Source: Nostoc sp. TCL240-02 (GTDB lineage: Bacteria; Cyanobacteriota; Cyanobacteriia; Cyanobacteriales; Nostocaceae). From it: a stretch of DNA of 64,000 nucleotides. The stretch spans positions 2,294,501 through 2,358,500 of the forward strand of contig NZ_CP040094.1 of assembly GCF_013343235.1 (NCBI RefSeq). Direction: 5' to 3'. The position numbers were made by a program, and so were the translations under genes. The notes beneath the pieces were generated by a model. It saw nothing but the letters and a program-made list of their open reading frames with translations. It searched no databases and was not told the origin of the DNA. Below, one piece after another: positions 1-64,000 of this stretch (its first letter is position 1; every line of letters starts with the position of its first letter).

Positions 1-119
1 TCTAATTGGGTTTTGATATTGTCCCATTGAACTGTGTTTGGAGCTGGAAGCTTGATTAAATCCTCCCACTGAGAATTTGGCGTGGCTGAGTTGGCGGCCG
101 AGTGCATAACTTTTAGCAT
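1..119 (-). CDS. Partial unknown protein, N-terminus only
   Basis: A minus-strand frame stays open from an ATG at 119 to the window edge, giving about 39 residues that begin MLKVMHSAANSATPNSQW and continue EDLIKLPAPNTVQWDNI. A second in-frame ATG lies at 107. The composition looks like real protein rather than random translation, but I do not recognise the family and the remainder lies outside the window. The roughly 600 bases upstream are non-coding, which fits a 5' end here. Confidence 0.45.
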   Translation of the reverse strand, partial: MLKVMHSAANSATPNSQWEDLIKLPAPNTVQWDNIKTQL

Positions 120-718
120 AGGTGATCAAGCTGATAGGGGATGTTGCTGTTACCCATTTTGAAACCAGACTCTCAAGCCTCAAACTTGGTTTCCCATAGC
201 TATGAGCTAGAGACTTCAGCTAGATTTTTCTATGTGGTAAACAGCATGTATCTTTGTCCTACTCTAGATGAAAATTTATTTTCAACAAAGTAGAAAAGTA
301 TCAATTCTAATTAAGGTTTACCTGACTTTCACTGCTAATTCCGTACAAGAGTATAAATAAACTATTGTTTTGAATGCTAACTGCTAATTATGTAGAATAC
401 CTCCTACATTTATTTGCGGTTTGAGATTTTGAAATTTCTTGATGTTTATTACTTGTTCTGAATGTATACATAATTACTATACAAATCTTTTACCTGTTTG
501 CTAAAGGCGCTTCTTACTGCTTTCCCTTTCCATCATCCCATCTATGTGTAGCGTTTGATTTCAGGACATCGTGGACAACATCAGGATGATTGATATCTTC
601 TTGAAACTAATTAGGACTTACGCAAAACTACACGCGGTAGGGGCAATTTATGAATTTCCCTAAGATGAAAATCTTTCTTTTCGGCTATTGTTTGCCTAAG
701 TAACGCGATGTGCGACTT
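120..718. other. Non-coding spacer, no gene seen
   Basis: About 600 AT-rich bases upstream of the partial gene and left of the insertion sequence. No convincing reading frame was found. Around 612-645 it carries a piece resembling dispersed Nostoc spacer repeats (ggacttacgcaaaactacac followed by a gtaggggca block). Confidence 0.5.
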
Positions 719-728
719 ATTCTTAAAA
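719..728. repeat. Left 10-bp target-site duplication of the IS4 element
   Basis: The sequence attcttaaaa sits directly outside the left inverted repeat and recurs exactly at 2233-2242 outside the right one. A duplication of this size is usual for IS4-family transposition and shows that both ends are the original insertion boundaries. Confidence 0.9.
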
Positions 729-2232
729 CTGACTTTTCCCGTTAAGTCTTGAAAGACTTGCTGGCAAAGGGTTTAAGAAACAGCACAGCAAATACGGTAC
801 AGTAATTGAAATTGGGTGCTAAAGGTAACAAGCAATGCTGGACTGGTGGGAAAAGAATTTTGCAACCATATCTCTAGGCGATCGCCGATTGAATGAGCGT
901 GCAATGTCAATCGGGTATGCTCTAAGTTTGGGATTCGGCAAAGCGCTGTCGGAAGTTTTCAGTAATGGAACCGTACTTAAAAGGGCTTATGAGTTTTTGC
1001 TAATCCAAAAGTGCAATTTCCCAGCGTGATTGAGCCGCATTGCCAAATGACTGCGGAAACTGTTGCAGAGTGCGACGTAGTGCTGTGTGTTGGAGACACG
1101 ACTTTTTTTGATTATGGCAGTATTGAGGCTAAAAAAGAAGGTTACGGCCCAATTGGTAAGGGAGGTAACGGTTTAATATTACACAGTGCTTTAGCCATAG
1201 AATCGGACAAAGGCCAGTCCCTTGGTCTGTTGTGGCAAAAACTTTGGAATCGAGAAGCAAAACAGAAACCGCCAAAAGATGAAACTCCAACACAGAAGAA
1301 AAAACGGCAAGCAGCAGCACGTAAAGAAGCCCGAAACCGTCCCTTTGAACAGAAAGAATCTTACAGGTGGGTAGAAGCGCTCACCACTATAGAAAACCTT
1401 GTGAGTAAGCACACGCAAGTGATTCATGTTTTCGACCGAGAAGGTGATATCACAGAAGTTTTCGATAAAGTTCGCCAACTCCAGCACACCGGAGTTCTTA
1501 TTCGCGCGGCTCATAACCGCAGTTTAGATTCCGAGAGCGAGCGTCTTTGGTCAAAACTCCTTGCACAACCTACCAGTTTTGAACAGGAAATCGAATTACC
1601 CCAGACTGGACAGCGTTCTGCCCGTAAAACCAAGCTGGCTGTGCGATTTTGTCCGGTCAATCTCCGTACTCCCTATCGTTTTGATAACCGTGAGCCTCTA
1701 CCCGTATATGCTGTTTATGCCACTGAGATTGATTGCCCAGATGGTGAAACACTTGTGGAGTGGATGTTGTTGACTACGGAAGTTATTGCAGATGTCCAGA
1801 TGGCTTCTACAGTTTTACGCTGGTATACTTATCGTTGGCGTGTTGAAGAATACCATAAAATTTTTAAGTCTGGATGTCAGGTAGAAAAATATAGGCTTGC
1901 TGCTGATGGGATGAAGACCCTCATTGGTTTTTTTAGCGTAATAGCTGTTGAGCTTTTGCGCTTAACTTATCTCCACCGCACTCAGCCCTTAGCCCCTGCC
2001 ATTGAAATTCTTAATCCCCTTGAACTCAAGATTTTAAAAGCTAAGTCTCCCAAACTCCCCAAAGTGCTAACAGTTAGCTGGGCTGTTGAAGCTGTAGCTC
2101 GTCTTGGCGGCTACTTAGAACATCGAAGTAAAACACCTATTGGTATCCAGGTACTGTGGCGAGGTTGGTTAAAATTACACGACCTCTGTGAGGGTTGGCA
2201 GCTTGCAAAAGAGACTTAACGGGAAAAGTCAG
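729..2232 (+). mobile_element. IS4-family insertion sequence, 1504 bp, Tn5-like
   Basis: Both ends carry a perfect 21-bp inverted repeat (729-749 and 2212-2232; it begins ctgacttttcccgttaag), flanked by an exact 10-bp direct repeat. The element encodes one transposase, which is frameshifted. Perfect repeats and an exact target duplication suggest a recent insertion. The target lies in a spacer of dispersed repeats downstream of mutS2, so no gene is visibly broken. The assignment to the IS4 family rests on the transposase motifs and the duplication length. Confidence 0.92.
835..2219 (+). pseudogene. IS4-family transposase, disrupted by a -1 frameshift
   Basis: Two frames together encode one transposase. 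The first (835-1029) is the N-terminal DNA-binding part (WWEKNFATISLGDRRLNERA). The second (1011-2219) has the catalytic domain: first Asp in CVGDTTFFDY, second Asp in HVFDREGD about 115 residues later, and the Glu in the YREK-like signature YRWRVEEYHKIFKSG. The frames meet at a run of five T (994-998). With one more T the protein reads continuously through EFFANPKVQFPSVIEPH, so a single base appears lost. IS4 elements are not generally known for programmed frameshifting, so loss of function or a sequencing error are both more likely. The element could still move if a full transposase acts in trans. Confidence 0.88.
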
Positions 2233-2242
2233 ATTCTTAAAA
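2233..2242. repeat. Right 10-bp target-site duplication of the IS4 element
   Basis: An exact copy of attcttaaaa found at 719-728, immediately outside the right inverted repeat. Confidence 0.9.
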
Positions 2243-2292
2243 CCCCACTTCCATTTCTCTCTCCGAAAGGTCGAGAGGCTTTGATTATTGCT

Positions 2293-2315
2293 CCCCTTCC
2301 CTTGTAGGGAAGGGG
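2293..2315. repeat. Dispersed palindrome, 9-bp stem
   Basis: ccccttccc, loop ttgta, gggaagggg. The same palindrome is found at 50510-50705, where it has been split by a MITE-like element, so it belongs to a repeat family dispersed in this genome. Confidence 0.65.
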
Positions 2316-2355
2316 TTGGGGGTTAGGTCTGAGAGAAAGTTGCACACGGCGTTAA

Positions 2356-2383
2356 GTAGGGGCGCAAGGCATTGCGCCCCTAC
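2356..2383 (-). terminator. Hairpin just downstream of mutS2
   Basis: A perfect 12-bp inverted repeat (gtaggggcgcaa, loop ggca, ttgcgcccctac) starts 15 bases past the mutS2 stop codon. Position suggests a transcription terminator, but there is no long U-run and similar palindromes are common spacer repeats in Nostoc, so it may be only a repeat. Confidence 0.5.
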
Positions 2384-2397
2384 TTTCACATTGATTG

Positions 2398-4857
2398 CTA
2401 CTTTTTGATGTGAGCAATGGTAACACCAGTACCGCCATCTGCTTGTTCTGCTGGTTCGTAGTTATTTACTCTGGAATGCTGTTGCAAAAAAGCGTGAACT
2501 CCTTGTCGTAGCTTACCAGTGCCGTACCCGTGAATAATCCAGATTGGGCCTGTAGCTTCCGAAATAGCTTTATCTAAAATGTATTCGGCATCAGCCACCC
2601 GTTTACCGCGCAAATCGATGGTATTTTGGGAAGTCCGAATTTCTGGGACATTTTGTAGTGGGGTTACTGCTGCTGGGGCTGGTTTGGCTTTAACAACTGG
2701 TTCGGGTTTTTGACCATCTAGAGATTCTACATCTTGCAACTTCACCGTCATCTTCATTAGCCCAAAGCGAACGCTTAACTCCCCATCTTCATCGGGGGCG
2801 GCGATCACATCTGCTATCTGTCCCAATTTTGGAACGCGGATGCGATCGCCTACTTTGGGCATAAACCCAGGTTTTGGTTTTGCTGGCGTTGCTGGCTGAT
2901 AAAGCTGGCCAATTTGATTCAAAGCATTGGTGGCTTGCTGGGCTTCTTGGGCTGTGGGCGTACCTTTTTGCAAACGGCGAATCACTTGGGCAATTTCACC
3001 TCTTGCTTGGGCGATCGCTTGTTGGACAGCTATTTCCTGTGAAGCCCGCAAACTGCTTTCCCTCTCTTCCAAACTTGCGGCTTTTGCGGATACTTCTTTG
3101 TATAAACGTTCCGCTTGCTGCAACAAACTTTGGGCTTCGGCTGCTTTGGTTTCCTGGCGACGACGTTGGGCTTCTAAGCCTGCAATCACCTGGTTAACTT
3201 CATCTGTAGCCTCTCCAACTTGAGTTTTCGCCTGTTCTACCACTTCTGGCTTTAATCCCAAGCGCAGGGCAATAGTTAAGGCATTAGAACGTCCGGGGAT
3301 GCCCCACAGTAGACGGTAAGTAGGCGAGAGAGTACTTTCGTCAAATTCGACCGAGGCGTTTTCAAACCGCTCATCTTCATATTTCAGAGCTTTTAGTTCG
3401 CCAAAGTGAGTGGTGGCGATCGTTAGTTGAGCATGGTTGGCGAGATATTGCAACAAAGCGATCGCTAACGCACTACCCTCAACTGGATCGGTTCCTGCAC
3501 CAACTTCGTCGAGTAAAACGAGTGATTGGGGATTGGGGATTAGGGATTGGCGATTAGGAATTTCCTTTTCCTCAGTTCCAAGTCCCCAGTCCCCAGTCCC
3601 CAGTCCCAAGTCCCCAGTCCCCAATGCCTCTAAAATTCGACTAATCCGGCGGATGTGTCCAGAGAATGTGGATAAACTTTGCTGTAAGGATTGTTCATCG
3701 CCAATATCTGCCAGCACTTTGTCAAACCAAGGAATTTCCACTGGTTCGCGGGCGGGGACAAATAAACCCACTTTAGCCATCAATGCTGCTAACCCTAGAG
3801 TTTTTAAGGTTACAGTTTTACCACCAGTATTTGGCCCGGTAATGGTTACAACCCGAATTAGCGGGTTAATCAGCAAATCTACAGGAACTACTGGTTGCCC
3901 TTGTTCGTGTTGTTGTTGCCACACTAACAAAGGATGTCGTAAGTTCCGTAAGGTAATGATTTCCTTGTCTTCACGCTGGATAAATCGCGGGGGATTCGCT
4001 CCTAGCCAGAAACTATAGCGGGATCTAGCGGTTGCCATATCTAAAGTGGTGGCGATCGCCAACAATCTCTCTAAATCTGGTTTGACTGCGGCGACTTGTT
4101 CCGTCAAAATACGGCGAATCGCTTCTTCTTCGGCTTGTTCTTTTCTAATGATTTGCCGCAGTTGGTTGCCTAGAGGCACTACGGAATTCGGTTCTACGTA
4201 TAGCGTTGCACCACTAGTAGATGTGTCGTGGACAATACCAGGGATAGCATCTTTTTGCGGTGCTTTTACCGGGATGACAAAGCGATCGCTACGTTGCGTA
4301 ATTAGCTGTTCTTGAACTGCCCCAGATTTTGCCTGTAAGATATTTTGCAGCTTTTGGGTAATTTGGCTGCGTAATCGCCGCAAATCTGTGCGAATTTCTC
4401 CCAGTTTTTGACTCGCGCGGTCAGTTACCTGGGCCCGTTCATCAATACATCGGTGAATTTCTTGTTCTAGTTCTGGATAAGTCCGTAAATCGGCAACCAA
4501 CTCAGTCAGTATTGGCAAATCTTCCTGATTGTCGATGACACGGCGCAAACTTCTAGCACCCGCGAGGGTGGTGGCGATCGCTAACAGTTCATCTCCTGCC
4601 AAAACTCCACTGCGTTCTGCCCGTTCTAGGGAATCGCCAATATCTTGAATTCCCTCAAATGACAGTCCCGTAGTCAGACGATTTTCTAGTTGGTAGACTT
4701 CTTTGGTTTGCTCTAACAACTGTTCGCTTTGGGTCTGAGAATCGGGTATTTTCAGATGACGCGCAGCTGTCGCCCCCAGCTTAGTTGCCGCAAAGGTGGC
4801 AAGGTGCTGGCAGAGGCGATGCCATTCTAATAGTTCTAAGGTTTCAGATTGGATCAA
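2398..4857 (-). CDS. mutS2: MutS2-type ATPase with Smr domain
   Basis: A MutS-family ATPase of the MutS2 branch, which acts on recombination intermediates and, in some bacteria, stalled ribosomes, rather than in mismatch repair. Walker A is TGPNTGGKT near residue 340, Walker B is LVLLDEVGAGTDP near 450, and a coiled-coil region of Gln/Glu/Ala-rich helices covers about 540-650. A C-terminal Smr nuclease-like domain starts at TIDLRGKRVADAEY (about 740) and contains the HGYGTGKLR motif. At 819 residues it is slightly longer than usual, because about 30-35 residues encoded by G/C-rich heptamer repeats (3523-3626) sit between Walker A and Walker B (GTGDLGLGTGDWGLGT). The frame is kept. The start is TTG; no in-frame ATG precedes it. 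No partner gene is obvious nearby. Confidence 0.95.
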   Translation of the reverse strand: MIQSETLELLEWHRLCQHLATFAATKLGATAARHLKIPDSQTQSEQLLEQTKEVYQLENRLTTGLSFEGIQDIGDSLERAERSGVLAGDELLAIATTLAGARSLRRVIDNQEDLPILTELVADLRTYPELEQEIHRCIDERAQVTDRASQKLGEIRTDLRRLRSQITQKLQNILQAKSGAVQEQLITQRSDRFVIPVKAPQKDAIPGIVHDTSTSGATLYVEPNSVVPLGNQLRQIIRKEQAEEEAIRRILTEQVAAVKPDLERLLAIATTLDMATARSRYSFWLGANPPRFIQREDKEIITLRNLRHPLLVWQQQHEQGQPVVPVDLLINPLIRVVTITGPNTGGKTVTLKTLGLAALMAKVGLFVPAREPVEIPWFDKVLADIGDEQSLQQSLSTFSGHIRRISRILEALGTGDLGLGTGDWGLGTEEKEIPNRQSLIPNPQSLVLLDEVGAGTDPVEGSALAIALLQYLANHAQLTIATTHFGELKALKYEDERFENASVEFDESTLSPTYRLLWGIPGRSNALTIALRLGLKPEVVEQAKTQVGEATDEVNQVIAGLEAQRRRQETKAAEAQSLLQQAERLYKEVSAKAASLEERESSLRASQEIAVQQAIAQARGEIAQVIRRLQKGTPTAQEAQQATNALNQIGQLYQPATPAKPKPGFMPKVGDRIRVPKLGQIADVIAAPDEDGELSVRFGLMKMTVKLQDVESLDGQKPEPVVKAKPAPAAVTPLQNVPEIRTSQNTIDLRGKRVADAEYILDKAISEATGPIWIIHGYGTGKLRQGVHAFLQQHSRVNNYEPAEQADGGTGVTIAHIKK
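3523..3626. repeat. Heptamer-repeat insertion inside mutS2
   Basis: On the plus strand a block of gattggg-type units (3523-3558) is followed by a block of ccccagt/ccccaat heptamers (3578-3626). The two blocks are roughly complementary and could fold as a hairpin. Heptamers of this type are known as short tandemly repeated repetitive (STRR) sequences in heterocystous cyanobacteria, normally between genes. Here the block is translated as part of MutS2. Confidence 0.8.
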
Positions 4858-5054
4858 GGTTTCAACATCTAATCTGAAATTATCGTAACAATTCTAGCTC
4901 CTAGATGGCTAAATCTTAAAGGAGAAAATTTCGCTTTATTCAACTCAGCCAGATAGCGTGTGGTAATCACCAAGTAACAAATAGCACATTGAGCTATCTT
5001 TACTGAGAGATTACCGTAACACAAACTGTCATCAAAAACAATACAGAAACTAAT

Positions 5055-5351
5055 TTAAGCAGCAACTATTTCCTTCACCAAAACGTAAGGCTGAACGATG
5101 AGAGTATTAAATCGCTTACTGCGCTCAAGATTCCATTCTCCCACTTGTACTGTTGTGGGTTTGGTAATTAATTGCTCATCAATCCATTGTTCTACTGATG
5201 GAATGTTATCACTGGCGATCGCTACTCCAACATCCACCAAATCTAACTCCGGTGCTACCAAAATTACTGCATCTCGTTGTACATGAGGAATTAGCCACTC
5301 CCACTCTGCCTCATCCAAAATTTCTGTTAATTCCGCTTTTAAATCCGACAT
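5055..5351 (-). CDS. DUF2288-like small protein
   Basis: A 98-residue acidic protein with a very Trp/Glu-rich start (LDEAEWEWLIPHVQRDAVILV) followed by DLVDVGVAIASDNIPSVEQWIDE. This pattern matches, from memory, the DUF2288 family of small conserved cyanobacterial and proteobacterial proteins, whose function is not known. No membrane segment or metal-binding cluster is seen. It lies downstream of the AI-2E-type transporter gene on the same strand, separated by a short palindromic repeat, so the two might be co-transcribed. Confidence 0.7.
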   Translation of the reverse strand: MSDLKAELTEILDEAEWEWLIPHVQRDAVILVAPELDLVDVGVAIASDNIPSVEQWIDEQLITKPTTVQVGEWNLERSKRFNTLIVQPYVLVKEIVAA

Positions 5352-5395
5352 TATTCCTCAATTTGTATTACCTAACAAATTATCTTACATTTAAT

Positions 5396-5415
5396 AGACG
5401 CGATGAATCGCGTCT
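5396..5415. repeat. Dispersed palindrome agacgcgat-ga-atcgcgtct
   Basis: A 9-bp perfect stem with a 2-base loop in the spacer between the DUF2288-like gene and the transporter gene. A related palindrome lies inside the decayed kinase gene at 8557-8580, showing that this type of short palindrome is mobile or dispersed in this genome. Confidence 0.6.
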
Positions 5416-5429
5416 CTTTCTCATTTCAG

Positions 5430-6515
5430 CTAAACTTCAGATTTCATTTCATCAATTTCAAATAAAGATACAATTACTCCAGCGATTGGAATAGATATAA
5501 AAACACCTAATAATCCTGCTACTCTAGCACCTACTAGCAAAGCAAAAAATATCACTACAGGATTAAGGTTCAGCGCATCTTGCATAATTCGGGGCGAAAT
5601 TAAGTTGTCTTGTATCTGCTGGAGAACAATACAAGCTATCAATACTTTCAAGGCTAACCAAACACCTTGAGACAACACAAATAGAGTTACTGTGCTTACT
5701 CCTAATGTCGCTCCTATACCAGGAATAATATCCAGAAATCCGACTATTATTGATAGTATCAAAGCAAAAGGTACTTTTAATATTAAGAAAACCAGAAAAG
5801 TTGTACTTGTTAGAAATGCACTTAATAATAACTGCCCTCTAAAAAATCCTAGAAAAGATCGTCTGATTATATTTGTAAATCTATTGCGGCGATGTTTTGG
5901 GACTATTTTCAAAATAAAATTCCACAACTTGTCTCCATCTAATAGCATGAAGAAAGCTACAACTGCAATCAAGATAAAAGTCACAAAATTCGTCATAAAC
6001 CCTTGTAAAATAGCCAAACTAGTTACAAGACTTGATACAGCTTGATTCCGCAATTGTTCTTCAATGAAACTTAAATCTATTTGTAAATTACGGCTTCGCA
6101 AAAATGCTTCTAGTCCTTCTAATAAAGGTGCTAAAGAATTTAAAAACGCAGTGATACTATTAATTAATTCTTGTCCTTGAGATAAAACCGTTAAGCCCAC
6201 GGTAATTATCAGACCGCCTATAATCACAATACTGAGTAAAAAAACTAAGCCAACAGCTACACCGTGGGGCAAAAAACGCCGCAGCCCTTGTACGGGATAG
6301 CTGAGTAAAAAAGCCAAAATTGCCGCAAATGTAAAAATAACAACGACTGCTTCAAAGTAAGCTAAAAGCTGTACAATCGCCCAGCCAGAAGCAACTAGAA
6401 GCAAAAAGCGGACTAACGCCAGATTATTTAATCGCTCCCAAAAATTCTTGGCTTCAAAGCCGCTCATAATGCTGTTTAGGGTGAAATTGATGATAGATTT
6501 GCCCAGCAGTTGCAT
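5430..6515 (-). CDS. AI-2E/PerM family membrane transporter
   Basis: A 361-residue integral membrane protein of the AI-2E exporter (UPF0118, PerM-like) family. It has an N-terminal pair of hydrophobic segments (FLLLVASGWAIVQLLAYF and VVVIFTFAAILAFLLSYPV), a third near residue 85, a variable soluble middle, and a C-terminal membrane block with the typical glycine/proline-rich stretch GFLDIIPGIGATLGV near 265 and PVVIFFALLVGARVAGLLGVFISIPIAG near 320. Members move small molecules or ions, but the substrate cannot be read from sequence. The first ATG is used; a second one 16 residues in (MSGFEAKNF) is a reasonable alternative. Confidence 0.85.
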   Translation of the reverse strand: MQLLGKSIINFTLNSIMSGFEAKNFWERLNNLALVRFLLLVASGWAIVQLLAYFEAVVVIFTFAAILAFLLSYPVQGLRRFLPHGVAVGLVFLLSIVIIGGLIITVGLTVLSQGQELINSITAFLNSLAPLLEGLEAFLRSRNLQIDLSFIEEQLRNQAVSSLVTSLAILQGFMTNFVTFILIAVVAFFMLLDGDKLWNFILKIVPKHRRNRFTNIIRRSFLGFFRGQLLLSAFLTSTTFLVFLILKVPFALILSIIVGFLDIIPGIGATLGVSTVTLFVLSQGVWLALKVLIACIVLQQIQDNLISPRIMQDALNLNPVVIFFALLVGARVAGLLGVFISIPIAGVIVSLFEIDEMKSEV

Positions 6516-6622
6516 TTAAGCATAAAGCCTGACTCATTGCTAGAGCGCATTGACCTTAAACATACAGAGGTCAAGGTGCGATCGCTACCTCCCTAAAGCA
6601 TATATCTGTTGTATCTCTAGAT

Positions 6623-7261
6623 TCATCGTCCTAAATCATGCATTTCGTTAATTACTGTGGCACACTTTTGTGTCAACGCTTCCAATTCTTCTTTATTACT
6701 GGAACTGGGAGCATTAATCAAGTTACCAATTCTGACGGTGATGGGAACTGCGTGAGGTAGTGACGAGCCTTTTTGTAAAATCTTCTCAGTACCCCAGACA
6801 CTTACTGGTAATATTGGGGCTTTTGCTTTTGCGGCTAGCAGCAATGCGCCTCTTTTGGGATCTGTAATTCGACCATCTGGGGTGCGAGTACCTTGCAAGA
6901 AAACACCGACAGCCCAACCTGTATTGAGATATTCTAGAGCGGAACGGATGGCATTGCGATCGGCATTTCCCCGACTCACCGGGTAAGCACCGTACAATTT
7001 AATCGCTTGCGCCAAAATAGGAATCTTAAATAATTCTTCTTTAGCCATATACGCCACTGGACGACGTACACAATTAGAGACAATGGGCGGGTCAAAGTAA
7101 CTAGCGTGATTACTCACTATCAGTAGCGGGCCTGATTGAGGGACATTTTCCGTACCATAAATCTGGCCCCGAAAGTAAGCGTGAAGCATGGGGCTGACGA
7201 CTGACCATTTAAAGGCATGATAAAGTGCCAGACTGATGAATGGTTCGCGGTTTTTGTCCAC
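6623..7261 (-). CDS. plsC: 1-acyl-sn-glycerol-3-phosphate acyltransferase
   Basis: A 212-residue PlsC-type acyltransferase expected to add the second acyl chain to lysophosphatidic acid at the membrane. The catalytic HX4D motif is NHASYFD (His52, Asp57). The substrate-binding motif usually FPEGTRS reads FLQGTRTPDG near 121, and the PILPVSVWG stretch lies near 160. The start is GTG. It is the last member of the plsX-fabH-fabD-plsC lipid group, but here it is separated from fabD by about 2.5 kb holding an Uma2 gene and a decayed kinase gene. Confidence 0.88.
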   Translation of the reverse strand: MDKNREPFISLALYHAFKWSVVSPMLHAYFRGQIYGTENVPQSGPLLIVSNHASYFDPPIVSNCVRRPVAYMAKEELFKIPILAQAIKLYGAYPVSRGNADRNAIRSALEYLNTGWAVGVFLQGTRTPDGRITDPKRGALLLAAKAKAPILPVSVWGTEKILQKGSSLPHAVPITVRIGNLINAPSSSNKEELEALTQKCATVINEMHDLGR

Positions 7262-7455
7262 AGAAGATAATGCAAATCAAACTGAATTTAGCATACGCGA
7301 TCGCAACGCCCAGATCAAACTCAAGAAATCTGTAGAATGGAAGACTTTGGAGGGATTTCTCTAAATCATTCGTGAAAATAAGATCCACGACAACTTTTAC
7401 GAAGTTGGGGATATGGACACCGCAGATTTTCACAAATCAAATAGGATTGTTATGG

Positions 7456-8172
7456 TTACAAATTATCTGGATCGATACCTTGCTGTTGAAGACGATAACG
7501 CAAGTCTTGTAGGGCTTGTTGAGCCTGTTGAGCCTGTTGCCCTGCCTGTTCTATGCGTTCATCGGGGGTAGGAAAGCGTGAGCCAGCTTGATCAAACCAA
7601 AATAACCAGTCTCGCTCCCAACCTTTATGAATCCCCGCAGCTACCCCAATTCCCAACTGCAACTCCGGTATCCAAAACTGCTCTTGCGACTGCAACATAA
7701 ATTCATCATCAACCCGTCGATACACTTCAAAGGGAGCATGATTATCTCGTAGCCAATATTCTGGATTGTAGATAACGTAATACAATACCCCTAAATCCAG
7801 ATATTTGCCCATTTTAATATCGTATTCTCCACCATAGGTTTGAGAGACGATTTCGACAACCAAAATGGGTGGTGTCCAATTCTCTTCCCAAAGCACATAA
7901 CTAAGTCTTCCATTCGGCGGTCGTCGCCGTCGTTCTACACCCAAGCTCAAAAAGCCATCGGGGACAATGGATTTTCTCGGTGCAGTTGGGAGGTAGTAGA
8001 TACCCATGTCTACACCAAAGAACCAATCGGTGCGATCGCTCCAAATAGCGGACAAAATAGCTAACAGTAAGTTAGGAACCAGGTTTTGCAGTTCGTTATC
8101 CACAGGAGTATCATCAGAGTCGGGGAGTTCAGCCGCCGTTGGGAGCAGGGGTAGGGGAATGGAGTATTCCAT
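7456..8172 (-). CDS. Uma2 family (DUF820) putative endonuclease
   Basis: A 238-residue protein of the Uma2/DUF820 family, which has a PD-(D/E)XK nuclease-like fold and is greatly expanded in cyanobacteria. Catalytic-type residues appear in IVPDGFLSLGV (Asp), PPILVVEIVS (Glu) and the following KMGKYLDLGVLYYVIYNP. The C-terminus is a Gln/Ala-rich helix (EQAGQQAQQAQQALQDLRYRL), a common coiled tail in this family. The biological role of the family is not settled. It interrupts the lipid gene cluster between plsC and fabD. Confidence 0.82.
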   Translation of the reverse strand: MEYSIPLPLLPTAAELPDSDDTPVDNELQNLVPNLLLAILSAIWSDRTDWFFGVDMGIYYLPTAPRKSIVPDGFLSLGVERRRRPPNGRLSYVLWEENWTPPILVVEIVSQTYGGEYDIKMGKYLDLGVLYYVIYNPEYWLRDNHAPFEVYRRVDDEFMLQSQEQFWIPELQLGIGVAAGIHKGWERDWLFWFDQAGSRFPTPDERIEQAGQQAQQAQQALQDLRYRLQQQGIDPDNL

Positions 8173-8257
8173 AGGATAAGTTCCCTCGCAACAATAAACC
8201 CATTTTATGATCTGGGAATACTAAATCCAGAATTGTCAAGATTTTGGTGGCAGAACA

Positions 8258-9619
8258 ATGACTCTAGTCAGTATTCCCGGATATCGCGTCAGTGAAGAAC
8301 TCTACAATGGTTCTCGCACTGTGGTTTATCGTGCAGTTCGAGAAATTGATTGAGAACCTGTAGTGATTAAACTGCTGAAAAATCTTTATCCCAGGTTCTC
8401 AGAATTAGTACAGTTTCGCAATCAGTATACCATTGCCAAAAATTTTAACTCACCTCTAATCATCCAAACCTATAGCCTAGAACCTTACCAAAATGGCTAT
8501 GCATTGGTGATGGAAGACTTTGGGGGAATTTCCTTAAAACAATATTTTACTAATGTAGAGAAGCGATATATCGCGTCTCTAAATGATTTTTTGCCAATAG
8601 CGATCGCACTGTGCAATACCTTAGATATACTCTACTGCTAGCGTATTCTTCATAAAGATATCAAACCCGCCAATATTCTAATTAATCCCGAAACCAAACA
8701 AGTTAAATTAATTGACTTTAGTATTGCATCTCTGCTATCACGACAAACCCAAACACTGATCAGTCCAAATGTATTAGAAGACTTACAACAAGCACAATTA
8801 CAAGTTGTCCAAAGTGAGAAAATGTCGGCGCTAGGTAACTTAGTTGCAGGGGTAGCCCATGAAATGAATAATCCTTTGGGCTTTATTTATGCCAGTCTCC
8901 AACAAGCTAAACCCACTATTGCAGATATTGTTGAACACTTAAAACTATATCAAGAAAGTCTACCCAATCCCAGCCATAAAATCAAAGGTCATGCCGAAGA
9001 TATTGACTTGGATTATAGTTTATCAGACTTACCCAAAATAATTGATTCTATGACAATGGCGTGCGATCGCCTCCGCAACATCAGCACCAGTCTTCGCACT
9101 TTCTCTCGTGCTGACAAAGATTATAAAGTGCCGTTTAATATCCACGAAGGCATAGATAGCACGATTTTAATTCTCAAACATCGTCTGAAAGCCAATGAAG
9201 AACGTCCAGAAATTAAAGTGGTAACTGATTATGGAAATTTCCCCCAGGTTGAATGTTTTCCTGGGCAACTCAATCAGGTATTTATGAATATTCTAGCCAA
9301 TGCTATTGATGCGCTAGATGAATCAAATATTGGACGGAGTTTTACAGAAATTCAGTCCAATCGCAACCAAATTAGAATTAAAACCTCCTTAGAAAATGAA
9401 GGTGTGAAAATTGCGATCGCAGATAATGGCAATGGGATAAGTGAACAAGTGAAAGAAAAGATTTTTGACCACTTATTTACTACAAAAAGTGTGAGTAAAG
9501 GTACAGGATTAGGATTAGCGATCGCTCGTCAAATCGTTGAAGAAATCCACGGCGGAAAATTGAGCGTTAACTCAGTTATGGGTAAGGGTACAGAATTTGT
9601 AATTGCAATTCCGGTATGA
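8258..9619 (+). pseudogene. Decayed serine/threonine kinase-histidine kinase fusion
   Basis: One frame from ATG 8258 to 9619 encodes the start of a Ser/Thr kinase domain (GYRVSEELYNGSRTVVYRA, VVIKLLKN, HKDIKPANIL, KLIDFSIAS) and then directly a complete histidine kinase (VAGVAHEMNNPLG, NILANAIDA, IADNGNGIS, GTGLGLAIA). Two in-frame stops interrupt the kinase part: TGA at 8351-8353 (expected Arg, CGA) and TAG at 8639-8641 (expected Gln, CAG). Related Nostoc proteins are about 1800 residues long with an AAA-type ATPase and GAF region in the middle. Here the frame jumps from LISPNVLE straight to DLQQAQLQVVQSEKMSALG, so about 1000 or more codons are missing. The histidine kinase part alone (ATG 8822, 265 residues) keeps all its boxes and could still be made. 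Confidence 0.82.
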
Positions 9620-9647
9620 TTTTTGGCTCTTTTTGGTTGGCTAAGGA

Positions 9648-9791
9648 ATGAATCAATCAATTCAACAAAAAATTTTTGAACACTTATCTAAGTAGGTTGG
9701 CGTTGATTGTAATTCCACACTAGGAAAAGGCGCAGAATTTGTCGTAACCCTACCTATAGAAGCTAAAAAAATTAAACAGGTAAATCAGTAG
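9648..9791 (+). pseudogene. Remnant of a second histidine kinase C-terminus
   Basis: A frame starting MNQSIQQKIFEHLSK, a TAG stop at 9693, then the same frame reads CNSTLGKGAEFVVTLPIEAKK. Both pieces match the end of histidine kinase ATPase domains (KIFEHLFTTK and NS.LGKGTEFV..LP), with the G2-box region between them deleted. It lies directly behind the decayed kinase gene and runs over the 3' end of fabD on the other strand. Confidence 0.6.
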
Positions 9792-10653
9792 CACTCTGGA
9801 TATTTTGTAAAATCAAATTAGGGCTATTACGTTTAATCAAGCCAGTTAAGACTTTACCTGGGCCAATTTCTATTACTCGCTCGATACCGTTAGCTGGTAA
9901 TTGCAGACAAATTTCTCGCCATCTTACAGAACCAGTCATTTGTTTATTCAGGCGTTGCTTTAAAATACCAGCATCAATGGACGGAACTGGTTCGACATTA
10001 GATAAAACTGGCACAATCGCGGGTTGAAATTCCACAGATTCTAAAATGTCTTGGAATTCCGCGGCTGCTGGTGCTATTAAATGTGAATGAAATGCTCCAG
10101 AAACTTTTAAGGGAATCGCACGCTTTGCTTTAACTTGAGTCATCACTGCTTGTACAGCTTCAGTCGTACCTGAAATTACCACCTGAGCCGAACTATTATC
10201 ATTTGCTATTACCACATCAGGCGTTTCGGCAATGACTTTTTCCAACTGTTCGCGGTCAAAGTTCATCAAAGCTGCCATCATCCCACCGACGGCATTATCC
10301 ATGAGTTCTGCACGACGCTTTACTAGATATAAACCAGCCGACCACTCAAAGACACCCGCTATATAAAGAGCGGTATATTCTCCTAAACTGTGACCAGCAA
10401 CTAAATCTGGCTGGTGTCCTCGTTCTCGAAGCAGGTCAGCAAGAATGCTTTCTATCACATAAAGACTTGGCTGAGTATATACCGTCTGTGATAACTTCTC
10501 TTCTTGAGTTTGACAAATTTCAGTTACAGACCAACCCAAAATATCCTTAGCTTTGGCAAGCTTGTCTTTAGCGGACGGTATATCTAATAAATCCATTCCC
10601 ATTCCCAGCGCTTGGGAACCTTGTCCGGGAAACACCCATGCAGTTTTTGTCAT
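9772..10653 (-). CDS. fabD: Malonyl CoA-acyl carrier protein transacylase
   Basis: A 293-residue cytoplasmic enzyme that moves the malonyl group from CoA to acyl carrier protein for fatty-acid elongation. It begins with the conserved WVFPGQGSQALGMG. The active-site serine is in GHSLGEYTAL (Ser89) and the partner histidine in SGAFHSHL near 199; GPGKVLTGLIKR closes the domain. Length is normal. It follows fabH with an 81-base spacer filled by TTGTCAT-type repeats that form a strong inverted repeat. Its 3' end overlaps the histidine kinase remnant on the opposite strand. Confidence 0.96.
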   Translation of the reverse strand: MTKTAWVFPGQGSQALGMGMDLLDIPSAKDKLAKAKDILGWSVTEICQTQEEKLSQTVYTQPSLYVIESILADLLRERGHQPDLVAGHSLGEYTALYIAGVFEWSAGLYLVKRRAELMDNAVGGMMAALMNFDREQLEKVIAETPDVVIANDNSSAQVVISGTTEAVQAVMTQVKAKRAIPLKVSGAFHSHLIAPAAAEFQDILESVEFQPAIVPVLSNVEPVPSIDAGILKQRLNKQMTGSVRWREICLQLPANGIERVIEIGPGKVLTGLIKRNSPNLILQNIQSATDLPV

Positions 10654-10733
10654 TTGTCAATAGTCAGTGGTCATCGGTCATTTGTCATTAGTCATTGGTC
10701 ATTCAGAAAGGACAAATGACTAATGACAAAATA
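10654..10733. repeat. TTGTCAT-type heptamer repeats with 16-bp inverted repeat
   Basis: The fabH-fabD spacer is almost entirely TTGTCAT/GGTCATT/AGTCATT units. The block at 10681-10696 is exactly complementary to 10715-10730, so the spacer can form a 16-bp stem with an 18-base loop within the operon. Confidence 0.8.
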
Positions 10734-10734
10734 T

Positions 10735-11727
10735 TTATCTTCCCCATTGGAAAATTGCCGCGCCCCAGGTAAGACCGGCACCAAAGCCGGATGTCGCAAC
10801 GATATCATTGGGTTTAATTTTACCTTGTCGCACTGCTTCATCCAAAGCTAAGGGAATGGAAGCAGCAGAGGTATTACCATACTGGGCGAGATTACTTATG
10901 ATTTTATGTTCTGGGATATTTAGGCGTTGAGCAACGGCATCAATAATGCGCTGATTAGCTTGATGTAACACTAGCCAATCTATTTGGTCAACCTTAAGGT
11001 TAGCTTGAAATAAAGCTTTATCTATGATTTCTGGGACTTTTTGCACAGCAAAGCGGTAGACTTCTTTGCCGTTCATAGTAATAGGTTGGTAAGTGCCTTT
11101 AGTGATATTTACACCAGGGAGTAATTCTTGGGAACTTGCTGCATAAGCAAGGTTGAGGTGATGGTTTTGAGTGCCATCACTTTTAAGGGCAAATCCTAAT
11201 AAGCGATCGCTTTTAGAAGCCTGTAACACTACTGCTCCTGCACCATCGCCGAATAATACACAAGTCCGACGATCTTGCCAATCTACCCAGCGAGAGAGGA
11301 TATCTGCCCCTATCAACAGTACATTTTTATAGACACCTGTTCTAATGTATTGGGCTGCTGTAACCAGACCAAATACAAAACCAGAGCAGGCTGCTGTCAA
11401 GTCAAAGGCGACTGCGTTGGTAGCTCCTAATTGAGCCTGTACTTGACAAGCACTACCAAACAAATCATCGGGGGTGGAAGTCGCTAGTAAAATCAGGTCT
11501 AGGTCTTCTGGTCTAATTCCCGAAGCTGCGATCGCCCGACTGCTGGCAGCAGTAGCTAGTCCACTTAAGGACTCAGATGACACCGCTAATCGCCGTTGGC
11601 GAATTCCCGTTCTTGTGGCAATCCACTCGTCTGATGTTTCAACTAGTTCAGTTAATGTCTGGTTGTGTAGGGAAGTTGCTGGTACTGCCGAGCCACTTCC
11701 GGTAATTGCTATGCCTAAGTTTTCCAC
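10735..11727 (-). CDS. fabH: 3-oxoacyl-[acyl-carrier-protein] synthase III
   Basis: A 330-residue condensing enzyme that starts fatty-acid synthesis by joining acetyl-CoA to malonyl-ACP. The catalytic triad is visible: Cys114 in DLTAACSGFVFG, His in VLHQANQRIID near 256, and Asn in YGNTSAASIPLAL near 286. The N-terminal TSDEWIATRTGIRQRR and C-terminal SGFGAGLTWGAAIFQW are typical. It sits between plsX and fabD on the same strand, the usual order, although the flanking spacers are repeat-filled rather than tight. Confidence 0.97.
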   Translation of the reverse strand: MENLGIAITGSGSAVPATSLHNQTLTELVETSDEWIATRTGIRQRRLAVSSESLSGLATAASSRAIAASGIRPEDLDLILLATSTPDDLFGSACQVQAQLGATNAVAFDLTAACSGFVFGLVTAAQYIRTGVYKNVLLIGADILSRWVDWQDRRTCVLFGDGAGAVVLQASKSDRLLGFALKSDGTQNHHLNLAYAASSQELLPGVNITKGTYQPITMNGKEVYRFAVQKVPEIIDKALFQANLKVDQIDWLVLHQANQRIIDAVAQRLNIPEHKIISNLAQYGNTSAASIPLALDEAVRQGKIKPNDIVATSGFGAGLTWGAAIFQWGR

Positions 11728-11747
11728 TCCTAATCTCCCAAGCTATC

Positions 11748-11846
11748 AGCTTTTGTCCTTTGTCATTTGTCCTTTGTCATTTGTCCTGTGTCAGTTGTCA
11801 GTTGTCCTTTGTCTTTGACAAATGACTAATGACTAATGACTAATGA
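11748..11846. repeat. Heptamer repeat array in the plsX-fabH spacer
   Basis: About fourteen consecutive 7-base units: ttgtcct/ttgtcat/ttgtcag units followed by units reading the opposite way (tgacaaa, then tgactaa four times). The two halves are partly complementary. This is the STRR type of heptamer repeat reported from heterocystous cyanobacteria. Confidence 0.85.
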
Positions 11847-12869
11847 CTAACCGCTTTCGCGCTCTAGGATATATTGGGACTGAATTCGTTGTAGCACCTG
11901 GTTGTCAACAGCTTCTTTGGCCATGCGAATAGCATTGAAAATTGAAGGTGCTTGTGAGCTACCGTGACCGATAAAACAAACTCCTGCCACGCCTAACAAC
12001 AAAGCACCACCGTGTTCTGCATGATCCATGCGTTGCTTAACTCGCTTCAGGTTTGGCTTTAAGAATGCTGAACCGATTTGACCATGCAATCCTTGGGGTA
12101 ATTCTTCCCGCAGAATTTGCAGAATCACTTCTCCAACTGCTTCGGCAAATTTTAACAGTACATTACCCACAAAGCCATCGCAGACAATTACATCGAAGTG
12201 ACCGGAAAGCACATCACGCCCTTCGGCATTGCCAATAAAATTAATTTGAGAATTTTCGCGGAGCAGTTGGTGGGCGCGGACGGCTGCATCATTGCCTTTA
12301 GAGTCTTCTTCACCGATATTCAACAAACCCACTTTCGGTTCAGTTGTACCTAAGACATACTGACTGTAAGCCGATCCCATGACAGCAAACTGCTCTAAAA
12401 ACTTCGGACGGCAATCTACATTTGCGCCGACATCAAGTACTAACACTGGCTTACCAGCAACAATTGTCGGAAAAACAGTCCCGATTGCTGGACGATCAAT
12501 TCCCGGCAATCGCCCTAGGCGAAGCAAGGCTGATGCCATAGCTGCCCCAGAGTGACCGGCAGAAAATACGGCATCTGCCTTTTGCTGCTTGACTAAATCC
12601 ATTGCCACATTGATAGAAGCCTTGCGTTTGCGTCTAACTGCATTTAAAGGCTCCTCATCCATTGCGATCGCTTCCTCAGCAGTCACGATCTCCACCTGCG
12701 CTAAATTCGTTTTTGGCGGCAAGGCACCTTCTATTTGTTGGGGATCACCAACAAGTAATATATCTACACCCAATTCTTCCTTTGCTCGCAGTGCGCCAGC
12801 AACGATTTCACCGGGTGCGTGATCCCCTCCCATTGCGTCAATTGCGATCCGTACGCGAGTCGATCCCAT
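11847..12869 (-). CDS. plsX: Phosphate acyltransferase PlsX
   Basis: A 340-residue peripheral membrane enzyme that makes acyl-phosphate from acyl-ACP, the first step toward phosphatidic acid by the PlsX/PlsY route. Typical motifs are RIAIDAMGGDHAPGEIV at the N-terminus, FSAGHSGAAMASALLRLGRLPGIDRPAI in the middle, LLNIGEEDSKGN, and HGGALLLGVAGVCFIGHGSS near the end. It is the first gene of plsX-fabH-fabD; the promoter should lie in the roughly 160 bases upstream of 12869, before the repeat block. Confidence 0.97.
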   Translation of the reverse strand: MGSTRVRIAIDAMGGDHAPGEIVAGALRAKEELGVDILLVGDPQQIEGALPPKTNLAQVEIVTAEEAIAMDEEPLNAVRRKRKASINVAMDLVKQQKADAVFSAGHSGAAMASALLRLGRLPGIDRPAIGTVFPTIVAGKPVLVLDVGANVDCRPKFLEQFAVMGSAYSQYVLGTTEPKVGLLNIGEEDSKGNDAAVRAHQLLRENSQINFIGNAEGRDVLSGHFDVIVCDGFVGNVLLKFAEAVGEVILQILREELPQGLHGQIGSAFLKPNLKRVKQRMDHAEHGGALLLGVAGVCFIGHGSSQAPSIFNAIRMAKEAVDNQVLQRIQSQYILERESG

Positions 12870-13033
12870 TGCTCAGAGCTTTTAGAAACCTTATAAATTT
12901 TACCAGATGGCAATGCCCGAAAAAGCTTAACTTTCTGATTACCAAATTACTTCTGTTACTATTGCAACAATTTTTGCTGGCAAGCTCAAGATAGCACGAA
13001 TTGGGTTTTGGGGAATGGGGAATGGGGAACGGG

Positions 13034-13143
13034 GCAGGGGGAAATGACCTAAGCTTTGAGCCAACAAGCTTTGCGGAACATGGATCTGATTCCCCCACTT
13101 CTAGTAAGTGGTTCTCAAGGGAGGGGTCGAATCCCCTTTTTGC
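13034..13143 (+). repeat. Inverted repeat copy 1, tRNA-arm-like, right of plsX
   Basis: About 110 bases nearly identical to the reverse complement of 14864-14977. Differences are a 4-base shortening (ttgcgg versus tttgtttgcgg) and a few substitutions. It contains a 5-bp stem with 7-base loop (ccact/agtgg, at about 13096-13112) and a T-arm-like hairpin (aggggtcgaatcccct), plus a possible D-arm-like stem (ggaa...ttcc). No acceptor stem pairs, so it is not a working tRNA. Confidence 0.75.
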
Positions 13144-13176
13144 TCCCTTGCCCCCTGCCCCCCTACCTCCTACTTC

Positions 13177-14658
13177 CTACTCCCCAATCCCCAACACCCA
13201 GTTAACTAGCGTCCGAACGCCGTAGCCGGTTGCTCCTGCGCCGTTGTAGCCATTTTCTTTATCTGTCCACACTGGGCCAGCAATATCTATGTGCGCCCAA
13301 GGGGTTTCTTTGACAAATTGTTTGAGGAAAAGAGCAGCAGTAATGGCACCACCTGGACGCGGCCCTGTATTTTTCATGTCCGCAATCCCAGACTTTAGCC
13401 CTTCAAAATATTTTTCTTCCATTGGCATCCGCCAAATCTTTTCCCCTGAAGTTTGGGCAGCTTTCTCGATTTGGGAAGCTACGTCATCATCGGGAGTGTA
13501 CAAACCAGCAATATCATCACCCAAGGCAATGACGTTAGCACCGGTTAGGGTGGCTAAATCCACGATCGCATCTAATCCCAATTTGTCAGCATACACCAAG
13601 GCATCTGCAAGGGTTAAACGTCCTTCTGCGTCGGTGTTGTTCACTTCGATTGTTTTGCCGTTTGATGCGGTGAGAATGTCTCCAGGGTGCATGGCGCGAC
13701 CGCTAATCATGTTTTCAGCTACCGCCGAGATAAAGTGAACTTCAACATCTGGTTTAATTTGAGCAATTGCTTTTGCCGCCCCCAAGGTAGCAGCTGCACC
13801 ACCCATATCCATTTTCATGGTTTCGATGCCGCTACCAGCACCTTTAATATTCAGTCCGCCAGAATCAAAGGTTACACCTTTGCCAATAATTGCTAGTTTC
13901 TTTTTCGGTGTACCTTCTGGTTTGTAAGTCAGGTGAATGAATTTAGGTGGCAACTCTGAACCTTGCGATACTCCCAAAAAAGCACCCATACCCAACTTTT
14001 CACAGTCTTCTTTTTCCAGAATTTCTACTTGTAAACCGTGGTCTTTTGCGATCGCTTGGGCAGTTTCGGCTAAGGTAATTGGTGTGACTGCGTTGGCTGG
14101 TGCTGCCACTAATTGCCGTGCCAAATTTACCCCAGAAACAATTTGATTGGCGAGGGTGATGGCTGCTTCTTGTCCACCGAAACCTAGTAAATCGATGCTT
14201 TCTATTTGCGAACCTTTATCTTCTGGTTCTGATTTAAAACGAATATCTTGGTAAAGTGCTAATTCCACACCTTCTGCGATCGCTTGGGCGCTTGCGGCTG
14301 GGTCGTTATTCCATAATGGAAAACTAAATCCCAAGATTTTGCTTTTCTGCTTTTTTGCTACTCTGGCCACCGCAGCAGCAGCGCGTCTCAAAGTGTCGAG
14401 TTTGAGTGCATCTGGTTTACCCAATCCTACCAGAATCAATTTACGTACTGGGCTACCAGGATTCACACGAGTGAAAATTGTACTGTTGGCTTTACCTTTA
14501 AATTCTTCTTCCGCAATTAGTTCTTTTAAGACCCCAGAAAACTTTTGATCTAAAGTTGCTAGTTCTCCGGTTAATTCTACTGCATCTTCAAATAATCCAA
14601 TTACCAAACTATCGCCTGCCCACTCTAGCAAAGGCTTATCACTAGGTTGAATTGTCAT
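13177..14658 (-). CDS. pepA: Leucyl aminopeptidase (M17)
   Basis: A 493-residue cytosolic metallo-aminopeptidase of family M17, which releases N-terminal residues from peptides and normally forms hexamers with two metal ions. The signature [14 protein letters not shown] lies near residue 340, and the metal- and substrate-binding segment [13 protein letters not shown] near 265. [19 protein letters not shown] and the C-terminal [24 protein letters not shown] complete the catalytic domain. Length is normal. The gene is framed by two inverted copies of a ~110-bp repeat. Confidence 0.96.
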
Positions 14659-14726
14659 TTTGGGATTTTATGTAAATATTCCTTCCTGTACCAGTATTGC
14701 TCAAAATTCTTTTTTCAGGATGAGGG

Positions 14727-14863
14727 AAATGAGTATTGGGCATGGGGCATTGACAAAGAGGCAGAGGGCAGGGGGAAGGGTGTAGGGGAGTAGGGTCAGG
14801 GTGCAAGGGAGTAAGGGAGCAGGGTGCAAGGGTGCAAGGGAGCAGGGTGCAGGGGAGCAGGGT
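14727..14863. repeat. G-rich tandem heptamer-like tract
   Basis: Imperfect 7-base units such as gcaaggg, gagcagg, gtgcagg run from about 14770 to 14863 upstream of pepA. Short frames on the minus strand here translate to Pro/Cys/Leu repeats and are not genes. Confidence 0.65.
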
Positions 14864-14977
14864 GCAAAAAGGGGATTCGACCCCTCCCTTGAGAACCACT
14901 TAGTAGAAGTGGGGGAATCAGATCCATGTTCCGCAAACAAAGCTTGTCGGCTCAAGGCTTAGGTCATTTCCCCCTGC
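14864..14977 (-). repeat. Inverted repeat copy 2, tRNA-arm-like, upstream of pepA
   Basis: The opposite-orientation partner of 13034-13143. The T-arm-like hairpin, the 5-bp/7-base anticodon-arm-like hairpin and the flanking aatgacctaagc motif are all kept. The pair brackets pepA, about 1.9 kb apart outside-to-outside. Confidence 0.75.
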
Positions 14978-15000
14978 TCCCTGCCCCCATTCCCCATTCC

Positions 15001-16167
15001 CTATGCCCCAATTGTTGTATCAATGTCAAATTTGCTCGCGATCGCTGCTATTATTTCTTGCTCAAGTGGTGTAGTCTTATTGTCAAGCTGGGCAATTTTT
15101 TCACACTGAACGAGCAAGGGTATAGCAAAATCACGATTCAACTGATTGAGCAGTATATCTAAAGACTTAGGTGATTTGATATTTTGGGCAATGGCATCCA
15201 ACGAGGTAGGACTGAGTTTTACAGCTTGTAATTCTGGCAAAATTTCTTCCAAAGTCTTATCTGGATGGCTAGCCAGAATCATGTGAACTAAGATTTGATC
15301 CATGACGGCTTCTTGAGCGATCGCACTTTCGAGATACTTTTCACTTTCTGCTTTTAATGTTGCCAAAGTCTGTGGCGATGCTAGGGAAGTTGATTCATCT
15401 AGCTTGGCTTCGTAAAATCGACAAGCAGCATAACCCAATGAATAGATCATTGTTGCATTTGAACTAGCTGCGATCGCAGCACCCGCTAAAGGCACATTTC
15501 GCAGTAAGCCTAATCCCGCAGCTTTCAAAAGACGACCTCCACCCAAGGCCAGACCAAAAATTGCTAAGATTTCACCTTTACGGGCAGGATCTTTTAAATC
15601 TAGCCCGTAGTCAAATGCAATTTGATACAGCATTTCTGACTGCAATTTTGTTGTCGCTGTTAAATCAATTGCCAACAATGCAATTGCTACTCCTGGCAAA
15701 ATACTAGTGGCTAGTCCAACAGTGCCTGCTTGAGTCGCTTTTTCCACCATGATTCGGTGAGCAATCTGGCTGGGTGATTCATTTGGATACTTTTGTTTGA
15801 GCTTATTTACCGCAGCTTCTGCTTTTTCCAAATCAACGGCATCAGTAGTACCAATTAGCCAATTTAGATTTAATACTCCAGATAGTTTTCTAATCAGCCA
15901 ATTTTCGCTGAGGCGATTCACAACCTGACCACTGGTTTGAGTTGTTTGCTCAATGAACTTGTGTGTTTGTTTCGCTGTTGCTTCTCCCACCTCTACTGCT
16001 GTGTCTAAAACTGTTTTGCCAGTCTGAGCAACAGTTGTAATAAAAGACTCTAATACAGACGGTTCATTTTCTACTGATGATTGAGCCTGAATTTTGATTT
16101 CTGAAGTTTCTCTAGGTGAATTAACTAATTTATTCACCTCTATTTCTTGCTGGGGTTTGTCTGCCAT
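15001..16167 (-). CDS. EcsC-like protein of unknown function
   Basis: A 388-residue protein. The first ~85 residues are polar and helical (Glu/Thr/Gln-rich, several Thr-containing amphipathic stretches). The central part holds hydrophobic segments GTVGLATSILPGVAIALLAIDLTAT near 150 and ILAIFGLALGGGRLLKAAGLGLLRNVPLAGAAIAA near 205, with the LYQIAFDYGLDLKDPARKGEIL motif between them; this arrangement resembles the EcsC family. The C-terminal 130 residues are helical and soluble. Function is unknown. It stands alone on the minus strand, between pepA and an Uma2 gene. Confidence 0.55.
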   Translation of the reverse strand: MADKPQQEIEVNKLVNSPRETSEIKIQAQSSVENEPSVLESFITTVAQTGKTVLDTAVEVGEATAKQTHKFIEQTTQTSGQVVNRLSENWLIRKLSGVLNLNWLIGTTDAVDLEKAEAAVNKLKQKYPNESPSQIAHRIMVEKATQAGTVGLATSILPGVAIALLAIDLTATTKLQSEMLYQIAFDYGLDLKDPARKGEILAIFGLALGGGRLLKAAGLGLLRNVPLAGAAIAASSNATMIYSLGYAACRFYEAKLDESTSLASPQTLATLKAESEKYLESAIAQEAVMDQILVHMILASHPDKTLEEILPELQAVKLSPTSLDAIAQNIKSPKSLDILLNQLNRDFAIPLLVQCEKIAQLDNKTTPLEQEIIAAIASKFDIDTTIGA

Positions 16168-16318
16168 TACTTGACACCATCCTGTAAAGCCTCTCTAAAC
16201 TTGTAGCGAATTATAAGCGGCTCTACATCTCTCTATAAACGTAAATATCAGTTGAAGATTAACTATTTTCTGGGTTGCCGCAGGCATCACACAATTAGAA
16301 ATTAAAGCAGATCGCCAG

Positions 16319-16915
16319 CTATTTTTGAAGCGCCTGCTGAAAAGTCTTGATGGCATCCACATGATTCACCATAAGAATGCAACGTAACAACAAATCCAGA
16401 TCGATTCCTTTGACCTCCTCACTACTGGAAACCCTCTCATAGTGAAGTGCCTTGTCCTCTTTCCGCAGGTGATAAACTTCTAACACACCATCTTCCCTGA
16501 ACCACACTTCTGGAATCAAGAGCCGCTTATATGCCTCTAGCTTATCGATACCGCCACTCGTAAACACCACTTCAATCACCAGATCGGGACGCACTCGACC
16601 TGGAGCCAGTTTATAAGATTCATCCGCCTCACGCTTGACAGCACCCACTTCACTTTCCAAGGTCATTGAGCCATTGGGAATAAAGTCAAACCCAGCCGCA
16701 AGCAAGTACAGTTCCACTAATGCCGCAATTCTTTTCTTAACGGTTTCGTGTGGTTCTCCAGGCATTCTTCGGATCTCCAAAACTCCATTCAGGAAAGAGA
16801 GCCTATATCCTGGACGGTCTAGCAACTGCTCAACTGCTTTGAATTCTCTCCAGGTCAGTCCCTCAAACAACAGGGGTGATTCCTGACGGGGTATAGCGAT
16901 CGCTGCTGGGGTCAT
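16319..16915 (-). CDS. Uma2 family (DUF820) putative endonuclease
   Basis: A 198-residue Uma2/DUF820 protein with the usual N-terminal substrate region (TWREFKAVEQLLDRPGYRLSFLNGVLEIRRMPG) and PD-(D/E)XK-type core RPDLVIEVVFTSGGIDKLEAYKRLLIPEVWF, where Asp, Glu and Lys can be assigned. It is only distantly similar to the other Uma2 copy at 7456-8172, so this is family expansion rather than recent duplication. Role unknown. Confidence 0.85.
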   Translation of the reverse strand: MTPAAIAIPRQESPLLFEGLTWREFKAVEQLLDRPGYRLSFLNGVLEIRRMPGEPHETVKKRIAALVELYLLAAGFDFIPNGSMTLESEVGAVKREADESYKLAPGRVRPDLVIEVVFTSGGIDKLEAYKRLLIPEVWFREDGVLEVYHLRKEDKALHYERVSSSEEVKGIDLDLLLRCILMVNHVDAIKTFQQALQK

Positions 16916-17008
16916 TTGAGTCTCCAGTCTGTTTCCAGATGAGAAATAATTCCGGCGTAGAAAAGCAGTTGTTTATTTTAACTTCTTTTTGGGAATAGGG
17001 CGCTCACC

Positions 17009-17836
17009 CTATCCTCTCACCTCTAGCCTTGTACTTGTATCAGCATTATTTTCTAAAAAGTCGTTATCTTTAAGAATTTCATAGAGATTAATATCTTGCT
17101 CTAGCAAGCAAGCGTGTCCGCAATCGGGCAGCACCACAATCTTGTTATTTGGTAAGATATTACCTATCCGCTTCACTTCTGTTACAGAAGGCAAAAGGCG
17201 ATCGCTACCACCGGCAATCAACAAAACTGGTTGAGTTAAGCGACTTAACTTTTCCTCATCAACTTCAAACTCTCGTAGTAAAGACAATCGCCACAGAACG
17301 GTTTCTGCTGGTACAGAACGCATGGTTTTCAGCAGTTCATGGCGATCGCTCCGAGAAATGCGGGGCAAAGATGCCAAAAACGGCAACAATCCCAGTGCGC
17401 CAATATCATACAATTCTGATGGCACTAAGTAAGTAAGTTGAGATGCCCAACTCAACCAAGGGCGAAGACGAAAGGACGAAGCTGGGTTAATTAAGATAGT
17501 TCGCTTAAATAAATGCGGTGCTTGGATCGCTACTTTCATTGCCAAGCAACCACCAAAGGACTCACCACACAAGTAAACTGACCTGTGAGAGCTTTTTTCT
17601 AATTCAGCGTCGATCAAGTCCAATACACTTTTTGTTAGCACATCCCAAGTGTTAAGGTCTTTCCGGGGGAGTGCCAAAGAACGGACATCAAAGCCAGTTT
17701 CTAATCCAGCAGTCTGCGATCGCAATAATTGACCTGTTCCATCCATTCCCGGTAAATATACTAATAGCGGATAATCTGGCTGTACTCGTTTAGGAGTCAG
17801 GAAACAAGGCTTTAACTCAACTTCAGAGATAGTCAT
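17009..17836 (-). CDS. Alpha/beta hydrolase, phytyl ester synthase N-half-like
   Basis: A 275-residue alpha/beta hydrolase. The N-terminal LLVYLPGMDGTGQLL is followed by the nucleophile elbow CGESFGGCLAM (Ser93) and LINPASSFRLRPWL. The acid is probably in LIAGGSDRLLPS near 230 and the histidine in DCGHACLLEQD near 252. The combination YLPGMDGTG ... GESFGGCLA ... NPAS.F is what I recall from the esterase half of plant phytyl ester synthases. The next gene upstream on the same strand (17972-18697) encodes an acyltransferase like the other half of those proteins, 135 bases away. A role in making phytyl or acyl esters is an inference. Confidence 0.75.
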   Translation of the reverse strand: MTISEVELKPCFLTPKRVQPDYPLLVYLPGMDGTGQLLRSQTAGLETGFDVRSLALPRKDLNTWDVLTKSVLDLIDAELEKSSHRSVYLCGESFGGCLAMKVAIQAPHLFKRTILINPASSFRLRPWLSWASQLTYLVPSELYDIGALGLLPFLASLPRISRSDRHELLKTMRSVPAETVLWRLSLLREFEVDEEKLSRLTQPVLLIAGGSDRLLPSVTEVKRIGNILPNNKIVVLPDCGHACLLEQDINLYEILKDNDFLENNADTSTRLEVRG

Positions 17837-17930
17837 TGGTCACTTGTACTGAGCGTAGTCGTTGGCGTAGCCTCTCGTTAGAGAAGTATTGATCAATGGT
17901 CATTAGTCAATGGTATAAAACTTTTGAACT
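17837..17930. repeat. Dispersed repeat fragments (ggcgtagcctctcg type and GGTCATT units)
   Basis: The spacer holds gttggcgtagcctctcgtta followed by gagaag, a common Nostoc short repeat, then heptamer-like ggtcatt/agtcaatgg units. A related gtagcgtctcgtagagaagg copy lies inside a glycosyltransferase gene at about 40020-40045. Confidence 0.6.
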
Positions 17931-17971
17931 GTTAATTGTTCCGACAATCCAAAATCCCAAATCGAATAGCT

Positions 17972-18697
17972 CTAATAGCAACCTTGACGCAGTAAATGGC
18001 TAATTTCACCATGACAGTGTTCTGTCAGTTCAGCCACAACAGTTCTGGCTTGTTTCCCGTGATATTTTTTTTGATGTTGGGGTGTTATCCAATAAGGGCG
18101 ACCGATTAACACCGCAACCCGACGATAAATTACCAAAGGATGCCAACCAGCTTGATTAAATAAAGGTTCTGAAGGGTCAAATACACTCAAAAGCCTTAAG
18201 GGAAAACCATTCGTGTTTACCTCTTCTAAGGAAGCGATTGCGATCGGCAAAATTGCTAAATCCTGCACATCAGCTCGCAATGCTAAATGGGCAAATCCCC
18301 GTTGAAACTCACCCACCTGGTTTGGCTGAGTAAATTTCACCATTGGTGCAGTCCCTTCTGGAAATACTCCCACCATCTGCTTAGACTGCAATAGCAACTG
18401 CGACTGCGAAAAAAAGCTTTGTTGGCGGTTTTGAGTTTCCTCTAAAGGAAAACACCCCAATTGATCGGTGACAATCTCCCGCATTACTGGAACTTGTCCC
18501 ATATAGTGATGGCAAGCAAAGCGAATCGGACTTGATAACGCCGCCATTAATATCAGTGCATCCATGAAGCTGCGGTGATTGCTGACTACCAAAACGCTAG
18601 CATCCTGGGGAATGCGATCCTCATAATAGCGAAACATTTGTGTTGAGAGTGCCGCCACCAAAGCGCGAGAAATCTCTAGGGGGCTATTTCGACTCAT
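17972..18697 (-). CDS. Lysophospholipid-type acyltransferase
   Basis: A 241-residue LPLAT-superfamily acyltransferase. The catalytic HX4D motif is VSNHRSFMDA (His41, Asp46) and the acyl-acceptor motif is VFPEGTAPM near 117; the LAILPIAIA stretch follows near 150. It differs clearly from plsC at 6623-7261 in sequence. Together with the adjacent alpha/beta hydrolase it resembles the two domains of plant phytyl ester synthases; cyanobacteria such as Synechocystis have a related single-domain acyltransferase (slr2103). Substrate is not provable from sequence. Confidence 0.8.
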   Translation of the reverse strand: MSRNSPLEISRALVAALSTQMFRYYEDRIPQDASVLVVSNHRSFMDALILMAALSSPIRFACHHYMGQVPVMREIVTDQLGCFPLEETQNRQQSFFSQSQLLLQSKQMVGVFPEGTAPMVKFTQPNQVGEFQRGFAHLALRADVQDLAILPIAIASLEEVNTNGFPLRLLSVFDPSEPLFNQAGWHPLVIYRRVAVLIGRPYWITPQHQKKYHGKQARTVVAELTEHCHGEISHLLRQGCY

Positions 18698-18984
18698 ACC
18701 TAATCAATATATTTTTCCGGTAAATATGGCGGTTTATCTTAACTTAATTTTTACATTTCTTTACTACTGCCATGACCGTCTTAAGATAGAAATATCTGAT
18801 CTATAAAACCAGCTAAGTTTTCTGCATTCTGCATTATGTATTCTCGATCACAATAATTTCTAATAGAAAGTATTCAAAAAAATTATGATTAGTTACTTTT
18901 CCTCTTATAGGCAAAGATGATTTGAATAGATACATATTACAAAACAATTTTTGACCTGATAAATTTGCTACTATTAAGGTGTTA

Positions 18985-19014
18985 TTGGAAAAAATGGAAA
19001 TATTATTGTATAAT
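18985..19014 (+). promoter_or_regulatory. Sigma-70-type promoter for metG
   Basis: A TTGGAA box at 18985-18990 and a perfect TATAAT box at 19009-19014 with an 18-base spacer, about 60 bases before the metG start codon. Confidence 0.55.
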
Positions 19015-19076
19015 TACGTGGTTTTTCCCACAAAGGTAAGAAGTAAAAGGTTTTAATAAATTAATTTTTATTTTGT

Positions 19077-20681
19077 ATGAATCTAGTGAATAAAACAGAA
19101 AAAACATTTGCACTGACAACACCACTATATTATGTAAACGATGTCCCCCATATAGGCAGTGCTTATACGACGATCGCAGCAGATGTAGTAGCACGATTTC
19201 ACAGGCTGCTGGGGCATCGGGTATTACTAATTACAGGTACAGATGAACACGGACAAAAAATTCAGCGATCGGCAGAAATTTTAGGCAAAGCACCACAAGA
19301 GTTTTGCGATGAAGTTGTCCCTAGTTTCATTCGTTTGTGGCAGTTACTAGACATTAAATACGATCGCTTTAGTCGGACAACTGCACCTCGTCATGAAGCG
19401 ATCGTCAAAGAATTCTTTGAGCGAGTCTGGAAATCTGGTGATATCTACCAGGGACAACAACAAGGCTGGTATTGCGTATCCTGCGAAGAATTCAAAGAAG
19501 AACGGGATCTGCTAGAAGGACATCGTTGTCCGATTCATACTAACAAAGAAGTTGAGTGGCGAGACGAGCAAAACTATTTTTTCCGCTTATCTAAATATCA
19601 AAATAAGCTGACAGAATTTTATCAATCTAAACCCGATTTTATTCAACCAGAAAGTCGGCGCAATGAAGTCCTCAGCTTTGTCAATCAAGGGCTGCAAGAC
19701 TTTTCTATTTCACGGGTAAATCTAGATTGGGGTTTTCCCGTACCAATTGATCCCAAACACACCCTTTATGTTTGGTTTGACGCGCTGCTAGGTTATGTCA
19801 CGGCATTACTCGAACCAGATGCAGAACCGACTTTAGCAAATGCTTTAGAAACATGGTGGCCAATCAACCTGCACCTAATTGGTAAGGATATTCTACGCTT
19901 CCATGCAGTTTACTGGCCGGCAATGTTGTTGTCGACTGAATTACCCTTGCCAGAACGAGTATTTGGACATGGCTTTTTGACTAAAGATGGCCAAAAGATG
20001 GGCAAAAGTCTGGGTAACACCCTTGATCCTGTTGCGTTAGTTCAGCGCTATGGTAGTGATGCCGTTCGTTATTACTTCCTTAAGGAAATCGAATTTGGCA
20101 AAGATGGAGATTTTAATGAAGTAAGGTTCATTAATGTTCTGAATGCAGATTTGGCAAATGATTTAGGTAATTTGCTCAATCGCACCTTGAGCATGGTGAA
20201 GAAATACTGCGTTGACAATAATGTTCCGTCAATCGGCAATGAAGGAATTCCTGACGAAAATCCTTTGAAAACAATAGGTTTACGTCTAGGGGAACAGGTG
20301 AAAGAAGCATACAAGCAACTAGCTTTCAGTCAAGCCTGCGGCGCTATCCTTTCATTGGCACAAGCCAGTAATAAGTTTATTGATGAACAAGCTCCTTGGT
20401 CATTATATAAACAGGGACAGCAAGAGTCCGTGGAAAAAGTTCTCTACGCAGTTCTAGAATCAGTTAGACTGGCAGCTTATCTGCTTTCCCCAATTATTCC
20501 GAACATCAGTAGCGATATCTATCAGCAACTGGGCTTTGGAATAGACTTTAACGATCAAGTACAAAGTTCAGTTACCGCTCCTTTTGCCACCCATGCGACA
20601 TGGGGGATACTATCTAGTAAACAACAGTTGGGTACATTCCAACCAGTTTTTAAGCGAATAGAACCCCCGAAAAACGATTAG
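19077..20681 (+). CDS. metG: Methionyl-tRNA synthetase
   Basis: A 534-residue class I aminoacyl-tRNA synthetase charging tRNA-Met. The HIGH motif is PHIGSAY (25-28) and the KMSKS loop reads KMGKS near 306. A zinc-knuckle-like insertion YCVSCEEFKEERDLLEGHRC lies near 140. The protein ends after the anticodon-binding helices without the extra C-terminal dimerisation domain, the short form usual in cyanobacteria. A TATAAT promoter precedes it and a hairpin follows. Confidence 0.96.
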   Translation: MNLVNKTEKTFALTTPLYYVNDVPHIGSAYTTIAADVVARFHRLLGHRVLLITGTDEHGQKIQRSAEILGKAPQEFCDEVVPSFIRLWQLLDIKYDRFSRTTAPRHEAIVKEFFERVWKSGDIYQGQQQGWYCVSCEEFKEERDLLEGHRCPIHTNKEVEWRDEQNYFFRLSKYQNKLTEFYQSKPDFIQPESRRNEVLSFVNQGLQDFSISRVNLDWGFPVPIDPKHTLYVWFDALLGYVTALLEPDAEPTLANALETWWPINLHLIGKDILRFHAVYWPAMLLSTELPLPERVFGHGFLTKDGQKMGKSLGNTLDPVALVQRYGSDAVRYYFLKEIEFGKDGDFNEVRFINVLNADLANDLGNLLNRTLSMVKKYCVDNNVPSIGNEGIPDENPLKTIGLRLGEQVKEAYKQLAFSQACGAILSLAQASNKFIDEQAPWSLYKQGQQESVEKVLYAVLESVRLAAYLLSPIIPNISSDIYQQLGFGIDFNDQVQSSVTAPFATHATWGILSSKQQLGTFQPVFKRIEPPKND

Positions 20682-20733
20682 TCCTTATCAAACTCTGATT
20701 TTGTTCAATTTCTTATTCTCTCAAAAAATTTAT

Positions 20734-20759
20734 CGGGGCTTAATTTATATTAACCCCGG
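20734..20759 (+). terminator. Hairpin downstream of metG
   Basis: cggggcttaat ... attaaccccgg forms a stem with one bulged base about 50 bases after the metG stop. No clear T-run follows, so efficiency is uncertain. Confidence 0.45.
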
Positions 20760-20844
20760 AACATTATCATAAGCCGCTGTGACTAGCATCTAAAAGTTCG
20801 TAATTTGTATCAAAAATAACAGGGATAAAAATCGAGGTATCACA

Positions 20845-21477
20845 ATGATGTTGAATAATTTTGAAACCGATTCAATATTTACGCCAGAACAAGTTTTGGA
20901 GAATCGGGGTAGGGTTGCCATCTTTATTGACGGCTCAAATCTATTTTACGCTGCACTACAACTAGGGATTGAGATCGATTACACGAAGCTATTGTGTCGA
21001 TTGACTGGAGGTTCTAGACTCCTGCGGTCTTTTTTCTACACTGGTGTAGACCGGACGAACGAAAAGCAACAGGGGTTCCTGCTGTGGATGCGTCGCAATG
21101 GCTATCGAGTCATTGCTAAAGATTTAGTCCAACTACCAGATGGCTCTAAAAAAGCTAACCTAGATGTAGAAATAGCGGTAGACATGATGGCGCTAGTCGA
21201 TTCTTATGATACCGCAGTTTTAGTTAGCGGTGATGGGGATTTAGCTTATGCGGTCAATTCAGTTAGCTATCGCGGCGTGCGGGTAGAAGTGGTAAGTTTG
21301 CGTTCGATGACCAGTGACAGCTTAATTAATGTAAGCGATCGCTACATTGATTTAGAAGCCATCAAAGAAGACATTCAAAAAACCCCTCGTCAAAGCTATC
21401 CATACCGGCCGTTATCTGGTATCGGCTTTTTGGAAGACCCAAGAACTAGTGATGGACACCTAGAAATCCAAGAATAA
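20845..21477 (+). CDS. NYN domain protein, LabA/DUF88 family
   Basis: A 210-residue NYN-domain protein related to LabA/DUF88. Conserved acidic residues of the PIN-like active site are visible: VAIFIDGSNLFYA near 28-40, LDVEIAVDMMAL near 113, and AVLVSGDGDLAYAV near 128-141. The fold is that of metal-dependent RNases; cyanobacterial LabA proteins affect circadian output, but close homologues also exist without such a role. Its stop codon overlaps the start of the next gene in TAATG, so the two are translationally coupled. Confidence 0.85.
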   Translation: MMLNNFETDSIFTPEQVLENRGRVAIFIDGSNLFYAALQLGIEIDYTKLLCRLTGGSRLLRSFFYTGVDRTNEKQQGFLLWMRRNGYRVIAKDLVQLPDGSKKANLDVEIAVDMMALVDSYDTAVLVSGDGDLAYAVNSVSYRGVRVEVVSLRSMTSDSLINVSDRYIDLEAIKEDIQKTPRQSYPYRPLSGIGFLEDPRTSDGHLEIQE

Positions 21478-22682
21478 TGGCGTATCAATTTCATAAAAGA
21501 GGGAGACAGGGGGAGAGAAAAATTAAAAATTACTCCCCCACTCCCTCCTTCCTTTTTTTACCTTTGATTTTTTTATTGATATTTGGTTTAGTAAGTTGTG
21601 GGGGTAAATCCCCTCCAGCTTCTCAAGAAAATCCTGCGGCTTCATCTAAGCAAGATAGCGATTTAACCTTCTTTGATGTCACCTTAGAACAGGCAGATGA
21701 AGTGGGAAGACCAATTTGGAAAGTCAGGGCTAAAACCGCAAAATACACCAAAGAAAAACAAATTGGTCAAGCTGAAAGTCCTTATGGTGAACTATATCAA
21801 GATGGTAAAGTAGTTTACCAAATTAAGGCAGATGTTGCAGATATTGAACAAGATGGGAAGCAGTTGTTTCTTAAAGGTAAGATATTTGCCACAGACCCTA
21901 GTAATGGAATTGTATTGCAAGGCAATGAGTTAGAATGGCGGCCCAAAGAAGATTTGTTGATTGTCCGCAACCAAATTAACGGTACTCATAAACAACTACA
22001 AGCTGTAGCGCAAGAAGCGCGAGTTAAAACCCGCGAACAGCGTATGGAATTTTCTGGACGAGTAGTAGCAAATTCTACCGATCCTCAATTACAAGTAAGA
22101 ACCGAGCATTTAATCTGGAATATTAAAGAAGAAAAACTGATTGGCGATCGCCCTTTACAAATTGACCGCTACAAAGATAATAAAATTAGCGATCGCGGTA
22201 AGGGGAATTCTGCCGAAGTCAACTTAAAAACAAAAATTGCCACTATTAAACAGAATGCTCAATTAGATTTACTAGACCCACCAGTGCAAATAGCTAGTAA
22301 CTCTATGACCTGGAACATGAATGCAGAAACTGTTATTACAAATTCCCCTGTGCGGATGTTCCAGCGTGTCGATAATCTTACCGTAACTGCTAATAAAGGT
22401 GAAATGAAAATTCCACAAAAAACGGTTTATTTAACAGGTAATGTCAACGCCATTGGTCAGCGTCGCCAGTCTTTGCAATCTAGTACATTAACTTGGTATT
22501 TAGACAATAAGTTAGTTGAAGCTCAGGGAAATGTGGTTTATCGGCAAGTTGATCCACCATTAAATTTTACAGGTGAAACAGCCGTTGGTAATCTGCAAAC
22601 AGAAAATATTGTTGTCAAAGGTGGCAGTTCTAGCGGTAGGGTAGTAACAGAAATTATTCCCCAAGACAAAGCCAATCGTTAG
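21477..22682 (+). CDS. lptC: LptC-like lipopolysaccharide transport lipoprotein
   Basis: A 401-residue protein with an N-terminal hydrophobic stretch ending in a lipobox (LVSC, Cys41), so probably an anchored lipoprotein. The body begins with an LptC-type domain (LTFFDVTLEQADEVGRPIWKVRAKTAKYTKE) and continues with several OstA/LptA-like beta-strand repeats (repeated pattern of LEW.. / LIW.. / MTW.. / LTWYLDNK). It is about twice the length of E. coli LptC, as is usual for cyanobacteria. Expected role: part of the periplasmic bridge carrying lipopolysaccharide to the outer membrane. It overlaps the LabA-like gene by one base. Confidence 0.82.
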   Translation: MAYQFHKRGRQGERKIKNYSPTPSFLFLPLIFLLIFGLVSCGGKSPPASQENPAASSKQDSDLTFFDVTLEQADEVGRPIWKVRAKTAKYTKEKQIGQAESPYGELYQDGKVVYQIKADVADIEQDGKQLFLKGKIFATDPSNGIVLQGNELEWRPKEDLLIVRNQINGTHKQLQAVAQEARVKTREQRMEFSGRVVANSTDPQLQVRTEHLIWNIKEEKLIGDRPLQIDRYKDNKISDRGKGNSAEVNLKTKIATIKQNAQLDLLDPPVQIASNSMTWNMNAETVITNSPVRMFQRVDNLTVTANKGEMKIPQKTVYLTGNVNAIGQRRQSLQSSTLTWYLDNKLVEAQGNVVYRQVDPPLNFTGETAVGNLQTENIVVKGGSSSGRVVTEIIPQDKANR

Positions 22683-22821
22683 TAGTAGAGGGGAATGGGA
22701 AGCAGGGGTAGAAAGAATAACTGATTAATACCAATGCCCAATTCCCAATTTCCCACCCATAAATTTTGGGTTGGTCGAGTACTAGGCTAGGATCTTAGTA
22801 TTACAAGTCCTTTGATAACCC

Positions 22822-23223
22822 ATGAATGGATCAAACCGATTAGGTAAGGAATCCTTACCAACATCCCAGCAAGTAGAACATTCCCAAAATCACGATGCAG
22901 ACCACGAGCATACAGATCATACTCATGGGACTGGAGAGCCTGCTCATCCTCACATCCATAGCGAAGAGTCTTTGCGGCGAATTGCCAATCGATTATCGCG
23001 GATAGAAGGACATGTTCGTGGTATTAAGACAATGGTGCAGCAAAATAGCCCTTGTCCTGATGTACTACTGCAAATTGCCGCAGTGCGAGGCGCATTGGAT
23101 AAGGTAGCGCGAATTGTTTTAGATGAGCATTTAACTGAATGTATTGCTAGAGCTGCACAAGAGGGTAATATTGACGTTGAAATTAAACAGTTAAAAGCTG
23201 CTTTAGATCGATTTTTACCTTAA
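22822..23223 (+). CDS. CsoR/RcnR/InrS-type metal-sensing repressor
   Basis: A 133-residue helical repressor. The DUF156/CsoR core starts near 47 (ESLRRIANRLSRIEGHVRGIKTMV). The metal ligands fit the Cys-His-Cys pattern of copper sensors: Cys78, His103 and Cys107 with the exact CsoR spacing of 25 and 4. A histidine-rich N-terminal arm (HSQNHDADHEHTDHTH) is present, as in the nickel sensor InrS of Synechocystis, so nickel or copper are both possible. No efflux pump gene is next to it, so the regulated target is elsewhere or autoregulatory. Confidence 0.85.
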   Translation: MNGSNRLGKESLPTSQQVEHSQNHDADHEHTDHTHGTGEPAHPHIHSEESLRRIANRLSRIEGHVRGIKTMVQQNSPCPDVLLQIAAVRGALDKVARIVLDEHLTECIARAAQEGNIDVEIKQLKAALDRFLP

Positions 23224-23468
23224 AAATTAGAAAAATCAGAAATTGACTAGCACTATAAGACATTTGGTAGAAAAGCAATATTTAATATTTGGTGTATTGA
23301 CTCAGAAAAAGGGTTTTTATGCCAAAATTAGCATAAGTCTTTCACAGTCATAGTTGATAGTCTGGGTAATTCCAAAGCAGTCATAAGGGGGTAACTTATA
23401 CCCTTGAAATTATATTAGAGTAGGGTAGGAAAGTTTTTGCATTTTGATTTTATAGATATCTTCCAAGA

Positions 23469-24287
23469 ATGATTTTAAATAAATATAAATTTAACTATTG
23501 TATAAATATAAATACGAACAAACCTATAATTCTTTTGTTACATGGCTTCATGGGAAGCATTAATGAATTTGATGAAGCTATAAAATTTCTAGCAGAAGAT
23601 TTTTCTTATCTTATCCTTGACTTACCAGGACATGGAAAAACCGAAGTTTTAGGAGGTTATGAATGCTATGGAATGGAATCCACCACTCAAGCAATAATCA
23701 ATTTATTGGATGAATTAAAAATAGATAAATGCCACTTAATTGGTTATTCGATGGGCGGAAGATTAGCTTTATACTTAACTTTATATTTCCCAGAACGTTT
23801 TATTAAAGTTGCATTAGAATCAGCCTCCCCAGGTTTAGCAACAGAAGCAGAACGATTAGAACGAGTTAGACGTGATGCTCAAATAGCTAAAAAGTTAAGC
23901 AGAAGTATTATTCAAACTGATTTTGCTGCTTTTTTGTCAAATTGGTACAATCAAACAATTTTTGGTTATATAAAAAATCATCCAGAATACGATCGCATGA
24001 TAGAAATTCGGTTGCAGAACAATCCGCAGGAATTAAATAAATCATTGCGCTTCATGGGGAATGGATCTCAACCTTCTTTGTGGGGGAAGCTACAAGAGAA
24101 TAAAATTCATATACTCTTGCTAGCTGGTGAATATGATGAAAAATTTATATCTATTAATACAGAAATGGCTCAACTATGTGAATTTGCACAGCTAAAAATA
24201 ATTAAAAATGCTGGACATAATATTCACTTTGAAAATACCTTGGCGTTTGTAGAAAATATCAAATATTTTCTGTCTACAGCAAGTTAA
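23469..24287 (+). CDS. menH: SHCHC synthase MenH (alpha/beta hydrolase)
   Basis: A 272-residue alpha/beta hydrolase best matched to MenH, which eliminates pyruvate from SEPHCHC during phylloquinone/menaquinone synthesis. Signature segments are LLLHGFMGSINEFDEAI, LDLPGHGKTE, and the nucleophile elbow IGYSMGGRLAL (Ser94); the acid is probably Asp in AGEYDEKF near 222 and the histidine is in NAGHNIHFEN near 251. SASPGLATEAERLERVRRD after the elbow is typical of MenH. The gene is unusually AT-rich relative to neighbours and stands alone, converging on the lysozyme-like gene with a 14-base gap. Confidence 0.83.
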   Translation: MILNKYKFNYCININTNKPIILLLHGFMGSINEFDEAIKFLAEDFSYLILDLPGHGKTEVLGGYECYGMESTTQAIINLLDELKIDKCHLIGYSMGGRLALYLTLYFPERFIKVALESASPGLATEAERLERVRRDAQIAKKLSRSIIQTDFAAFLSNWYNQTIFGYIKNHPEYDRMIEIRLQNNPQELNKSLRFMGNGSQPSLWGKLQENKIHILLLAGEYDEKFISINTEMAQLCEFAQLKIIKNAGHNIHFENTLAFVENIKYFLSTAS

Positions 24288-24301
24288 AAATTAAGATAAT
24301 C

Positions 24302-24952
24302 TTACGACTTCTTTATCGGCTTATTAGAAGGAGTTGATGATGGTGTCAATTTCGGCGCTATTGGTTGATTAGCTGCGCTTAATTCCTCTTGTAACATTTT
24401 CTGATAAACTTTAGGCAAAGAGCTACTCACAGAATTAGTTTCTATCCCATATCCTAAACTTGTCCAGGTGGAGGAAAGTCGCCGCAAAACATCATTTAAC
24501 TTTCCCTGACGCAACAGTTGAGAAAGATCGGTTCCCCAAACTTTAGAATCAGTTAACCAACGATAAACCACTATATCTTGATATTCTGCTTCAAAACTAT
24601 AAGCAGTCCAAAACATCATCTGCATCGGCTTTGGGTGATAACGGGGGGCTAAACGATACCAAGTAATGTTGATAATTTGATATCTCCCAGCAGCCGTAGA
24701 ACAATTACCTGTATTTGGCCCTGTGATAATCATGACGCATATCTCAGGATGTCGGCTAAGGTCGTTAACTTGCTGTCCACCATACAAAACCGAATAGGGA
24801 CGGTTCCCACTGGCTTCACTTGCCGAAATGGTTCGCATTAAAGCGCGGATATAGGGATCGCCCCGTTTCATCACCAAAGGCGGCTGTTTATTATCAAAGA
24901 TGGGATCGGAAGGCGATCGCAAGTCTCCAATATACCATTGCAATAAATACAC
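24302..24952 (-). CDS. Lysozyme-like glycoside hydrolase, membrane-anchored
   Basis: A protein of the phage lambda-lysozyme-like group: IRALMRTISASEASG (probable catalytic Glu), YSVLYGGQQVNDLSRHPEI, and the hallmark CSTAAGRYQIINITWY. It probably cleaves peptidoglycan. The 216-residue frame given here begins at GTG. The frame stays open upstream to a CTG at 25018, preceded by aaggag, adding FEFKGVEKLIGPIAALLGFV, which completes a transmembrane or signal-anchor helix. The true start is therefore likely upstream and may be non-AUG. The C-terminus is a Ser/Thr/Pro-rich tail. Confidence 0.68.
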   Translation of the reverse strand: MYLLQWYIGDLRSPSDPIFDNKQPPLVMKRGDPYIRALMRTISASEASGNRPYSVLYGGQQVNDLSRHPEICVMIITGPNTGNCSTAAGRYQIINITWYRLAPRYHPKPMQMMFWTAYSFEAEYQDIVVYRWLTDSKVWGTDLSQLLRQGKLNDVLRRLSSTWTSLGYGIETNSVSSSLPKVYQKMLQEELSAANQPIAPKLTPSSTPSNKPIKKS

Positions 24953-25187
24953 AAAGCCAAGAAGCGCGGCTATTGGCCCAATAAGTTTTTCAACACCTTT
25001 GAATTCAAAGCCTTTCAGAGTCCGACTCCTTCAAATTCGCTCTCTTTGCTAACAAAAATCATCGACGAACTCATTCTGACTAAGTTCACTTCCATCCGAT
25101 ACAGTGTTTTTGTAAAGGCACAGTAATACTGTGCCCAAAATGCTTGTTATATCCAAGTAAGACTTCTACAGGAATTAAACTGCTTAA

Positions 25188-25847
25188 TTAGGCAACGTTA
25201 GCAAATAATTCTCCAAAACTTTTTGAGGCTGCTTCAGGTTTAGCAACAATTTCGACAATTTTATTGCGTGCATCCGCTTCAAACAGCGCCTCAACAGCAA
25301 CTTGAGCAACTTTTTGCCTGGGGATGCTACCGTCAAACAGTGTATCAGCGCTCTGCATCACGATCGCGTCGGTGTTATCTTCATTCTTCAACCCACCAGG
25401 TCGCACAATCGTATAAGTAAGACCACTTTTCTGGATATACTCTTCAGCTTGCTTTTTCCATACCAAAATTAGCCAAAACAAGTTCAGTGGGTGGAAGAAC
25501 TGCGAAGTACACAAAGAAGAAACTAAAACAAGATGCTCAATCCCCTTTGCTTTGGCAGCTTCTACTAAATTTTTAGTCCCTTCAAAATCTACTTTATAAG
25601 GGCCAGTGGGGTCAAAACTAGGTTTTGCACCAGTCGCAACGAACAAAACTGTGCTATCTCCCAACGCAGCATTTAAACTTTCTGGTTGTAACACATCGCC
25701 TACAACCAATTCGGCTTCAGGAGACAGAATACCTCTAGCTTTGTCTATATCCCGCACCAAAGCCCGGACGGGAATATTCCGCGCTATCAACTCTTGCACA
25801 ATCCGGCGACCTGTTTCACCCGTTGCCCCTGCTACAAATGCTTTCAT
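25188..25847 (-). CDS. NAD(P)-binding atypical short-chain reductase
   Basis: A 219-residue Rossmann-fold protein with the NAD(P)-binding motif VAGATGETGRRIVQEL at the N-terminus and NIPVRALVRD following. The segment LVLVSSLCTSQFFHPLNLFWLILVWKKQAEEYIQKSGLTYTIVRPGGL is typical of SDR proteins of the NmrA/ycf39-like atypical group (Tic62-like in plants). Substrate unknown. Confidence 0.8.
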   Translation of the reverse strand: MKAFVAGATGETGRRIVQELIARNIPVRALVRDIDKARGILSPEAELVVGDVLQPESLNAALGDSTVLFVATGAKPSFDPTGPYKVDFEGTKNLVEAAKAKGIEHLVLVSSLCTSQFFHPLNLFWLILVWKKQAEEYIQKSGLTYTIVRPGGLKNEDNTDAIVMQSADTLFDGSIPRQKVAQVAVEALFEADARNKIVEIVAKPEAASKSFGELFANVA

Positions 25848-26025
25848 GAGAAATGTTATCCTGGGAAACTATTGTGTGCTTGTTCAGTTCTTTATTTTAG
25901 TAATTCTATGGAGGTGATGGCAGATTAATGAGGTTTTGGTCAAAATTGAATATTAGTGTGAAATGACCCAAGTACGTGGGGAATTATTAATATAGACGAA
26001 CGCCAAAATATACAGTAATGCATTT

Positions 26026-26697
26026 ATGCTTTCAACAAAGGGCGAATATAAATCCTGGGAAATAACAGAAGCAGTTTTACCTGTAGCGTCTTCTCAAGAA
26101 GAAGCCAAAGAAAGATTAACAGACACAAATGTAGCGACGATCACAAAATTTTATGGTCGTTATCAAGATTTTATGGAAATGCCTGCCCCAGTAGAAAAGG
26201 TTGCTGAGTATCTTAACGCTCACGCCTCATGGTTTTCTCGTTGCGCTGAACCTATGAAGGTGCAATTACTTGGGGAAAATGGCTACGCTTTAGTAATTGG
26301 TCGTTTTGGCGCTTTTGGTTATGAAGTAGAACCGAAAATTGGCTTGGAATTGTTGCCTCCAGAGGAGGGTATTTACCGCATCCGTACAATATCCATTCCT
26401 GATTACCAAGCGCCTGGTTATGACGTAGACTATCGCGCATCTCTACAGCTAATAGAAAACGATGCTTGCACTAGCGGCGAGGTTACGAGAGTTGAATGGG
26501 AATTGGATTTAGTAGTTGATTTGCACTTTCCCCGGTTTATTCAGCGATTACCCAAGTCTATAATTCAATCTACTGGCGATCGCTTACTTAACCAAATTGT
26601 CCGCCAAGTTTCTCGTCGCTTAACACGCAAAGTTCAGCAAGATTTTCAGAAATCTTTGGAAATACCCTTTTCTGGGAATTCCAAACAAAAGCGCTAA
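26026..26697 (+). CDS. DUF1997 family protein
   Basis: A 223-residue protein matching DUF1997, a family conserved in cyanobacteria and chloroplasts: FYGRYQDFMEMPAPVEKVAEYLNAHASWFSRCAEPM, GYALVIGRFGAFGYEVEPKIGLELLP, and the C-terminal LHFPRFIQRLPKSIIQSTGDRLLNQIVRQVSRRLTRKVQQDF. No membrane segment. The pattern suggests a START-like lipid or cofactor-binding fold, but function is not known. It converges on the DUF4079 gene across a strong hairpin. Confidence 0.82.
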   Translation: MLSTKGEYKSWEITEAVLPVASSQEEAKERLTDTNVATITKFYGRYQDFMEMPAPVEKVAEYLNAHASWFSRCAEPMKVQLLGENGYALVIGRFGAFGYEVEPKIGLELLPPEEGIYRIRTISIPDYQAPGYDVDYRASLQLIENDACTSGEVTRVEWELDLVVDLHFPRFIQRLPKSIIQSTGDRLLNQIVRQVSRRLTRKVQQDFQKSLEIPFSGNSKQKR

Positions 26698-26705
26698 GTC
26701 AACAG

Positions 26706-26740
26706 TCCTTTGTCATTTCTCATACACTAATGACAAAGGA
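26706..26740. repeat. 12-bp inverted repeat of TTGTCAT-type units
   Basis: tcctttgtcatt and aatgacaaagga are exact reverse complements separated by 11 bases, in the convergent spacer after the DUF1997 gene. Confidence 0.6.
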
Positions 26741-26747
26741 CAAAGCG

Positions 26748-26785
26748 CAAAGTCTGAGCGGAGGTCTCCTCCGCTCAGAACTTTG
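26748..26785. terminator. Bidirectional hairpin between convergent genes
   Basis: A perfect 12-bp stem (tctgagcggagg, loop tct, cctccgctcaga) at 26753-26779, extended by five more pairs (caaag/ctttg) past a single bulge. It lies between the 3' ends of the DUF1997 and DUF4079 genes, where one structure can serve both. Confidence 0.7.
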
Positions 26786-26802
26786 TAAGAGAGGACAAAT
26801 GA

Positions 26803-27273
26803 CTAAGCTTTAGTAAGAATTCTTTGGACAATTTGCACGCCAGTAACAGCCTGCCAAGCAAAAAGTCCCAAAAGCGTGAAATTTAGCAAAATATGGGTTG
26901 CGCGTGCCCAGTTTGCCCCTTTCTGCATATAAGGGGACAAAGCAGCAGAAAATGCAATCAGACCTGTCATACCCAGTCCTGCCAGCAGGTGAGGGCCGAC
27001 AAATAACTTGCCATTATTGATGTAAGTTACACCCATCCCTCCGATCATACCTACCACCATCAAAGCTAAGAGTATAGACCCAATTTGGTAGTGTCTGACG
27101 CTATATCTACCTTTAATCAGTTCTTTCTTTTCTTCCCCCTGAGCATTTCTGGTACGCTGTAATTGCAGCCCCAAGTAGGCAGCATAAATTGAGAGTACTA
27201 ATAGCGCCCACATCAGCACCGGATGGAAGAAATTCAGCCAATATTTCACCGACGCAGAAAGTTCCAGACTCAT
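26803..27273 (-). CDS. DUF4079 membrane protein
   Basis: A 156-residue protein with four predicted transmembrane helices: YWLNFFHPVLMWALLVLSIYAAYLGLQL, IGSILLALMVVGMIGGMGVTYI, LLAGLGMTGLIAFSAALSPYM and ILLNFTLLGLFAWQAVTGVQIV. His residues at the start of helices 1, 3 and 4 are reminiscent of cytochrome b-type haem ligands. The pattern fits DUF4079, conserved in photosynthetic organisms, function unknown. Confidence 0.78.
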   Translation of the reverse strand: MSLELSASVKYWLNFFHPVLMWALLVLSIYAAYLGLQLQRTRNAQGEEKKELIKGRYSVRHYQIGSILLALMVVGMIGGMGVTYINNGKLFVGPHLLAGLGMTGLIAFSAALSPYMQKGANWARATHILLNFTLLGLFAWQAVTGVQIVQRILTKA

Positions 27274-27573
27274 AGTGTTCTCACCTAATTATTAAATCTT
27301 CATAAAAATTAGCATAACTCTATTCTCTGTGCTTCAAGTTGCACAAATTTAAGAAGTTTGGGCATTGGGAATTGGGCATGAAGAAGAGACAAGGTAGACA
27401 AGGAAGAGGGGGGAGACAAGGGAGAGACTTATTCAATAATTCTTCTTTGTCCCCCTGCCCCTTTCCAGTCCCTTCCCATGCTATTTCCCTTTACCCTCTT
27501 GCCAAAGTGCATAAACAATCTCAGACTGAGTTTTGAGGGTAGACGAACAAAACCCCTGTGTGGGATCTCATTC

Positions 27574-28857
27574 ATGACTGAAAACAACGATACTTTGCTG
27601 CTAAAAGCCGCTAAAAGTGGCGATATCAAGGGGCTGTGTGCGCTACTGGCTGATGGTGCGAGGGTAGACGCGTGCGATCGCCAAGGCACGACGGCGTTAA
27701 TGTTTGCAGCCAATTTAGGCTACACCGAAATAGTGCGATCGCTCCTAGATGCTGGGGCAAATATCAACTTGAAGAGAAAACTCTATAGTTTGACAGCTTT
27801 GATGTTGGCAGCTAGTGCCAAACAACTTGATATCTTGAAACTTTTAGTATCTAAAGGTGCTGATGTTAATGCCACTAATGAAGATGGCAGCACAGCTTTA
27901 ATGGCCGCAGTCCTCAAAGGTCATATCGATGTAGTGCGAGTCTTATTGGCTGCTGGTGCGGAGGTGAATATTGCCGATAAAGATGATGATACTGCCTTGA
28001 AACTCGCCATTAAGCAGGGAAACATAGAAATTTTACAAGCAATTCTCCAAACTGGTGCTGATGTCAATATCCCAGATCAAGAGGGTGAGACACTCTTAAC
28101 ATTAGCCGCAGACTTGGGGCATCTGGAGGTTGTGGAAGCACTGCTAGCGGCGGGGGCTGATGTGAATGCGAAAAACGCTGATGGTGGAACTGCATTATTG
28201 GCAGCAGCAGCAGCAGGACATAGTGCGATCGCAGCAGCTTTACTAGATCGAGGTGCTGAAATTAATCTCCAAGATCAAGATGGTGAAACTGCTCTACATC
28301 TTGCCGTTGTGGAAGGCTACATTGATGTCGTGCAAGTATTACTTAATAGGGGTGCAGATGTCCAAATTAGGAACCGTCTAGGTGATACACCACTACTTGT
28401 AGCAGCGTTGCAGGGACATAGCAAAATTGTCGAGGCACTACTACGTTCTGGGGGAGATATTAATGGGAAAAATCTTGGTGAAGTACCTTTGACGTTGGCT
28501 GTATCACAAGGACACATTCAAACAGTGAAGGTGTTGTTAGACTATGGTGCTGATGCCAACACTCTGGGGGACGATGGCAAAACTGCTTTGATCAAAGCAA
28601 CTGAACGCAAACACACAGAGATTATACATTTGCTGCTGGCAAAAGGGGCAGATGTGAATTTTCAAGACTCAGGAAGGGCAACATCATTGATGTGGGCTGC
28701 CTCAGCAGGTTATGGCGAAATTGTGCAGTTATTACTCCAAGCTGGGGCAGATGTGAATTTAAAAAACCGTGGTGGTTATACTGCTTTGATGATTGCAGAA
28801 TTTAATGGTTATAAAAATGTAGTGCGGAGTCTGCAAAAAGCTGGAGCGCAAGAATAG
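27574..28857 (+). CDS. Ankyrin-repeat protein
   Basis: A 427-residue protein made almost wholly of about 12-13 ankyrin repeats of 32-33 residues, each with the pattern G.TALM.A...GH...V..LL..GADVN. I chose ATG 27574 (MTENNDTLLLKAAKSGDIKGL) because the upstream extension of the frame (from 27478) reads through repeat-rich spacer and lacks ankyrin features. No signal peptide or catalytic domain is visible, so it is probably a cytoplasmic protein-protein interaction scaffold. Partners unknown. Confidence 0.9.
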   Translation: MTENNDTLLLKAAKSGDIKGLCALLADGARVDACDRQGTTALMFAANLGYTEIVRSLLDAGANINLKRKLYSLTALMLAASAKQLDILKLLVSKGADVNATNEDGSTALMAAVLKGHIDVVRVLLAAGAEVNIADKDDDTALKLAIKQGNIEILQAILQTGADVNIPDQEGETLLTLAADLGHLEVVEALLAAGADVNAKNADGGTALLAAAAAGHSAIAAALLDRGAEINLQDQDGETALHLAVVEGYIDVVQVLLNRGADVQIRNRLGDTPLLVAALQGHSKIVEALLRSGGDINGKNLGEVPLTLAVSQGHIQTVKVLLDYGADANTLGDDGKTALIKATERKHTEIIHLLLAKGADVNFQDSGRATSLMWAASAGYGEIVQLLLQAGADVNLKNRGGYTALMIAEFNGYKNVVRSLQKAGAQE

Positions 28858-29433
28858 CTATTTTAATTATGAATTTTTCAACTAAAATCTTTTTAGAAAT
28901 ATCTTGACAAATGATGAAATGAAGGTTATCGACTTAAAGACCAAGTAATTTGAAAACGCCCAAGTTTAGACCTAAGAAACAAAGAAAGCAAAACTCCGTC
29001 GTAACTGTTGTGAACTTGCTACGGCGGAGAAAAGAAAAATTAAAACGCCAAGAGGTAACAGGCTAAATGCTTGCGTGACAAGGATAGAAAAAAAGCAAAA
29101 ATGAAGAAGTAAATTTACTTTTTGCCTTGTACATTTTACCTTTTACCTGCTATCCCCTTTGACGTTTCCTACTGTGCTAGATGTGCAAAATATATAGTTT
29201 TTGCTTAAACAGAAATGTATTCTAAGGATCATTTTTTATGTATTATCCTAATGACTAAATACAAACAAGTCCTGAAAAAAGATTAATTTGCGATTATTTG
29301 AGCGATCGCTACGGAAATTTAAAGAAAAATAAATTAAAAATTAAATTTGCCATGGTAAATATCCAGTTGCCATAACCAGTTGCCATAAAATTAGGTATTT
29401 ATTCATGACTTGACCAAGAAAAATGGTTAATGA
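28858..29433. other. Non-coding spacer with one hairpin
   Basis: About 575 AT-rich bases with no convincing gene. An imperfect inverted repeat (ctccgtcgta / tacggcggag, 9 of 10 pairs) at 28994-29029 lies about 137 bases after the ankyrin gene and could end its transcript. Confidence 0.5.
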
Positions 29434-30825
29434 CTATAAAATTTGCAGAACAACTAGTGTCATATCATCAGTGTTTTGCTTATCATCACCAATGAACTGC
29501 TGAACTTGGTCAAATAAATAATCCACAATTTCCTCTGGGCCATTACAGTACTTACAAGCCGTATTGAAGCCAGTGACAAAATTCTCTTCATCGAAGCGAT
29601 CGCCACCAGCCGCCGCTGCATCGGTCAAGCCATCTGTGTAGTAAATAATTGTATCCCCAGGCTCTAACTGTACCTGAGCATCTTCATATTGGCTGTTAGC
29701 ATCCAAACCGATTAGCATTCCTAGAGTATCTAAACGGCTGACCGTTTTCGTGGCTGCGTGCCACCACAAGGGAGGATTGTGTGCCGCATTGCTATAAGAC
29801 AAAATTCGACTGTGAGGATTATATTCTGAATAAAATAGTGTTACAAAACGGTGAGAATTTTCCAAATCCGCATACATAACTCTATTTAAGTTTTGCAGAA
29901 TTTTTGCTGGGGAATTCCCATGTAGTACTTCTCCCCTCAGCATTCCTCGCATCATCGTCATAATCAGCCCAGCAGGGACACCTTTGCCCATCACATCTCC
30001 AATAACCAAACCCCAGCGACCAGTTTCGGTGTCGCTTTTAGTCTTAGACCGAATTTTATTCTGATTGGTAGCAATAAAGTCGTAGTAGTCACCACCAACA
30101 CGATTTGCAGGTTTACAACGGGCCGCTAGGACTGCACCAGGTATTGTGGGACATTGACGTGGTAGAAGTCGCCGTTGAATTTCTGCACCAATTTCTAGCT
30201 CTTGGTCTAACCGTTCTTTTTTTCTAAGTTCTACAGCTAGTTCATCGTTTTCGATCGCTACTGCTGTTTGGTCTGCCACTAACCTAACTAACTTTTGCCT
30301 AGTTTCTGTCCAACTATATTCTGGATCGCGGCTCAATACGTAGAGCCATCCCCTTTCTGTATGCTTTACCAGAATCGCCGTACCAAAGATTTGCACATCT
30401 GGCCCCAAATAGCGATGCATCTGGTCATCCAAAATCCCCGTCGCATTCGCTAGAGGGGCAGTATTTGGCAAAAGGGTGATTTGACTGCTGGCTATTTCTA
30501 GCGCTTTGCGGATATTTTTACGCTGTCCACTATCTTGCCAATGTAACTGTTCTAACCTGACTTGACCATTAGGTTTGTAGAGAAACAGGGCGCTGCCGTC
30601 TGCATCTGTCACTCTTGTTGCCATTAGCGGAATCAGTTCCAAAAACTGATTCAAATTATTGAAACTTCTCAGGGCAAATCCTAAAGAACTGAGCAAATCT
30701 TGAATTTTGTTCTGTTCCCGGTGCAACCTTGCCACGAGTTCTTTGAGTGCCACGACTGGGGTGACATCCGTCGCGGCACTACTATTGTTGTCAGTGGGTT
30801 GAGAGGGCAGTTGAGACACAGGCAC
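29434..30825 (-). CDS. GAF domain-PP2C-type (SpoIIE/RsbU) phosphatase
   Basis: A 463-residue signalling phosphatase. Residues ~20-60 are a helical stretch; a GAF-like sensor domain covers ~60-200 (SLGFALRSFNNLNQFLELIPLMATRVTDADGSALFLY ... DQTAVAIENDELAVEL). A short coiled-coil linker (ELRKKERLDQELEIGAEIQRRLLP) leads to the PP2C/SpoIIE catalytic domain with metal-binding NRVGGDYYDFI, VIGDVMGKGVPAGLIM and YYTDGLTDA. Such proteins dephosphorylate anti-anti-sigma factors in partner-switching systems; no STAS or anti-sigma gene is adjacent. The start is GTG. The PP2C part is complete. Confidence 0.9.
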   Translation of the reverse strand: MPVSQLPSQPTDNNSSAATDVTPVVALKELVARLHREQNKIQDLLSSLGFALRSFNNLNQFLELIPLMATRVTDADGSALFLYKPNGQVRLEQLHWQDSGQRKNIRKALEIASSQITLLPNTAPLANATGILDDQMHRYLGPDVQIFGTAILVKHTERGWLYVLSRDPEYSWTETRQKLVRLVADQTAVAIENDELAVELRKKERLDQELEIGAEIQRRLLPRQCPTIPGAVLAARCKPANRVGGDYYDFIATNQNKIRSKTKSDTETGRWGLVIGDVMGKGVPAGLIMTMMRGMLRGEVLHGNSPAKILQNLNRVMYADLENSHRFVTLFYSEYNPHSRILSYSNAAHNPPLWWHAATKTVSRLDTLGMLIGLDANSQYEDAQVQLEPGDTIIYYTDGLTDAAAAGGDRFDEENFVTGFNTACKYCNGPEEIVDYLFDQVQQFIGDDKQNTDDMTLVVLQIL

Positions 30826-32270
30826 AGGTATTATTGCACTTTATATTGGCAGATTTTAGATTACTTATAAGCTTTTTGGCTTTCGTATTGCTAAACCATA
30901 ATTAGACAAGACTTGTCACTTTAGCAAGAGTATAAAGACGTAACAGGCAACTTTTATCAGTATTTTATTTGCTTATTGTATTTTTGATGGAATCTTAGTC
31001 ATTGAAAATCATGTATTTTTAGTCAAAATCCAACCCGTAAAAATTACTATAGCGGTTCTCAATTGTATGGAATATAAACCTAACCCTGAGCCTTGTAGAG
31101 AGATGTGTATACACTGTAGCCTTTTCGAAGAAAGATCAAAGTGTATTGCATCAAAACGAGAAGCGCTCTAGTTTTGGTGATAGTTCAGAAAGCTTTTCCT
31201 TTTTTCATAACTTAATTACCAAAGCATATCTCTAAAGTCAGAAAAATACTTTATTCAAAGAATAATTTATAACGCTTTCAGAGTAATTATTTGGGTATAG
31301 GAAACTAGGAAATTAGAAGTTTTTTGAGCGAAAACCTCAACAAGCGCTCCAATCGAGCTTAGTTTGGTAAAAACATACTTACATTCATTCCAAAAGCTAA
31401 GAATATGTAAATAAGTCTTTAAATACTTAATCTGTATACAATAATTACCGTGATAATCGCCAAGGATGATACTAAATCTAGAAAAAATCTCCTCCCAAAA
31501 CTTTAAGTCAAAAGCCAGAAACAATGTTGTCGTTTTATCATCAGAATTCAAATCTCTCGATTTACTACAAAAATATTTGTAGATTCTTTCGCAAGTAGGA
31601 GCTGAAAATACACCTGGGAGTGTTGAAACAGCTTACTTACACTAATTCACTTTTTGAGTCCACAGTGGACGACTTTCCGAATTTCTGATGGTCGGAAGCC
31701 GTCTTTCTGGCAAGCATTGGGCAAACAGTTGATGCTCGTAATCCAACTTTTGAGTAAGTTACGTGCAGCGTGCAGTTCTCCCGACTTGCTAATGCAGTCG
31801 CTTCGCCTGTTGGTGATGCTACGCATAGCTTTAGCTTGCTTCTTTGACAGCAGTACAAGTTGCCATAGCCAATATGAGTTAACTGCGGAGGGAAAAGACC
31901 ACAGTCTTTGACTCACCTGCGTTGGCTCTCTAATCTACTACTCATCGCTCAGACTGCTGTCCATCCCACACCACAATAGTTGTATTTGTGGGGGTGAGTA
32001 TCTTGTCTACCTTTTAAGTTTCTACAAAATGTAAGTTTACGGGCTTTTGTGTGTAGCAACTAAATGTCTTGCTACTCCACTTAAAAAGCCCTTAAAGGGC
32101 TGAAAAAGGTCATTAGCTTGAGATTTTAGCAAAATTCACCCATTTATTGTGACAAATTTATGATTTTAGGATTTTAACTGTTTTTAGTTAGTTCAAGTGA
32201 TAATACCAGATTCAGTTATCCCTAAATTTATCAGTTTGTCAAGAAAAATTTTTAATTCCCAATTTTTCTA
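30826..32270. other. 1.4-kb spacer with hairpins and repeats, no firm gene
   Basis: From 31050 to about 31175 there is a degenerate inverted-repeat element (tatagcggttctcaattg ... cgagaagcgctctag) resembling the tail found behind the MITE at 50690-50780. A 94-codon minus-strand frame (31267-31551, TTG start) has no recognisable family. Around 31660-31720 there is a palindrome gtccacagtggac and a longer imperfect hairpin; at 32053-32075 and 32087-32101 two adjacent hairpins (gtagcaa/ttgctac and agccctt/aagggct). An unrecognised small RNA or transposon remnant are both possible. Confidence 0.4.
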
Positions 32271-33911
32271 TCAGCCACTCAAGAGAGCTTCGACAAACTC
32301 ATAGCTCGAAAAGGGTCGTAAGTCTTCAATTCCTTCACCAGCACCAATAAAGCGAATCGGTAAACCTAGTTGTTGCACAACGGCAAGGGCAACGCCGCCT
32401 TTAGCAGTGCCATCTAGTTTGGTTAAGACAACGCCACTCAGTTGGGCCGCTTGGGAGAAAACTTCGGCTTGTCGTAGTCCATTTTGACCTAAAGTAGCAT
32501 CTAGAACCAATAGCGATTCCACTTTGGCATTTGGAGCTTTTTTGTCGATAATTCGCCGGATTTTACCGAGTTCGTCCATTAAGTTTTTCTTGTTTTGCAA
32601 TCGCCCAGCAGTGTCTACCAGAAGTAATTCTGTTTGCCGCGATTGGGCGGCTGCGATCGCATCAAATACAACTGCTGCCGGATCTGTATTTTTTCCAGGA
32701 TTGGCAATTACTTCTACACCACTTCTACTACCCCAAACCTTCACCTGTTCAACGGCGGCGGCGCGGAAGGTGTCTGCTGCCCCAATCAAGCATTTATAGC
32801 CAGATTTTTGTCCCAAGTGGGCAATTTTGCCAATGGTGGTGGTTTTCCCGGCACCATTTACCCCAGTGATTAACCAAATGTTCAAGGTTTCTTTTTCTGG
32901 GGTAAATCTAGTTTTGTGGGATGCAATGCTTGGTGCATCCAGCATATCCCGGAGAATTTTTTTCAGATAAGCGATCGCTTCTTCCGGTGCAGTAACTTCT
33001 TCTCGAAGTTTTGTCTGTAGCGCATTGATAATAAAGTCTGTCGCCTCTACACCCACATCAGCTTGTAGGAGTAATGCTTCAATTTCCGTCACAGCAGCAA
33101 GGTTTAGCGGCCCTTGACCAACGATCGCCTTCAGTTGGTTGAGGATACTCCGGCGAGTTTTGTCTAACCCTTGCCGGAGCTTTTTCAGCCAGGTTATTTC
33201 TTCAATAGAAACGTCTTCTGGATTTCTACCTTGAGCTGCTAAAACTTTCGCTGACCAGACAAACCCATCATCAAATACCAGTCCGGGAATTTCCTCTCCT
33301 ATCTCTGAGGTTGCAGCTACTGGCTGTAATACTTCCGGTTCTGGAACTTCAATGGCGGTGGCTATTAGTTGATCCAGTTTTGCTTGCCGTTCTGCTGCCG
33401 CCCGTTCTAAGAAGGATAAATTAGCTGGTGCTGTTGGCTGCGTTGCCTCTAGCGTGGGGGTTTGTTCAATTTCTTTTGTGGTTATTTCTGGGCTTTCGAC
33501 ATCGGACTCTTCAGCAATTGCAATTACTGAGGAATCTTCTGTATTTTCTTCCTCAGTAGCAGTTTGGATAATTTCTGGCTGTGCTGTTTCTAGGGTTGTA
33601 ACAGGTTCCTCAGTTAGTTCTGATTCAGTGATTTCCGCAATTGCCGTTTCTACAGTTTCAGGTTCTGCTGAGGAATTTTCTGAATCAGGCGGGGTTTCTA
33701 CTACCTCAACCTGTTGTTTTTGCTGAATATTTTTGTAAGCAGCTTTAGCAAACGCCAACAAGTCTGCCGTTGTATCTGGTGCAGTTTCAGCAGTTGAGGT
33801 TTCGGCTGGCTCTGGTTGGGGTTCTTGTGCAGGAGTAGTTTCTTCCTGTTTTTTATCAGAGGGAGTCTCAGAGGAATCGTTATATTGACGGCGGAACCAA
33901 TTAAAAACCAT
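32271..33911 (-). CDS. ftsY: Signal recognition particle receptor FtsY
   Basis: A 546-residue SRP receptor GTPase that docks ribosome-SRP complexes at the membrane. The first ~230 residues are a long acidic Glu/Thr/Pro-rich A-domain. The NG domain follows, with G1 GVNGAGKTTTIGKIA near 352, DTFRAAAVEQ, G3 DTAGRLQNKKNLMDEL near 440, and G4 TKLDGTAKGG near 498. The N-terminus MVFNWFRRQ is amphipathic and likely membrane-binding. It lies downstream of nusB on the same strand, an arrangement I recall from other cyanobacteria. Confidence 0.96.
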   Translation of the reverse strand: MVFNWFRRQYNDSSETPSDKKQEETTPAQEPQPEPAETSTAETAPDTTADLLAFAKAAYKNIQQKQQVEVVETPPDSENSSAEPETVETAIAEITESELTEEPVTTLETAQPEIIQTATEEENTEDSSVIAIAEESDVESPEITTKEIEQTPTLEATQPTAPANLSFLERAAAERQAKLDQLIATAIEVPEPEVLQPVAATSEIGEEIPGLVFDDGFVWSAKVLAAQGRNPEDVSIEEITWLKKLRQGLDKTRRSILNQLKAIVGQGPLNLAAVTEIEALLLQADVGVEATDFIINALQTKLREEVTAPEEAIAYLKKILRDMLDAPSIASHKTRFTPEKETLNIWLITGVNGAGKTTTIGKIAHLGQKSGYKCLIGAADTFRAAAVEQVKVWGSRSGVEVIANPGKNTDPAAVVFDAIAAAQSRQTELLLVDTAGRLQNKKNLMDELGKIRRIIDKKAPNAKVESLLVLDATLGQNGLRQAEVFSQAAQLSGVVLTKLDGTAKGGVALAVVQQLGLPIRFIGAGEGIEDLRPFSSYEFVEALLSG

Positions 33912-34171
33912 TGCAGCAGTATTAGTTATATGAGTTATAAGTTATAAGTTATGAGTTTAATTTAACTTTGCACTTTTTCCTGGGGTGAAAACTTCCCGGT
34001 TATCCTCACCTTTGATAGCTAGTTGGAGGAGAATCAGTTTTCTTCGGTTCGCGCAGCGTCTCCCCTTCTTCTAAAGAAGAGCTAGCGCCAAGGTAAAAGT
34101 TTCGCTCGGAGGAAGCCGCAGAAGCGGCTACAGACTTTTCTCCATAGGAGTATATGAATTAGGCAGCGTTA

Positions 34172-34813
34172 CTATGCTGTTTTTTTCTGCTCAGTGACTC
34201 GGCGCAAAACACCATTAATAAATCGATGACCGTCGTCTCCACTGTAGCGCTTGGCTAGCTCCACAGCTTCGTTGATAGCGATGCTGTCTGGAACTCCTAA
34301 GAACTTCATTTCTGCCACAGCGATTTGCAGGATATCGCGGTCAATTTGGGCGAGGCGAGTTACTTGCCAATCCACTAAGGCAGTAGAAAGGAGTTCATCT
34401 ATAATGTGTCGATTTTCGTTGACGGTAATCACAAGCTCTTTAGCGTAATTACGGACTCCCTTATCCTGATTAGCTAGTTGAATCAATTCGGGGAAATCAA
34501 CTGCCGTACCCAATTGATTGATTGCTGTCTGGGTGCAGGCGATCGCTTCTTGAAGCATTGTTCTGGCAGAATTGAGGTCGGAAGCACGAGTTTGGCTACT
34601 CAAAAGGCGATCGTTACTGCGTTGCAGTTCACCTGCGGCATTATCGAGCGTATCTTGCACTTCTGAGGTCAGGGTGCGTACTGCTCCTAGCACCAATTTG
34701 GATACTAGCTGATCATCTGGTAGTGTATCTAATTTTTTTGGGTTGACTGGCAATTGGCTAAGGCTTAAAAGCGCCAATTCACGAGCAATTTGCTGGGGTT
34801 TACGAGGTTGCAT
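34172..34813 (-). CDS. nusB: Transcription antitermination factor NusB
   Basis: A NusB-family RNA-binding protein, which with NusE binds boxA sequences in rRNA operons. The N-terminal [19 protein letters not shown] and the C-terminal [49 protein letters not shown] are diagnostic. At about 213 residues it is longer than E. coli NusB (139) because of a middle helical insertion, as in other cyanobacteria. I chose ATG 34813 over the TTG three codons upstream. It lies between the DUF502 gene and ftsY on the same strand. Confidence 0.93.
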
Positions 34814-34935
34814 AAAAGTCAAAGGTGATTGTGCGAGAACTGATTAACTAGGTGAGGCAGACTTATGAGTTTATCAATTTTGGCACAGTCAAACAACAAG
34901 ATTACGCATTTGCTTGTGACTTTGCCAGATTGATT

Positions 34936-35700
34936 TTAAGTTTCTTCAACAGGAATAACCTGCCGCTTGATTTCGTCGTGTTTCACTTCCACTGTAGATT
35001 CTTTAGGGAAGATCAAGGGCGTATTAGGGGCGACAATACCACCTGATACAACTATTTTAAAAGCGTCTTCAATAGACATAGAGAGGTTCACCACCTCGTC
35101 TTCAGGAACGACTGCGTACCATCCGGTAGTTGGATTTGGGGTGGTGGGGATAAAAACACTTAGGACGGGACGGGACATCTGGGCTTGGATATCACTGCTG
35201 ATTGCACCAGTGACAAAGGCGATCGCCCAAATTCCTCGGCGGGGATACTCTACCAAAATTACCCGGCGAAATTTGCCATTAGAATCTTTTAGTATTGTTT
35301 CTAAAAGCTGTTTGAGAGTTTTGTATACCTGCCCAGCTAAGGGAATTGCCTGTAATAATCGCTCACCGAAATCTAATAACCACCGCCCAGCAATATTACG
35401 AGCCATCAGACCCATCAATAAGATACATAGTAGCGGTACAGCTAATCCTACTAATAAATTCAGTAAATTTACTAGAATTGGGTTTAACCCATCAAATGGA
35501 TTCAGTTGTTTTGGAATTTGGGTGAGGAAGTTGATTACCCAATTAGCAATGGTAATTGTCAGCCAGATAGTGGTTGCTAGAGGAATTACTACCAACAAAC
35601 CAGCAATCAGGTCGTTTTTTAAGTCCTGTTTTAGGCGATCGATTACCAAGCCCTGATTCTCCTGTTTTAAGCTAGAGGAACTTTTGTTATTGGTATCCAT
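34936..35700 (-). CDS. DUF502 membrane protein
   Basis: A protein of about 254 residues matching DUF502, a membrane family of bacteria and plants (COV-like). Two hydrophobic segments, DLIAGLLVVIPLATTIWLTITIANWVINFL and VNLLNLLVGLAVPLLCILLMGLMA, are followed by a conserved soluble part with GERLLQAIPLAGQVYKTLKQL, RVILVEYPRRGIWAIAFVTG and VFIPTTPNPTTGWYAVVPEDEV. The ATG at 35700 is preferred; a TTG 22 codons upstream gives a longer form. It is upstream of nusB and ftsY on the same strand; function unknown. Confidence 0.88.
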   Translation of the reverse strand: MDTNNKSSSSLKQENQGLVIDRLKQDLKNDLIAGLLVVIPLATTIWLTITIANWVINFLTQIPKQLNPFDGLNPILVNLLNLLVGLAVPLLCILLMGLMARNIAGRWLLDFGERLLQAIPLAGQVYKTLKQLLETILKDSNGKFRRVILVEYPRRGIWAIAFVTGAISSDIQAQMSRPVLSVFIPTTPNPTTGWYAVVPEDEVVNLSMSIEDAFKIVVSGGIVAPNTPLIFPKESTVEVKHDEIKRQVIPVEET

Positions 35701-35766
35701 ACCAGCAAATTCGTCAAATAGCAAAGGCTTTACTTGAAGCAACTTCCGCCGCAAGTAACTATCCAA

Positions 35767-36216
35767 AACGTTAGCAGTTTGGCTACTACAGCAAGAATAG
35801 ATACTTTTTGCTGTAAATCAGCTATTCTCATACAAGCATAGACATAAATATCAACCAATCGGATGGCTGCTGGTTATTTTCAGAAAATGTCACCTTTCCT
35901 TGTAAGACTTGTAAATGATTGTTGCAAGTCATAAGGTATTACTAATCTATCGCGCTCAATCAAAAGCTGCTTTTGATTGTGAAAGTAGCACCAGGTAAAC
36001 TGAGGAGTTATTTTATATGTTTAGTCACTCACGTTTGATCGGGAGCGGTTTTTATGAAAATGGTCTGTTATAAATATTAATTTAATATGGTGGTTTTGTT
36101 TAAATTTAAAGCGCGATAGAGTAGCACAGCTAGCTATGCTACCCTATTTCTGAATTCTGATTTTGCGATCGCTACTTGTTGATTTGACTGAAAATCCTTC
36201 TAATCTCCAGTCCCCT
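35767..36216. other. Spacer downstream of the hps cluster, two hairpins
   Basis: No gene seen. A perfect 10-bp stem (caatcaaaag, loop ctg, cttttgattg) at 35957-35979, and a palindromic structure around agctagct with flanking gtagca/tgctac at 36121-36142, about 75 bases beyond the end of the last hps-region gene. The second could be a terminator for that transcript. Confidence 0.5.
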
Positions 36217-37125
36217 TTACACCACATCAGCCTGTGTAGTTTCCGAATCTGCACACTGTATCTGTTGTGGATTCTCTTGTGCCAAAATTGCTGTTACGTC
36301 TAAATTAGGTTTTGGTAGATACTTCATTTCCCAAACTTTGAGCAAAATTAAGTATTCGTAGAATGCCTGCAATGTACACCAAGCAAGTCCAGCATGTCCA
36401 TCTAAACATCCGCCTAACATAAAATACATATATAGAAAGCGTAACAACGGTCTACCAGGTAGGCGCAAAGACAAATCTTTCAAGGCACGGCGTTTTTCGA
36501 CTTCCGATTTACCAAAGAATAAATCTTGCCAGTTGACCTTTCCTTGTTCTAACTGATATAGCGTTTCTTGAGCTTCATCTGTAGAATAACGGTTATGCTT
36601 ATCAATCCAACGGCTCAAACCTTTGCTACAAGTGTAGTGGGGGTATGTTTCTTTTAAAAAGCTGGTTGCACCGTCACAAACTTCCCGCTCAGTATGACCA
36701 TAGTCTGTAAACCACACCTTTCCGTGCCGGAAGAGGCGCATTTGGTAACGGGGATACTGTGTGCTGTAGCGAATCCAACGATTCATGAACATGACACGTT
36801 CAGCCACATAGTAGCCGATGTAATCAAGATTCTGACTTACCTTTTCGCATTCCGCGAACAGTTCTGGTGTCATCCGCTCATCAGCTTCGAGAATATAAAC
36901 CCATTCGTGCTTGGGGGGGATAGACTCTAACATCCAGGTGCGTTGGCGGCCGTGGCTTTCAAAAGCGTGTTGGACAACACGGATGGGATAGCTACTGGCA
37001 ATTTCCACAGTGTGATCGCTACTGCATGAATCCACAACAATAATGTCATCTGATAGCATCGCTGATTCGATACAAGCAGCAATATCTAGTTCTTCGTTAT
37101 ATGTCAGTATGTAAATTGAGAACAT
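36217..37125 (-). CDS. Glycosyltransferase family 2, WaaE/KdtX-like
   Basis: A 302-residue GT2 enzyme: FSIYILTYNEELDIAACIESAMLSDDIIVVDSCSSDHTVEIA is the nucleotide-sugar binding start, and EADERMTPELF supplies the acidic metal-binding motif. The region MFMNRWIRYSTQYPRYQMRLFRHGKVWFTDYGHTERE resembles WaaE/KdtX-type transferases of lipopolysaccharide and polysaccharide synthesis. It is the last gene of the minus-strand hps-region series, about 125 bases beyond hpsJ, and probably modifies the same polysaccharide. The acceptor is unknown. Confidence 0.82.
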   Translation of the reverse strand: MFSIYILTYNEELDIAACIESAMLSDDIIVVDSCSSDHTVEIASSYPIRVVQHAFESHGRQRTWMLESIPPKHEWVYILEADERMTPELFAECEKVSQNLDYIGYYVAERVMFMNRWIRYSTQYPRYQMRLFRHGKVWFTDYGHTEREVCDGATSFLKETYPHYTCSKGLSRWIDKHNRYSTDEAQETLYQLEQGKVNWQDLFFGKSEVEKRRALKDLSLRLPGRPLLRFLYMYFMLGGCLDGHAGLAWCTLQAFYEYLILLKVWEMKYLPKPNLDVTAILAQENPQQIQCADSETTQADVV

Positions 37126-37250
37126 TACTACAAGTTTTATAGCGATTTTACTCAGTGATAACTGCCTTTTTATTTTTATTAGCTATTAGGCGCATGGCAG
37201 TATAAACTGAATAATTTTTGTACAAGTATTACTGCCATGCCAATAATGGA

Positions 37251-38093
37251 TTAGCGTGTAGTAGCTCTAGGTTTACCACCTTGTACAGCACCCATACCTT
37301 TTAAGCCTGTCCAGCCGATGATAATGTAACCAATGGATAACAACAAACTGCTAATCCCAATCCGCAGTCCAGACTTCCAAGCAGTATCTTTAGCTTGTTG
37401 TTCTGCTTCTTCTCTGCGTTGGCGAACTTGGCTCAATTGTTGAGTTCGTAGTGTCTGAATATCTGTTTGTTGTTCGATAGCCTTGTCAAGTGCTTGGGGA
37501 TCTGTTTTAGCCTTCTTGAGTAACTCTTTGATATTTGGGGGAATTTGAGAGCTTTCAAGCGCTTGCTTATATTTTTGATCATCTTTGAGGATTTCACTAA
37601 ACTGAGCTTTGGTTTGGGTTCGGAGTTGATCTAATTGGGCTTTTCCTTGCTCAGTATTCAGTTGTGCTTGCAATTGCGATAAACGAGTGTTGAGTTGAGC
37701 TTCTGCCTGATCTGCTTCTTGAGTGATTCGATTGAGTGTTTGAGTCTTAGCTTGATTGACGTTATTGAGGTGCAGGGGAAAAATCAGCAAGAACATCAAA
37801 CCTAAAATACTTGAGAGAATCACGGCGGGAAATCTTAAATCGATCCCTTGGGGGCGATCGCTTCCTGCATCAGCATTTTCAATCCAATAGCCAGTAAACA
37901 GCAGCCCCAGTCCTACTAGAGGAACAATTCCTCGATCGACTAGTGCTGTTGCCAAGTTGATTTGCCATACCCGATCAGTCGGTTGAAAGGGTAACAATAG
38001 AATCAAAAAGTCCACAAAAAAGGACAAAATGCAGATTATTCCAACTACCTTAACGGTGAGGGCAGTACTCACGGAAGTAAAACGGTTAACCAT
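37251..38093 (-). CDS. hpsJ: HpsJ family membrane protein
   Basis: A 280-residue protein with three N-terminal membrane segments (TVKVVGIICILSFFVDFLILLLPF, GIVPLVGLGLLFTGYWI, FPAVILSSILGLMFLLIFPL), a long coiled coil of about 120 residues (ITQEADQAEAQLNTRLSQLQAQLNTEQ ... QVRQRREEAEQQ) and a last membrane segment (LRIGISSLLLSIGYIIIGWTGL). This layout matches HpsJ of the hormogonium polysaccharide locus, required in N. punctiforme hps work but biochemically undefined. I use ATG 38093; a TTG-started extension of 35 residues lacks support. Confidence 0.78.
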   Translation of the reverse strand: MVNRFTSVSTALTVKVVGIICILSFFVDFLILLLPFQPTDRVWQINLATALVDRGIVPLVGLGLLFTGYWIENADAGSDRPQGIDLRFPAVILSSILGLMFLLIFPLHLNNVNQAKTQTLNRITQEADQAEAQLNTRLSQLQAQLNTEQGKAQLDQLRTQTKAQFSEILKDDQKYKQALESSQIPPNIKELLKKAKTDPQALDKAIEQQTDIQTLRTQQLSQVRQRREEAEQQAKDTAWKSGLRIGISSLLLSIGYIIIGWTGLKGMGAVQGGKPRATTR

Positions 38094-38457
38094 AGTTTTT
38101 CGAACTGGCGGTGAATACGAGTGATTTTCATATTTCAAGTTACTTGAATATTGTGCCCATGACCGTGACTGTTGTGTAGAAATACAAAGTAGATTCAATA
38201 TTGCTAAAAGCTATCTGTCTCTTGGTTTTCAACTAGGCCACAGTAACATTTGTTATGTACAGTGTCTTCAGGAATTTCTTGGTGTTTTAAAATATAAGTA
38301 TAAACAGTAACGTAGTAAAAGACTCATTAATTACCCGATTTCTCTTGTTTTAAGTTCTCAATCGCTTGCAACATAAGTATTTTGTAGGGTCGCACAGATA
38401 TGCGCCCCTAGTGGGTTGTGCATCCATATAAAAATTACTATATCTCCTTTATCTCCC

Positions 38458-39105
38458 TCATCCTTCCATCTCACCCACAAGGGTTTGTTCCCAAATCGGT
38501 AGATCCTCGGGTCGGTCAACATCAGCTAAAGGCGGCAAGTTCACGTATGATAAATGAAGTTCCTGGGCAATGTCTACCGTTTTCTGGAATACTTGAGTAG
38601 TTCCCCACTCAATGTTAACGAATAACTCCGGGATAGCTTGACGCAAACCAATTAAGTAATATCCACCATCGATCGCAGGCCCAAGTACGAGATCAAAGGT
38701 GTGTAGCTTTTCAAACGCTGTTGCTAAAATCTCGGCATTGACTCCAGGACAATCTGTGCCGATGATAATTACTTTTTCTGCACCAGATTGAAAAGCATCG
38801 AAAAGCGATTGCGCCATCCGTGAACCTAGATCCCCTTCGCCTTGAGACTGGTAAACCAAATCTAACCCCAGCCAGTCTTGCATGAGTTGCAAATCGCCAC
38901 CTGCAAATCGCACTTCCACAGATATGGCAATGGCTTTTTGCAATTCTTGAACGTGAAATATCGTATGTTCAGTCATTTCTCGTTGAAGATTAGCAGCACC
39001 AATATCTCCCAAAGCAGGTATCAATCGGGTTTTTGTCTTACCTGGTTCTGGATAGCGAGTAAAAATAATCAGGTGCTGTTTTGGGTTTGCTGGTAAATTC
39101 AGCAC
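38458..39105 (-). CDS. TIGR04282 (DUF2064) glycosyltransferase-like protein
   Basis: A 215-residue nucleotidyl/glycosyltransferase-fold protein with the conserved start HLIIFTRYPEPGKTKTRLIPALG, GEGDLGSRMAQSL, IIIGTDCPGVNAEIL, and LVLGPAIDGGYYLIGLRQ. The family is named for an arsenosugar biosynthesis gene in some annotations, but a general role in transferring sugars or nucleotides is more cautious. It is embedded between the pseudopilin gene and hpsJ on the same strand, which points to a job in polysaccharide synthesis here. Confidence 0.8.
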   Translation of the reverse strand: MLNLPANPKQHLIIFTRYPEPGKTKTRLIPALGDIGAANLQREMTEHTIFHVQELQKAIAISVEVRFAGGDLQLMQDWLGLDLVYQSQGEGDLGSRMAQSLFDAFQSGAEKVIIIGTDCPGVNAEILATAFEKLHTFDLVLGPAIDGGYYLIGLRQAIPELFVNIEWGTTQVFQKTVDIAQELHLSYVNLPPLADVDRPEDLPIWEQTLVGEMEG

Positions 39106-39137
39106 ACAATACCTTTTTTAATAAACTAAGAGATATT

Positions 39138-39707
39138 TTAATAGCAATACCTGTTGTTATCGGTTGTAGTATGCTCCTTTGCTGTTCGCATTGCCCCTAA
39201 AATCGTTGAAACAATAACACAACGCTTGACTTTACCACCAGACTTACTCGATAGCGTGATGCGTCCTAGATCGTTAGGGCTTTTAGCATTACCTCTGTAG
39301 TCAAATTGAACTTTACGTATGCTATTTGACAGTTGTAAGGTTGTCTCAGAATCTAAGCGTACATTGGAATCTATATTATTCCAGTTAGCCGCAGATGGAT
39401 TTACTGTAGCAGGATGAACTGCCCACTGAATAATACCGTTTTGCTCACGAAAGCTAGCTTGCCAAGTCAATTTTTCCTTACTGGCTTGGCTTCGGGCTTG
39501 ATGAATAGCAAGGTGAATTTCGTTTTGAGCAGTGTTGAGACGGCGAGTCTCCACAAAAGCTAGCCAGTTAGATATTCCCAACGTAGCTAATATACCAATT
39601 AATACAACAACTACTAACATTTCTAGTAGGGTAAAGCCACTACTGGAGTGTTTATTCAAAAGATTTTTTGCATTAACTAGAGACGGTAAATGCACCTGGA
39701 TATCCAT
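39138..39707 (-). CDS. Fourth pseudopilin of the hps region (GspH/FimT-like)
   Basis: A pseudopilin of about 189 residues with a long leader ending in a prepilin-peptidase site (SSG/FTLLEMLVVVVLIGILATLGISNWLAFVETRRL), in which the +5 Glu is kept. The following NEIHLAIHQARSQA helix and beta-rich C-terminus with two late Cys residues (KRCVIV...NRYCY) resemble GspH-type minor pseudopilins and HpsD at 42919. ATG 39707 is chosen; a TTG start at 39731 is possible. Either way the gene overlaps the 3' end of the upstream glycosyltransferase by 35-59 bases in another frame. Confidence 0.82.
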   Translation of the reverse strand: MDIQVHLPSLVNAKNLLNKHSSSGFTLLEMLVVVVLIGILATLGISNWLAFVETRRLNTAQNEIHLAIHQARSQASKEKLTWQASFREQNGIIQWAVHPATVNPSAANWNNIDSNVRLDSETTLQLSNSIRKVQFDYRGNAKSPNDLGRITLSSKSGGKVKRCVIVSTILGAMRTAKEHTTTDNNRYCY

Positions 39708-40749
39708 TTTTGTTTTCTGATCGCTTTTCAACTACCCAGTCGTTGAGCAATGTTTCAGTTTGTTGCCTTCTAACTTGACGCTGGTTAGTAATAATGTCTA
39801 GCAAGGTCGGCAGAATAAGGATTGTAAGAATTTTTAGTGAGAGTTTTAAGGTGAAATTTATGTTCTGAAATCTTGAAGGGTCATAAATAAAATACTTACA
39901 CAAAAATATCGCCGCCGCTAGACCTTTTTTTCTGTTAAATGGCTTTTGTAGAGCTTTGCAGACCAGGTATTTGTATAAATTTGCCAGACAAAGATTCCAA
40001 CTATCCCTTAGTGTAGTTCCTGTAGCGTCTCGTAGAGAAGGTCTTTCCTTACAGGCTCTCTCAAGCACTTGCAAACAGGATTTTTCCTGTCTAACAAGAT
40101 TGCAAGAAACTGAATTAGGAGTCATACGATATAAGATTTGTACAGATGGGACACATATAAAATTAAACTTAGAGGCTAATCGCAGCCACATATCCCAATC
40201 CTGAGCTGCACTTAGAGATTCGTCAAACCCACCTAATGCAATTAAAGATTTCCTACAAATTAAAGGATTGGAACCATTCTCTAAAAAATTATTTAGTAGC
40301 AAATTTTCATAAACATTTCCATTAGCTTTAACACGCTTACCTGAAAGTATAAATTCGCCATTTTCGTCAATATAATCAGTCCAACTATAAGCGACTTTGG
40401 CGGTAACATTTTCTTGCAAAGCCTTTAATTGAGATTTAAGTTTATCAGGTGTCCAAAGATCGTCTGCATCTAAGAAACTAACAAATTTTCCAACAGCATG
40501 GTGTAGCCCTCGGTTACGACTAACGTTTCCCCCGGCATTGGGATAGGAAAATACTTTTATTCGTGAGTCTGGAATTTTTGTAATAATTTCTAAAGTCGAG
40601 TCTTGGGAACCATCATTTATTACAATTAATTCTAGATTGTGAAAAGTTTGATTTAAAACAGATTCAATAGTTGCTTTAATAGTTTTTTCACTATTGTAAG
40701 CTGGGATAATTACACTAACTAATGTTTTATTTAAAGTTGACTTAATCAT
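39673..40749 (-). CDS. Glycosyltransferase family 2 of the hps region
   Basis: A GT2 enzyme of 358 residues: VSVIIPAYNSEKTIKATIESVLNQTFHNLELIVINDGSQDST and the DXD-type VSFLDADDLWTPDKL; AAQDWDMWLRLASKF is the catalytic-base region. It starts at ATG 40749, overlapping the stop of the previous glycosyltransferase (ATGATTAA). Near residue 238 the peptide KERPSLRDATG is encoded by gtagcgtctcgtagagaagg on the plus strand, a dispersed Nostoc repeat inserted in frame. Its place in the cluster corresponds to a glycosyltransferase of the hps locus, but I do not assign a letter. Confidence 0.85.
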   Translation of the reverse strand: MIKSTLNKTLVSVIIPAYNSEKTIKATIESVLNQTFHNLELIVINDGSQDSTLEIITKIPDSRIKVFSYPNAGGNVSRNRGLHHAVGKFVSFLDADDLWTPDKLKSQLKALQENVTAKVAYSWTDYIDENGEFILSGKRVKANGNVYENLLLNNFLENGSNPLICRKSLIALGGFDESLSAAQDWDMWLRLASKFNFICVPSVQILYRMTPNSVSCNLVRQEKSCLQVLERACKERPSLRDATGTTLRDSWNLCLANLYKYLVCKALQKPFNRKKGLAAAIFLCKYFIYDPSRFQNINFTLKLSLKILTILILPTLLDIITNQRQVRRQQTETLLNDWVVEKRSENKNGYPGAFTVSS

Positions 40750-41740
40750 ATTGTACACTTCTTGTTTTCAAGATCTTGTCTAACTTGCATCTTAAAGAAT
40801 AAAAGGGACTCATCATACTAGCTAAGTAAAAGTTAAGCTCAAAAAGAGCAATTAGATTAGTGTTAAATTGCCCTCTATACTGAATAAGGTGCTGTAATAC
40901 TCTACGTAAATTTCCTAAAATAGTTTTCACAAAAATTATTGGTTTTTGCCAATTTTTAGCATTTATCAAACGTAGCTGAAAAATACATAAGCCACAGCCA
41001 CGTGCCAAAGTCAGCAAATAATCTCTTTCCAGCCGCCAATGCGGTATTTGATGATAAGTATGCATGGTAGGGTTGTACCAAATTTGCCAGCCTGCATAAT
41101 GTATATAAAGCAATGGTTCATAATCATCACCCTGCACAAAAATACCAGGTAATTTGCCGCTTAAAGTCGGTTGTTGTGGTACATTTTCACACCATACTTG
41201 TTTCCTAACAACAAGCGCTGCCGCAGGAGGTAATCTTAAATTCTCTGCATCAAATAAATGCGGATTTGAACCATGTTCTCTGATTGCTAAAAAAGCTTGG
41301 ATTCTTTCAAAATTTTCTGGCAGCTTTACTTCAAAATCCCCATGAATCTGTCCGCTCCAAGCACCTGCTTGAGGATGCTCTAATCCAAAGGTATATGCTT
41401 GAGCTAACCAATCAGGAGCAGGTAAATTATCATCATCTAAAAACGCTATTAGCTTACCTCTTGCTTCACGTACTGCCCGCAATCGTGCAAAAGCGGCTCC
41501 CTGTTTTGGTTCTAAAAAATATCTTAACCGACAATTTATATCATATATTTTTTGGTAATTCTGGATTATTTCAGATGTGTTATCAGAACTATTGTTATCC
41601 ACAATAATAATTTCCCAGTTAAGTTTTTCTACTCCTATCTGGGTTAATAGCTTATCTAAAACTTTAGGTAAACGGGTTGCTCCGTTATAGGCAGGGATAG
41701 CTATGCTAATATCTAAACTTTCAGATGATAAGTTGACCAT
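40742..41740 (-). CDS. HpsE-like glycosyltransferase (second copy)
   Basis: A 332-residue GT2 enzyme very similar to the neighbouring HpsE: DISIAIPAYNGATRLPKVLDKLLTQ, IIIVDNNSSDNTSEII, LIAFLDDDNLPAPDWL, LPPAAALVVRKQVW and QIWYNPTMHTYHQIPHWRL occur in the same order as in 41762-42721. The two are 21 bases apart, consistent with tandem duplication and divergence. Metal binding through the DDDN motif is expected. It likely adds a sugar to the hormogonium polysaccharide. Confidence 0.85.
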   Translation of the reverse strand: MVNLSSESLDISIAIPAYNGATRLPKVLDKLLTQIGVEKLNWEIIIVDNNSSDNTSEIIQNYQKIYDINCRLRYFLEPKQGAAFARLRAVREARGKLIAFLDDDNLPAPDWLAQAYTFGLEHPQAGAWSGQIHGDFEVKLPENFERIQAFLAIREHGSNPHLFDAENLRLPPAAALVVRKQVWCENVPQQPTLSGKLPGIFVQGDDYEPLLYIHYAGWQIWYNPTMHTYHQIPHWRLERDYLLTLARGCGLCIFQLRLINAKNWQKPIIFVKTILGNLRRVLQHLIQYRGQFNTNLIALFELNFYLASMMSPFYSLRCKLDKILKTRSVQYD

Positions 41741-41761
41741 AATACTTAATGCTTTGATAAT

Positions 41762-42721
41762 TTATTTTTTAAAATACCCATTTTTCCAAAGATAAAAAGG
41801 GCTAACTAAGCTACTAAAAAAAAGTTCCATTTCGCAAGCAACTACCAAATCGTGTTTGAGTCTAGTTCGGTATTTGAGTAAGTGGAAAGCAATTTTACGT
41901 AAATCATTTATCATATAAGATACAAGAGCAATTGGTCTATATATCTGTTTGATATTAACCATTCTAGTTACATAACGGCTAAGTCCAATTCCTCTAAAAA
42001 ATGGAATTAAATAGTCTTTTTGTAAACGGGAACTAGGTATTCTATGAGAAATTTCCATTTCTGGGTTATACCAAATTTCCCATCCTGATTTTTGGATATA
42101 AGACAACATTTCTAAGTCTTCACTGGTAAGCATATTATCCTTAACTCTCCCAGTTAAAATCGCCTTATCTGGCACGCTTTCTAGCCACGCTTGTTTACGC
42201 ACTACAAGTCCGGCAGAGGGAGGTAGCAATTTTTTAGATGCTTGATATAATAACGGTAAATTACCTCGCTCTGTAATTGCTAAGAATGGGGCAATTCTCT
42301 GAAAGTTTTCTGGTGGTTCTACCTCCCAGTCAGGGTGAATTTGGCTGCCATAAGCTCCCGCTTTAGGGTATTTTTCACCAAAAGCATAAGCTGCACATAC
42401 CCAATTTGATACTGGATAGTTGTCATCATCTAGAAAACCTATTAATCTACCTTTAGCTTCTGCAACTGCCCTTTTTCGGGCATAGGCTGCCCCCTGTTGT
42501 GCTTCAAAGCAATACTTCAAAGGGTAAGAACATTGCCAATTCTGTTGATAGGTTTGAACAACTTTAGCTGTGTTATCAGTGCTGTTGTTGTCTACAACTA
42601 TAATTTCCCAAGTTAAATTTTCGGTGTGAAGTTGGTTTTGTAGCCGTTCTAGTAGTTCTGGTAAACGACTTTCACCGTTATAAGTTGGGATCGCTATAGT
42701 AATATCAAGGTTTTCAGTCAT
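41762..42721 (-). CDS. hpsE: Hormogonium polysaccharide glycosyltransferase HpsE
   Basis: A 319-residue GT2 enzyme. DITIAIPTYNGESRLPELLERL and IIVVDNNSTDNTAKVV bind the nucleotide sugar; LIGFLDDDNYPVSNWV carries the DXD-type metal site; LPPSAGLVVRKQAWL and MLTSEDLEMLSYIQKSGWEIWYNPEM form the acceptor side. The overall form matches HpsE of the hps locus of N. punctiforme. A 197-base spacer with a 10-bp hairpin separates it from hpsD, so it may have its own promoter. Confidence 0.83.
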   Translation of the reverse strand: MTENLDITIAIPTYNGESRLPELLERLQNQLHTENLTWEIIVVDNNSTDNTAKVVQTYQQNWQCSYPLKYCFEAQQGAAYARKRAVAEAKGRLIGFLDDDNYPVSNWVCAAYAFGEKYPKAGAYGSQIHPDWEVEPPENFQRIAPFLAITERGNLPLLYQASKKLLPPSAGLVVRKQAWLESVPDKAILTGRVKDNMLTSEDLEMLSYIQKSGWEIWYNPEMEISHRIPSSRLQKDYLIPFFRGIGLSRYVTRMVNIKQIYRPIALVSYMINDLRKIAFHLLKYRTRLKHDLVVACEMELFFSSLVSPFYLWKNGYFKK

Positions 42722-42823
42722 TTGACAAAATTTACATTTTGATTTGATTAAGACACTTTTTATTTTATATATTGAACCAATAACTAGTTTATTGCTGGCT
42801 CTTAAATAAATCTATCGAACATT

Positions 42824-42868
42824 AAAACTGCACCTGATATTTTAATTTTGCTATCAATGTGCAGTTTT
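42824..42868 (-). other. Perfect 10-bp inverted repeat in the hpsD-hpsE spacer
   Basis: aaaactgcac and gtgcagtttt are exact reverse complements with a 25-base AT-rich loop. On the minus strand the repeat follows hpsD and precedes hpsE, so it could attenuate or end the upstream transcript. Confidence 0.55.
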
Positions 42869-42918
42869 ATATACAGTATTCTTACCTAACTTCAAATGAA
42901 GATTCCTGCATAAGCTAC

Positions 42919-43623
42919 TTAACTGCATTTATCATCTTGTGCTGTGAGCATTGAGCCTAAGAGAGTTTTCACAATGACGCATCGCTTGACGCTACTAGGC
43001 AATGTAGAATTTGTAGAGCTTGGTACTGCTACCACTATTTTTAACCCAGGTGCTTCTGTACCTGCTGCTACTGTTCCAAAGTTATTTGGTAGAGTCAAAG
43101 CTCCCATGTAGTCAAAGGTAATTTTTGCTGATGCACTTAAAGGGTAGGATACAGGAGAATTAGTAGTAGTACTAGCAATGTTTTGACCAGCAAGATTTCC
43201 ACCTAGCAGAAATTTATTAGAGCTAACTCCTATATCCGTCCCTAAAGATTTCCATGTGCTGATTCCAATATCGGTACGATAAATCGCAACCTCTACATTT
43301 TGGGTTGTGCTATTTTTCTGAAAACTGACACTGTAGCTAAGTTTTTTGTTTTTAGCTTCGCGCTGTGCTTCTCGTAATGCAGCTAAAACAGCGTCATTAG
43401 CCTTATTCACTTGCTGCCGATTCACAAAGGCAAGCCAACCAGGAGCTGCGATCGCTGATAAAATTCCGATCATCACCATCACTACGATTAATTCCAGCAA
43501 GCTAAAGCCAGCATTTTGTTGTGTGTATCCAGAGGCGTAGTGCAGCCTGTTAACTAAACATGGCTGTTTGCTTTTTGCATTGCTGCGGGTTAGTTGCAAT
43601 AATTTAAAACTTAACTTTCCCAT
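42919..43623 (-). CDS. hpsD: Hormogonium polysaccharide secretion pseudopilin HpsD
   Basis: A 234-residue pseudopilin. After a ~38-residue polar leader comes the cleavage site AG/FSLLELIVVMVMIGILSAIAAPGWLAFVNRQQV with the conserved Glu at +5. A helix (NDAVLAALREAQREAKNKKLSYSVSF) and a beta-rich domain follow, ending VKRCVIVKTLLGSMLTAQDDKCS with two Cys that may pair. It has the GspH-like form and sits third in the hpsB-C-D series. Its C-terminus resembles that of the pseudopilin at 39138-39707. Confidence 0.75.
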   Translation of the reverse strand: MGKLSFKLLQLTRSNAKSKQPCLVNRLHYASGYTQQNAGFSLLELIVVMVMIGILSAIAAPGWLAFVNRQQVNKANDAVLAALREAQREAKNKKLSYSVSFQKNSTTQNVEVAIYRTDIGISTWKSLGTDIGVSSNKFLLGGNLAGQNIASTTTNSPVSYPLSASAKITFDYMGALTLPNNFGTVAAGTEAPGLKIVVAVPSSTNSTLPSSVKRCVIVKTLLGSMLTAQDDKCS

Positions 43624-43661
43624 AATTAGCTGCCATTGATTAATGCTTTGAATTTCAGTAT

Positions 43662-44702
43662 TTACTTGGTAAATAAGTATCCGCGTCCTTGTACTCGTAT
43701 GCTTGCAGTTGGAAAATAAGGTTTGTTACTGGGTTGGTAATTAAGGTTATTGCTTTGTAAGCGTGCGAGTGCATTACCTCGTAAAAATACTTGCGCTGTT
43801 GTATTAACTTTATCAACACATGCATAAAAGCTAGTCATTTTACCCGTATTACGAGTATTGAAAGTAGCTGTATCTGGTGATACTTTTGACCATGTAATGG
43901 GAGGAGTAGTGGAGTCAGCAGGACATGTTACCGGTAGTGCTGCTGGCACATCGTCATTTTTGGTTTGATCAATAAAGTCAACAAGTACTGTGGGATCGGC
44001 AGTGTAATCTGCTGTGGCTTTTGTCCAAGCATTCATCTTTTGTGTTATTGTGCCGATTCCATCAAGCTTAAATAAAGCAAAACCTGGGTTAGGGCAATAA
44101 CTTGTACTGACATACTTTCCACTATATCCAGTACAAGTTACGGTGCTAGAACTGGTACTGACACCATCCTTAATTTGCCATCGGGCGATACGAGCGGCAT
44201 TAGACCAAGTAGAACTAGAAGTAGCGTCTTTAATTAAATAGTAGGCAACTAATGAGTAAACAAAAGTATCATCTTGTCCACTGGCTGTAGTAATTGCTTG
44301 ACTAACTAATTCTCGCTTCCAAAAGACAAGAACAGGAACTCTATCTGTTGCACTTGGACTAGGTAGTTGATTCCCAGTTGTACTTGCACTTGGGCAAGTA
44401 GTAGTATCAGCAGTACCGCTTAGACAAGCAATTCCAGTAGCATCATAAATATAGATTGCCTGTTGTAAATCACGGGCAATGTAATCTAGTGCAGATTGAA
44501 TTTCTTGCTCAGAATTTGCCTTGGCTTGTTCCTTTCGGTCTGTATCCAGAATATTAACCATGAATCCTAGCAACGGCGTGATGATTAGGAAGGCTAGGAT
44601 CATGCCTACCAACAATTCAATTAGGGTAAAACCATAAACTTGCTGAGTGTCCTTGGAACGCTTCAGCTGTTTACTGAGCAAAAATTTTAGTGTCCTTATC
44701 AT
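43662..44702 (-). CDS. hpsC: Hormogonium polysaccharide secretion pseudopilin HpsC
   Basis: A 346-residue PilW-like pseudopilin. The leader ends VYG/FTLIELLVGMILAFLIITPLLGFMVNIL, with Glu +5. DRKEQAKANSEQEIQSALDYIARDLQQAIYIYD is the typical PilW helix after the membrane segment. The long C-terminal domain is Thr/Ser-rich with paired cysteines (ACLSGTADTTTCPS, CTGYSGKYVSTSYCPN). It lies 71 bases downstream of hpsB and 38 bases upstream of hpsD. Confidence 0.82.
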   Translation of the reverse strand: MIRTLKFLLSKQLKRSKDTQQVYGFTLIELLVGMILAFLIITPLLGFMVNILDTDRKEQAKANSEQEIQSALDYIARDLQQAIYIYDATGIACLSGTADTTTCPSASTTGNQLPSPSATDRVPVLVFWKRELVSQAITTASGQDDTFVYSLVAYYLIKDATSSSTWSNAARIARWQIKDGVSTSSSTVTCTGYSGKYVSTSYCPNPGFALFKLDGIGTITQKMNAWTKATADYTADPTVLVDFIDQTKNDDVPAALPVTCPADSTTPPITWSKVSPDTATFNTRNTGKMTSFYACVDKVNTTAQVFLRGNALARLQSNNLNYQPSNKPYFPTASIRVQGRGYLFTK

Positions 44703-44773
44703 ACTGCGGTATTCTCTTTGCTAATAGATGCACTGCGATCAATTGCATAATATGAACTTACTTGCCGAGTTTT

Positions 44774-45472
44774 TTATTGACAAGTTTTATTTGTCGCAAT
44801 ACCCAGCCGCTTACATAAAGCCTGAAATGAAGTCGTACTGTTGGCAATGTCGGTTGTCATTTCAATTAATGGTGCTTTACGGCTACCTAATCCACCAGTG
44901 AAAGGTGTTTGTGTGTTTTTAGTATCAAGAGTGCTGGCTGTTAAGGGAAAGTCAGCATCTGCTCGATAAACCCTAATTCCCAGACGATAGCCATCGTTCA
45001 CCCCAGCACTTTGAACAACAATTCGACTAGCCTGGATATAAAATAAATTGCTAGTATTGCTACTACAGTCTGGATTAGAAATACTACCGTTCTTAAAGCA
45101 ATATAAAGTAGTTGCATCTGTAGGAACGGGCATATTTGTAGTGTTAATTAAATAGTCACCTGGGCTACCTGTTATAGGTGGTGTACCCGCTACATCTGAA
45201 ATGCGTCTAGGCGCGGCTGATGTAGGAGCAGCAATTGTAATGACTGTATTTGGCGCTGTAATAGCTCCAATTCTGATGCCATCAATGAATGTTTTTGCCG
45301 CTTGAGTGGCCAGTTCCACCCGTCGAGACTGAACGCGGGTTGCTGTTGCCAGAACTATAACAGGTGCGATCGCTGTTAGTAAAATAGCAACTACGAGTAA
45401 TGCTACCAGCGACTCAATAATCGTGAAACCAGACTCCCCAGAAGGGTGGATTTGTTGTTTGTGCTTAATCAT
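44774..45472 (-). CDS. hpsB: Hormogonium polysaccharide secretion pseudopilin HpsB
   Basis: A 232-residue pseudopilin with a short leader and cleavage site ESG/FTIIESLVALLVVAILLTAIAPVIVLATATRVQSRRVELATQAAKTFIDGIR, Glu at +5. The rest is a Thr/Ser/Pro-rich domain with cysteines near 138 and 146 and again at the end (LCKRLGIATNKTCQ). It is the first gene after hpsA, 30 bases away, and is surely co-transcribed with it. Confidence 0.83.
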   Translation of the reverse strand: MIKHKQQIHPSGESGFTIIESLVALLVVAILLTAIAPVIVLATATRVQSRRVELATQAAKTFIDGIRIGAITAPNTVITIAAPTSAAPRRISDVAGTPPITGSPGDYLINTTNMPVPTDATTLYCFKNGSISNPDCSSNTSNLFYIQASRIVVQSAGVNDGYRLGIRVYRADADFPLTASTLDTKNTQTPFTGGLGSRKAPLIEMTTDIANSTTSFQALCKRLGIATNKTCQ

Positions 45473-45502
45473 TGCGAATTACCCACTTCTAAGATTTGAT
45501 TA

Positions 45503-48500
45503 TTAGTTGCAAGGACGTTGGTCTGCGTCGATTGCATAAGTGTTGTCGGTTTTTTTAGCACATAACAAAGTTGCTACCCAGGAGTCATCTCGACCAACTT
45601 CCCGGAAGTACTCGTCTGGCAAATCATCTGGGGTTCTCACCAATTTTTGAGCAAACAAGTCAGGCGACTGAGAAAGCAACGCTACATCATAACCCCACTG
45701 CCGTTTAGGAGCTATATAGAAAGGAGCTTGACCGTCGTTACCAACGATACGATATGATCCATTTAAAATTGCCGCAAATGGTGCAGTAGCAAAAGCACTG
45801 CGCTTGAACTGGATAAAAGAGCCGCTAATCCTCGCTGGGGTAGCATTTGCTGTACTATCGTCTGAGTTCCAGTTCTCTATAAACCTTACAAAGTTGTGTA
45901 AACCACCATTATCTTCATTGGAGCGTGCGGGTGTATCTCCAGCTGCTGCGGCTAAGTTGAAGGTGGTTGATGTAGCCACTTGTAGCCAATTGTTGTGATT
46001 CGGGGTTTTACCACTTCCAGGGCCTATTTTTGTAGTATCGGGTGAGCCAGGACTCCCAAAAGGTACATTGATTTGTAAGACAGGCGACAAGCGGGGTTGA
46101 TTTTGCTGAGTAGGGGCACTACTGTCTATGATTAAAGATTTGTCGGCTGAATTGTTTGAATCATTTGTCTTGAACCATAGAGCAGTAGTGGATTTTCGAG
46201 GGAAGGTACTCCCTGAGTAGGGAAACTCTGATACCTTAACATTTGAATCAATTCCCAGGGGTATAGGCTGAGAGCTATCAATCATCAAGTTGCCAACAGG
46301 AGTAGAAGCACTATTACGTTTAAACGCAACTCGACGGGGGTAGGTCGATATTGAACTTGCTGCTGCTACGGCCGTTGTACCTGCATTTAAAGTTGAACTT
46401 AATAAACTACCATCAGTTGCAATTTGCCAAGAGTACTTATTATTGAATGAGTTTATTGGGTCATAGTTAACATACCAGTCTGTAGGTGCTGTACACGCCG
46501 AGACAGGTAATTTCGGACAAACTTCCATTAAGTACTCGTTGAAATTTCCCCGTCGCTGAATTGGTGTGACAAAGTTATTAAGGTAAGAACTAGAGATATT
46601 TGGAATACCGCTGCTGTTATACCAGCTAGCATTGGTGACGTAGGTGTTAATAAAAAAGCCATTATTTTTAAAGTTGGTAATAGAGACAGTATCCCCTAAG
46701 TTATTGTTCAAGTCATAGTCTCCCTGATTACGGAAACCCAACTGGAAGCTATTAGAAAGTAGGGTTATGGCATCCGCTATGACGCTTGCAGGTCGCCATT
46801 CATCTCCAGTAGGACAAGATAGCCTGGGGTCACCTGAGCGACAAGCAAAGTTAGGACTGCGCTTATTTGCAGGGCGACTATAGAAATTACTCCAGTCATC
46901 TTTTAGTAAGTTACCTGGGTCTGTTACAAGATCACCGAACTCTTCTTGAGTGTGAAGATTAAAGTCACCTTTAACATATACAGGCAGATTAGAAGCCAAA
47001 ATTAGCCCTTTTTCTGTGTCTCTATAAGAGTTTGTACGCCAGATTTTTCCTCCATTGACAAACATAATGGCGTTAGGACGGCGAGTTGGGTCAAGTTTAT
47101 AGTCAACAGGACTTTCTGTCGTTTGGTTTACTCCCGTTGCACTCGCATCTAAAAGCGCATCATCACGGGTAGCATAGATAATACCGCTATTTGGTAATAA
47201 GTATTCTGTTGCTGTTGCTACACCACCACTAATAGGTTTTCCTCGCAGCTTGTCAATATCTAATACTGTGGCGCGAATTTCTAGGGGTTGACGATCTTCA
47301 AGAGGAAGATTGTAATCTATATCTGAGGGTATGACAGCGCCCCCATCTGCGTTTGTAAATGTTTCTAATACAGACGCAGTTGCTGTGTTATCTGCATGAA
47401 TTGCCTTAACCTGCCTGGGGTCGAGAAAGGCAGTTTCCATGATTGCACCGTGAGGAATAAGAAGAGGATTTTGAACGGTAATAGTGCCGTCTAAAATTTG
47501 TATGGCGCAAAGTGCAGATTCAACAGCAGACCTTTGTGAGATAGTACGGTCAGCCGCATTTTTTGCCAAAGCATTTTTCAATGGCTCATTTACCCAACGC
47601 CCATTGGGATACTTCAATTGGGCTTGATAACTAAGCACTGCCGCATAAGTTGTTTCACCGCTAGCAGTGTCAGGAGGATTGTAGACTATACCGTTATTGG
47701 AATTGCCATTATTTGTACCATTGTTGGGGGAATTTATAGGGGATACATCAGCTAAACCTGTTTTGTTCCTGGCTGTAGTGCTATTCGTTGGATCATAGTA
47801 GCTACTAACACAAGCAATAGGCGCTGGAGTCACCTGATTATAACTGGCAACGTTGTAGTGATAAACCGCTGTTGCCCGCATCCGCAGGTAGGGCGTATTT
47901 GCATCGTCGGGGAATACGATATTTGCATCCTTGGTACTACCAGCAGTTGCAGCTGTGGAAACAACTGGCATCATATCTGACCAGATTTTGTCCGTAGCAG
48001 TTTTGGCTGCTGTATATGTAGCACTACTTTCAGTGGTGGTATAGCCACTAGGTAAATAAATTCCACCACCAGTAACTACTCGTAAGCCACCTACAGGTTC
48101 TTGTGGATTTGTTGGGACTTTAGCTGCTGCTAATTCCCAGTCCCCATCTCTGTCTGTAGCTCCCAAATCAGCCAATTGCTCTACGCGGCTGCGACGAGTG
48201 CGAGTTCCCCCTCCAGTGTTGTCCCACGTAATACCTGTAATATTTTGAGTGTCTTGTGGATTTGGCCCAACAAAGCTTGTTCCATTCCACCAGAGTTGAG
48301 GTAAATTATTACCAACTGAAATGCGATCGCCTAAAAATGCCTCTTTACCATCTGGGTCTTTTTGTAGAGTAGTTGGTTCAGTTGCAGCAGGTAAAAGCTT
48401 TGTATCACCACTTGTTGTATTCAGCGTCAGCTTAGTATAGTTAGTACCTGTCGTTTTACCATCGCTAGGGTCAGTTGGATAAATCCAAACATCTGGCGGA

Positions 48501-49996
48501 CGTAGCGTATCACCACTACCATTTAGTGGGCTGGTCGTTTCGTAAGCGCCTAAAACCTTGCTTAAGTCACTATTATCAGCAAAAGGAACCTCTGTAAAAG
48601 GTACGCGACGCGTGCGCTTTTTAAAGTAAAGCTCTAGCTGTTGTTGGCGGAACTTATCTTGTTCAGCTGCGGTGAAATCTGCTGCTGTTAAGCCACGCTT
48701 CTGATATTCCTGGTTAATACCATCACTAACCTCTTTGGGATCAGTACTAGCATTATTAGTCATCTGTGCAGAAACTAAGCGATTGATACGCTTTACATAA
48801 GCTAGGCTGTTATAAGCTATAACATTCGGACCCTGGGTAACTGATTTTTGAAAATCACTCTCAGTTGGAGCGGTGCTTTTTCCCTGGAATAAATGTACTT
48901 TGGTACTGGGAGATATATCACCAGTATCTATAAATCCGCCAGAGGCCGTATTACCACCAACAACTATTTTGGCATTATCGGCTGTATAGTAACATGATGC
49001 ATTACTGCTAACTTGATATAGCGTAATTCCTGATCCTCCGCCAGTCAGGAAATTACTATTGGTAAAAATCCGCCCATTCAGTTTGAAGGCAGGACCTGGA
49101 GTGAGGTTGATATCATCCTCATAAATAACTGCGTTGTTAACCAGAAGAAGTTGCACTCGGTCTTGTTCATACTCTAGGGCAGAGAAACCTTTATTGCCTT
49201 TATATTGCTCATAATTAGTAGTATCAGCAGGTATACCAGTAATAGGAATAGTTGCGGTGTAAGCAAAGAAGCTTTTTTTCAGTTTGCCATTGATATTAAA
49301 CCAGCCAGTATTGCCTACTAAGCTGGCACTTGTTGAAGTATCTCCACAATCTCCACTTACACCACCAGCCGCCATTGGTGGAGTTCTCGCCTCTAAGGAG
49401 TTTCTTTTGCGGGTATATGCACCTTCATTTATTGGTGGATTTTTAAAATAAATCCCATAAAGTGTGTAGCTATCAAATTTACCGTTGTTATTCGTATCTA
49501 CGGGATATTGCCACGCCGTTTTTAGAAATTTTGTTTCATCTGTTTCATTTTTATCTAAAGCCAGTTTCAGTTGAGTTTCATCGCCAAAGGTATATTCATC
49601 AATATTATTTGCCAAAGTCCCGTAAAGTGCATCATCTGTGGGTGTAGCTCGTGGTAGTCTTCCATCTTGAAATAGCTTGTTTAATTTAGCTCTAGCGCGA
49701 TCAATTGCCGGGGTTGCAGCATTGAGAGTAGCCTCATTCACGCGGGTATTACTGGCGTTTTTAGAGCGCTCAAATGACCTAAATAAAATCGCAGTAGTCA
49801 GTAACACAACTACTAGTGTTACCATTACTACCGTTGGCAAAACAAACCCAGCATTTCCAATCTCACGTCTTCTATTGGTGGTGAAAATAGTTCTTATTAG
49901 CCAAATAATTTGCTTTTTTATTGTAGATAAAAACTGTTTAGTAAGTTTTTTTAAAGAAAATCTTACTGCCTTGAATAACTTGCGTCTTACAGACAT
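45503..49996 (-). CDS. hpsA: Hormogonium polysaccharide biosynthesis protein HpsA
   Basis: A 1497-residue protein. A basic ~50-residue N-terminus (RRKLFKAVRFSLKKLTKQ ... TTNRRRE) precedes a prepilin-like junction NAG/FVLPTVVMVTLVVVLLTTAILFRSFERSKNASN, so the protein is probably membrane-inserted and perhaps processed like a pseudopilin. The remaining 1400 residues are an exported-looking, Asn/Thr/Ser/Pro-rich region including YVKGDFNLH, ASVIADAITLLSNSF and few cysteines. Length and N-terminus match HpsA, a conserved protein of hormogonium polysaccharide secretion. A good ribosome site (gaggaag) lies 5 bases before the ATG. No enzyme motif was recognised. Confidence 0.85.
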   Translation of the reverse strand: MSVRRKLFKAVRFSLKKLTKQFLSTIKKQIIWLIRTIFTTNRRREIGNAGFVLPTVVMVTLVVVLLTTAILFRSFERSKNASNTRVNEATLNAATPAIDRARAKLNKLFQDGRLPRATPTDDALYGTLANNIDEYTFGDETQLKLALDKNETDETKFLKTAWQYPVDTNNNGKFDSYTLYGIYFKNPPINEGAYTRKRNSLEARTPPMAAGGVSGDCGDTSTSASLVGNTGWFNINGKLKKSFFAYTATIPITGIPADTTNYEQYKGNKGFSALEYEQDRVQLLLVNNAVIYEDDINLTPGPAFKLNGRIFTNSNFLTGGGSGITLYQVSSNASCYYTADNAKIVVGGNTASGGFIDTGDISPSTKVHLFQGKSTAPTESDFQKSVTQGPNVIAYNSLAYVKRINRLVSAQMTNNASTDPKEVSDGINQEYQKRGLTAADFTAAEQDKFRQQQLELYFKKRTRRVPFTEVPFADNSDLSKVLGAYETTSPLNGSGDTLRPPDVWIYPTDPSDGKTTGTNYTKLTLNTTSGDTKLLPAATEPTTLQKDPDGKEAFLGDRISVGNNLPQLWWNGTSFVGPNPQDTQNITGITWDNTGGGTRTRRSRVEQLADLGATDRDGDWELAAAKVPTNPQEPVGGLRVVTGGGIYLPSGYTTTESSATYTAAKTATDKIWSDMMPVVSTAATAGSTKDANIVFPDDANTPYLRMRATAVYHYNVASYNQVTPAPIACVSSYYDPTNSTTARNKTGLADVSPINSPNNGTNNGNSNNGIVYNPPDTASGETTYAAVLSYQAQLKYPNGRWVNEPLKNALAKNAADRTISQRSAVESALCAIQILDGTITVQNPLLIPHGAIMETAFLDPRQVKAIHADNTATASVLETFTNADGGAVIPSDIDYNLPLEDRQPLEIRATVLDIDKLRGKPISGGVATATEYLLPNSGIIYATRDDALLDASATGVNQTTESPVDYKLDPTRRPNAIMFVNGGKIWRTNSYRDTEKGLILASNLPVYVKGDFNLHTQEEFGDLVTDPGNLLKDDWSNFYSRPANKRSPNFACRSGDPRLSCPTGDEWRPASVIADAITLLSNSFQLGFRNQGDYDLNNNLGDTVSITNFKNNGFFINTYVTNASWYNSSGIPNISSSYLNNFVTPIQRRGNFNEYLMEVCPKLPVSACTAPTDWYVNYDPINSFNNKYSWQIATDGSLLSSTLNAGTTAVAAASSISTYPRRVAFKRNSASTPVGNLMIDSSQPIPLGIDSNVKVSEFPYSGSTFPRKSTTALWFKTNDSNNSADKSLIIDSSAPTQQNQPRLSPVLQINVPFGSPGSPDTTKIGPGSGKTPNHNNWLQVATSTTFNLAAAAGDTPARSNEDNGGLHNFVRFIENWNSDDSTANATPARISGSFIQFKRSAFATAPFAAILNGSYRIVGNDGQAPFYIAPKRQWGYDVALLSQSPDLFAQKLVRTPDDLPDEYFREVGRDDSWVATLLCAKKTDNTYAIDADQRPCN

Positions 49997-50509
49997 AAAA
50001 GCTTCCTCGCCAATTGTTTAATTACAAATTTTAGGATGTTGATTTTATAAGGAATAAAACCTATTTGTTAAGCTTTAACTCAAAGTTATAGTTTTGAATT
50101 ATGTAAAAATTCACCTTGTTTAAACATTGTTAAAAAATACAGTGGTAAATTAACAAATGCAATTTATTCGATTTATATCATGTGTTCATTTTTTGGTTAA
50201 TACCGAGAAATACTGATATTCTCGAAATTATTTAATTTATGCCTGCTTATGAAAAAAATTGATCCTTCTATATGAAGACTGATGTCATATAAACCAAACC
50301 TGCATTTCCAGGAGAATTAAGCTCACTTTCATAGAGAAATAGTATGACTGAAAATTAACCTTGTAGAAATCTATTTCATCCAAAGGTAGCTTTATGAAGA
50401 TGTTGTGAGCATACTAAGGTTATAGTACCCACCTGCCCAAGTAAAAATATCAGTTGGTGTCAAAATAATAGACTTCTTGCATAAATCCAAAAAAGAACCC
50501 CACTCCCTC
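49997..50509. promoter_or_regulatory. hpsA upstream region with a dyad
   Basis: Very AT-rich leader and promoter region of hpsA. A dyad cgagaaata/tattctcg with a bulge lies at 50204-50224, about 210 bases before the start codon, and could be a regulator site. No clear -35/-10 pair was identified with confidence. Confidence 0.35.
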
Positions 50510-50519
50510 TTCCCTTGTA
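50510..50519. repeat. Left 10-bp target duplication of MITE copy 1
   Basis: ttcccttgta, repeated exactly at 50687-50696. Joining the flanks restores the ccc...ttgta...ggg palindrome seen intact at 2293-2315. Confidence 0.8.
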
Positions 50520-50686
50520 GCTACGGTGTACACACAAGTCTTGAAATCCCACCTAAAACTTGCTTTCGTTGCCCTAACCTTAAAATTAGCGGGATAAATG
50601 GAGTTTCTAGTTGCCCAAAATTTGGGTATTTACGGGGCTAAAAGGGTTGAAACCTTTGCAGACTATACTTGTGTGTACACCGTAGC
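50520..50686 (+). mobile_element. MITE-like element, copy 1
   Basis: A non-coding 167-bp element (165-bp core 50521-50685) with a perfect terminal inverted repeat: ctacggtgtacacacaagt at the left and its exact complement at the right. It is flanked by a 10-bp duplication, which suggests mobilisation by an IS4-type transposase. It differs from copy 2 (53460-53624) at only three positions. It lies between hpsA and the PIG-L gene. Confidence 0.85.
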
Positions 50687-50696
50687 TTCCCTTGTA
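50687..50696. repeat. Right 10-bp target duplication of MITE copy 1
   Basis: An exact copy of ttcccttgta at 50510-50519, directly outside the right terminal repeat. Confidence 0.8.
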
Positions 50697-50799
50697 GGGA
50701 AGGGGAGTAAGATTCAAAGCCTCTCTTCTAAAAAAAGAGAGGTCAAAGTGTATTGCTTCCATTCGAGAAGCGCTATATATTTACTTTATAAATAGGCTC

Positions 50800-51717
50800 T
50801 TATTGATTTGACAACAAAGAAGAAGGTTTGAAAAAAATTTCATACGGTACGAAAAATCGCCGTAGGAAACCAGGCTTTAGTACAGCATAAGTTTCAGCAT
50901 CAATAGGTAGACACTGAGAGCGGTAGGCTCCAAGCGCCTCTATCTTCTTATTTTGAACAGAATGAATAGATATACGGTAAGCAGATGCTAATTCATCTAG
51001 TTTTAGGTCACGGAAGAGTAAAGATTTCCAGAGAATCCAAATCGGGTACTGTAAAATGTCAACCTCAATTTCAGAGTATTGAATCGCCGCTAGCAGTAAT
51101 TCATAAGTTACTTCGTGGTCTTTAATACGGTCTTGGCGATGAGTCACATAAACCTCCCCAGGCTGGAAGGATTTCAGGAGTTGAGCAAGTTGTTCAATTG
51201 TTTGTTGGCGCTTGCTTGCATCTAGATATTGAAGTTGACTATCTGGTTTGTCGAGAAAGTAAATTTGTTCAGAGTCGATGCCTAAGATACTTAAAGCTGA
51301 AAGCGCTTCTTGCTTACGAATTGAAACCATTTCACCAGATTGAAACTTGGGATGTTTGCCATGAGAAGCTGCTCCATCTGTGACAAAAACAATCTGGACT
51401 GGCACATTCTGTTCCCGCTTGAGTTTAATTAAACCACCGCATCCCAAAACTTCATCATCCTGGTGCGGTGCAATTACCATTGCAGATTTCTGATTAACTT
51501 TCATCGGCTTACTACCAATATGCAATAGCCAAAGAAATTGCAACATGCTCATGAATTCTGGCAATGTATGATTGTATAGTCGCCAAATCTTGTTTCGTAC
51601 TCGATGAAGAATATGTTTGACATTCAGCATTCTTTTTAATCCTATAGTCCAATACGGTTCACTTAGCGCCAAAAACCCTTTATCTGCGTAGATTGGGAGA
51701 GGAACGAAACCCAACAT
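50800..51717 (-). CDS. PIG-L family deacetylase
   Basis: A 305-residue LmbE/PIG-L zinc deacetylase: the metal-binding signature is VIAPHQDDEVLGCGG, and the second motif is THRQDRIKDHEVTYEL. Such enzymes remove acetyl groups from N-acetylglucosamine-type sugars, so here it probably modifies the hps polysaccharide or a lipid-linked sugar. The first ~29 residues (MLGFVPLPIYADKG) are read partly from a gttgggttt-type dispersed repeat; MLNVKHILHRVRNK at 51630 may be the real start. It lies upstream of hpsA on the same strand, between two MITE copies. Confidence 0.85.
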   Translation of the reverse strand: MLGFVPLPIYADKGFLALSEPYWTIGLKRMLNVKHILHRVRNKIWRLYNHTLPEFMSMLQFLWLLHIGSKPMKVNQKSAMVIAPHQDDEVLGCGGLIKLKREQNVPVQIVFVTDGAASHGKHPKFQSGEMVSIRKQEALSALSILGIDSEQIYFLDKPDSQLQYLDASKRQQTIEQLAQLLKSFQPGEVYVTHRQDRIKDHEVTYELLLAAIQYSEIEVDILQYPIWILWKSLLFRDLKLDELASAYRISIHSVQNKKIEALGAYRSQCLPIDAETYAVLKPGFLRRFFVPYEIFFKPSSLLSNQ

Positions 51718-51881
51718 TTTCGGGAGTTTGTTGGGTTTTACTACGTTCTACCCAACCTACGATTATTCTTAACCCAAGCGTATTGTCTTATAATCCTTCT
51801 CTGAATCTCGGTTTCATCCATTGAATTACCTCTATATATTTATTTGTGAGTTATACAGATTTCCCTACCCAGAAAGAGAAA

Positions 51882-53234
51882 CTACCGTTGCAATCTGCTG
51901 TATATAGTTGCTAAATCCGCTGCCTGCATATTTACTGTGCGAACAGGTTTAATACCTTGGCGCAATTCCCACAGTAAATTAGTATCTGTTGCTAATCGCT
52001 CAAGAGCTTGAGTCCAAGCTTTAGTATCGTTAGCAGTCACTAACCAACCATCAATGCCATGCCTAACAAGTTCAGCAATACCCCCCAAGTTAGAGCCGAT
52101 GACAGGTATAGATAGGGAGTGGGCTTCTAATACAACCAAAGGCCCAGTTTCCAGGCATTGGGAAGGTACAGCTAGTAAGTCATAGTTAGCTAGAGTCTGG
52201 CGAAGTTCTTCTCTTGTTAGTTCTTTATTCACACAAATCCGAGGATCGTTTGCTATCAAATTAAAGATTTTTTGGCGATATCGTTCATCCTGCGTTATTC
52301 CATAAATGACCAACTCAATCTTGACTTGCTCAGGTAAATCTTTAACTGCCTGTACTAAAATATCGATACCCTTATATATATCCCAGCGTCCTAAAAAAAC
52401 TACTTTTAAAGGGTCTGATTGCTGTCTTGTCTGTGGTAATTTTTTTTGTGCAGTATAAGAAATTCCATGTCGAGAGAGAAGAAGTTTTTCTTCAGGTATG
52501 CCGTTGATGAGTAGAGCTTTATAAAGCCAATCACACACTGTCACAATGCGGTCAGCATACTTTGCCATTTTTAGCAAACTTTTTTTGCGGGCAGCAACAT
52601 AACCAGGCACGACAAAAGGACGGACAAACCTTCCCAGATTACCATCGTCTACTGAGGCTGGAAGATATGCACTGGTGGGCAAAGGTAAGCGACTGAGGAG
52701 ATCCAAGGGAAAATGGCTCAAACTTTTGACTATTGCAGCAGGTAGCTTTTTGCTCAAAGTATCAGCACACTGAGAACACCGCACCACATCAATTTTGCCA
52801 TCACAAACTTTTTGTCCATTGAACATCAAAGTAATTCGCTGGCATAAGGGTACGGCATAGTGTAATGTCAGCACTGTTGCCATGCCTAATTCTTTAGCTA
52901 ATCGCAAATGAGGCAACCCACAATATACTTCCCAGTGGTGCTGATGATATATGTCTGCTTTTTGGTTAGTTAACCAATTAGCGAAATATTCAAATTTCCC
53001 ATGCGGAAATTGCCCATGATTTGGTTGTGTTTTGGGCGCGGGAAATACAGGATATCGATAAACTTCTACGTCGTTATATTTATAAGTCTCTTCTGTTTGG
53101 GAACCTAACTTGGCCGCTGCTATCTGGATGTCAATATCATGCGATCGCAATTCTGGCAGTAACTCGTTGAGGTTTACTTGAATACCACCACATTTATCTG
53201 GAAAATAACGCGCAAGAGCTTGAATTACTTTCAT
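51882..53234 (-). CDS. Glycosyltransferase family 4
   Basis: A 450-residue GT-B enzyme of family 4. The N-terminal half starts KVIQALARYFPDKCGGIQVNLNELLPEL and contains IYHQHHWEVYCGLPHLRLAKEL. A Cys cluster CDGKIDVVRCSQCADTL near 155 is common in a subset of GT4 enzymes. The nucleotide-binding half has VVFLGRWDIYKGIDILVQAV near 285 and the EX7E-type region VLEAHSLSIPVIGSNLGGIAELVRHGIDGWLV near 375. I use ATG 53234 rather than the GTG four codons upstream. It is about 165 bases upstream of the PIG-L gene, same strand, and likely acts in the same polysaccharide pathway. Confidence 0.86.
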   Translation of the reverse strand: MKVIQALARYFPDKCGGIQVNLNELLPELRSHDIDIQIAAAKLGSQTEETYKYNDVEVYRYPVFPAPKTQPNHGQFPHGKFEYFANWLTNQKADIYHQHHWEVYCGLPHLRLAKELGMATVLTLHYAVPLCQRITLMFNGQKVCDGKIDVVRCSQCADTLSKKLPAAIVKSLSHFPLDLLSRLPLPTSAYLPASVDDGNLGRFVRPFVVPGYVAARKKSLLKMAKYADRIVTVCDWLYKALLINGIPEEKLLLSRHGISYTAQKKLPQTRQQSDPLKVVFLGRWDIYKGIDILVQAVKDLPEQVKIELVIYGITQDERYRQKIFNLIANDPRICVNKELTREELRQTLANYDLLAVPSQCLETGPLVVLEAHSLSIPVIGSNLGGIAELVRHGIDGWLVTANDTKAWTQALERLATDTNLLWELRQGIKPVRTVNMQAADLATIYSRLQR

Positions 53235-53459
53235 AATAGGAGCCACCAGGACAGTAAATCTGCTCTTGCTATTTTACTCGCTGTATTATGAATTACCCAG
53301 TAATAGCTGTGCTTCAGTAAAAACCATAGAGGTTCGTTCTCAATTGGGTTAAATACAGTCGCTTCTTAGTGGGGCACAGCTAGAGCGCCAGTCCAGTAGA
53401 AGTAGTTGACAAGATGTATAGTTTTTGCGGAGGCTAATTTATAGGAGAATAAGGTATGA

Positions 53460-53624
53460 CTACGGTGTACATACAAGTCTTGAAATCCCACCTAAAACTT
53501 GCTTTCGTTGCCCTAACCTTAAAATTAGCGGGATAAATGGAGTTTCTAGTTGCCCAAAATTCGGGTATTTACGGGGCTAAAAGGGTTGAAACCTTTGCGG
53601 ACTATACTTGTGTGTACACCGTAG
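53460..53624 (+). mobile_element. MITE-like element, copy 2
   Basis: A 165-bp copy in the same orientation as 50521-50685, 98% identical, with the same terminal repeats apart from one mismatch (acatac for acacac at the left end). No direct target duplication is visible at its borders, so it is older, or its flank was changed. It ends about 23 bases beyond the metH stop codon. Confidence 0.82.
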
Positions 53625-53647
53625 CCTTATTAAGGAGAGGGGATATA

Positions 53648-56600
53648 TTAGGCGCTAAAGTATTTTGCTACTGGGTGGTAAGTAATAATTGCAGTGGTAG
53701 ACTGTTCTGGATAAAGTTGTTCACTTTCATCCATATACAATTTAATTCTGTCAGTCTGCAATAATTCCAGTTGCTTGTATTGGTCTTGGATATTCGGGCA
53801 AGCTGGATACCCAAAACTATACCGCGAGCCACGATAGCGTTGTGCTAATATCTCCCGAATATTGTCGGGTTCTTCAGCAACAAAGCCTAACTCTCGGCGA
53901 ATTCGGGCGTGTGTCCACTCAGCCACCGCCTCTGCTACCTGCACCGCCATACCGTGGAAATATAGGTAATCGGTGTATTGATTAGCCGCAAACAGCTTTT
54001 GAGCAAACTCTGTTGCAATCTCTCCTACAGTCACCGCCTGCATCGGGAAGACATCAATAATTCCCGATTCCTTTGGTGCAAAGAAATCTGCTATGCACAG
54101 CCGCCTTAACGACTTTTGTCTGGGAAAATCGAAAGTTGCAATCTGTTGTGATTGGTTTTCTGAGTCATATATATATAGAGAATTGCCCTCAGATTGACAA
54201 GGGAAATACCCATAAATCACTTGGGGATGCAACAGATTTTCTTCAATAATTCGCTGTTTCCAACTTTCTAAAATTGGGTAAACTTTCTCAGCTAAGAAAG
54301 CCTGATATTCCTCCTTAGATTGTTCCTTTGGTTTGCGGAATTGCCACTGTCCAGCAATTAAAGCTTGTAAATCCAAGTGCCAGAATATTTCCTCAATGGG
54401 AATATCACTAGGCTGCAACAATTTCGTTCCCCAGAAAGGTGGGGTGGGACGTTCAATATCTACAGCCACAGCTTCGGAACGTCTCGTATCTACTACTTTT
54501 GGTTCAGCAGATGTTTCTTCAGCAGTTGTAGCTTTTGGTTCTTTGTGACCATTTGTCGAAACTTCAGCAGTTTCCACTTCATTCAAAAATCCCTGCAAAT
54601 CTTCCCAGTTATTAGTTGCCTTTGCTGGCATTAATTTATCCATGAAGTGCAAGTCAGAAAAGGCATCTTTGCCATAAACAACTTTACCTTTGTAAGTGTT
54701 TTGGCAATCTTCATAGACAAACTTGGGAGTTAACGCCGCACCACCTAATATCACGGGGACACTAATTCCCTTTTCGTTGAATACCTCCAAATTCTCTTTC
54801 ATGAAGGCGGTGGATTTCACCAGCAAACCACTCATGGCAATACAATCAGGTTTGTGCTGTTCGTAAGCGTTGATGATGTTTTCTACTGGCTGCTTAATTC
54901 CCAGATTAATCACCTTGTAGCCGTTGTTGGACAAGATGATATCCACCAAGTTTTTACCAATGTCGTGGACATCACCTTTCACTGTGGCAATGATAAAGGT
55001 TCCCTTGGCATTGTTGCCTGATTCTGATTTTTCCATGAATGGTTCGAGAAATGCTACCGCCGCTTTCATGGTTTCCGCAGATTGCAAAACGAAGGGTAGC
55101 TGCATTTGTCCAGAACCGAATAATTCCCCGACAACTTTCATCCCATCTAGCAAAAAGGTGTTGATAATTTCCAACGGGGGATATTCTTCTAAGGCTTTTT
55201 TCAGATGTTCTTCTAAACCAATGCGTTCGCCGTCGATGATATGACGCTTGAGACGTTCTGGAATAGGGAGACTTTCATCTAAGGAGCGATCGCGCTTAGT
55301 TGTTACCCCGGCAAAGGCTGTGGTAAGCTCTCCCAAGGGATCGTAAACACAAACATTACCTTCAAACTTCCGCTCATCATAAATCAACTGGCGACAGATT
55401 TCTTGATGGCGTGCATCAATCTTCGATAGCGGTAAAATTTTGTTAGCGCTGACAATGGCTGCATCCATTCCCGCCGTTGTCGCTTCGTGTAAAAACACTG
55501 AGTTCAGCACCATCCGCGAGGCTGGAGTTAAACCAAAGGAAATATTGGAAACACCCAAAATTACATGGCATCCAGGCAATCCTTCACGAATGCGCCGGAT
55601 GGATTCAATGGTGGCTTTGCCGTTTTCTCGGTCTTCTTCAATCCCGGTGGAAATGGGTAACGCTAGGGTATCAAAGAATATTTCTGTGGGTGGTATGCCA
55701 TATTCTACAGCTTGACGGTATGCGCGTTGGGCGATCGCAAACTTTTTGTCTGCTGTCCGCGCCATCCCATCTTCATCGATAGTACCAATAACTACACCAG
55801 CACCGTATTTTTTCGCTAACTCCAGCACCTTCAAAAAGCGCGGTTCCCCATCTTCGTAGTTGGTGGAGTTCAGCAAACATTTACCACCGGCAACCTTTAA
55901 ACCCGCCTCCATCTTTTCCCATTCGGTGGAGTCAAGCATTAAAGGCAATGTCACATTATTGACAATGCGCGAAACTAATTCGTGCATATCGCGCACGCCA
56001 TCGCGTCCGACATAATCGACGTTGACATCAAGGATGTGTGCGCCTTCTTTAACTTGCGCCCTCGCCATTGAAACGAGTCCATCCCAATCTTCGGCATTGA
56101 GCAAATCGCGGCACTTTTTGGAACCACTGGCGTTGAGACGTTCGCCAACTATCAAGAAAGAATTATCTTGATCGTAGGGCTGAGTGGTGTAAATTGATGC
56201 TGCTGCTGGTTCTAAACTTGGCTGTCTAACTTTTGGCTTCAGACCTTTAGCGACTTCTGCCAATTGTTGAATGTGTTCTGGACGCGTCCCACAGCAACCC
56301 CCGATCACTTGGACACCCAAATCTTCAACAAAATGCATCAATGACATCCGTAATTCTAACGGTGTCAGGCGGTAGTGTGCTTGACCGCCAACGTTTTCAG
56401 GTAAACCCGCGTTGGGAATACAGGAAACGATGAAAGGTGAATGTTCTGACAAATACTTGATATGTGGTTTCATCAAGTCTGGGCCAGTGGCACAGTTTAG
56501 ACCGAGAATGTCAATTGGGTAAGGTTCCAGAATTGTCAGCACAGCGCTGATTTCTGAACCTACCAACATTGTGCCCATGCTTTCCATTGTCACTGATACC

Positions 56601-57175
56601 ATCAACGGACGGCGATCGCCTTTTTTGGCAAACACCTCTTCAATACCATTCAGCGCCGCCTTAATTTGCAGCACATCTTGGCAAGTTTCTACCAAAAATA
56701 AATCAACACCACCATCCCACAGCGCCTCTGCTTGTTCAGCAAAAGTAGCTTTCATGGTGTCAAAGTCAATATGTCCCAAAGTAGGGAGTTTTGTTGTGGG
56801 GCCGATGGAACCTGCCACAAACCGGGGTTTTTCTGGCGTGGAAAATTCCGCAGCGACACGCTTGGCTAATTCTGCGGCTGTCTTGCTGAGATAGTAGGCT
56901 TGGTCTGCCAAGTCATATTCTGCCAGCACCAGGGATGTACTGCCAAAGGTATCGGTTTCTATGACATCTGCACCAGCAGCGAGAAAGTCGCGGTGAACCT
57001 TAGCGACAGCTTCGGGTTTCGTGTGGACTAGGTATTCGTTACAACCTTCATACTGCGGGCCGCCGAAGTCTTCAGCAGTGAGGTTTTGGGTTTGTAAGTT
57101 GGTTCCCATCGCCCCGTCGAAGACGAGGACTGGGCTATCTGGACTACGCAGGCGTTCAAGGAAAGAATGAGTCAT
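53648..57175 (-). CDS. metH: Cobalamin-dependent methionine synthase
   Basis: An 1175-residue cytoplasmic enzyme transferring methyl from methyltetrahydrofolate to homocysteine. Domains in order: homocysteine-binding barrel (1-310) with zinc ligands in GLNCATGPD and [12 protein letters not shown]; pterin-binding barrel (330-610, [27 protein letters not shown]); B12 cap and binding domain (640-870) with the axial histidine in [15 protein letters not shown] and SGLLVKST; and the AdoMet activation domain (930-1175, [22 protein letters not shown]). A Glu/Thr/Ala-rich linker of about 50 residues joins the last two. All key residues are present. I see no cobalamin riboswitch in the spacer upstream. 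Confidence 0.97.
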
Positions 57176-57448
57176 ATTTTCCTAGAAGAAATGAGGACAT
57201 CAAGTGAGTCTTGTGATACTCGACTTACTTTATTATTTTCCAAAATTGTGATATTTGTGGCAGCGTTTAATAAAGTCTGGTTTTCTTTATATAGCGGTTT
57301 TCATTTGAGTGAGGTACAAGAACCCCCAACTTCCAAGGGAGGAGGAGGCTATGATGTAACTCGTTTCATTAGGAAAAGCTATAATTCCAAATCGCTATTA
57401 GAATTATCCGTAAGCTTGTAATCCCTACTAAACATTGGTTTTAGCTAT

Positions 57449-59280
57449 TTACTGATAACCGGCTGCTTGTAACAGAAACAACTTGGCATAACGTCCTTTT
57501 AGCTGTAACAATTCTTCGTGAGTTCCTTGTTCTATAACTTCGCCGTTTTCTATAACTAAAATTTTGTCAGCCATTCGTACCGTAGAGAACCGATGGGAAA
57601 TCAAAAGTACCATCTGATTTTGAGTGATAGCACGAAAATGATTGAAAATCTCAAATTCAGCTTGGGCATCGATTGCTGATGTTGGTTCATCCAATACTAA
57701 GATATCTGCTTGCGATCGCATAAAAGCACGAGAGAGAGCAATTTTCTGCCACTGTCCCCCAGAAAGTTCCTGTCCTCCCTTAAACCAACGACCAAGTTGA
57801 GTCTGGAAGCTTTGGGGTAATTGGTCAATAAAAGATTGGGCCATGCCTTTTTCAGCAGCAGTTTTCCAACGGTTTTTGTTTTCGAGATGTTCTACATCAC
57901 CTACACCAATATTCTCTCCCACAGTAAACTGGTAGCGGACAAAGTTCTGAAAAATCACACCAATACGACGACGCAGCACATCTACATCCCATTCTTGTAA
58001 ATCCAAGCCATCTAAGAAAATTCGCCCAGAGTCTGGCGTGTAGAGTCGAGTAAGTAGTTTGATTAAGGTAGTCTTACCAGAACCATTTTCACCTACAATT
58101 GCCAGTTTTTCTCTGGGTTTCAAGTGTAGCGAAATGTTTGTCAAGGCTGGCTTAGAACTTCCCGGATAAGTAAAAGATACGTTCTCGAAACGAATACCAT
58201 CTTGAGGATTTAAACCAATGGTTGCTTTACCCCAAGACTTTGGTACTTCTTCTTCTAGAAAATCATAGAGATTTGATAGATATAAGTTGTCTTCATACAT
58301 CCCTCCAATAGACGTGAGGGCATTGGAGAAAGTTGATTGTCCTTGGCGAAAAACGGTGAGATACATTGTCATATCTCCCAAAGAAATCTTACTTTGCACT
58401 GTTTCCAGCACAATCCAAGCATAAGCTAGGTAAAAAGCACCAGTACTAACTAAACTCAGGAGATAACCCCACACTCCTCGCCGCACAGTCAAATCGCGGT
58501 CTTCGCCATAGAGTTGATCAAACAGGTTGTGATAACGCCCTAGCAGCATCTCTCCCAGTTGGTAGAGTTTGACTTCTGTGACAAAATCTTCTCTTGCTAG
58601 TAGATTTTCTAAGTAGTGCTGTTGACGAGTTTCTGCCGCCCGCCAACTAAATAGGCGAAAGCCTTCTCCAGCAAATTTGGTTTCGGCAATAAATACAGGT
58701 ATGGCAGCCAAAACCAGCATTAGCACCGCCCAAACTGAGAAATTTATTAGCAAAATACCGTAGGTGAACAGAGAAAGGGCATTTTGCACTAACCCAAAGG
58801 TGCGGTTTACTAAGGAAAGGGGACGAACTGATGCTTCTCGTCGCGCATTGGTCAATTTGTCATAAAATTCCGAGTCTTCAAACTGCCTAAGATCAAGTGT
58901 CAGCGCCTTTTCTAAGATAAGTACATTTACTCGCTGACCCAGTAGCGCCCGCAATAACGATTGACAAATAAGGATTCCGCGTTGACCACCTGCTAGTAGA
59001 ATTACAGCGATCGCTTCTAATCCTACATAAAATAGGGAAGGATAAATATTGACAAAACCATTATTTTGTGAATTAACTTGAGATGCAACTACCACTGCAT
59101 CAACAATTAACTTACTGATGTAAGATATCGCCGCCGGTAAAAGACCAGCCACTAAAGTCAAACTCGCCAGAAGAATAGTAAGCGATCGGTTAGTAGTCCA
59201 TACCAAGCTTACAGCCCGTCCACTGTAGCGGAAAACCGTCAGGGATTGGCGTAGGATATTTCTTTTTTTTTAATCTTCAT
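57449..59280 (-). pseudogene. ABC transporter (fused permease-ATPase), 5' frameshift
   Basis: An exporter half-transporter with about six membrane segments (SLTILLASLTLVAGLLPAAI, YVGLEAIAVILLAGG, FGLVQNALSLFTYGILLINFSVWAVLMLVLAAIPVFI, WGYLLSLVSTGAFYLAYAWIV) and a full ATPase: Walker A GENGSGKTT near 370, signature LSGGQWQKIAL, Walker B DILVLDEPTS, and the H-loop LISHRFSTV. The main frame (57449-59206) has only a TTG start. Upstream, RNILRQSLTVFRYSGRAVSLVW reads on in the same frame to a nine-A run (59263-59271), before which ATG 59280 (MKIKKK) is out of phase by one base. With ten A the N-terminus would be whole. It may be a genuine mutation, a slippage site or a sequencing error; substrate unknown. 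Confidence 0.8.
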
Positions 59281-59471
59281 CTTTCTTTGCGCGAGATACC
59301 CCTGGTTAAGAGAATCTTCCTGACTTTATTTAATCTTTATTAATTTTACCAAAAAAGAACTTAGAACTTAGCAGCGAGAATGACGGGTGTGCGACTAAGT
59401 GGTGACTCTCATACTTAGGTTAACGGATATTCTGAATTCTGGATTCTGACTCCTGACTTCTGTTCATATTT

Positions 59472-60602
59472 TTATCCCCACAATCTCCGACCTGCTTTCC
59501 CACTTAATTTTTGGTGAGTATCTGACAATAAAGCTGGAATATCTAACTTTTCTGGACACCGAGGTAAACAGTCACCGCATTCTGTACATCGGTTGCCTTT
59601 CATTCCAGGGAACCAGTGACCAGCATTTTCAAACATTCCGTAACGATATTGTCCATAGTCTTTCATGTCGTATGCCACTGCCAGATTACGTAACCGCAAT
59701 ACCTCTGGAATATTGATATTTTCTGGACAGGGCAAACAAGCATAACATTGGCTACATTTATCAGTTCCCAAAGCAAATTTTTGGTGATTTTCTAACCTCT
59801 GGAAAGCAGAAATTTCTGCTGATTTTAGCTTTCCATCATCGTCAGCAACTCGCAAAGGTTCTATTAATTCATCTGGGTTGGCTGGCCCTATACTTAAAGT
59901 ATTAATACGGTTGTCAGCAAGTAAAAAACGATAGTTTAGTTCTAAGGGGGAATACGGCTTACACAAATCTTTTAGGGTTTGGGGTGGCGTATACAGCTTT
60001 CCCCCTTTGTCAGCAGGGGAAATAATGAAAATGCCCATATCTTTTTCGGCAGCTAGTTGAATTGCTGGTGCGTGCCGTTGAAAAAAATAGTAATAATGCA
60101 GATTGACAAACTCAAAAAAATCTGTTTCGATAGCTGCCTGAATTAGTTCTAATGACCCGTGGCTGGAAAAACCCACGTGTCGCACTCGACCATCAGCAAC
60201 AGCTTCCTCTACGGCTTGCATACAGCCATTTTTGGCTTGCACCCACTCCAAATGTTGCCAAGTGTTCAAGCCATGAACGCCTAAGCAATCTAAATAATCT
60301 AGCTGTAATCGTTCTAGGGATTCGTCGATGCACCGACGCATGGTGTCAGCATCTGCTGTGGCAGAGATTTTGGTAGTGATGTAAAGCTTCGTTCGGGGTA
60401 TTAACAACCCAACTTTTAATGCCCTACCAAGATACTCCTCACTTTTGCCATAACCTCTGGCGGTTTCTAGATGATTAATTCCTAGCGCTAAAGCTTGTTC
60501 AATGATCTGTTGAGCATTTTCAAAAGAAGCTAAGTAGCGCATTGTTCCTAGAGAGAAAACTGAGAGGTGCAGATTCGTTTTCCCAAAGCGTCGGTATTGC
60601 AT
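59472..60602 (-). CDS. Aldo/keto reductase with two 4Fe-4S motifs
   Basis: A 376-residue protein. The aldo/keto reductase barrel starts QYRRFGKTNLHLSVFSLGTMRY. Active-site Tyr is in HLETARGYGKSEEYLG, Lys in LYITTKISA and His in LGVHGLN. The usual Asp of the first motif is Glu here. A C-terminal ferredoxin-like tail has two cysteine clusters, CSQCYACLPCPENINIP and CTECGDCLPRCPEKLDIP, predicted to bind iron-sulfur clusters. I use ATG 60602; the first 23 residues of the longer frame carry no family features. Substrate unknown. Confidence 0.88.
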   Translation of the reverse strand: MQYRRFGKTNLHLSVFSLGTMRYLASFENAQQIIEQALALGINHLETARGYGKSEEYLGRALKVGLLIPRTKLYITTKISATADADTMRRCIDESLERLQLDYLDCLGVHGLNTWQHLEWVQAKNGCMQAVEEAVADGRVRHVGFSSHGSLELIQAAIETDFFEFVNLHYYYFFQRHAPAIQLAAEKDMGIFIISPADKGGKLYTPPQTLKDLCKPYSPLELNYRFLLADNRINTLSIGPANPDELIEPLRVADDDGKLKSAEISAFQRLENHQKFALGTDKCSQCYACLPCPENINIPEVLRLRNLAVAYDMKDYGQYRYGMFENAGHWFPGMKGNRCTECGDCLPRCPEKLDIPALLSDTHQKLSGKAGRRLWG

Positions 60603-60780
60603 AAATTTCAGTGCTGAGTGGTGTTGCATTAGCGGGGCATTTAGCCCGTGCTGAGTTCTGAGTAGAAACACGATTAATATTGTCTATACAAAATGAAAGG
60701 TAAAAAAGAAAGAATAAAGAACTTATTTTTTAGATTCTCTATTCTTTCTCAGCACTCAGCACTCCCCACTCAGAACTCTT

Positions 60781-61278
60781 TTAGCTGTCGCCATTACCAA
60801 AGCGCTTGATCAAATCTTCAGGACGGAGATTAGAAATAAATTCACGGAAGGCTTGCTGTTCGGCTTCATCTGCATCGCGGTCAACAGGTATAGAAGCATC
60901 GGCAATCACTTCTTCCATTACCCAGATGGGGGTATTTGTACGGAGAGCAATGGCGATCGCATCGCTAGGACGTGCGTCAATTTCTTTTTTTACCTCGCCT
61001 TGCTGGACAATTAAAGCTGCATAAAATGTATCCTTTTGCAGGGAATGAATGATCACCTTTTCTAGAGTCATATTCCAAGTCTCTAGAAGATTCACAATCA
61101 GGTCGTGGGTTAAGGGTCTGGGAGGCTTTTGATTCTCCAGTGCGCCCATAATTGCCCTAGCCTGTTCCTGACCAATATAAATTGGCAAAGCCCGCCGATC
61201 TGAAGAATCTTTCAAAAGGACGATCGGGCTACGGGTTATGGCATCTAATGCTATGCCAGCGACTTTCATTTCAATCAT
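60781..61278 (-). CDS. Bifunctional nuclease family (DUF151) protein
   Basis: A 165-residue DUF151 protein: MKVAGIALDAITRSPIVLLKDSSDRRALPIYIGQEQARAI, LTHDLIVNLLETW, and the conserved ARPSDAIAIALRTNTPIWV. Plant relatives have both RNase and DNase activity; in bacteria the function is little known. It is divergent from ribE across a 340-base spacer. Confidence 0.88.
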   Translation of the reverse strand: MIEMKVAGIALDAITRSPIVLLKDSSDRRALPIYIGQEQARAIMGALENQKPPRPLTHDLIVNLLETWNMTLEKVIIHSLQKDTFYAALIVQQGEVKKEIDARPSDAIAIALRTNTPIWVMEEVIADASIPVDRDADEAEQQAFREFISNLRPEDLIKRFGNGDS

Positions 61279-61618
61279 TGCCTAAGCCTCTACAATGCTT
61301 TGAGAGCCTTGGATGCTGTGTAACAAATAGTACCCCTTTTTAGGCGGTTTGGTGACAGTAATAAACATAAGCATTCGTTCTCTATAATTGCTTCTATTAA
61401 ACTCCGAACTTGTGGTGAAAACCAGAGTAAGTCAAATTGGTCTTCTTAGACAATAACCTTCTTACCCAAGTATGCCTTGTGAAGGATGCTAATGTGTTAA
61501 TATTCCTATACGAAAAAAAGTCAGAAAATATACTTGGATATTCGACATTTCTGTGACAATTACCAATTCATTTCAAGCAAATTTAGGCAATAAATAGAGT
61601 TAGTTTGACAAAAAAGCC
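61279..61618. other. Divergent spacer between DUF151 gene and ribE
   Basis: AT-rich; both genes must be started from here. No FMN riboswitch-like structure and no convincing operator was recognised. Confidence 0.4.
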
Positions 61619-62299
61619 GTGTTTACAGGATTAATCCAAGCATTAGGAACGATAGAACCTTTGGGGGGCGATTCTTGGCAAATTACTTGTATAAGCCATT
61701 CTGGTGAAGTAATTATGCAGGATTTGGCTTATGGTGACAGTGTTGCAGTAGATGGCGTTTGCTTGACAGTGGAAAAAGTTTTAAAAGACGGGTTTATCGC
61801 CACAGCTTCGCCGGAAACGCTACGCCGCACGACGTTGGGAGGTGAGCAAACTCAACAGAGATATGTCAATTTAGAAGCGTCTCTAAAGGTTGGCAGCAAA
61901 GTTGGCGGTCATTTTGTGATGGGGCATGTAGATGGCATCGGTCGATTGCTAGTGGCAGAACAAACGGCTAGTTCTTGGGAAATGACCTTTATTGCTTCCG
62001 TTGCGATCGCACGATACATTGTCCCCAAAGGTAGCATAGCTGTCAACGGCATCAGTCTCACAGTAGCCGCTTATGACTCAGAACTCTCTCAGTTCAAGGT
62101 GGCGGTAATTCCCCTCACATATAGCGAGACAAATCTTCGCTATTTGGTTGCTGGGAGTTTGGTGAATTTAGAAGGGGATATTCTCGGCAAATACGTCGAA
62201 AAATTCCTTTACTCTGGCAACCAAAACACCACAGCCCATCATGAAACAAGTCTAGATGGCATTACACCCGCATTCTTAGCAGAACACGGGTATTTGTAA
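61619..62299 (+). CDS. ribE: Riboflavin synthase, alpha chain
   Basis: A 226-residue enzyme joining two lumazine molecules to form riboflavin. Two homologous beta-barrel halves are visible: MFTGLIQALGTIEPL with SVAVDGVCLTVEKV, and VGGHFVMGHVDGIGRLL with GSIAVNGISLTVAAY. The start is GTG at 61619, fixed by the conserved MFTGLI beginning. The C-terminal ~25 residues (HHETSLDGITPAFLAEHGYL) match the usual helical tail. No other riboflavin gene is nearby. Confidence 0.96.
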   Translation: MFTGLIQALGTIEPLGGDSWQITCISHSGEVIMQDLAYGDSVAVDGVCLTVEKVLKDGFIATASPETLRRTTLGGEQTQQRYVNLEASLKVGSKVGGHFVMGHVDGIGRLLVAEQTASSWEMTFIASVAIARYIVPKGSIAVNGISLTVAAYDSELSQFKVAVIPLTYSETNLRYLVAGSLVNLEGDILGKYVEKFLYSGNQNTTAHHETSLDGITPAFLAEHGYL

Positions 62300-62434
62300 G
62301 TGGGAATAGGGAATGGGGAATTGGGCACTGGGCATTGGGTATGCGGCATTGGAAAGAGGGGAAAGAGCTAATTTTTTATTCTTCCCCTGCTCCCTCTACC
62401 CCCTGCCCCCCTGCCCCCTGCCCCTCAGCTTCTT
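62300..62434. repeat. G-rich and C-rich heptamer-like spacer
   Basis: The ribE/M23 convergent spacer holds gggaatg/gggcatt-type units (62300-62360) and ccctgcccc-type units (62388-62425), which are roughly complementary and could fold over each other. Confidence 0.6.
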
Positions 62435-63985
62435 CTAGCTGCCTGGTTCTTGGCTTACCTGAGCAGTTTGCAAGCCTCTCACTAACTGGCTGAGGGCGCT
62501 TTGTAATTGCACGCCTGGGTCAGTAGCAATCCACCCGTTCGGTGTTAGGTGGCGGACTTCAAAGTGCAGGTGAGGGCCTGTGGATGCCCCAGTGCTGCCA
62601 ACTAGCCCAATGACAGTTCCAGGTTGTACCCACTGACCAGGTTTAACAAGGATTTCTGACATGTGACCGTAGAGAGTTTGTTCAGCCGATTTGTGATTGA
62701 GAATAACGGTTAAACCATAACCGCCCAACCAGTTAGCAGTTTCGACTTGACCAGCAGCAGCAGCTAAAACTGGTGTTCCCGTAGGCGCACCTAAGTCTGT
62801 ACCAGCATGGAAGCGTTGATTACCTGTGATTGGGTGAACTCGCCAACCAAACAAAGAAGTAATAGGAGCGGGGATAGATAGGGGATACATCATTCCCGTA
62901 CCACTATAGGCGACTGTACCCGTGTAAGGTATTTGCGGCAATACTGATGCTAGTGAGAAGTCGTAAGCTACGTTGCTGGGACGGGGTGCAATGTTGCCAT
63001 CTGCCATTGGTGGCGGTAAAGTCCCGCCACTGGGTGCGATGGGAGTTGCACTCACTCTTGTGGGGCTGAACTCGCTAGGACTCGGGATAAACCGATTTGG
63101 GCGATATGCGGTCTTGGTGTCACCACTATAACCATTTTGAGCCGCACGCCATCTGCTGTTGTTGCCAGTCGTTGCAGCTTGCCGCGTGGTCGGAACGACT
63201 GGCAATTGGGCGTTTTGACTTCTTCTTAGCCAATTAGGTGCTACTTTACCATTAGAATCAGCCACATTCTTTTGGGGTACTTTGGCGCAAACGCCGCCTA
63301 ATACGCTTTGTCCTGAAGGCAAAATGGCTTGGCAACCACTAGAGCGTTCTGTGAGAATTACAGAATTTGGTGCTTGATAAGTACCTGTGGCACCACTGTC
63401 ATAACTATTAGGATCAATATAGGCGTTATTATAATCCTTGGTTTTACCTGGCGTTGCACTAACAGAACTGTTGGAGTTATTCGATGGTTGAGCAACTTCT
63501 GGGAGTTTTTCAGGTGCATAGCGGACAGGGGTATTGGGTTTTTCCTGTCTCACCCTTGCAGGAGTAACCTGGGAGGTTTCTACTTTGGGCTTTTGTCTGA
63601 TAATAACAACAGGTTCAGCAGCTTCGATTTTGGGCGTAGACTGCCTAACTGGTTCTTTTGATTGAGCTACCTCTGGCTTGCGTAGTCTCTGTTTTAGTCT
63701 GGCTCGCCGTTGGGAAAATTCCGGTTGCGCTTGAACTGCTTCGGGTGCAACAGCCTGTTTTTTAACTAGATTTGGAACTACTGTTGGCTGGGAAGTTTCA
63801 ACAGTGGGAACGATGTTATCTACTTGTGTTTCCGTTTGGGCAAACACAAAGCCGCCGCTGAGAAGGCTGACGCTACTCAGCCAACAGAGGCTCTGAGCTG
63901 GTAGTGTTGAGGCAAAACGTTTTTTTGTTAGACCTTGCTGCCATAAATGCAAACGATGATGGGCAGAATTATTGCGCTGCGTCAT
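62435..63985 (-). CDS. M23 family metallopeptidase (LytM-like)
   Basis: A 516-residue exported protein. A basic start and hydrophobic stretch (LPAQSLCWLSSVSLLSGGFVFAQ) give a signal sequence. A long low-complexity Gln/Pro/Ser-rich middle is followed from ~375 by the M23 zinc-endopeptidase domain: RVHPITGNQRFHAGTDLGAPTGTPVLAAA (first His/Asp), LYGHMSEILVKPGQWVQPGTVIGLVGSTG, and the catalytic GPHLHFEVR. It likely cuts peptidoglycan cross-links or helps such cleavage. It is the last gene of the window and complete, with its start codon 15 bases from the edge. Confidence 0.92.
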   Translation of the reverse strand: MTQRNNSAHHRLHLWQQGLTKKRFASTLPAQSLCWLSSVSLLSGGFVFAQTETQVDNIVPTVETSQPTVVPNLVKKQAVAPEAVQAQPEFSQRRARLKQRLRKPEVAQSKEPVRQSTPKIEAAEPVVIIRQKPKVETSQVTPARVRQEKPNTPVRYAPEKLPEVAQPSNNSNSSVSATPGKTKDYNNAYIDPNSYDSGATGTYQAPNSVILTERSSGCQAILPSGQSVLGGVCAKVPQKNVADSNGKVAPNWLRRSQNAQLPVVPTTRQAATTGNNSRWRAAQNGYSGDTKTAYRPNRFIPSPSEFSPTRVSATPIAPSGGTLPPPMADGNIAPRPSNVAYDFSLASVLPQIPYTGTVAYSGTGMMYPLSIPAPITSLFGWRVHPITGNQRFHAGTDLGAPTGTPVLAAAAGQVETANWLGGYGLTVILNHKSAEQTLYGHMSEILVKPGQWVQPGTVIGLVGSTGASTGPHLHFEVRHLTPNGWIATDPGVQLQSALSQLVRGLQTAQVSQEPGS

Positions 63986-64000
63986 TTGTTCTCTCAGTTG

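Follow-up and report, generated by a model that had tools for sequence, protein, structure and literature searches.

Exchange of hpsA-D alleles in a Nostoc hormogonium polysaccharide locus, and HpsA as a possible giant tip pilin

The hps genes are the set used by filamentous cyanobacteria for gliding, and the hps locus of Nostoc punctiforme was reportedly described by Risser and Meeks in 2013. A further gene set, the Verru_Chthon cassette, combines a large protein (A) with pilin-like proteins. According to Table 4 of PMC10581220 the N. punctiforme hpsA-K locus corresponds to Npun_F0066-F0078, and HpsA is described in PMC4284469 and PMC6495340 as having no known function or as a hypothetical membrane protein. 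Thermus thermophilus ComZ is reported to be a giant pilin working with PilA2 and, like HpsA, was missed by a pilin predictor (PMC6561018), while in M. xanthus a pilin set, FimU-PilV-PilW-PilX, is described together with PilY1 in a priming and tip complex (PMC7541494). In Synechocystis, the pilA11 and slr2018 proteins are stated in PMC5924778 to have no clear homologs. Here we establish the gene content and order of an hps locus in Nostoc sp. TCL240-02, a conserved prepilin-like motif in its HpsA, and the exchange of its hpsA-D alleles. The window, to whose first letter all coordinates refer, is the whole stretch of 64,000 nucleotides that was analysed (NZ_CP040094.1, positions 2,294,501 to 2,358,500 of the forward strand).

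As the earlier note had proposed, the locus holds thirteen minus-strand genes, and all of these ORFs were borne out between 36217 and 53246; the last (GTG start) ends at 53246, 12 bases past the 53234 first given. Its identity as an hps locus stands, with the following families above their curated NCBIfam cut-offs: HpsA (NF038301, 1879 bits, cut-off 400), HpsB (NF038303, 257.6 bits, cut-off 150), HpsC (NF038304, 426.2 bits, cut-off 200), HpsJ (NF050014, 373.5 bits, cut-off 260) and HpsE (NF038302, cut-off 300), which was matched twice, at 524.9 bits by hpsE and at 472.2 bits by the gene at the hpsF position. The names HpsD, F, G, H, I and K rest on position, because no same-named family was among the matches, and they follow the N. 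punctiforme order in PMC10581220 Table 4 and PMC4284469. When gene order was compared with that published hpsA-K order, eleven of the thirteen genes agreed with it, the same kinds standing in the same sequence: A, three pilins, three glycosyltransferases, pilin H, I, J and K. This is a complete and recognisable hps gene set, and the kind of locus is already known. As compared to N. punctiforme, two adjoining HpsE-family glycosyltransferases occupy E and F, and a GT4 glycosyltransferase and a PIG-L deacetylase lie upstream, two features that may not be real differences; for hpsA-D the locus carries one out of several divergent alleles. Among 80 named loci the exact A-B-C-D-E-F-G-H-I-J-K order is found again in 33, and alphabetical hps order over at least six genes, gaps allowed, in 61, some of which stop at contig ends. 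Neither Rfam nor tRNA scans gave any match in the window.

The five glycosyltransferases read from the letters alone were recovered with Pfam and NCBIfam, four of GT2 type and one of GT4 type (51882). The GT2-type genes, all on the minus strand, are hpsE (41762..42721), the second HpsE-family member at the hpsF position (40742..41740), and those at the hpsG (39673..40758; PF10111, 171.6 bits) and hpsK (36217..37125; PF00535, 49.8 bits) positions. Between them on the same strand lie hpsJ (37251..38198) and, at the hpsI position (38458..39105), the TIGR04282/DUF2064 protein that had been named correctly (222.5 bits, cut-off 134); the family's label "arsenosugar" was not adopted as a function.

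Four smaller minus-strand genes carry a prepilin site with Glu5, seen in their sequences and in N_methyl matches (cut-off 21.2 bits). The product of hpsB (44774..45472) is a pseudopilin with an N_methyl score of 23.8 bits, and its best non-Hps family is PilV (TIGR02523, E 1.9e-6, below cut-off). For HpsC (43662..44702) the N_methyl score is 17.7 bits when the protein is searched and 22.9 bits when the genome is scanned; its matches to NF007848 (E 2.1e-4) and to Verru_Chthon protein C (TIGR02599, 28.5 bits, E 8.7e-7) are both weak and far below cut-off, and by elimination and from these matches we propose for it a PilW/GspJ role. The pseudopilin hpsD, named by position (42919..43623; N_methyl 27.9 bits), belongs to one family with the pilin at the hpsH position (profile match between the two, E 1.2e-40), and both match Verru_Chthon protein D (TIGR02596, 28.9 and 31.4 bits) far below cut-off. 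This hpsH-position gene (39138..39731; N_methyl 29.7 bits) is the "fourth" pilin of the earlier note; it is GspH-like (PF12019, 27.8 bits), and its listed TTG start gives a 59-base overlap with hpsG.

The first and largest protein of the locus, HpsA (45503..49996, minus strand, 1497 aa), has a prepilin-like N-terminus, NAG|FVLPTVVMVTLVVVLLTT, which the earlier note did not mention. Among 112 HpsA ORFs, which include the window twice (as itself and as L001) and of which the 111 from loci represent 105 distinct sequences, the motif G|F[VIL]LP is present in 110, of which 107 have Thr at +5; the other two read G|FIIP, so that Gly-Phe stands ahead of a conserved hydrophobic helix in all 112. Residues 51-100 form the best-conserved 50-residue block of the protein (0.89, 22 rows). 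The motif with its Thr at +5 is without Glu5, as PilX and GspK are also reported to be (PMC7541494). Identity to an HpsA labelled Nostoc punctiforme (P0044, strain not given) is 59%.

It might be argued that HpsA is no pilin but a common membrane-anchored protein of the periplasm or cell surface that acts in polysaccharide assembly, its motif being a plain transmembrane anchor. N_methyl, PilX_N and other pilin models do not match HpsA, its hhalign profile matches are weak, and PMC6495340 calls it a hypothetical membrane protein, all of which would suit such a reading; we nevertheless judge it improbable, given the invariant Gly-Phe before the helix, the place of hpsA as the first gene in an operon of pilins (A, B and C are neighbours in order in 78 of the 80 named loci), the way in which HpsA identities track those of HpsB and HpsC, and the pilins among the best fold rows. 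These rows come from an N-terminal model (105 distinct fragments thinned to 88, of which 59 plus the window were used), for which pilins occupy rows 1, 2, 3 and 6 of the VIA list with ComZ at the top, a weak fold support. The whole-protein fold was uninformative (pLDDT 49.5, Foldseek best E 1.4). Against PDB sequences the A3 profile gave a best E of 0.4, to an unrelated protein, and with the A2 profile no match was obtained up to E 10; Pfam offered no relevant domain, even when the E limit was relaxed to 1 or 10. Membership of HpsA in the Verru_Chthon cassette was set aside, since with the HMMER filters on it had no cassette match at an E of 10 or less. A PilY1-like HpsA was likewise dropped: PF05567 was unmatched in this genome, a silence that says nothing here because the model was silent in every control genome too. 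In having a member without Glu5, PilX, the M. xanthus set is alike; it differs in PilY1, subject to that same silence, and in that the cap proposed here is giant. The Thermus pair shares with our proposal a giant pilin and a small pseudopilin-like pilin from an adjacent gene, and HpsA could be a ComZ-like DNA receptor for competence instead of a slime adhesin, to which we give a slim chance. The likeliest reading is that HpsA is a tip pilin of giant size, proposed to be of GspK/PilX/ComZ type, with an outward part that varies between strains.

Among close relatives hpsA-D has been swapped, and the neighbouring sugar-making genes have been largely constant. In nucleotide profiles against three loci (L044, L045, L047) identity steps from 77% (bin 43000-43250) to 94-96% (bin 42750-43000), which places at 42750..43250 the boundary where the swapped hpsA-D part gives way to the conserved hpsE-K part. 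Synonymous divergence was computed against five picked loci; versus L045, dS is 1.08 for hpsA, as compared to 0.10-0.16 for E, F, G, I, J and K, 0.23 for H, and 0.04-0.29 for genes outside A-D. In trees of 29 loci (31 picked among the 80 plus the window, L078 and L085 dropped for missing genes) conflict was strong by the AU test (p 4e-92 for HpsA, 1e-51 for HpsB+C); the core genes reject two HpsA clades in return (p 8e-93 and 6e-5), and the trees of E alone and of I+J+K both retain the core clade. On the core tree there are 11 allele changes, the minimum being 4 for 5 allele groups, with groups drawn by hand from the HpsA tree and the count made without a shuffled-label control. Identities of A, B and C covary (r 0.70-0.78), with just 0.31 for A and E; hpsA-C has evolved largely independently of hpsE-K. 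Surface proteins often evolve fast, and dN is raised as well, which would fit rapid evolution of hpsA-D in place, under relaxed or positive selection, with no exchange; since synonymous divergence is raised too, identity steps up between hpsD and hpsE, and the trees conflict strongly while E and I+J+K agree, we regard this as very improbable.

Pseudopilins beside polysaccharide enzymes had been taken to mark a secretion system, of which the hps locus is upheld while the secretion mechanism is not something that the sequence demonstrates. By that classical view a dedicated type II secretion-like pseudopilus, built of HpsB, C, D and H together with HpsA, pushes hormogonium polysaccharide out of the cell, in keeping with the NCBIfam names ("secretion pseudopilin"), the one locus shared with glycosyltransferases, and the reported loss of the polysaccharide on pilB or pilQ mutation (PMC12288463). 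A Wza-type exporter has now also been proposed for this polysaccharide, however (PMC12288463, PMC12188702), and a secretion part has no obvious need for allele exchange. In scans of this genome, moreover, just one Peptidase_A24 prepilin peptidase and one ORF of PilQ type (secretin model TIGR02515, score under its cut-off) were found, both outside the window, together with one other N_methyl pilin beyond the hps set. HpsA was matched (E<=1e-3) in 226 of 290 genomes, not all above the HpsA cut-off; all 24 examined further also have HpsC at E<=1e-3, and 21 of them are without an above-cut-off HpsE (three have it), which is no rate because the 24 were hand-picked from the 226 and are mostly small or few-contig. 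One stretch, L119, was rejected as a pilin set lacking glycosyltransferases, as its genome (G017) has two above-cut-off HpsE matches about 4-6 kb beyond it. The genome counts, the pattern in these 21 genomes and the independent evolution of hpsA-C fit type IV minor pilins better than a dedicated pseudopilus, which we consider unlikely.

We therefore think it probable that the hpsA-K locus consists of two functional blocks, minor pilins with an HpsA tip and polysaccharide synthesis. The first (hpsA-D, working with hpsH) would supply the type IV pilus of the cell with its minor pilins, HpsD/H taking the GspH/FimU place, HpsB that of GspI/PilV, HpsC that of GspJ/PilW, and HpsA that of a GspK/PilX-like cap. 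HpsA would be a giant pilin of modular build: the prepilin peptidase would remove its leader by cleaving behind Gly50, the N-terminal helix would dock onto the B/C/D helices, and the extracellular part of about 1,400 residues would be displayed at the pilus tip, as proposed for Thermus ComZ. There it would take hold of a ligand, for which the secreted hormogonium polysaccharide is the likeliest candidate, and the filament would be pulled along as the pilus retracts; the second block (hpsE-G, I and K with J) would make that polysaccharide. Cleavage, tip location, ligand and the selective cause of exchange are what we infer. Block 1 diversifies by in-place exchange of divergent alleles, and block 2 changes little, probably because the tip would face the slime of other strains, phages or DNA.

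We more tentatively suggest, at somewhat less than even chances, that HpsA represents a new giant tip pilin family widespread in cyanobacteria and hpsA-D an exchanged recognition cassette; neither the tip-pilin reading nor the hpsA-D swapping was found in print in the open-licence PMC literature. If true, strains swap divergent tip complexes in place and keep their slime-making genes, and this may enable a filament to recognise slime, be it its own or that of a neighbour, to evade pilus phages, or to select DNA. What the literature calls "polysaccharide secretion pseudopilins" would in that case belong to the ordinary type IV pilus of cyanobacteria as its minor pilins, and, were HpsA the tip pilin, a single deletion series could decide between slime secretion and a motility pilus role for them. 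The allele exchange also provides, in operons that are otherwise nearly identical, a set of tip complexes already swapped by nature, the material needed to find the binding partner of a cyanobacterial pilus tip.

Upstream of hpsA three promoter-like sites were found against 3.2 expected, so we make no promoter claim; hpsA-D are reported to depend on sigJ and, less, on sigF, and hpsE-G to show moderate dependence only on any one sigma factor (PMC6495340). The GT4 glycosyltransferase (51882..53246, minus strand; PF00534, 95.3 bits) and the sugar deacetylase, confirmed as PIG-L (50800..51717, minus strand; PF02585, 98 bits), are accessory and outside the core hps genes. A GT4 match occurs in 17 of the 80 named loci, 13 of these at 63-92% identity, and a PIG-L relative in four (L032, L034, L045, L066). 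The two genes are flanked by MITE-like elements, one that separates PIG-L from hpsA (50519..50687) and has perfect terminal inverted repeats of 21 nt, and a second, nearly identical copy between GT4 and metH (53460..53625).

Thirteen consecutive open reading frames run along the minus strand at 36217-53246, flanked by metH at one end and by DUF502, nusB and ftsY at the other (Pfam/NCBIfam). The components named by the earlier note were all recovered by Pfam and NCBIfam searches, with five Hps families above the curated NCBIfam cut-offs, HpsA, HpsB, HpsC, HpsE (two adjacent copies) and HpsJ; other hps names are assigned from gene order. The hpsA-K genes of N. punctiforme are Npun_F0066 to F0078; hpsB, C, D and H encode pseudopilins, hpsE, F, G, I and K glycosyltransferases, and hpsA and hpsJ proteins of unknown function (PMC10581220, PMC4284469). 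The window shows this published order, so the TIGR04282 gene stands at the hpsI position and the “fourth” pilin of the earlier note at that of hpsH; this is an hps locus, of a kind already known. The two adjacent minus-strand genes at 40742-42721 score 472.2 and 524.9 bits, both above the HpsE cut-off, and the hpsF position is therefore occupied by an HpsE-family protein. The TTG start listed for hpsH creates a 59-base overlap with hpsG (39673-39731); the true start is probably an ATG further downstream.

Among 80 named loci around HpsA, several shortened by contig ends, the exact A-to-K order occurs in 33, alphabetical order over at least six genes in 61 and A-B-C in 78; DUF502 is present in 23 and MetH in 16. 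HpsA-family matches were found in 226 of 290 genomes of the class (183 above cut-off). One locus has three extra pilin-like ORFs (B-, D- and C-like, 30-42%) immediately upstream of hpsA (L120:4813-6951). As for control genomes, the HpsA model matches Deinobacterium chartae below cut-off and has no match in Thermus composti; D. chartae is related to Deinococcus and Thermus, the lineage of ComZ, so a remote HpsA relative is possible there.

HpsA itself (45503-49996, 1497 aa) gave no relevant domain in a Pfam search, and the N_methyl and PilX_N models do not detect it. Its N-terminus reads NAG-FVLPTVVMVTLVVVLLTTAILFRSFER, and G followed by F, V/I/L, L and P is present in 110 of 112 HpsA ORFs (a set that includes the window twice; its 111 members from loci comprise 105 different sequences), the other two reading G-FIIPT. 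Of the 110, 107 have Thr at position +5, counted from the Phe after a proposed cleavage site (Gly50|Phe51); the G and F are invariant in 16-row and 22-row alignments, and residues 51-100 form the best-conserved block of the protein. This layout appears to be that of PilX/GspK-type prepilins, which lack Glu5 (PMC7541494). Source annotations among the listed HpsA relatives say PilX twice and PulG twice. With N-terminal profiles, hhalign gave 4-42% for HpsA against HpsB, C, D and H (HpsJ control <1%), values far below the 94.7-100% among those four pilins. The protein is least conserved at 1151-1300, a region contained within residues 1104-1312, which two naturally short Dolichospermum HpsA proteins (L109 and L110, about 1,150 aa) lack.

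The top non-Hps match of HpsB is PilV, HpsH matches GspH, HpsD matches HpsH (E 1.2e-40), and the weak matches of HpsC are presumably of the PilW/GspJ kind; with these places filled, that of GspK/PilX falls to HpsA by elimination. At E<=0.001, N_methyl has five matches in the whole genome, HpsB, C, D and H plus one PilA/GspG-like pilin (C1:2214958), although other pilins may be missed, as the model fails on HpsA. The genome has a single Peptidase_A24 and a single PilQ-type ORF, the latter under the TIGR02515 cut-off. Of the genomes with an HpsA match, 24 were chosen by hand; all of these have an HpsC match as well (7 above cut-off), but HpsE exceeds its cut-off in 3. Three loci (L112, L113, L115) carry A, B, C and another pilin without E-K across 18-19 kb, except for weak GT2 matches in L112 (F, 41%) and L115 (G, 31%); L111 has A and B within its stretch, C just past it and a weak G match. 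Contrary to this pattern, L116 has a lone A. L119 (A, B, C, D, H) was withdrawn as a glycosyltransferase-free pilin set, two HpsE genes lying a few kb beyond.

Compared with the Desmonostoc muscorum locus (L045), BLAST identity is 97% for MetH, 91% for GT4, 90% for PIG-L and 90-99% for E-K, against 56, 56, 73 and 78% for HpsA-D; over aligned codons HpsA-D are 63, 62, 78 and 80% identical and PIG-L 85%. In 250-bp bins, nucleotide identity to L044, L045 and L047 is 77% at hpsD and rises to 94-96% on passing towards hpsE. Fast protein evolution would be an alternative explanation for A-C, but alone it would leave dS unraised, and dS is 1.08, 0.55 and 0.61 for hpsA, B and C. Outside A-D it is 0.29 in metH, 0.23 in H, 0.10-0.16 across E, F, G, I, J and K, and 0.04 in the DUF502 fragment. 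The raised dS thus argues that divergent alleles have replaced one another in A-C. For hpsD (dS 0.26) dN is only moderately raised and dS is not above that of metH.

Trees of 29 loci point to the same replacement. The core data (E+I+J+K) group the window with L044, L045 and L047 at 100% support, a clade that HpsE alone and I+J+K each retain; HpsA rejects it (AU p 4e-92), as does HpsB+C (1e-51), and conversely the core data reject two HpsA clades. HpsA places the window among Komarekiella and Nodularia loci, with others, and HpsB+C with L034, L038 and L049, so A is able to move independently of B and C. On the core tree, the five allele groups of HpsA require 11 changes (minimum 4). Over locus pairs, which are not independent, HpsA identity correlates with HpsB (r 0.70) and HpsC (0.78) and less with HpsE (0.31); HpsD is in-between (0.46 with A, 0.52 with E). 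L117, sharing the genus code of the window's genome, has a far more divergent hpsA-B-C-H type (HpsA 31%) between MetH (96%) and hpsI and hpsJ (90 and 91%); its HpsE-like glycosyltransferases lie on the opposite strand.

The simplest account of hpsA-D/H would be a type IV pilus tip complex, in which HpsA might be the outermost, variable, ligand-facing part, HpsB-D/H its carrier, and the whole might pull on slime made by the adjoining genes; what we infer here are the cleavage of HpsA, its place at the tip, its ligand and why alleles are exchanged. In one study hpsA-D depend on sigJ and, to a smaller extent, on sigF, whereas hpsE-G depend only moderately on any one sigma factor (PMC6495340), which agrees with the tip-complex account. 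A review from 2025 already refers to minor pilin genes within the hps cluster and does not commit to an export route (PMC12288463). In open-licence literature we found neither the tip-pilin reading of HpsA nor hpsA-D exchange.

Upstream of hpsA, PIG-L (50800-51717) occurs in 4 of the 80 named loci (L032, L034, L045, L066), each with GT4, and GT4 (51882-53246) in 17, 13 of these at 63-92% identity; this makes both of them accessory. The pair is flanked by two MITE-like elements (50519-50687 and 53460-53625) that are almost identical, 166-169 bases long and in the same orientation; recombination between these elements could delete the two genes. The 16-base arm of the elements has 32 copies in the genome, and a reversed control none. 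In L047 neither GT4 nor PIG-L is seen, and one arm lies upstream of hpsA; L044 has GT4 without PIG-L, likewise with one arm.
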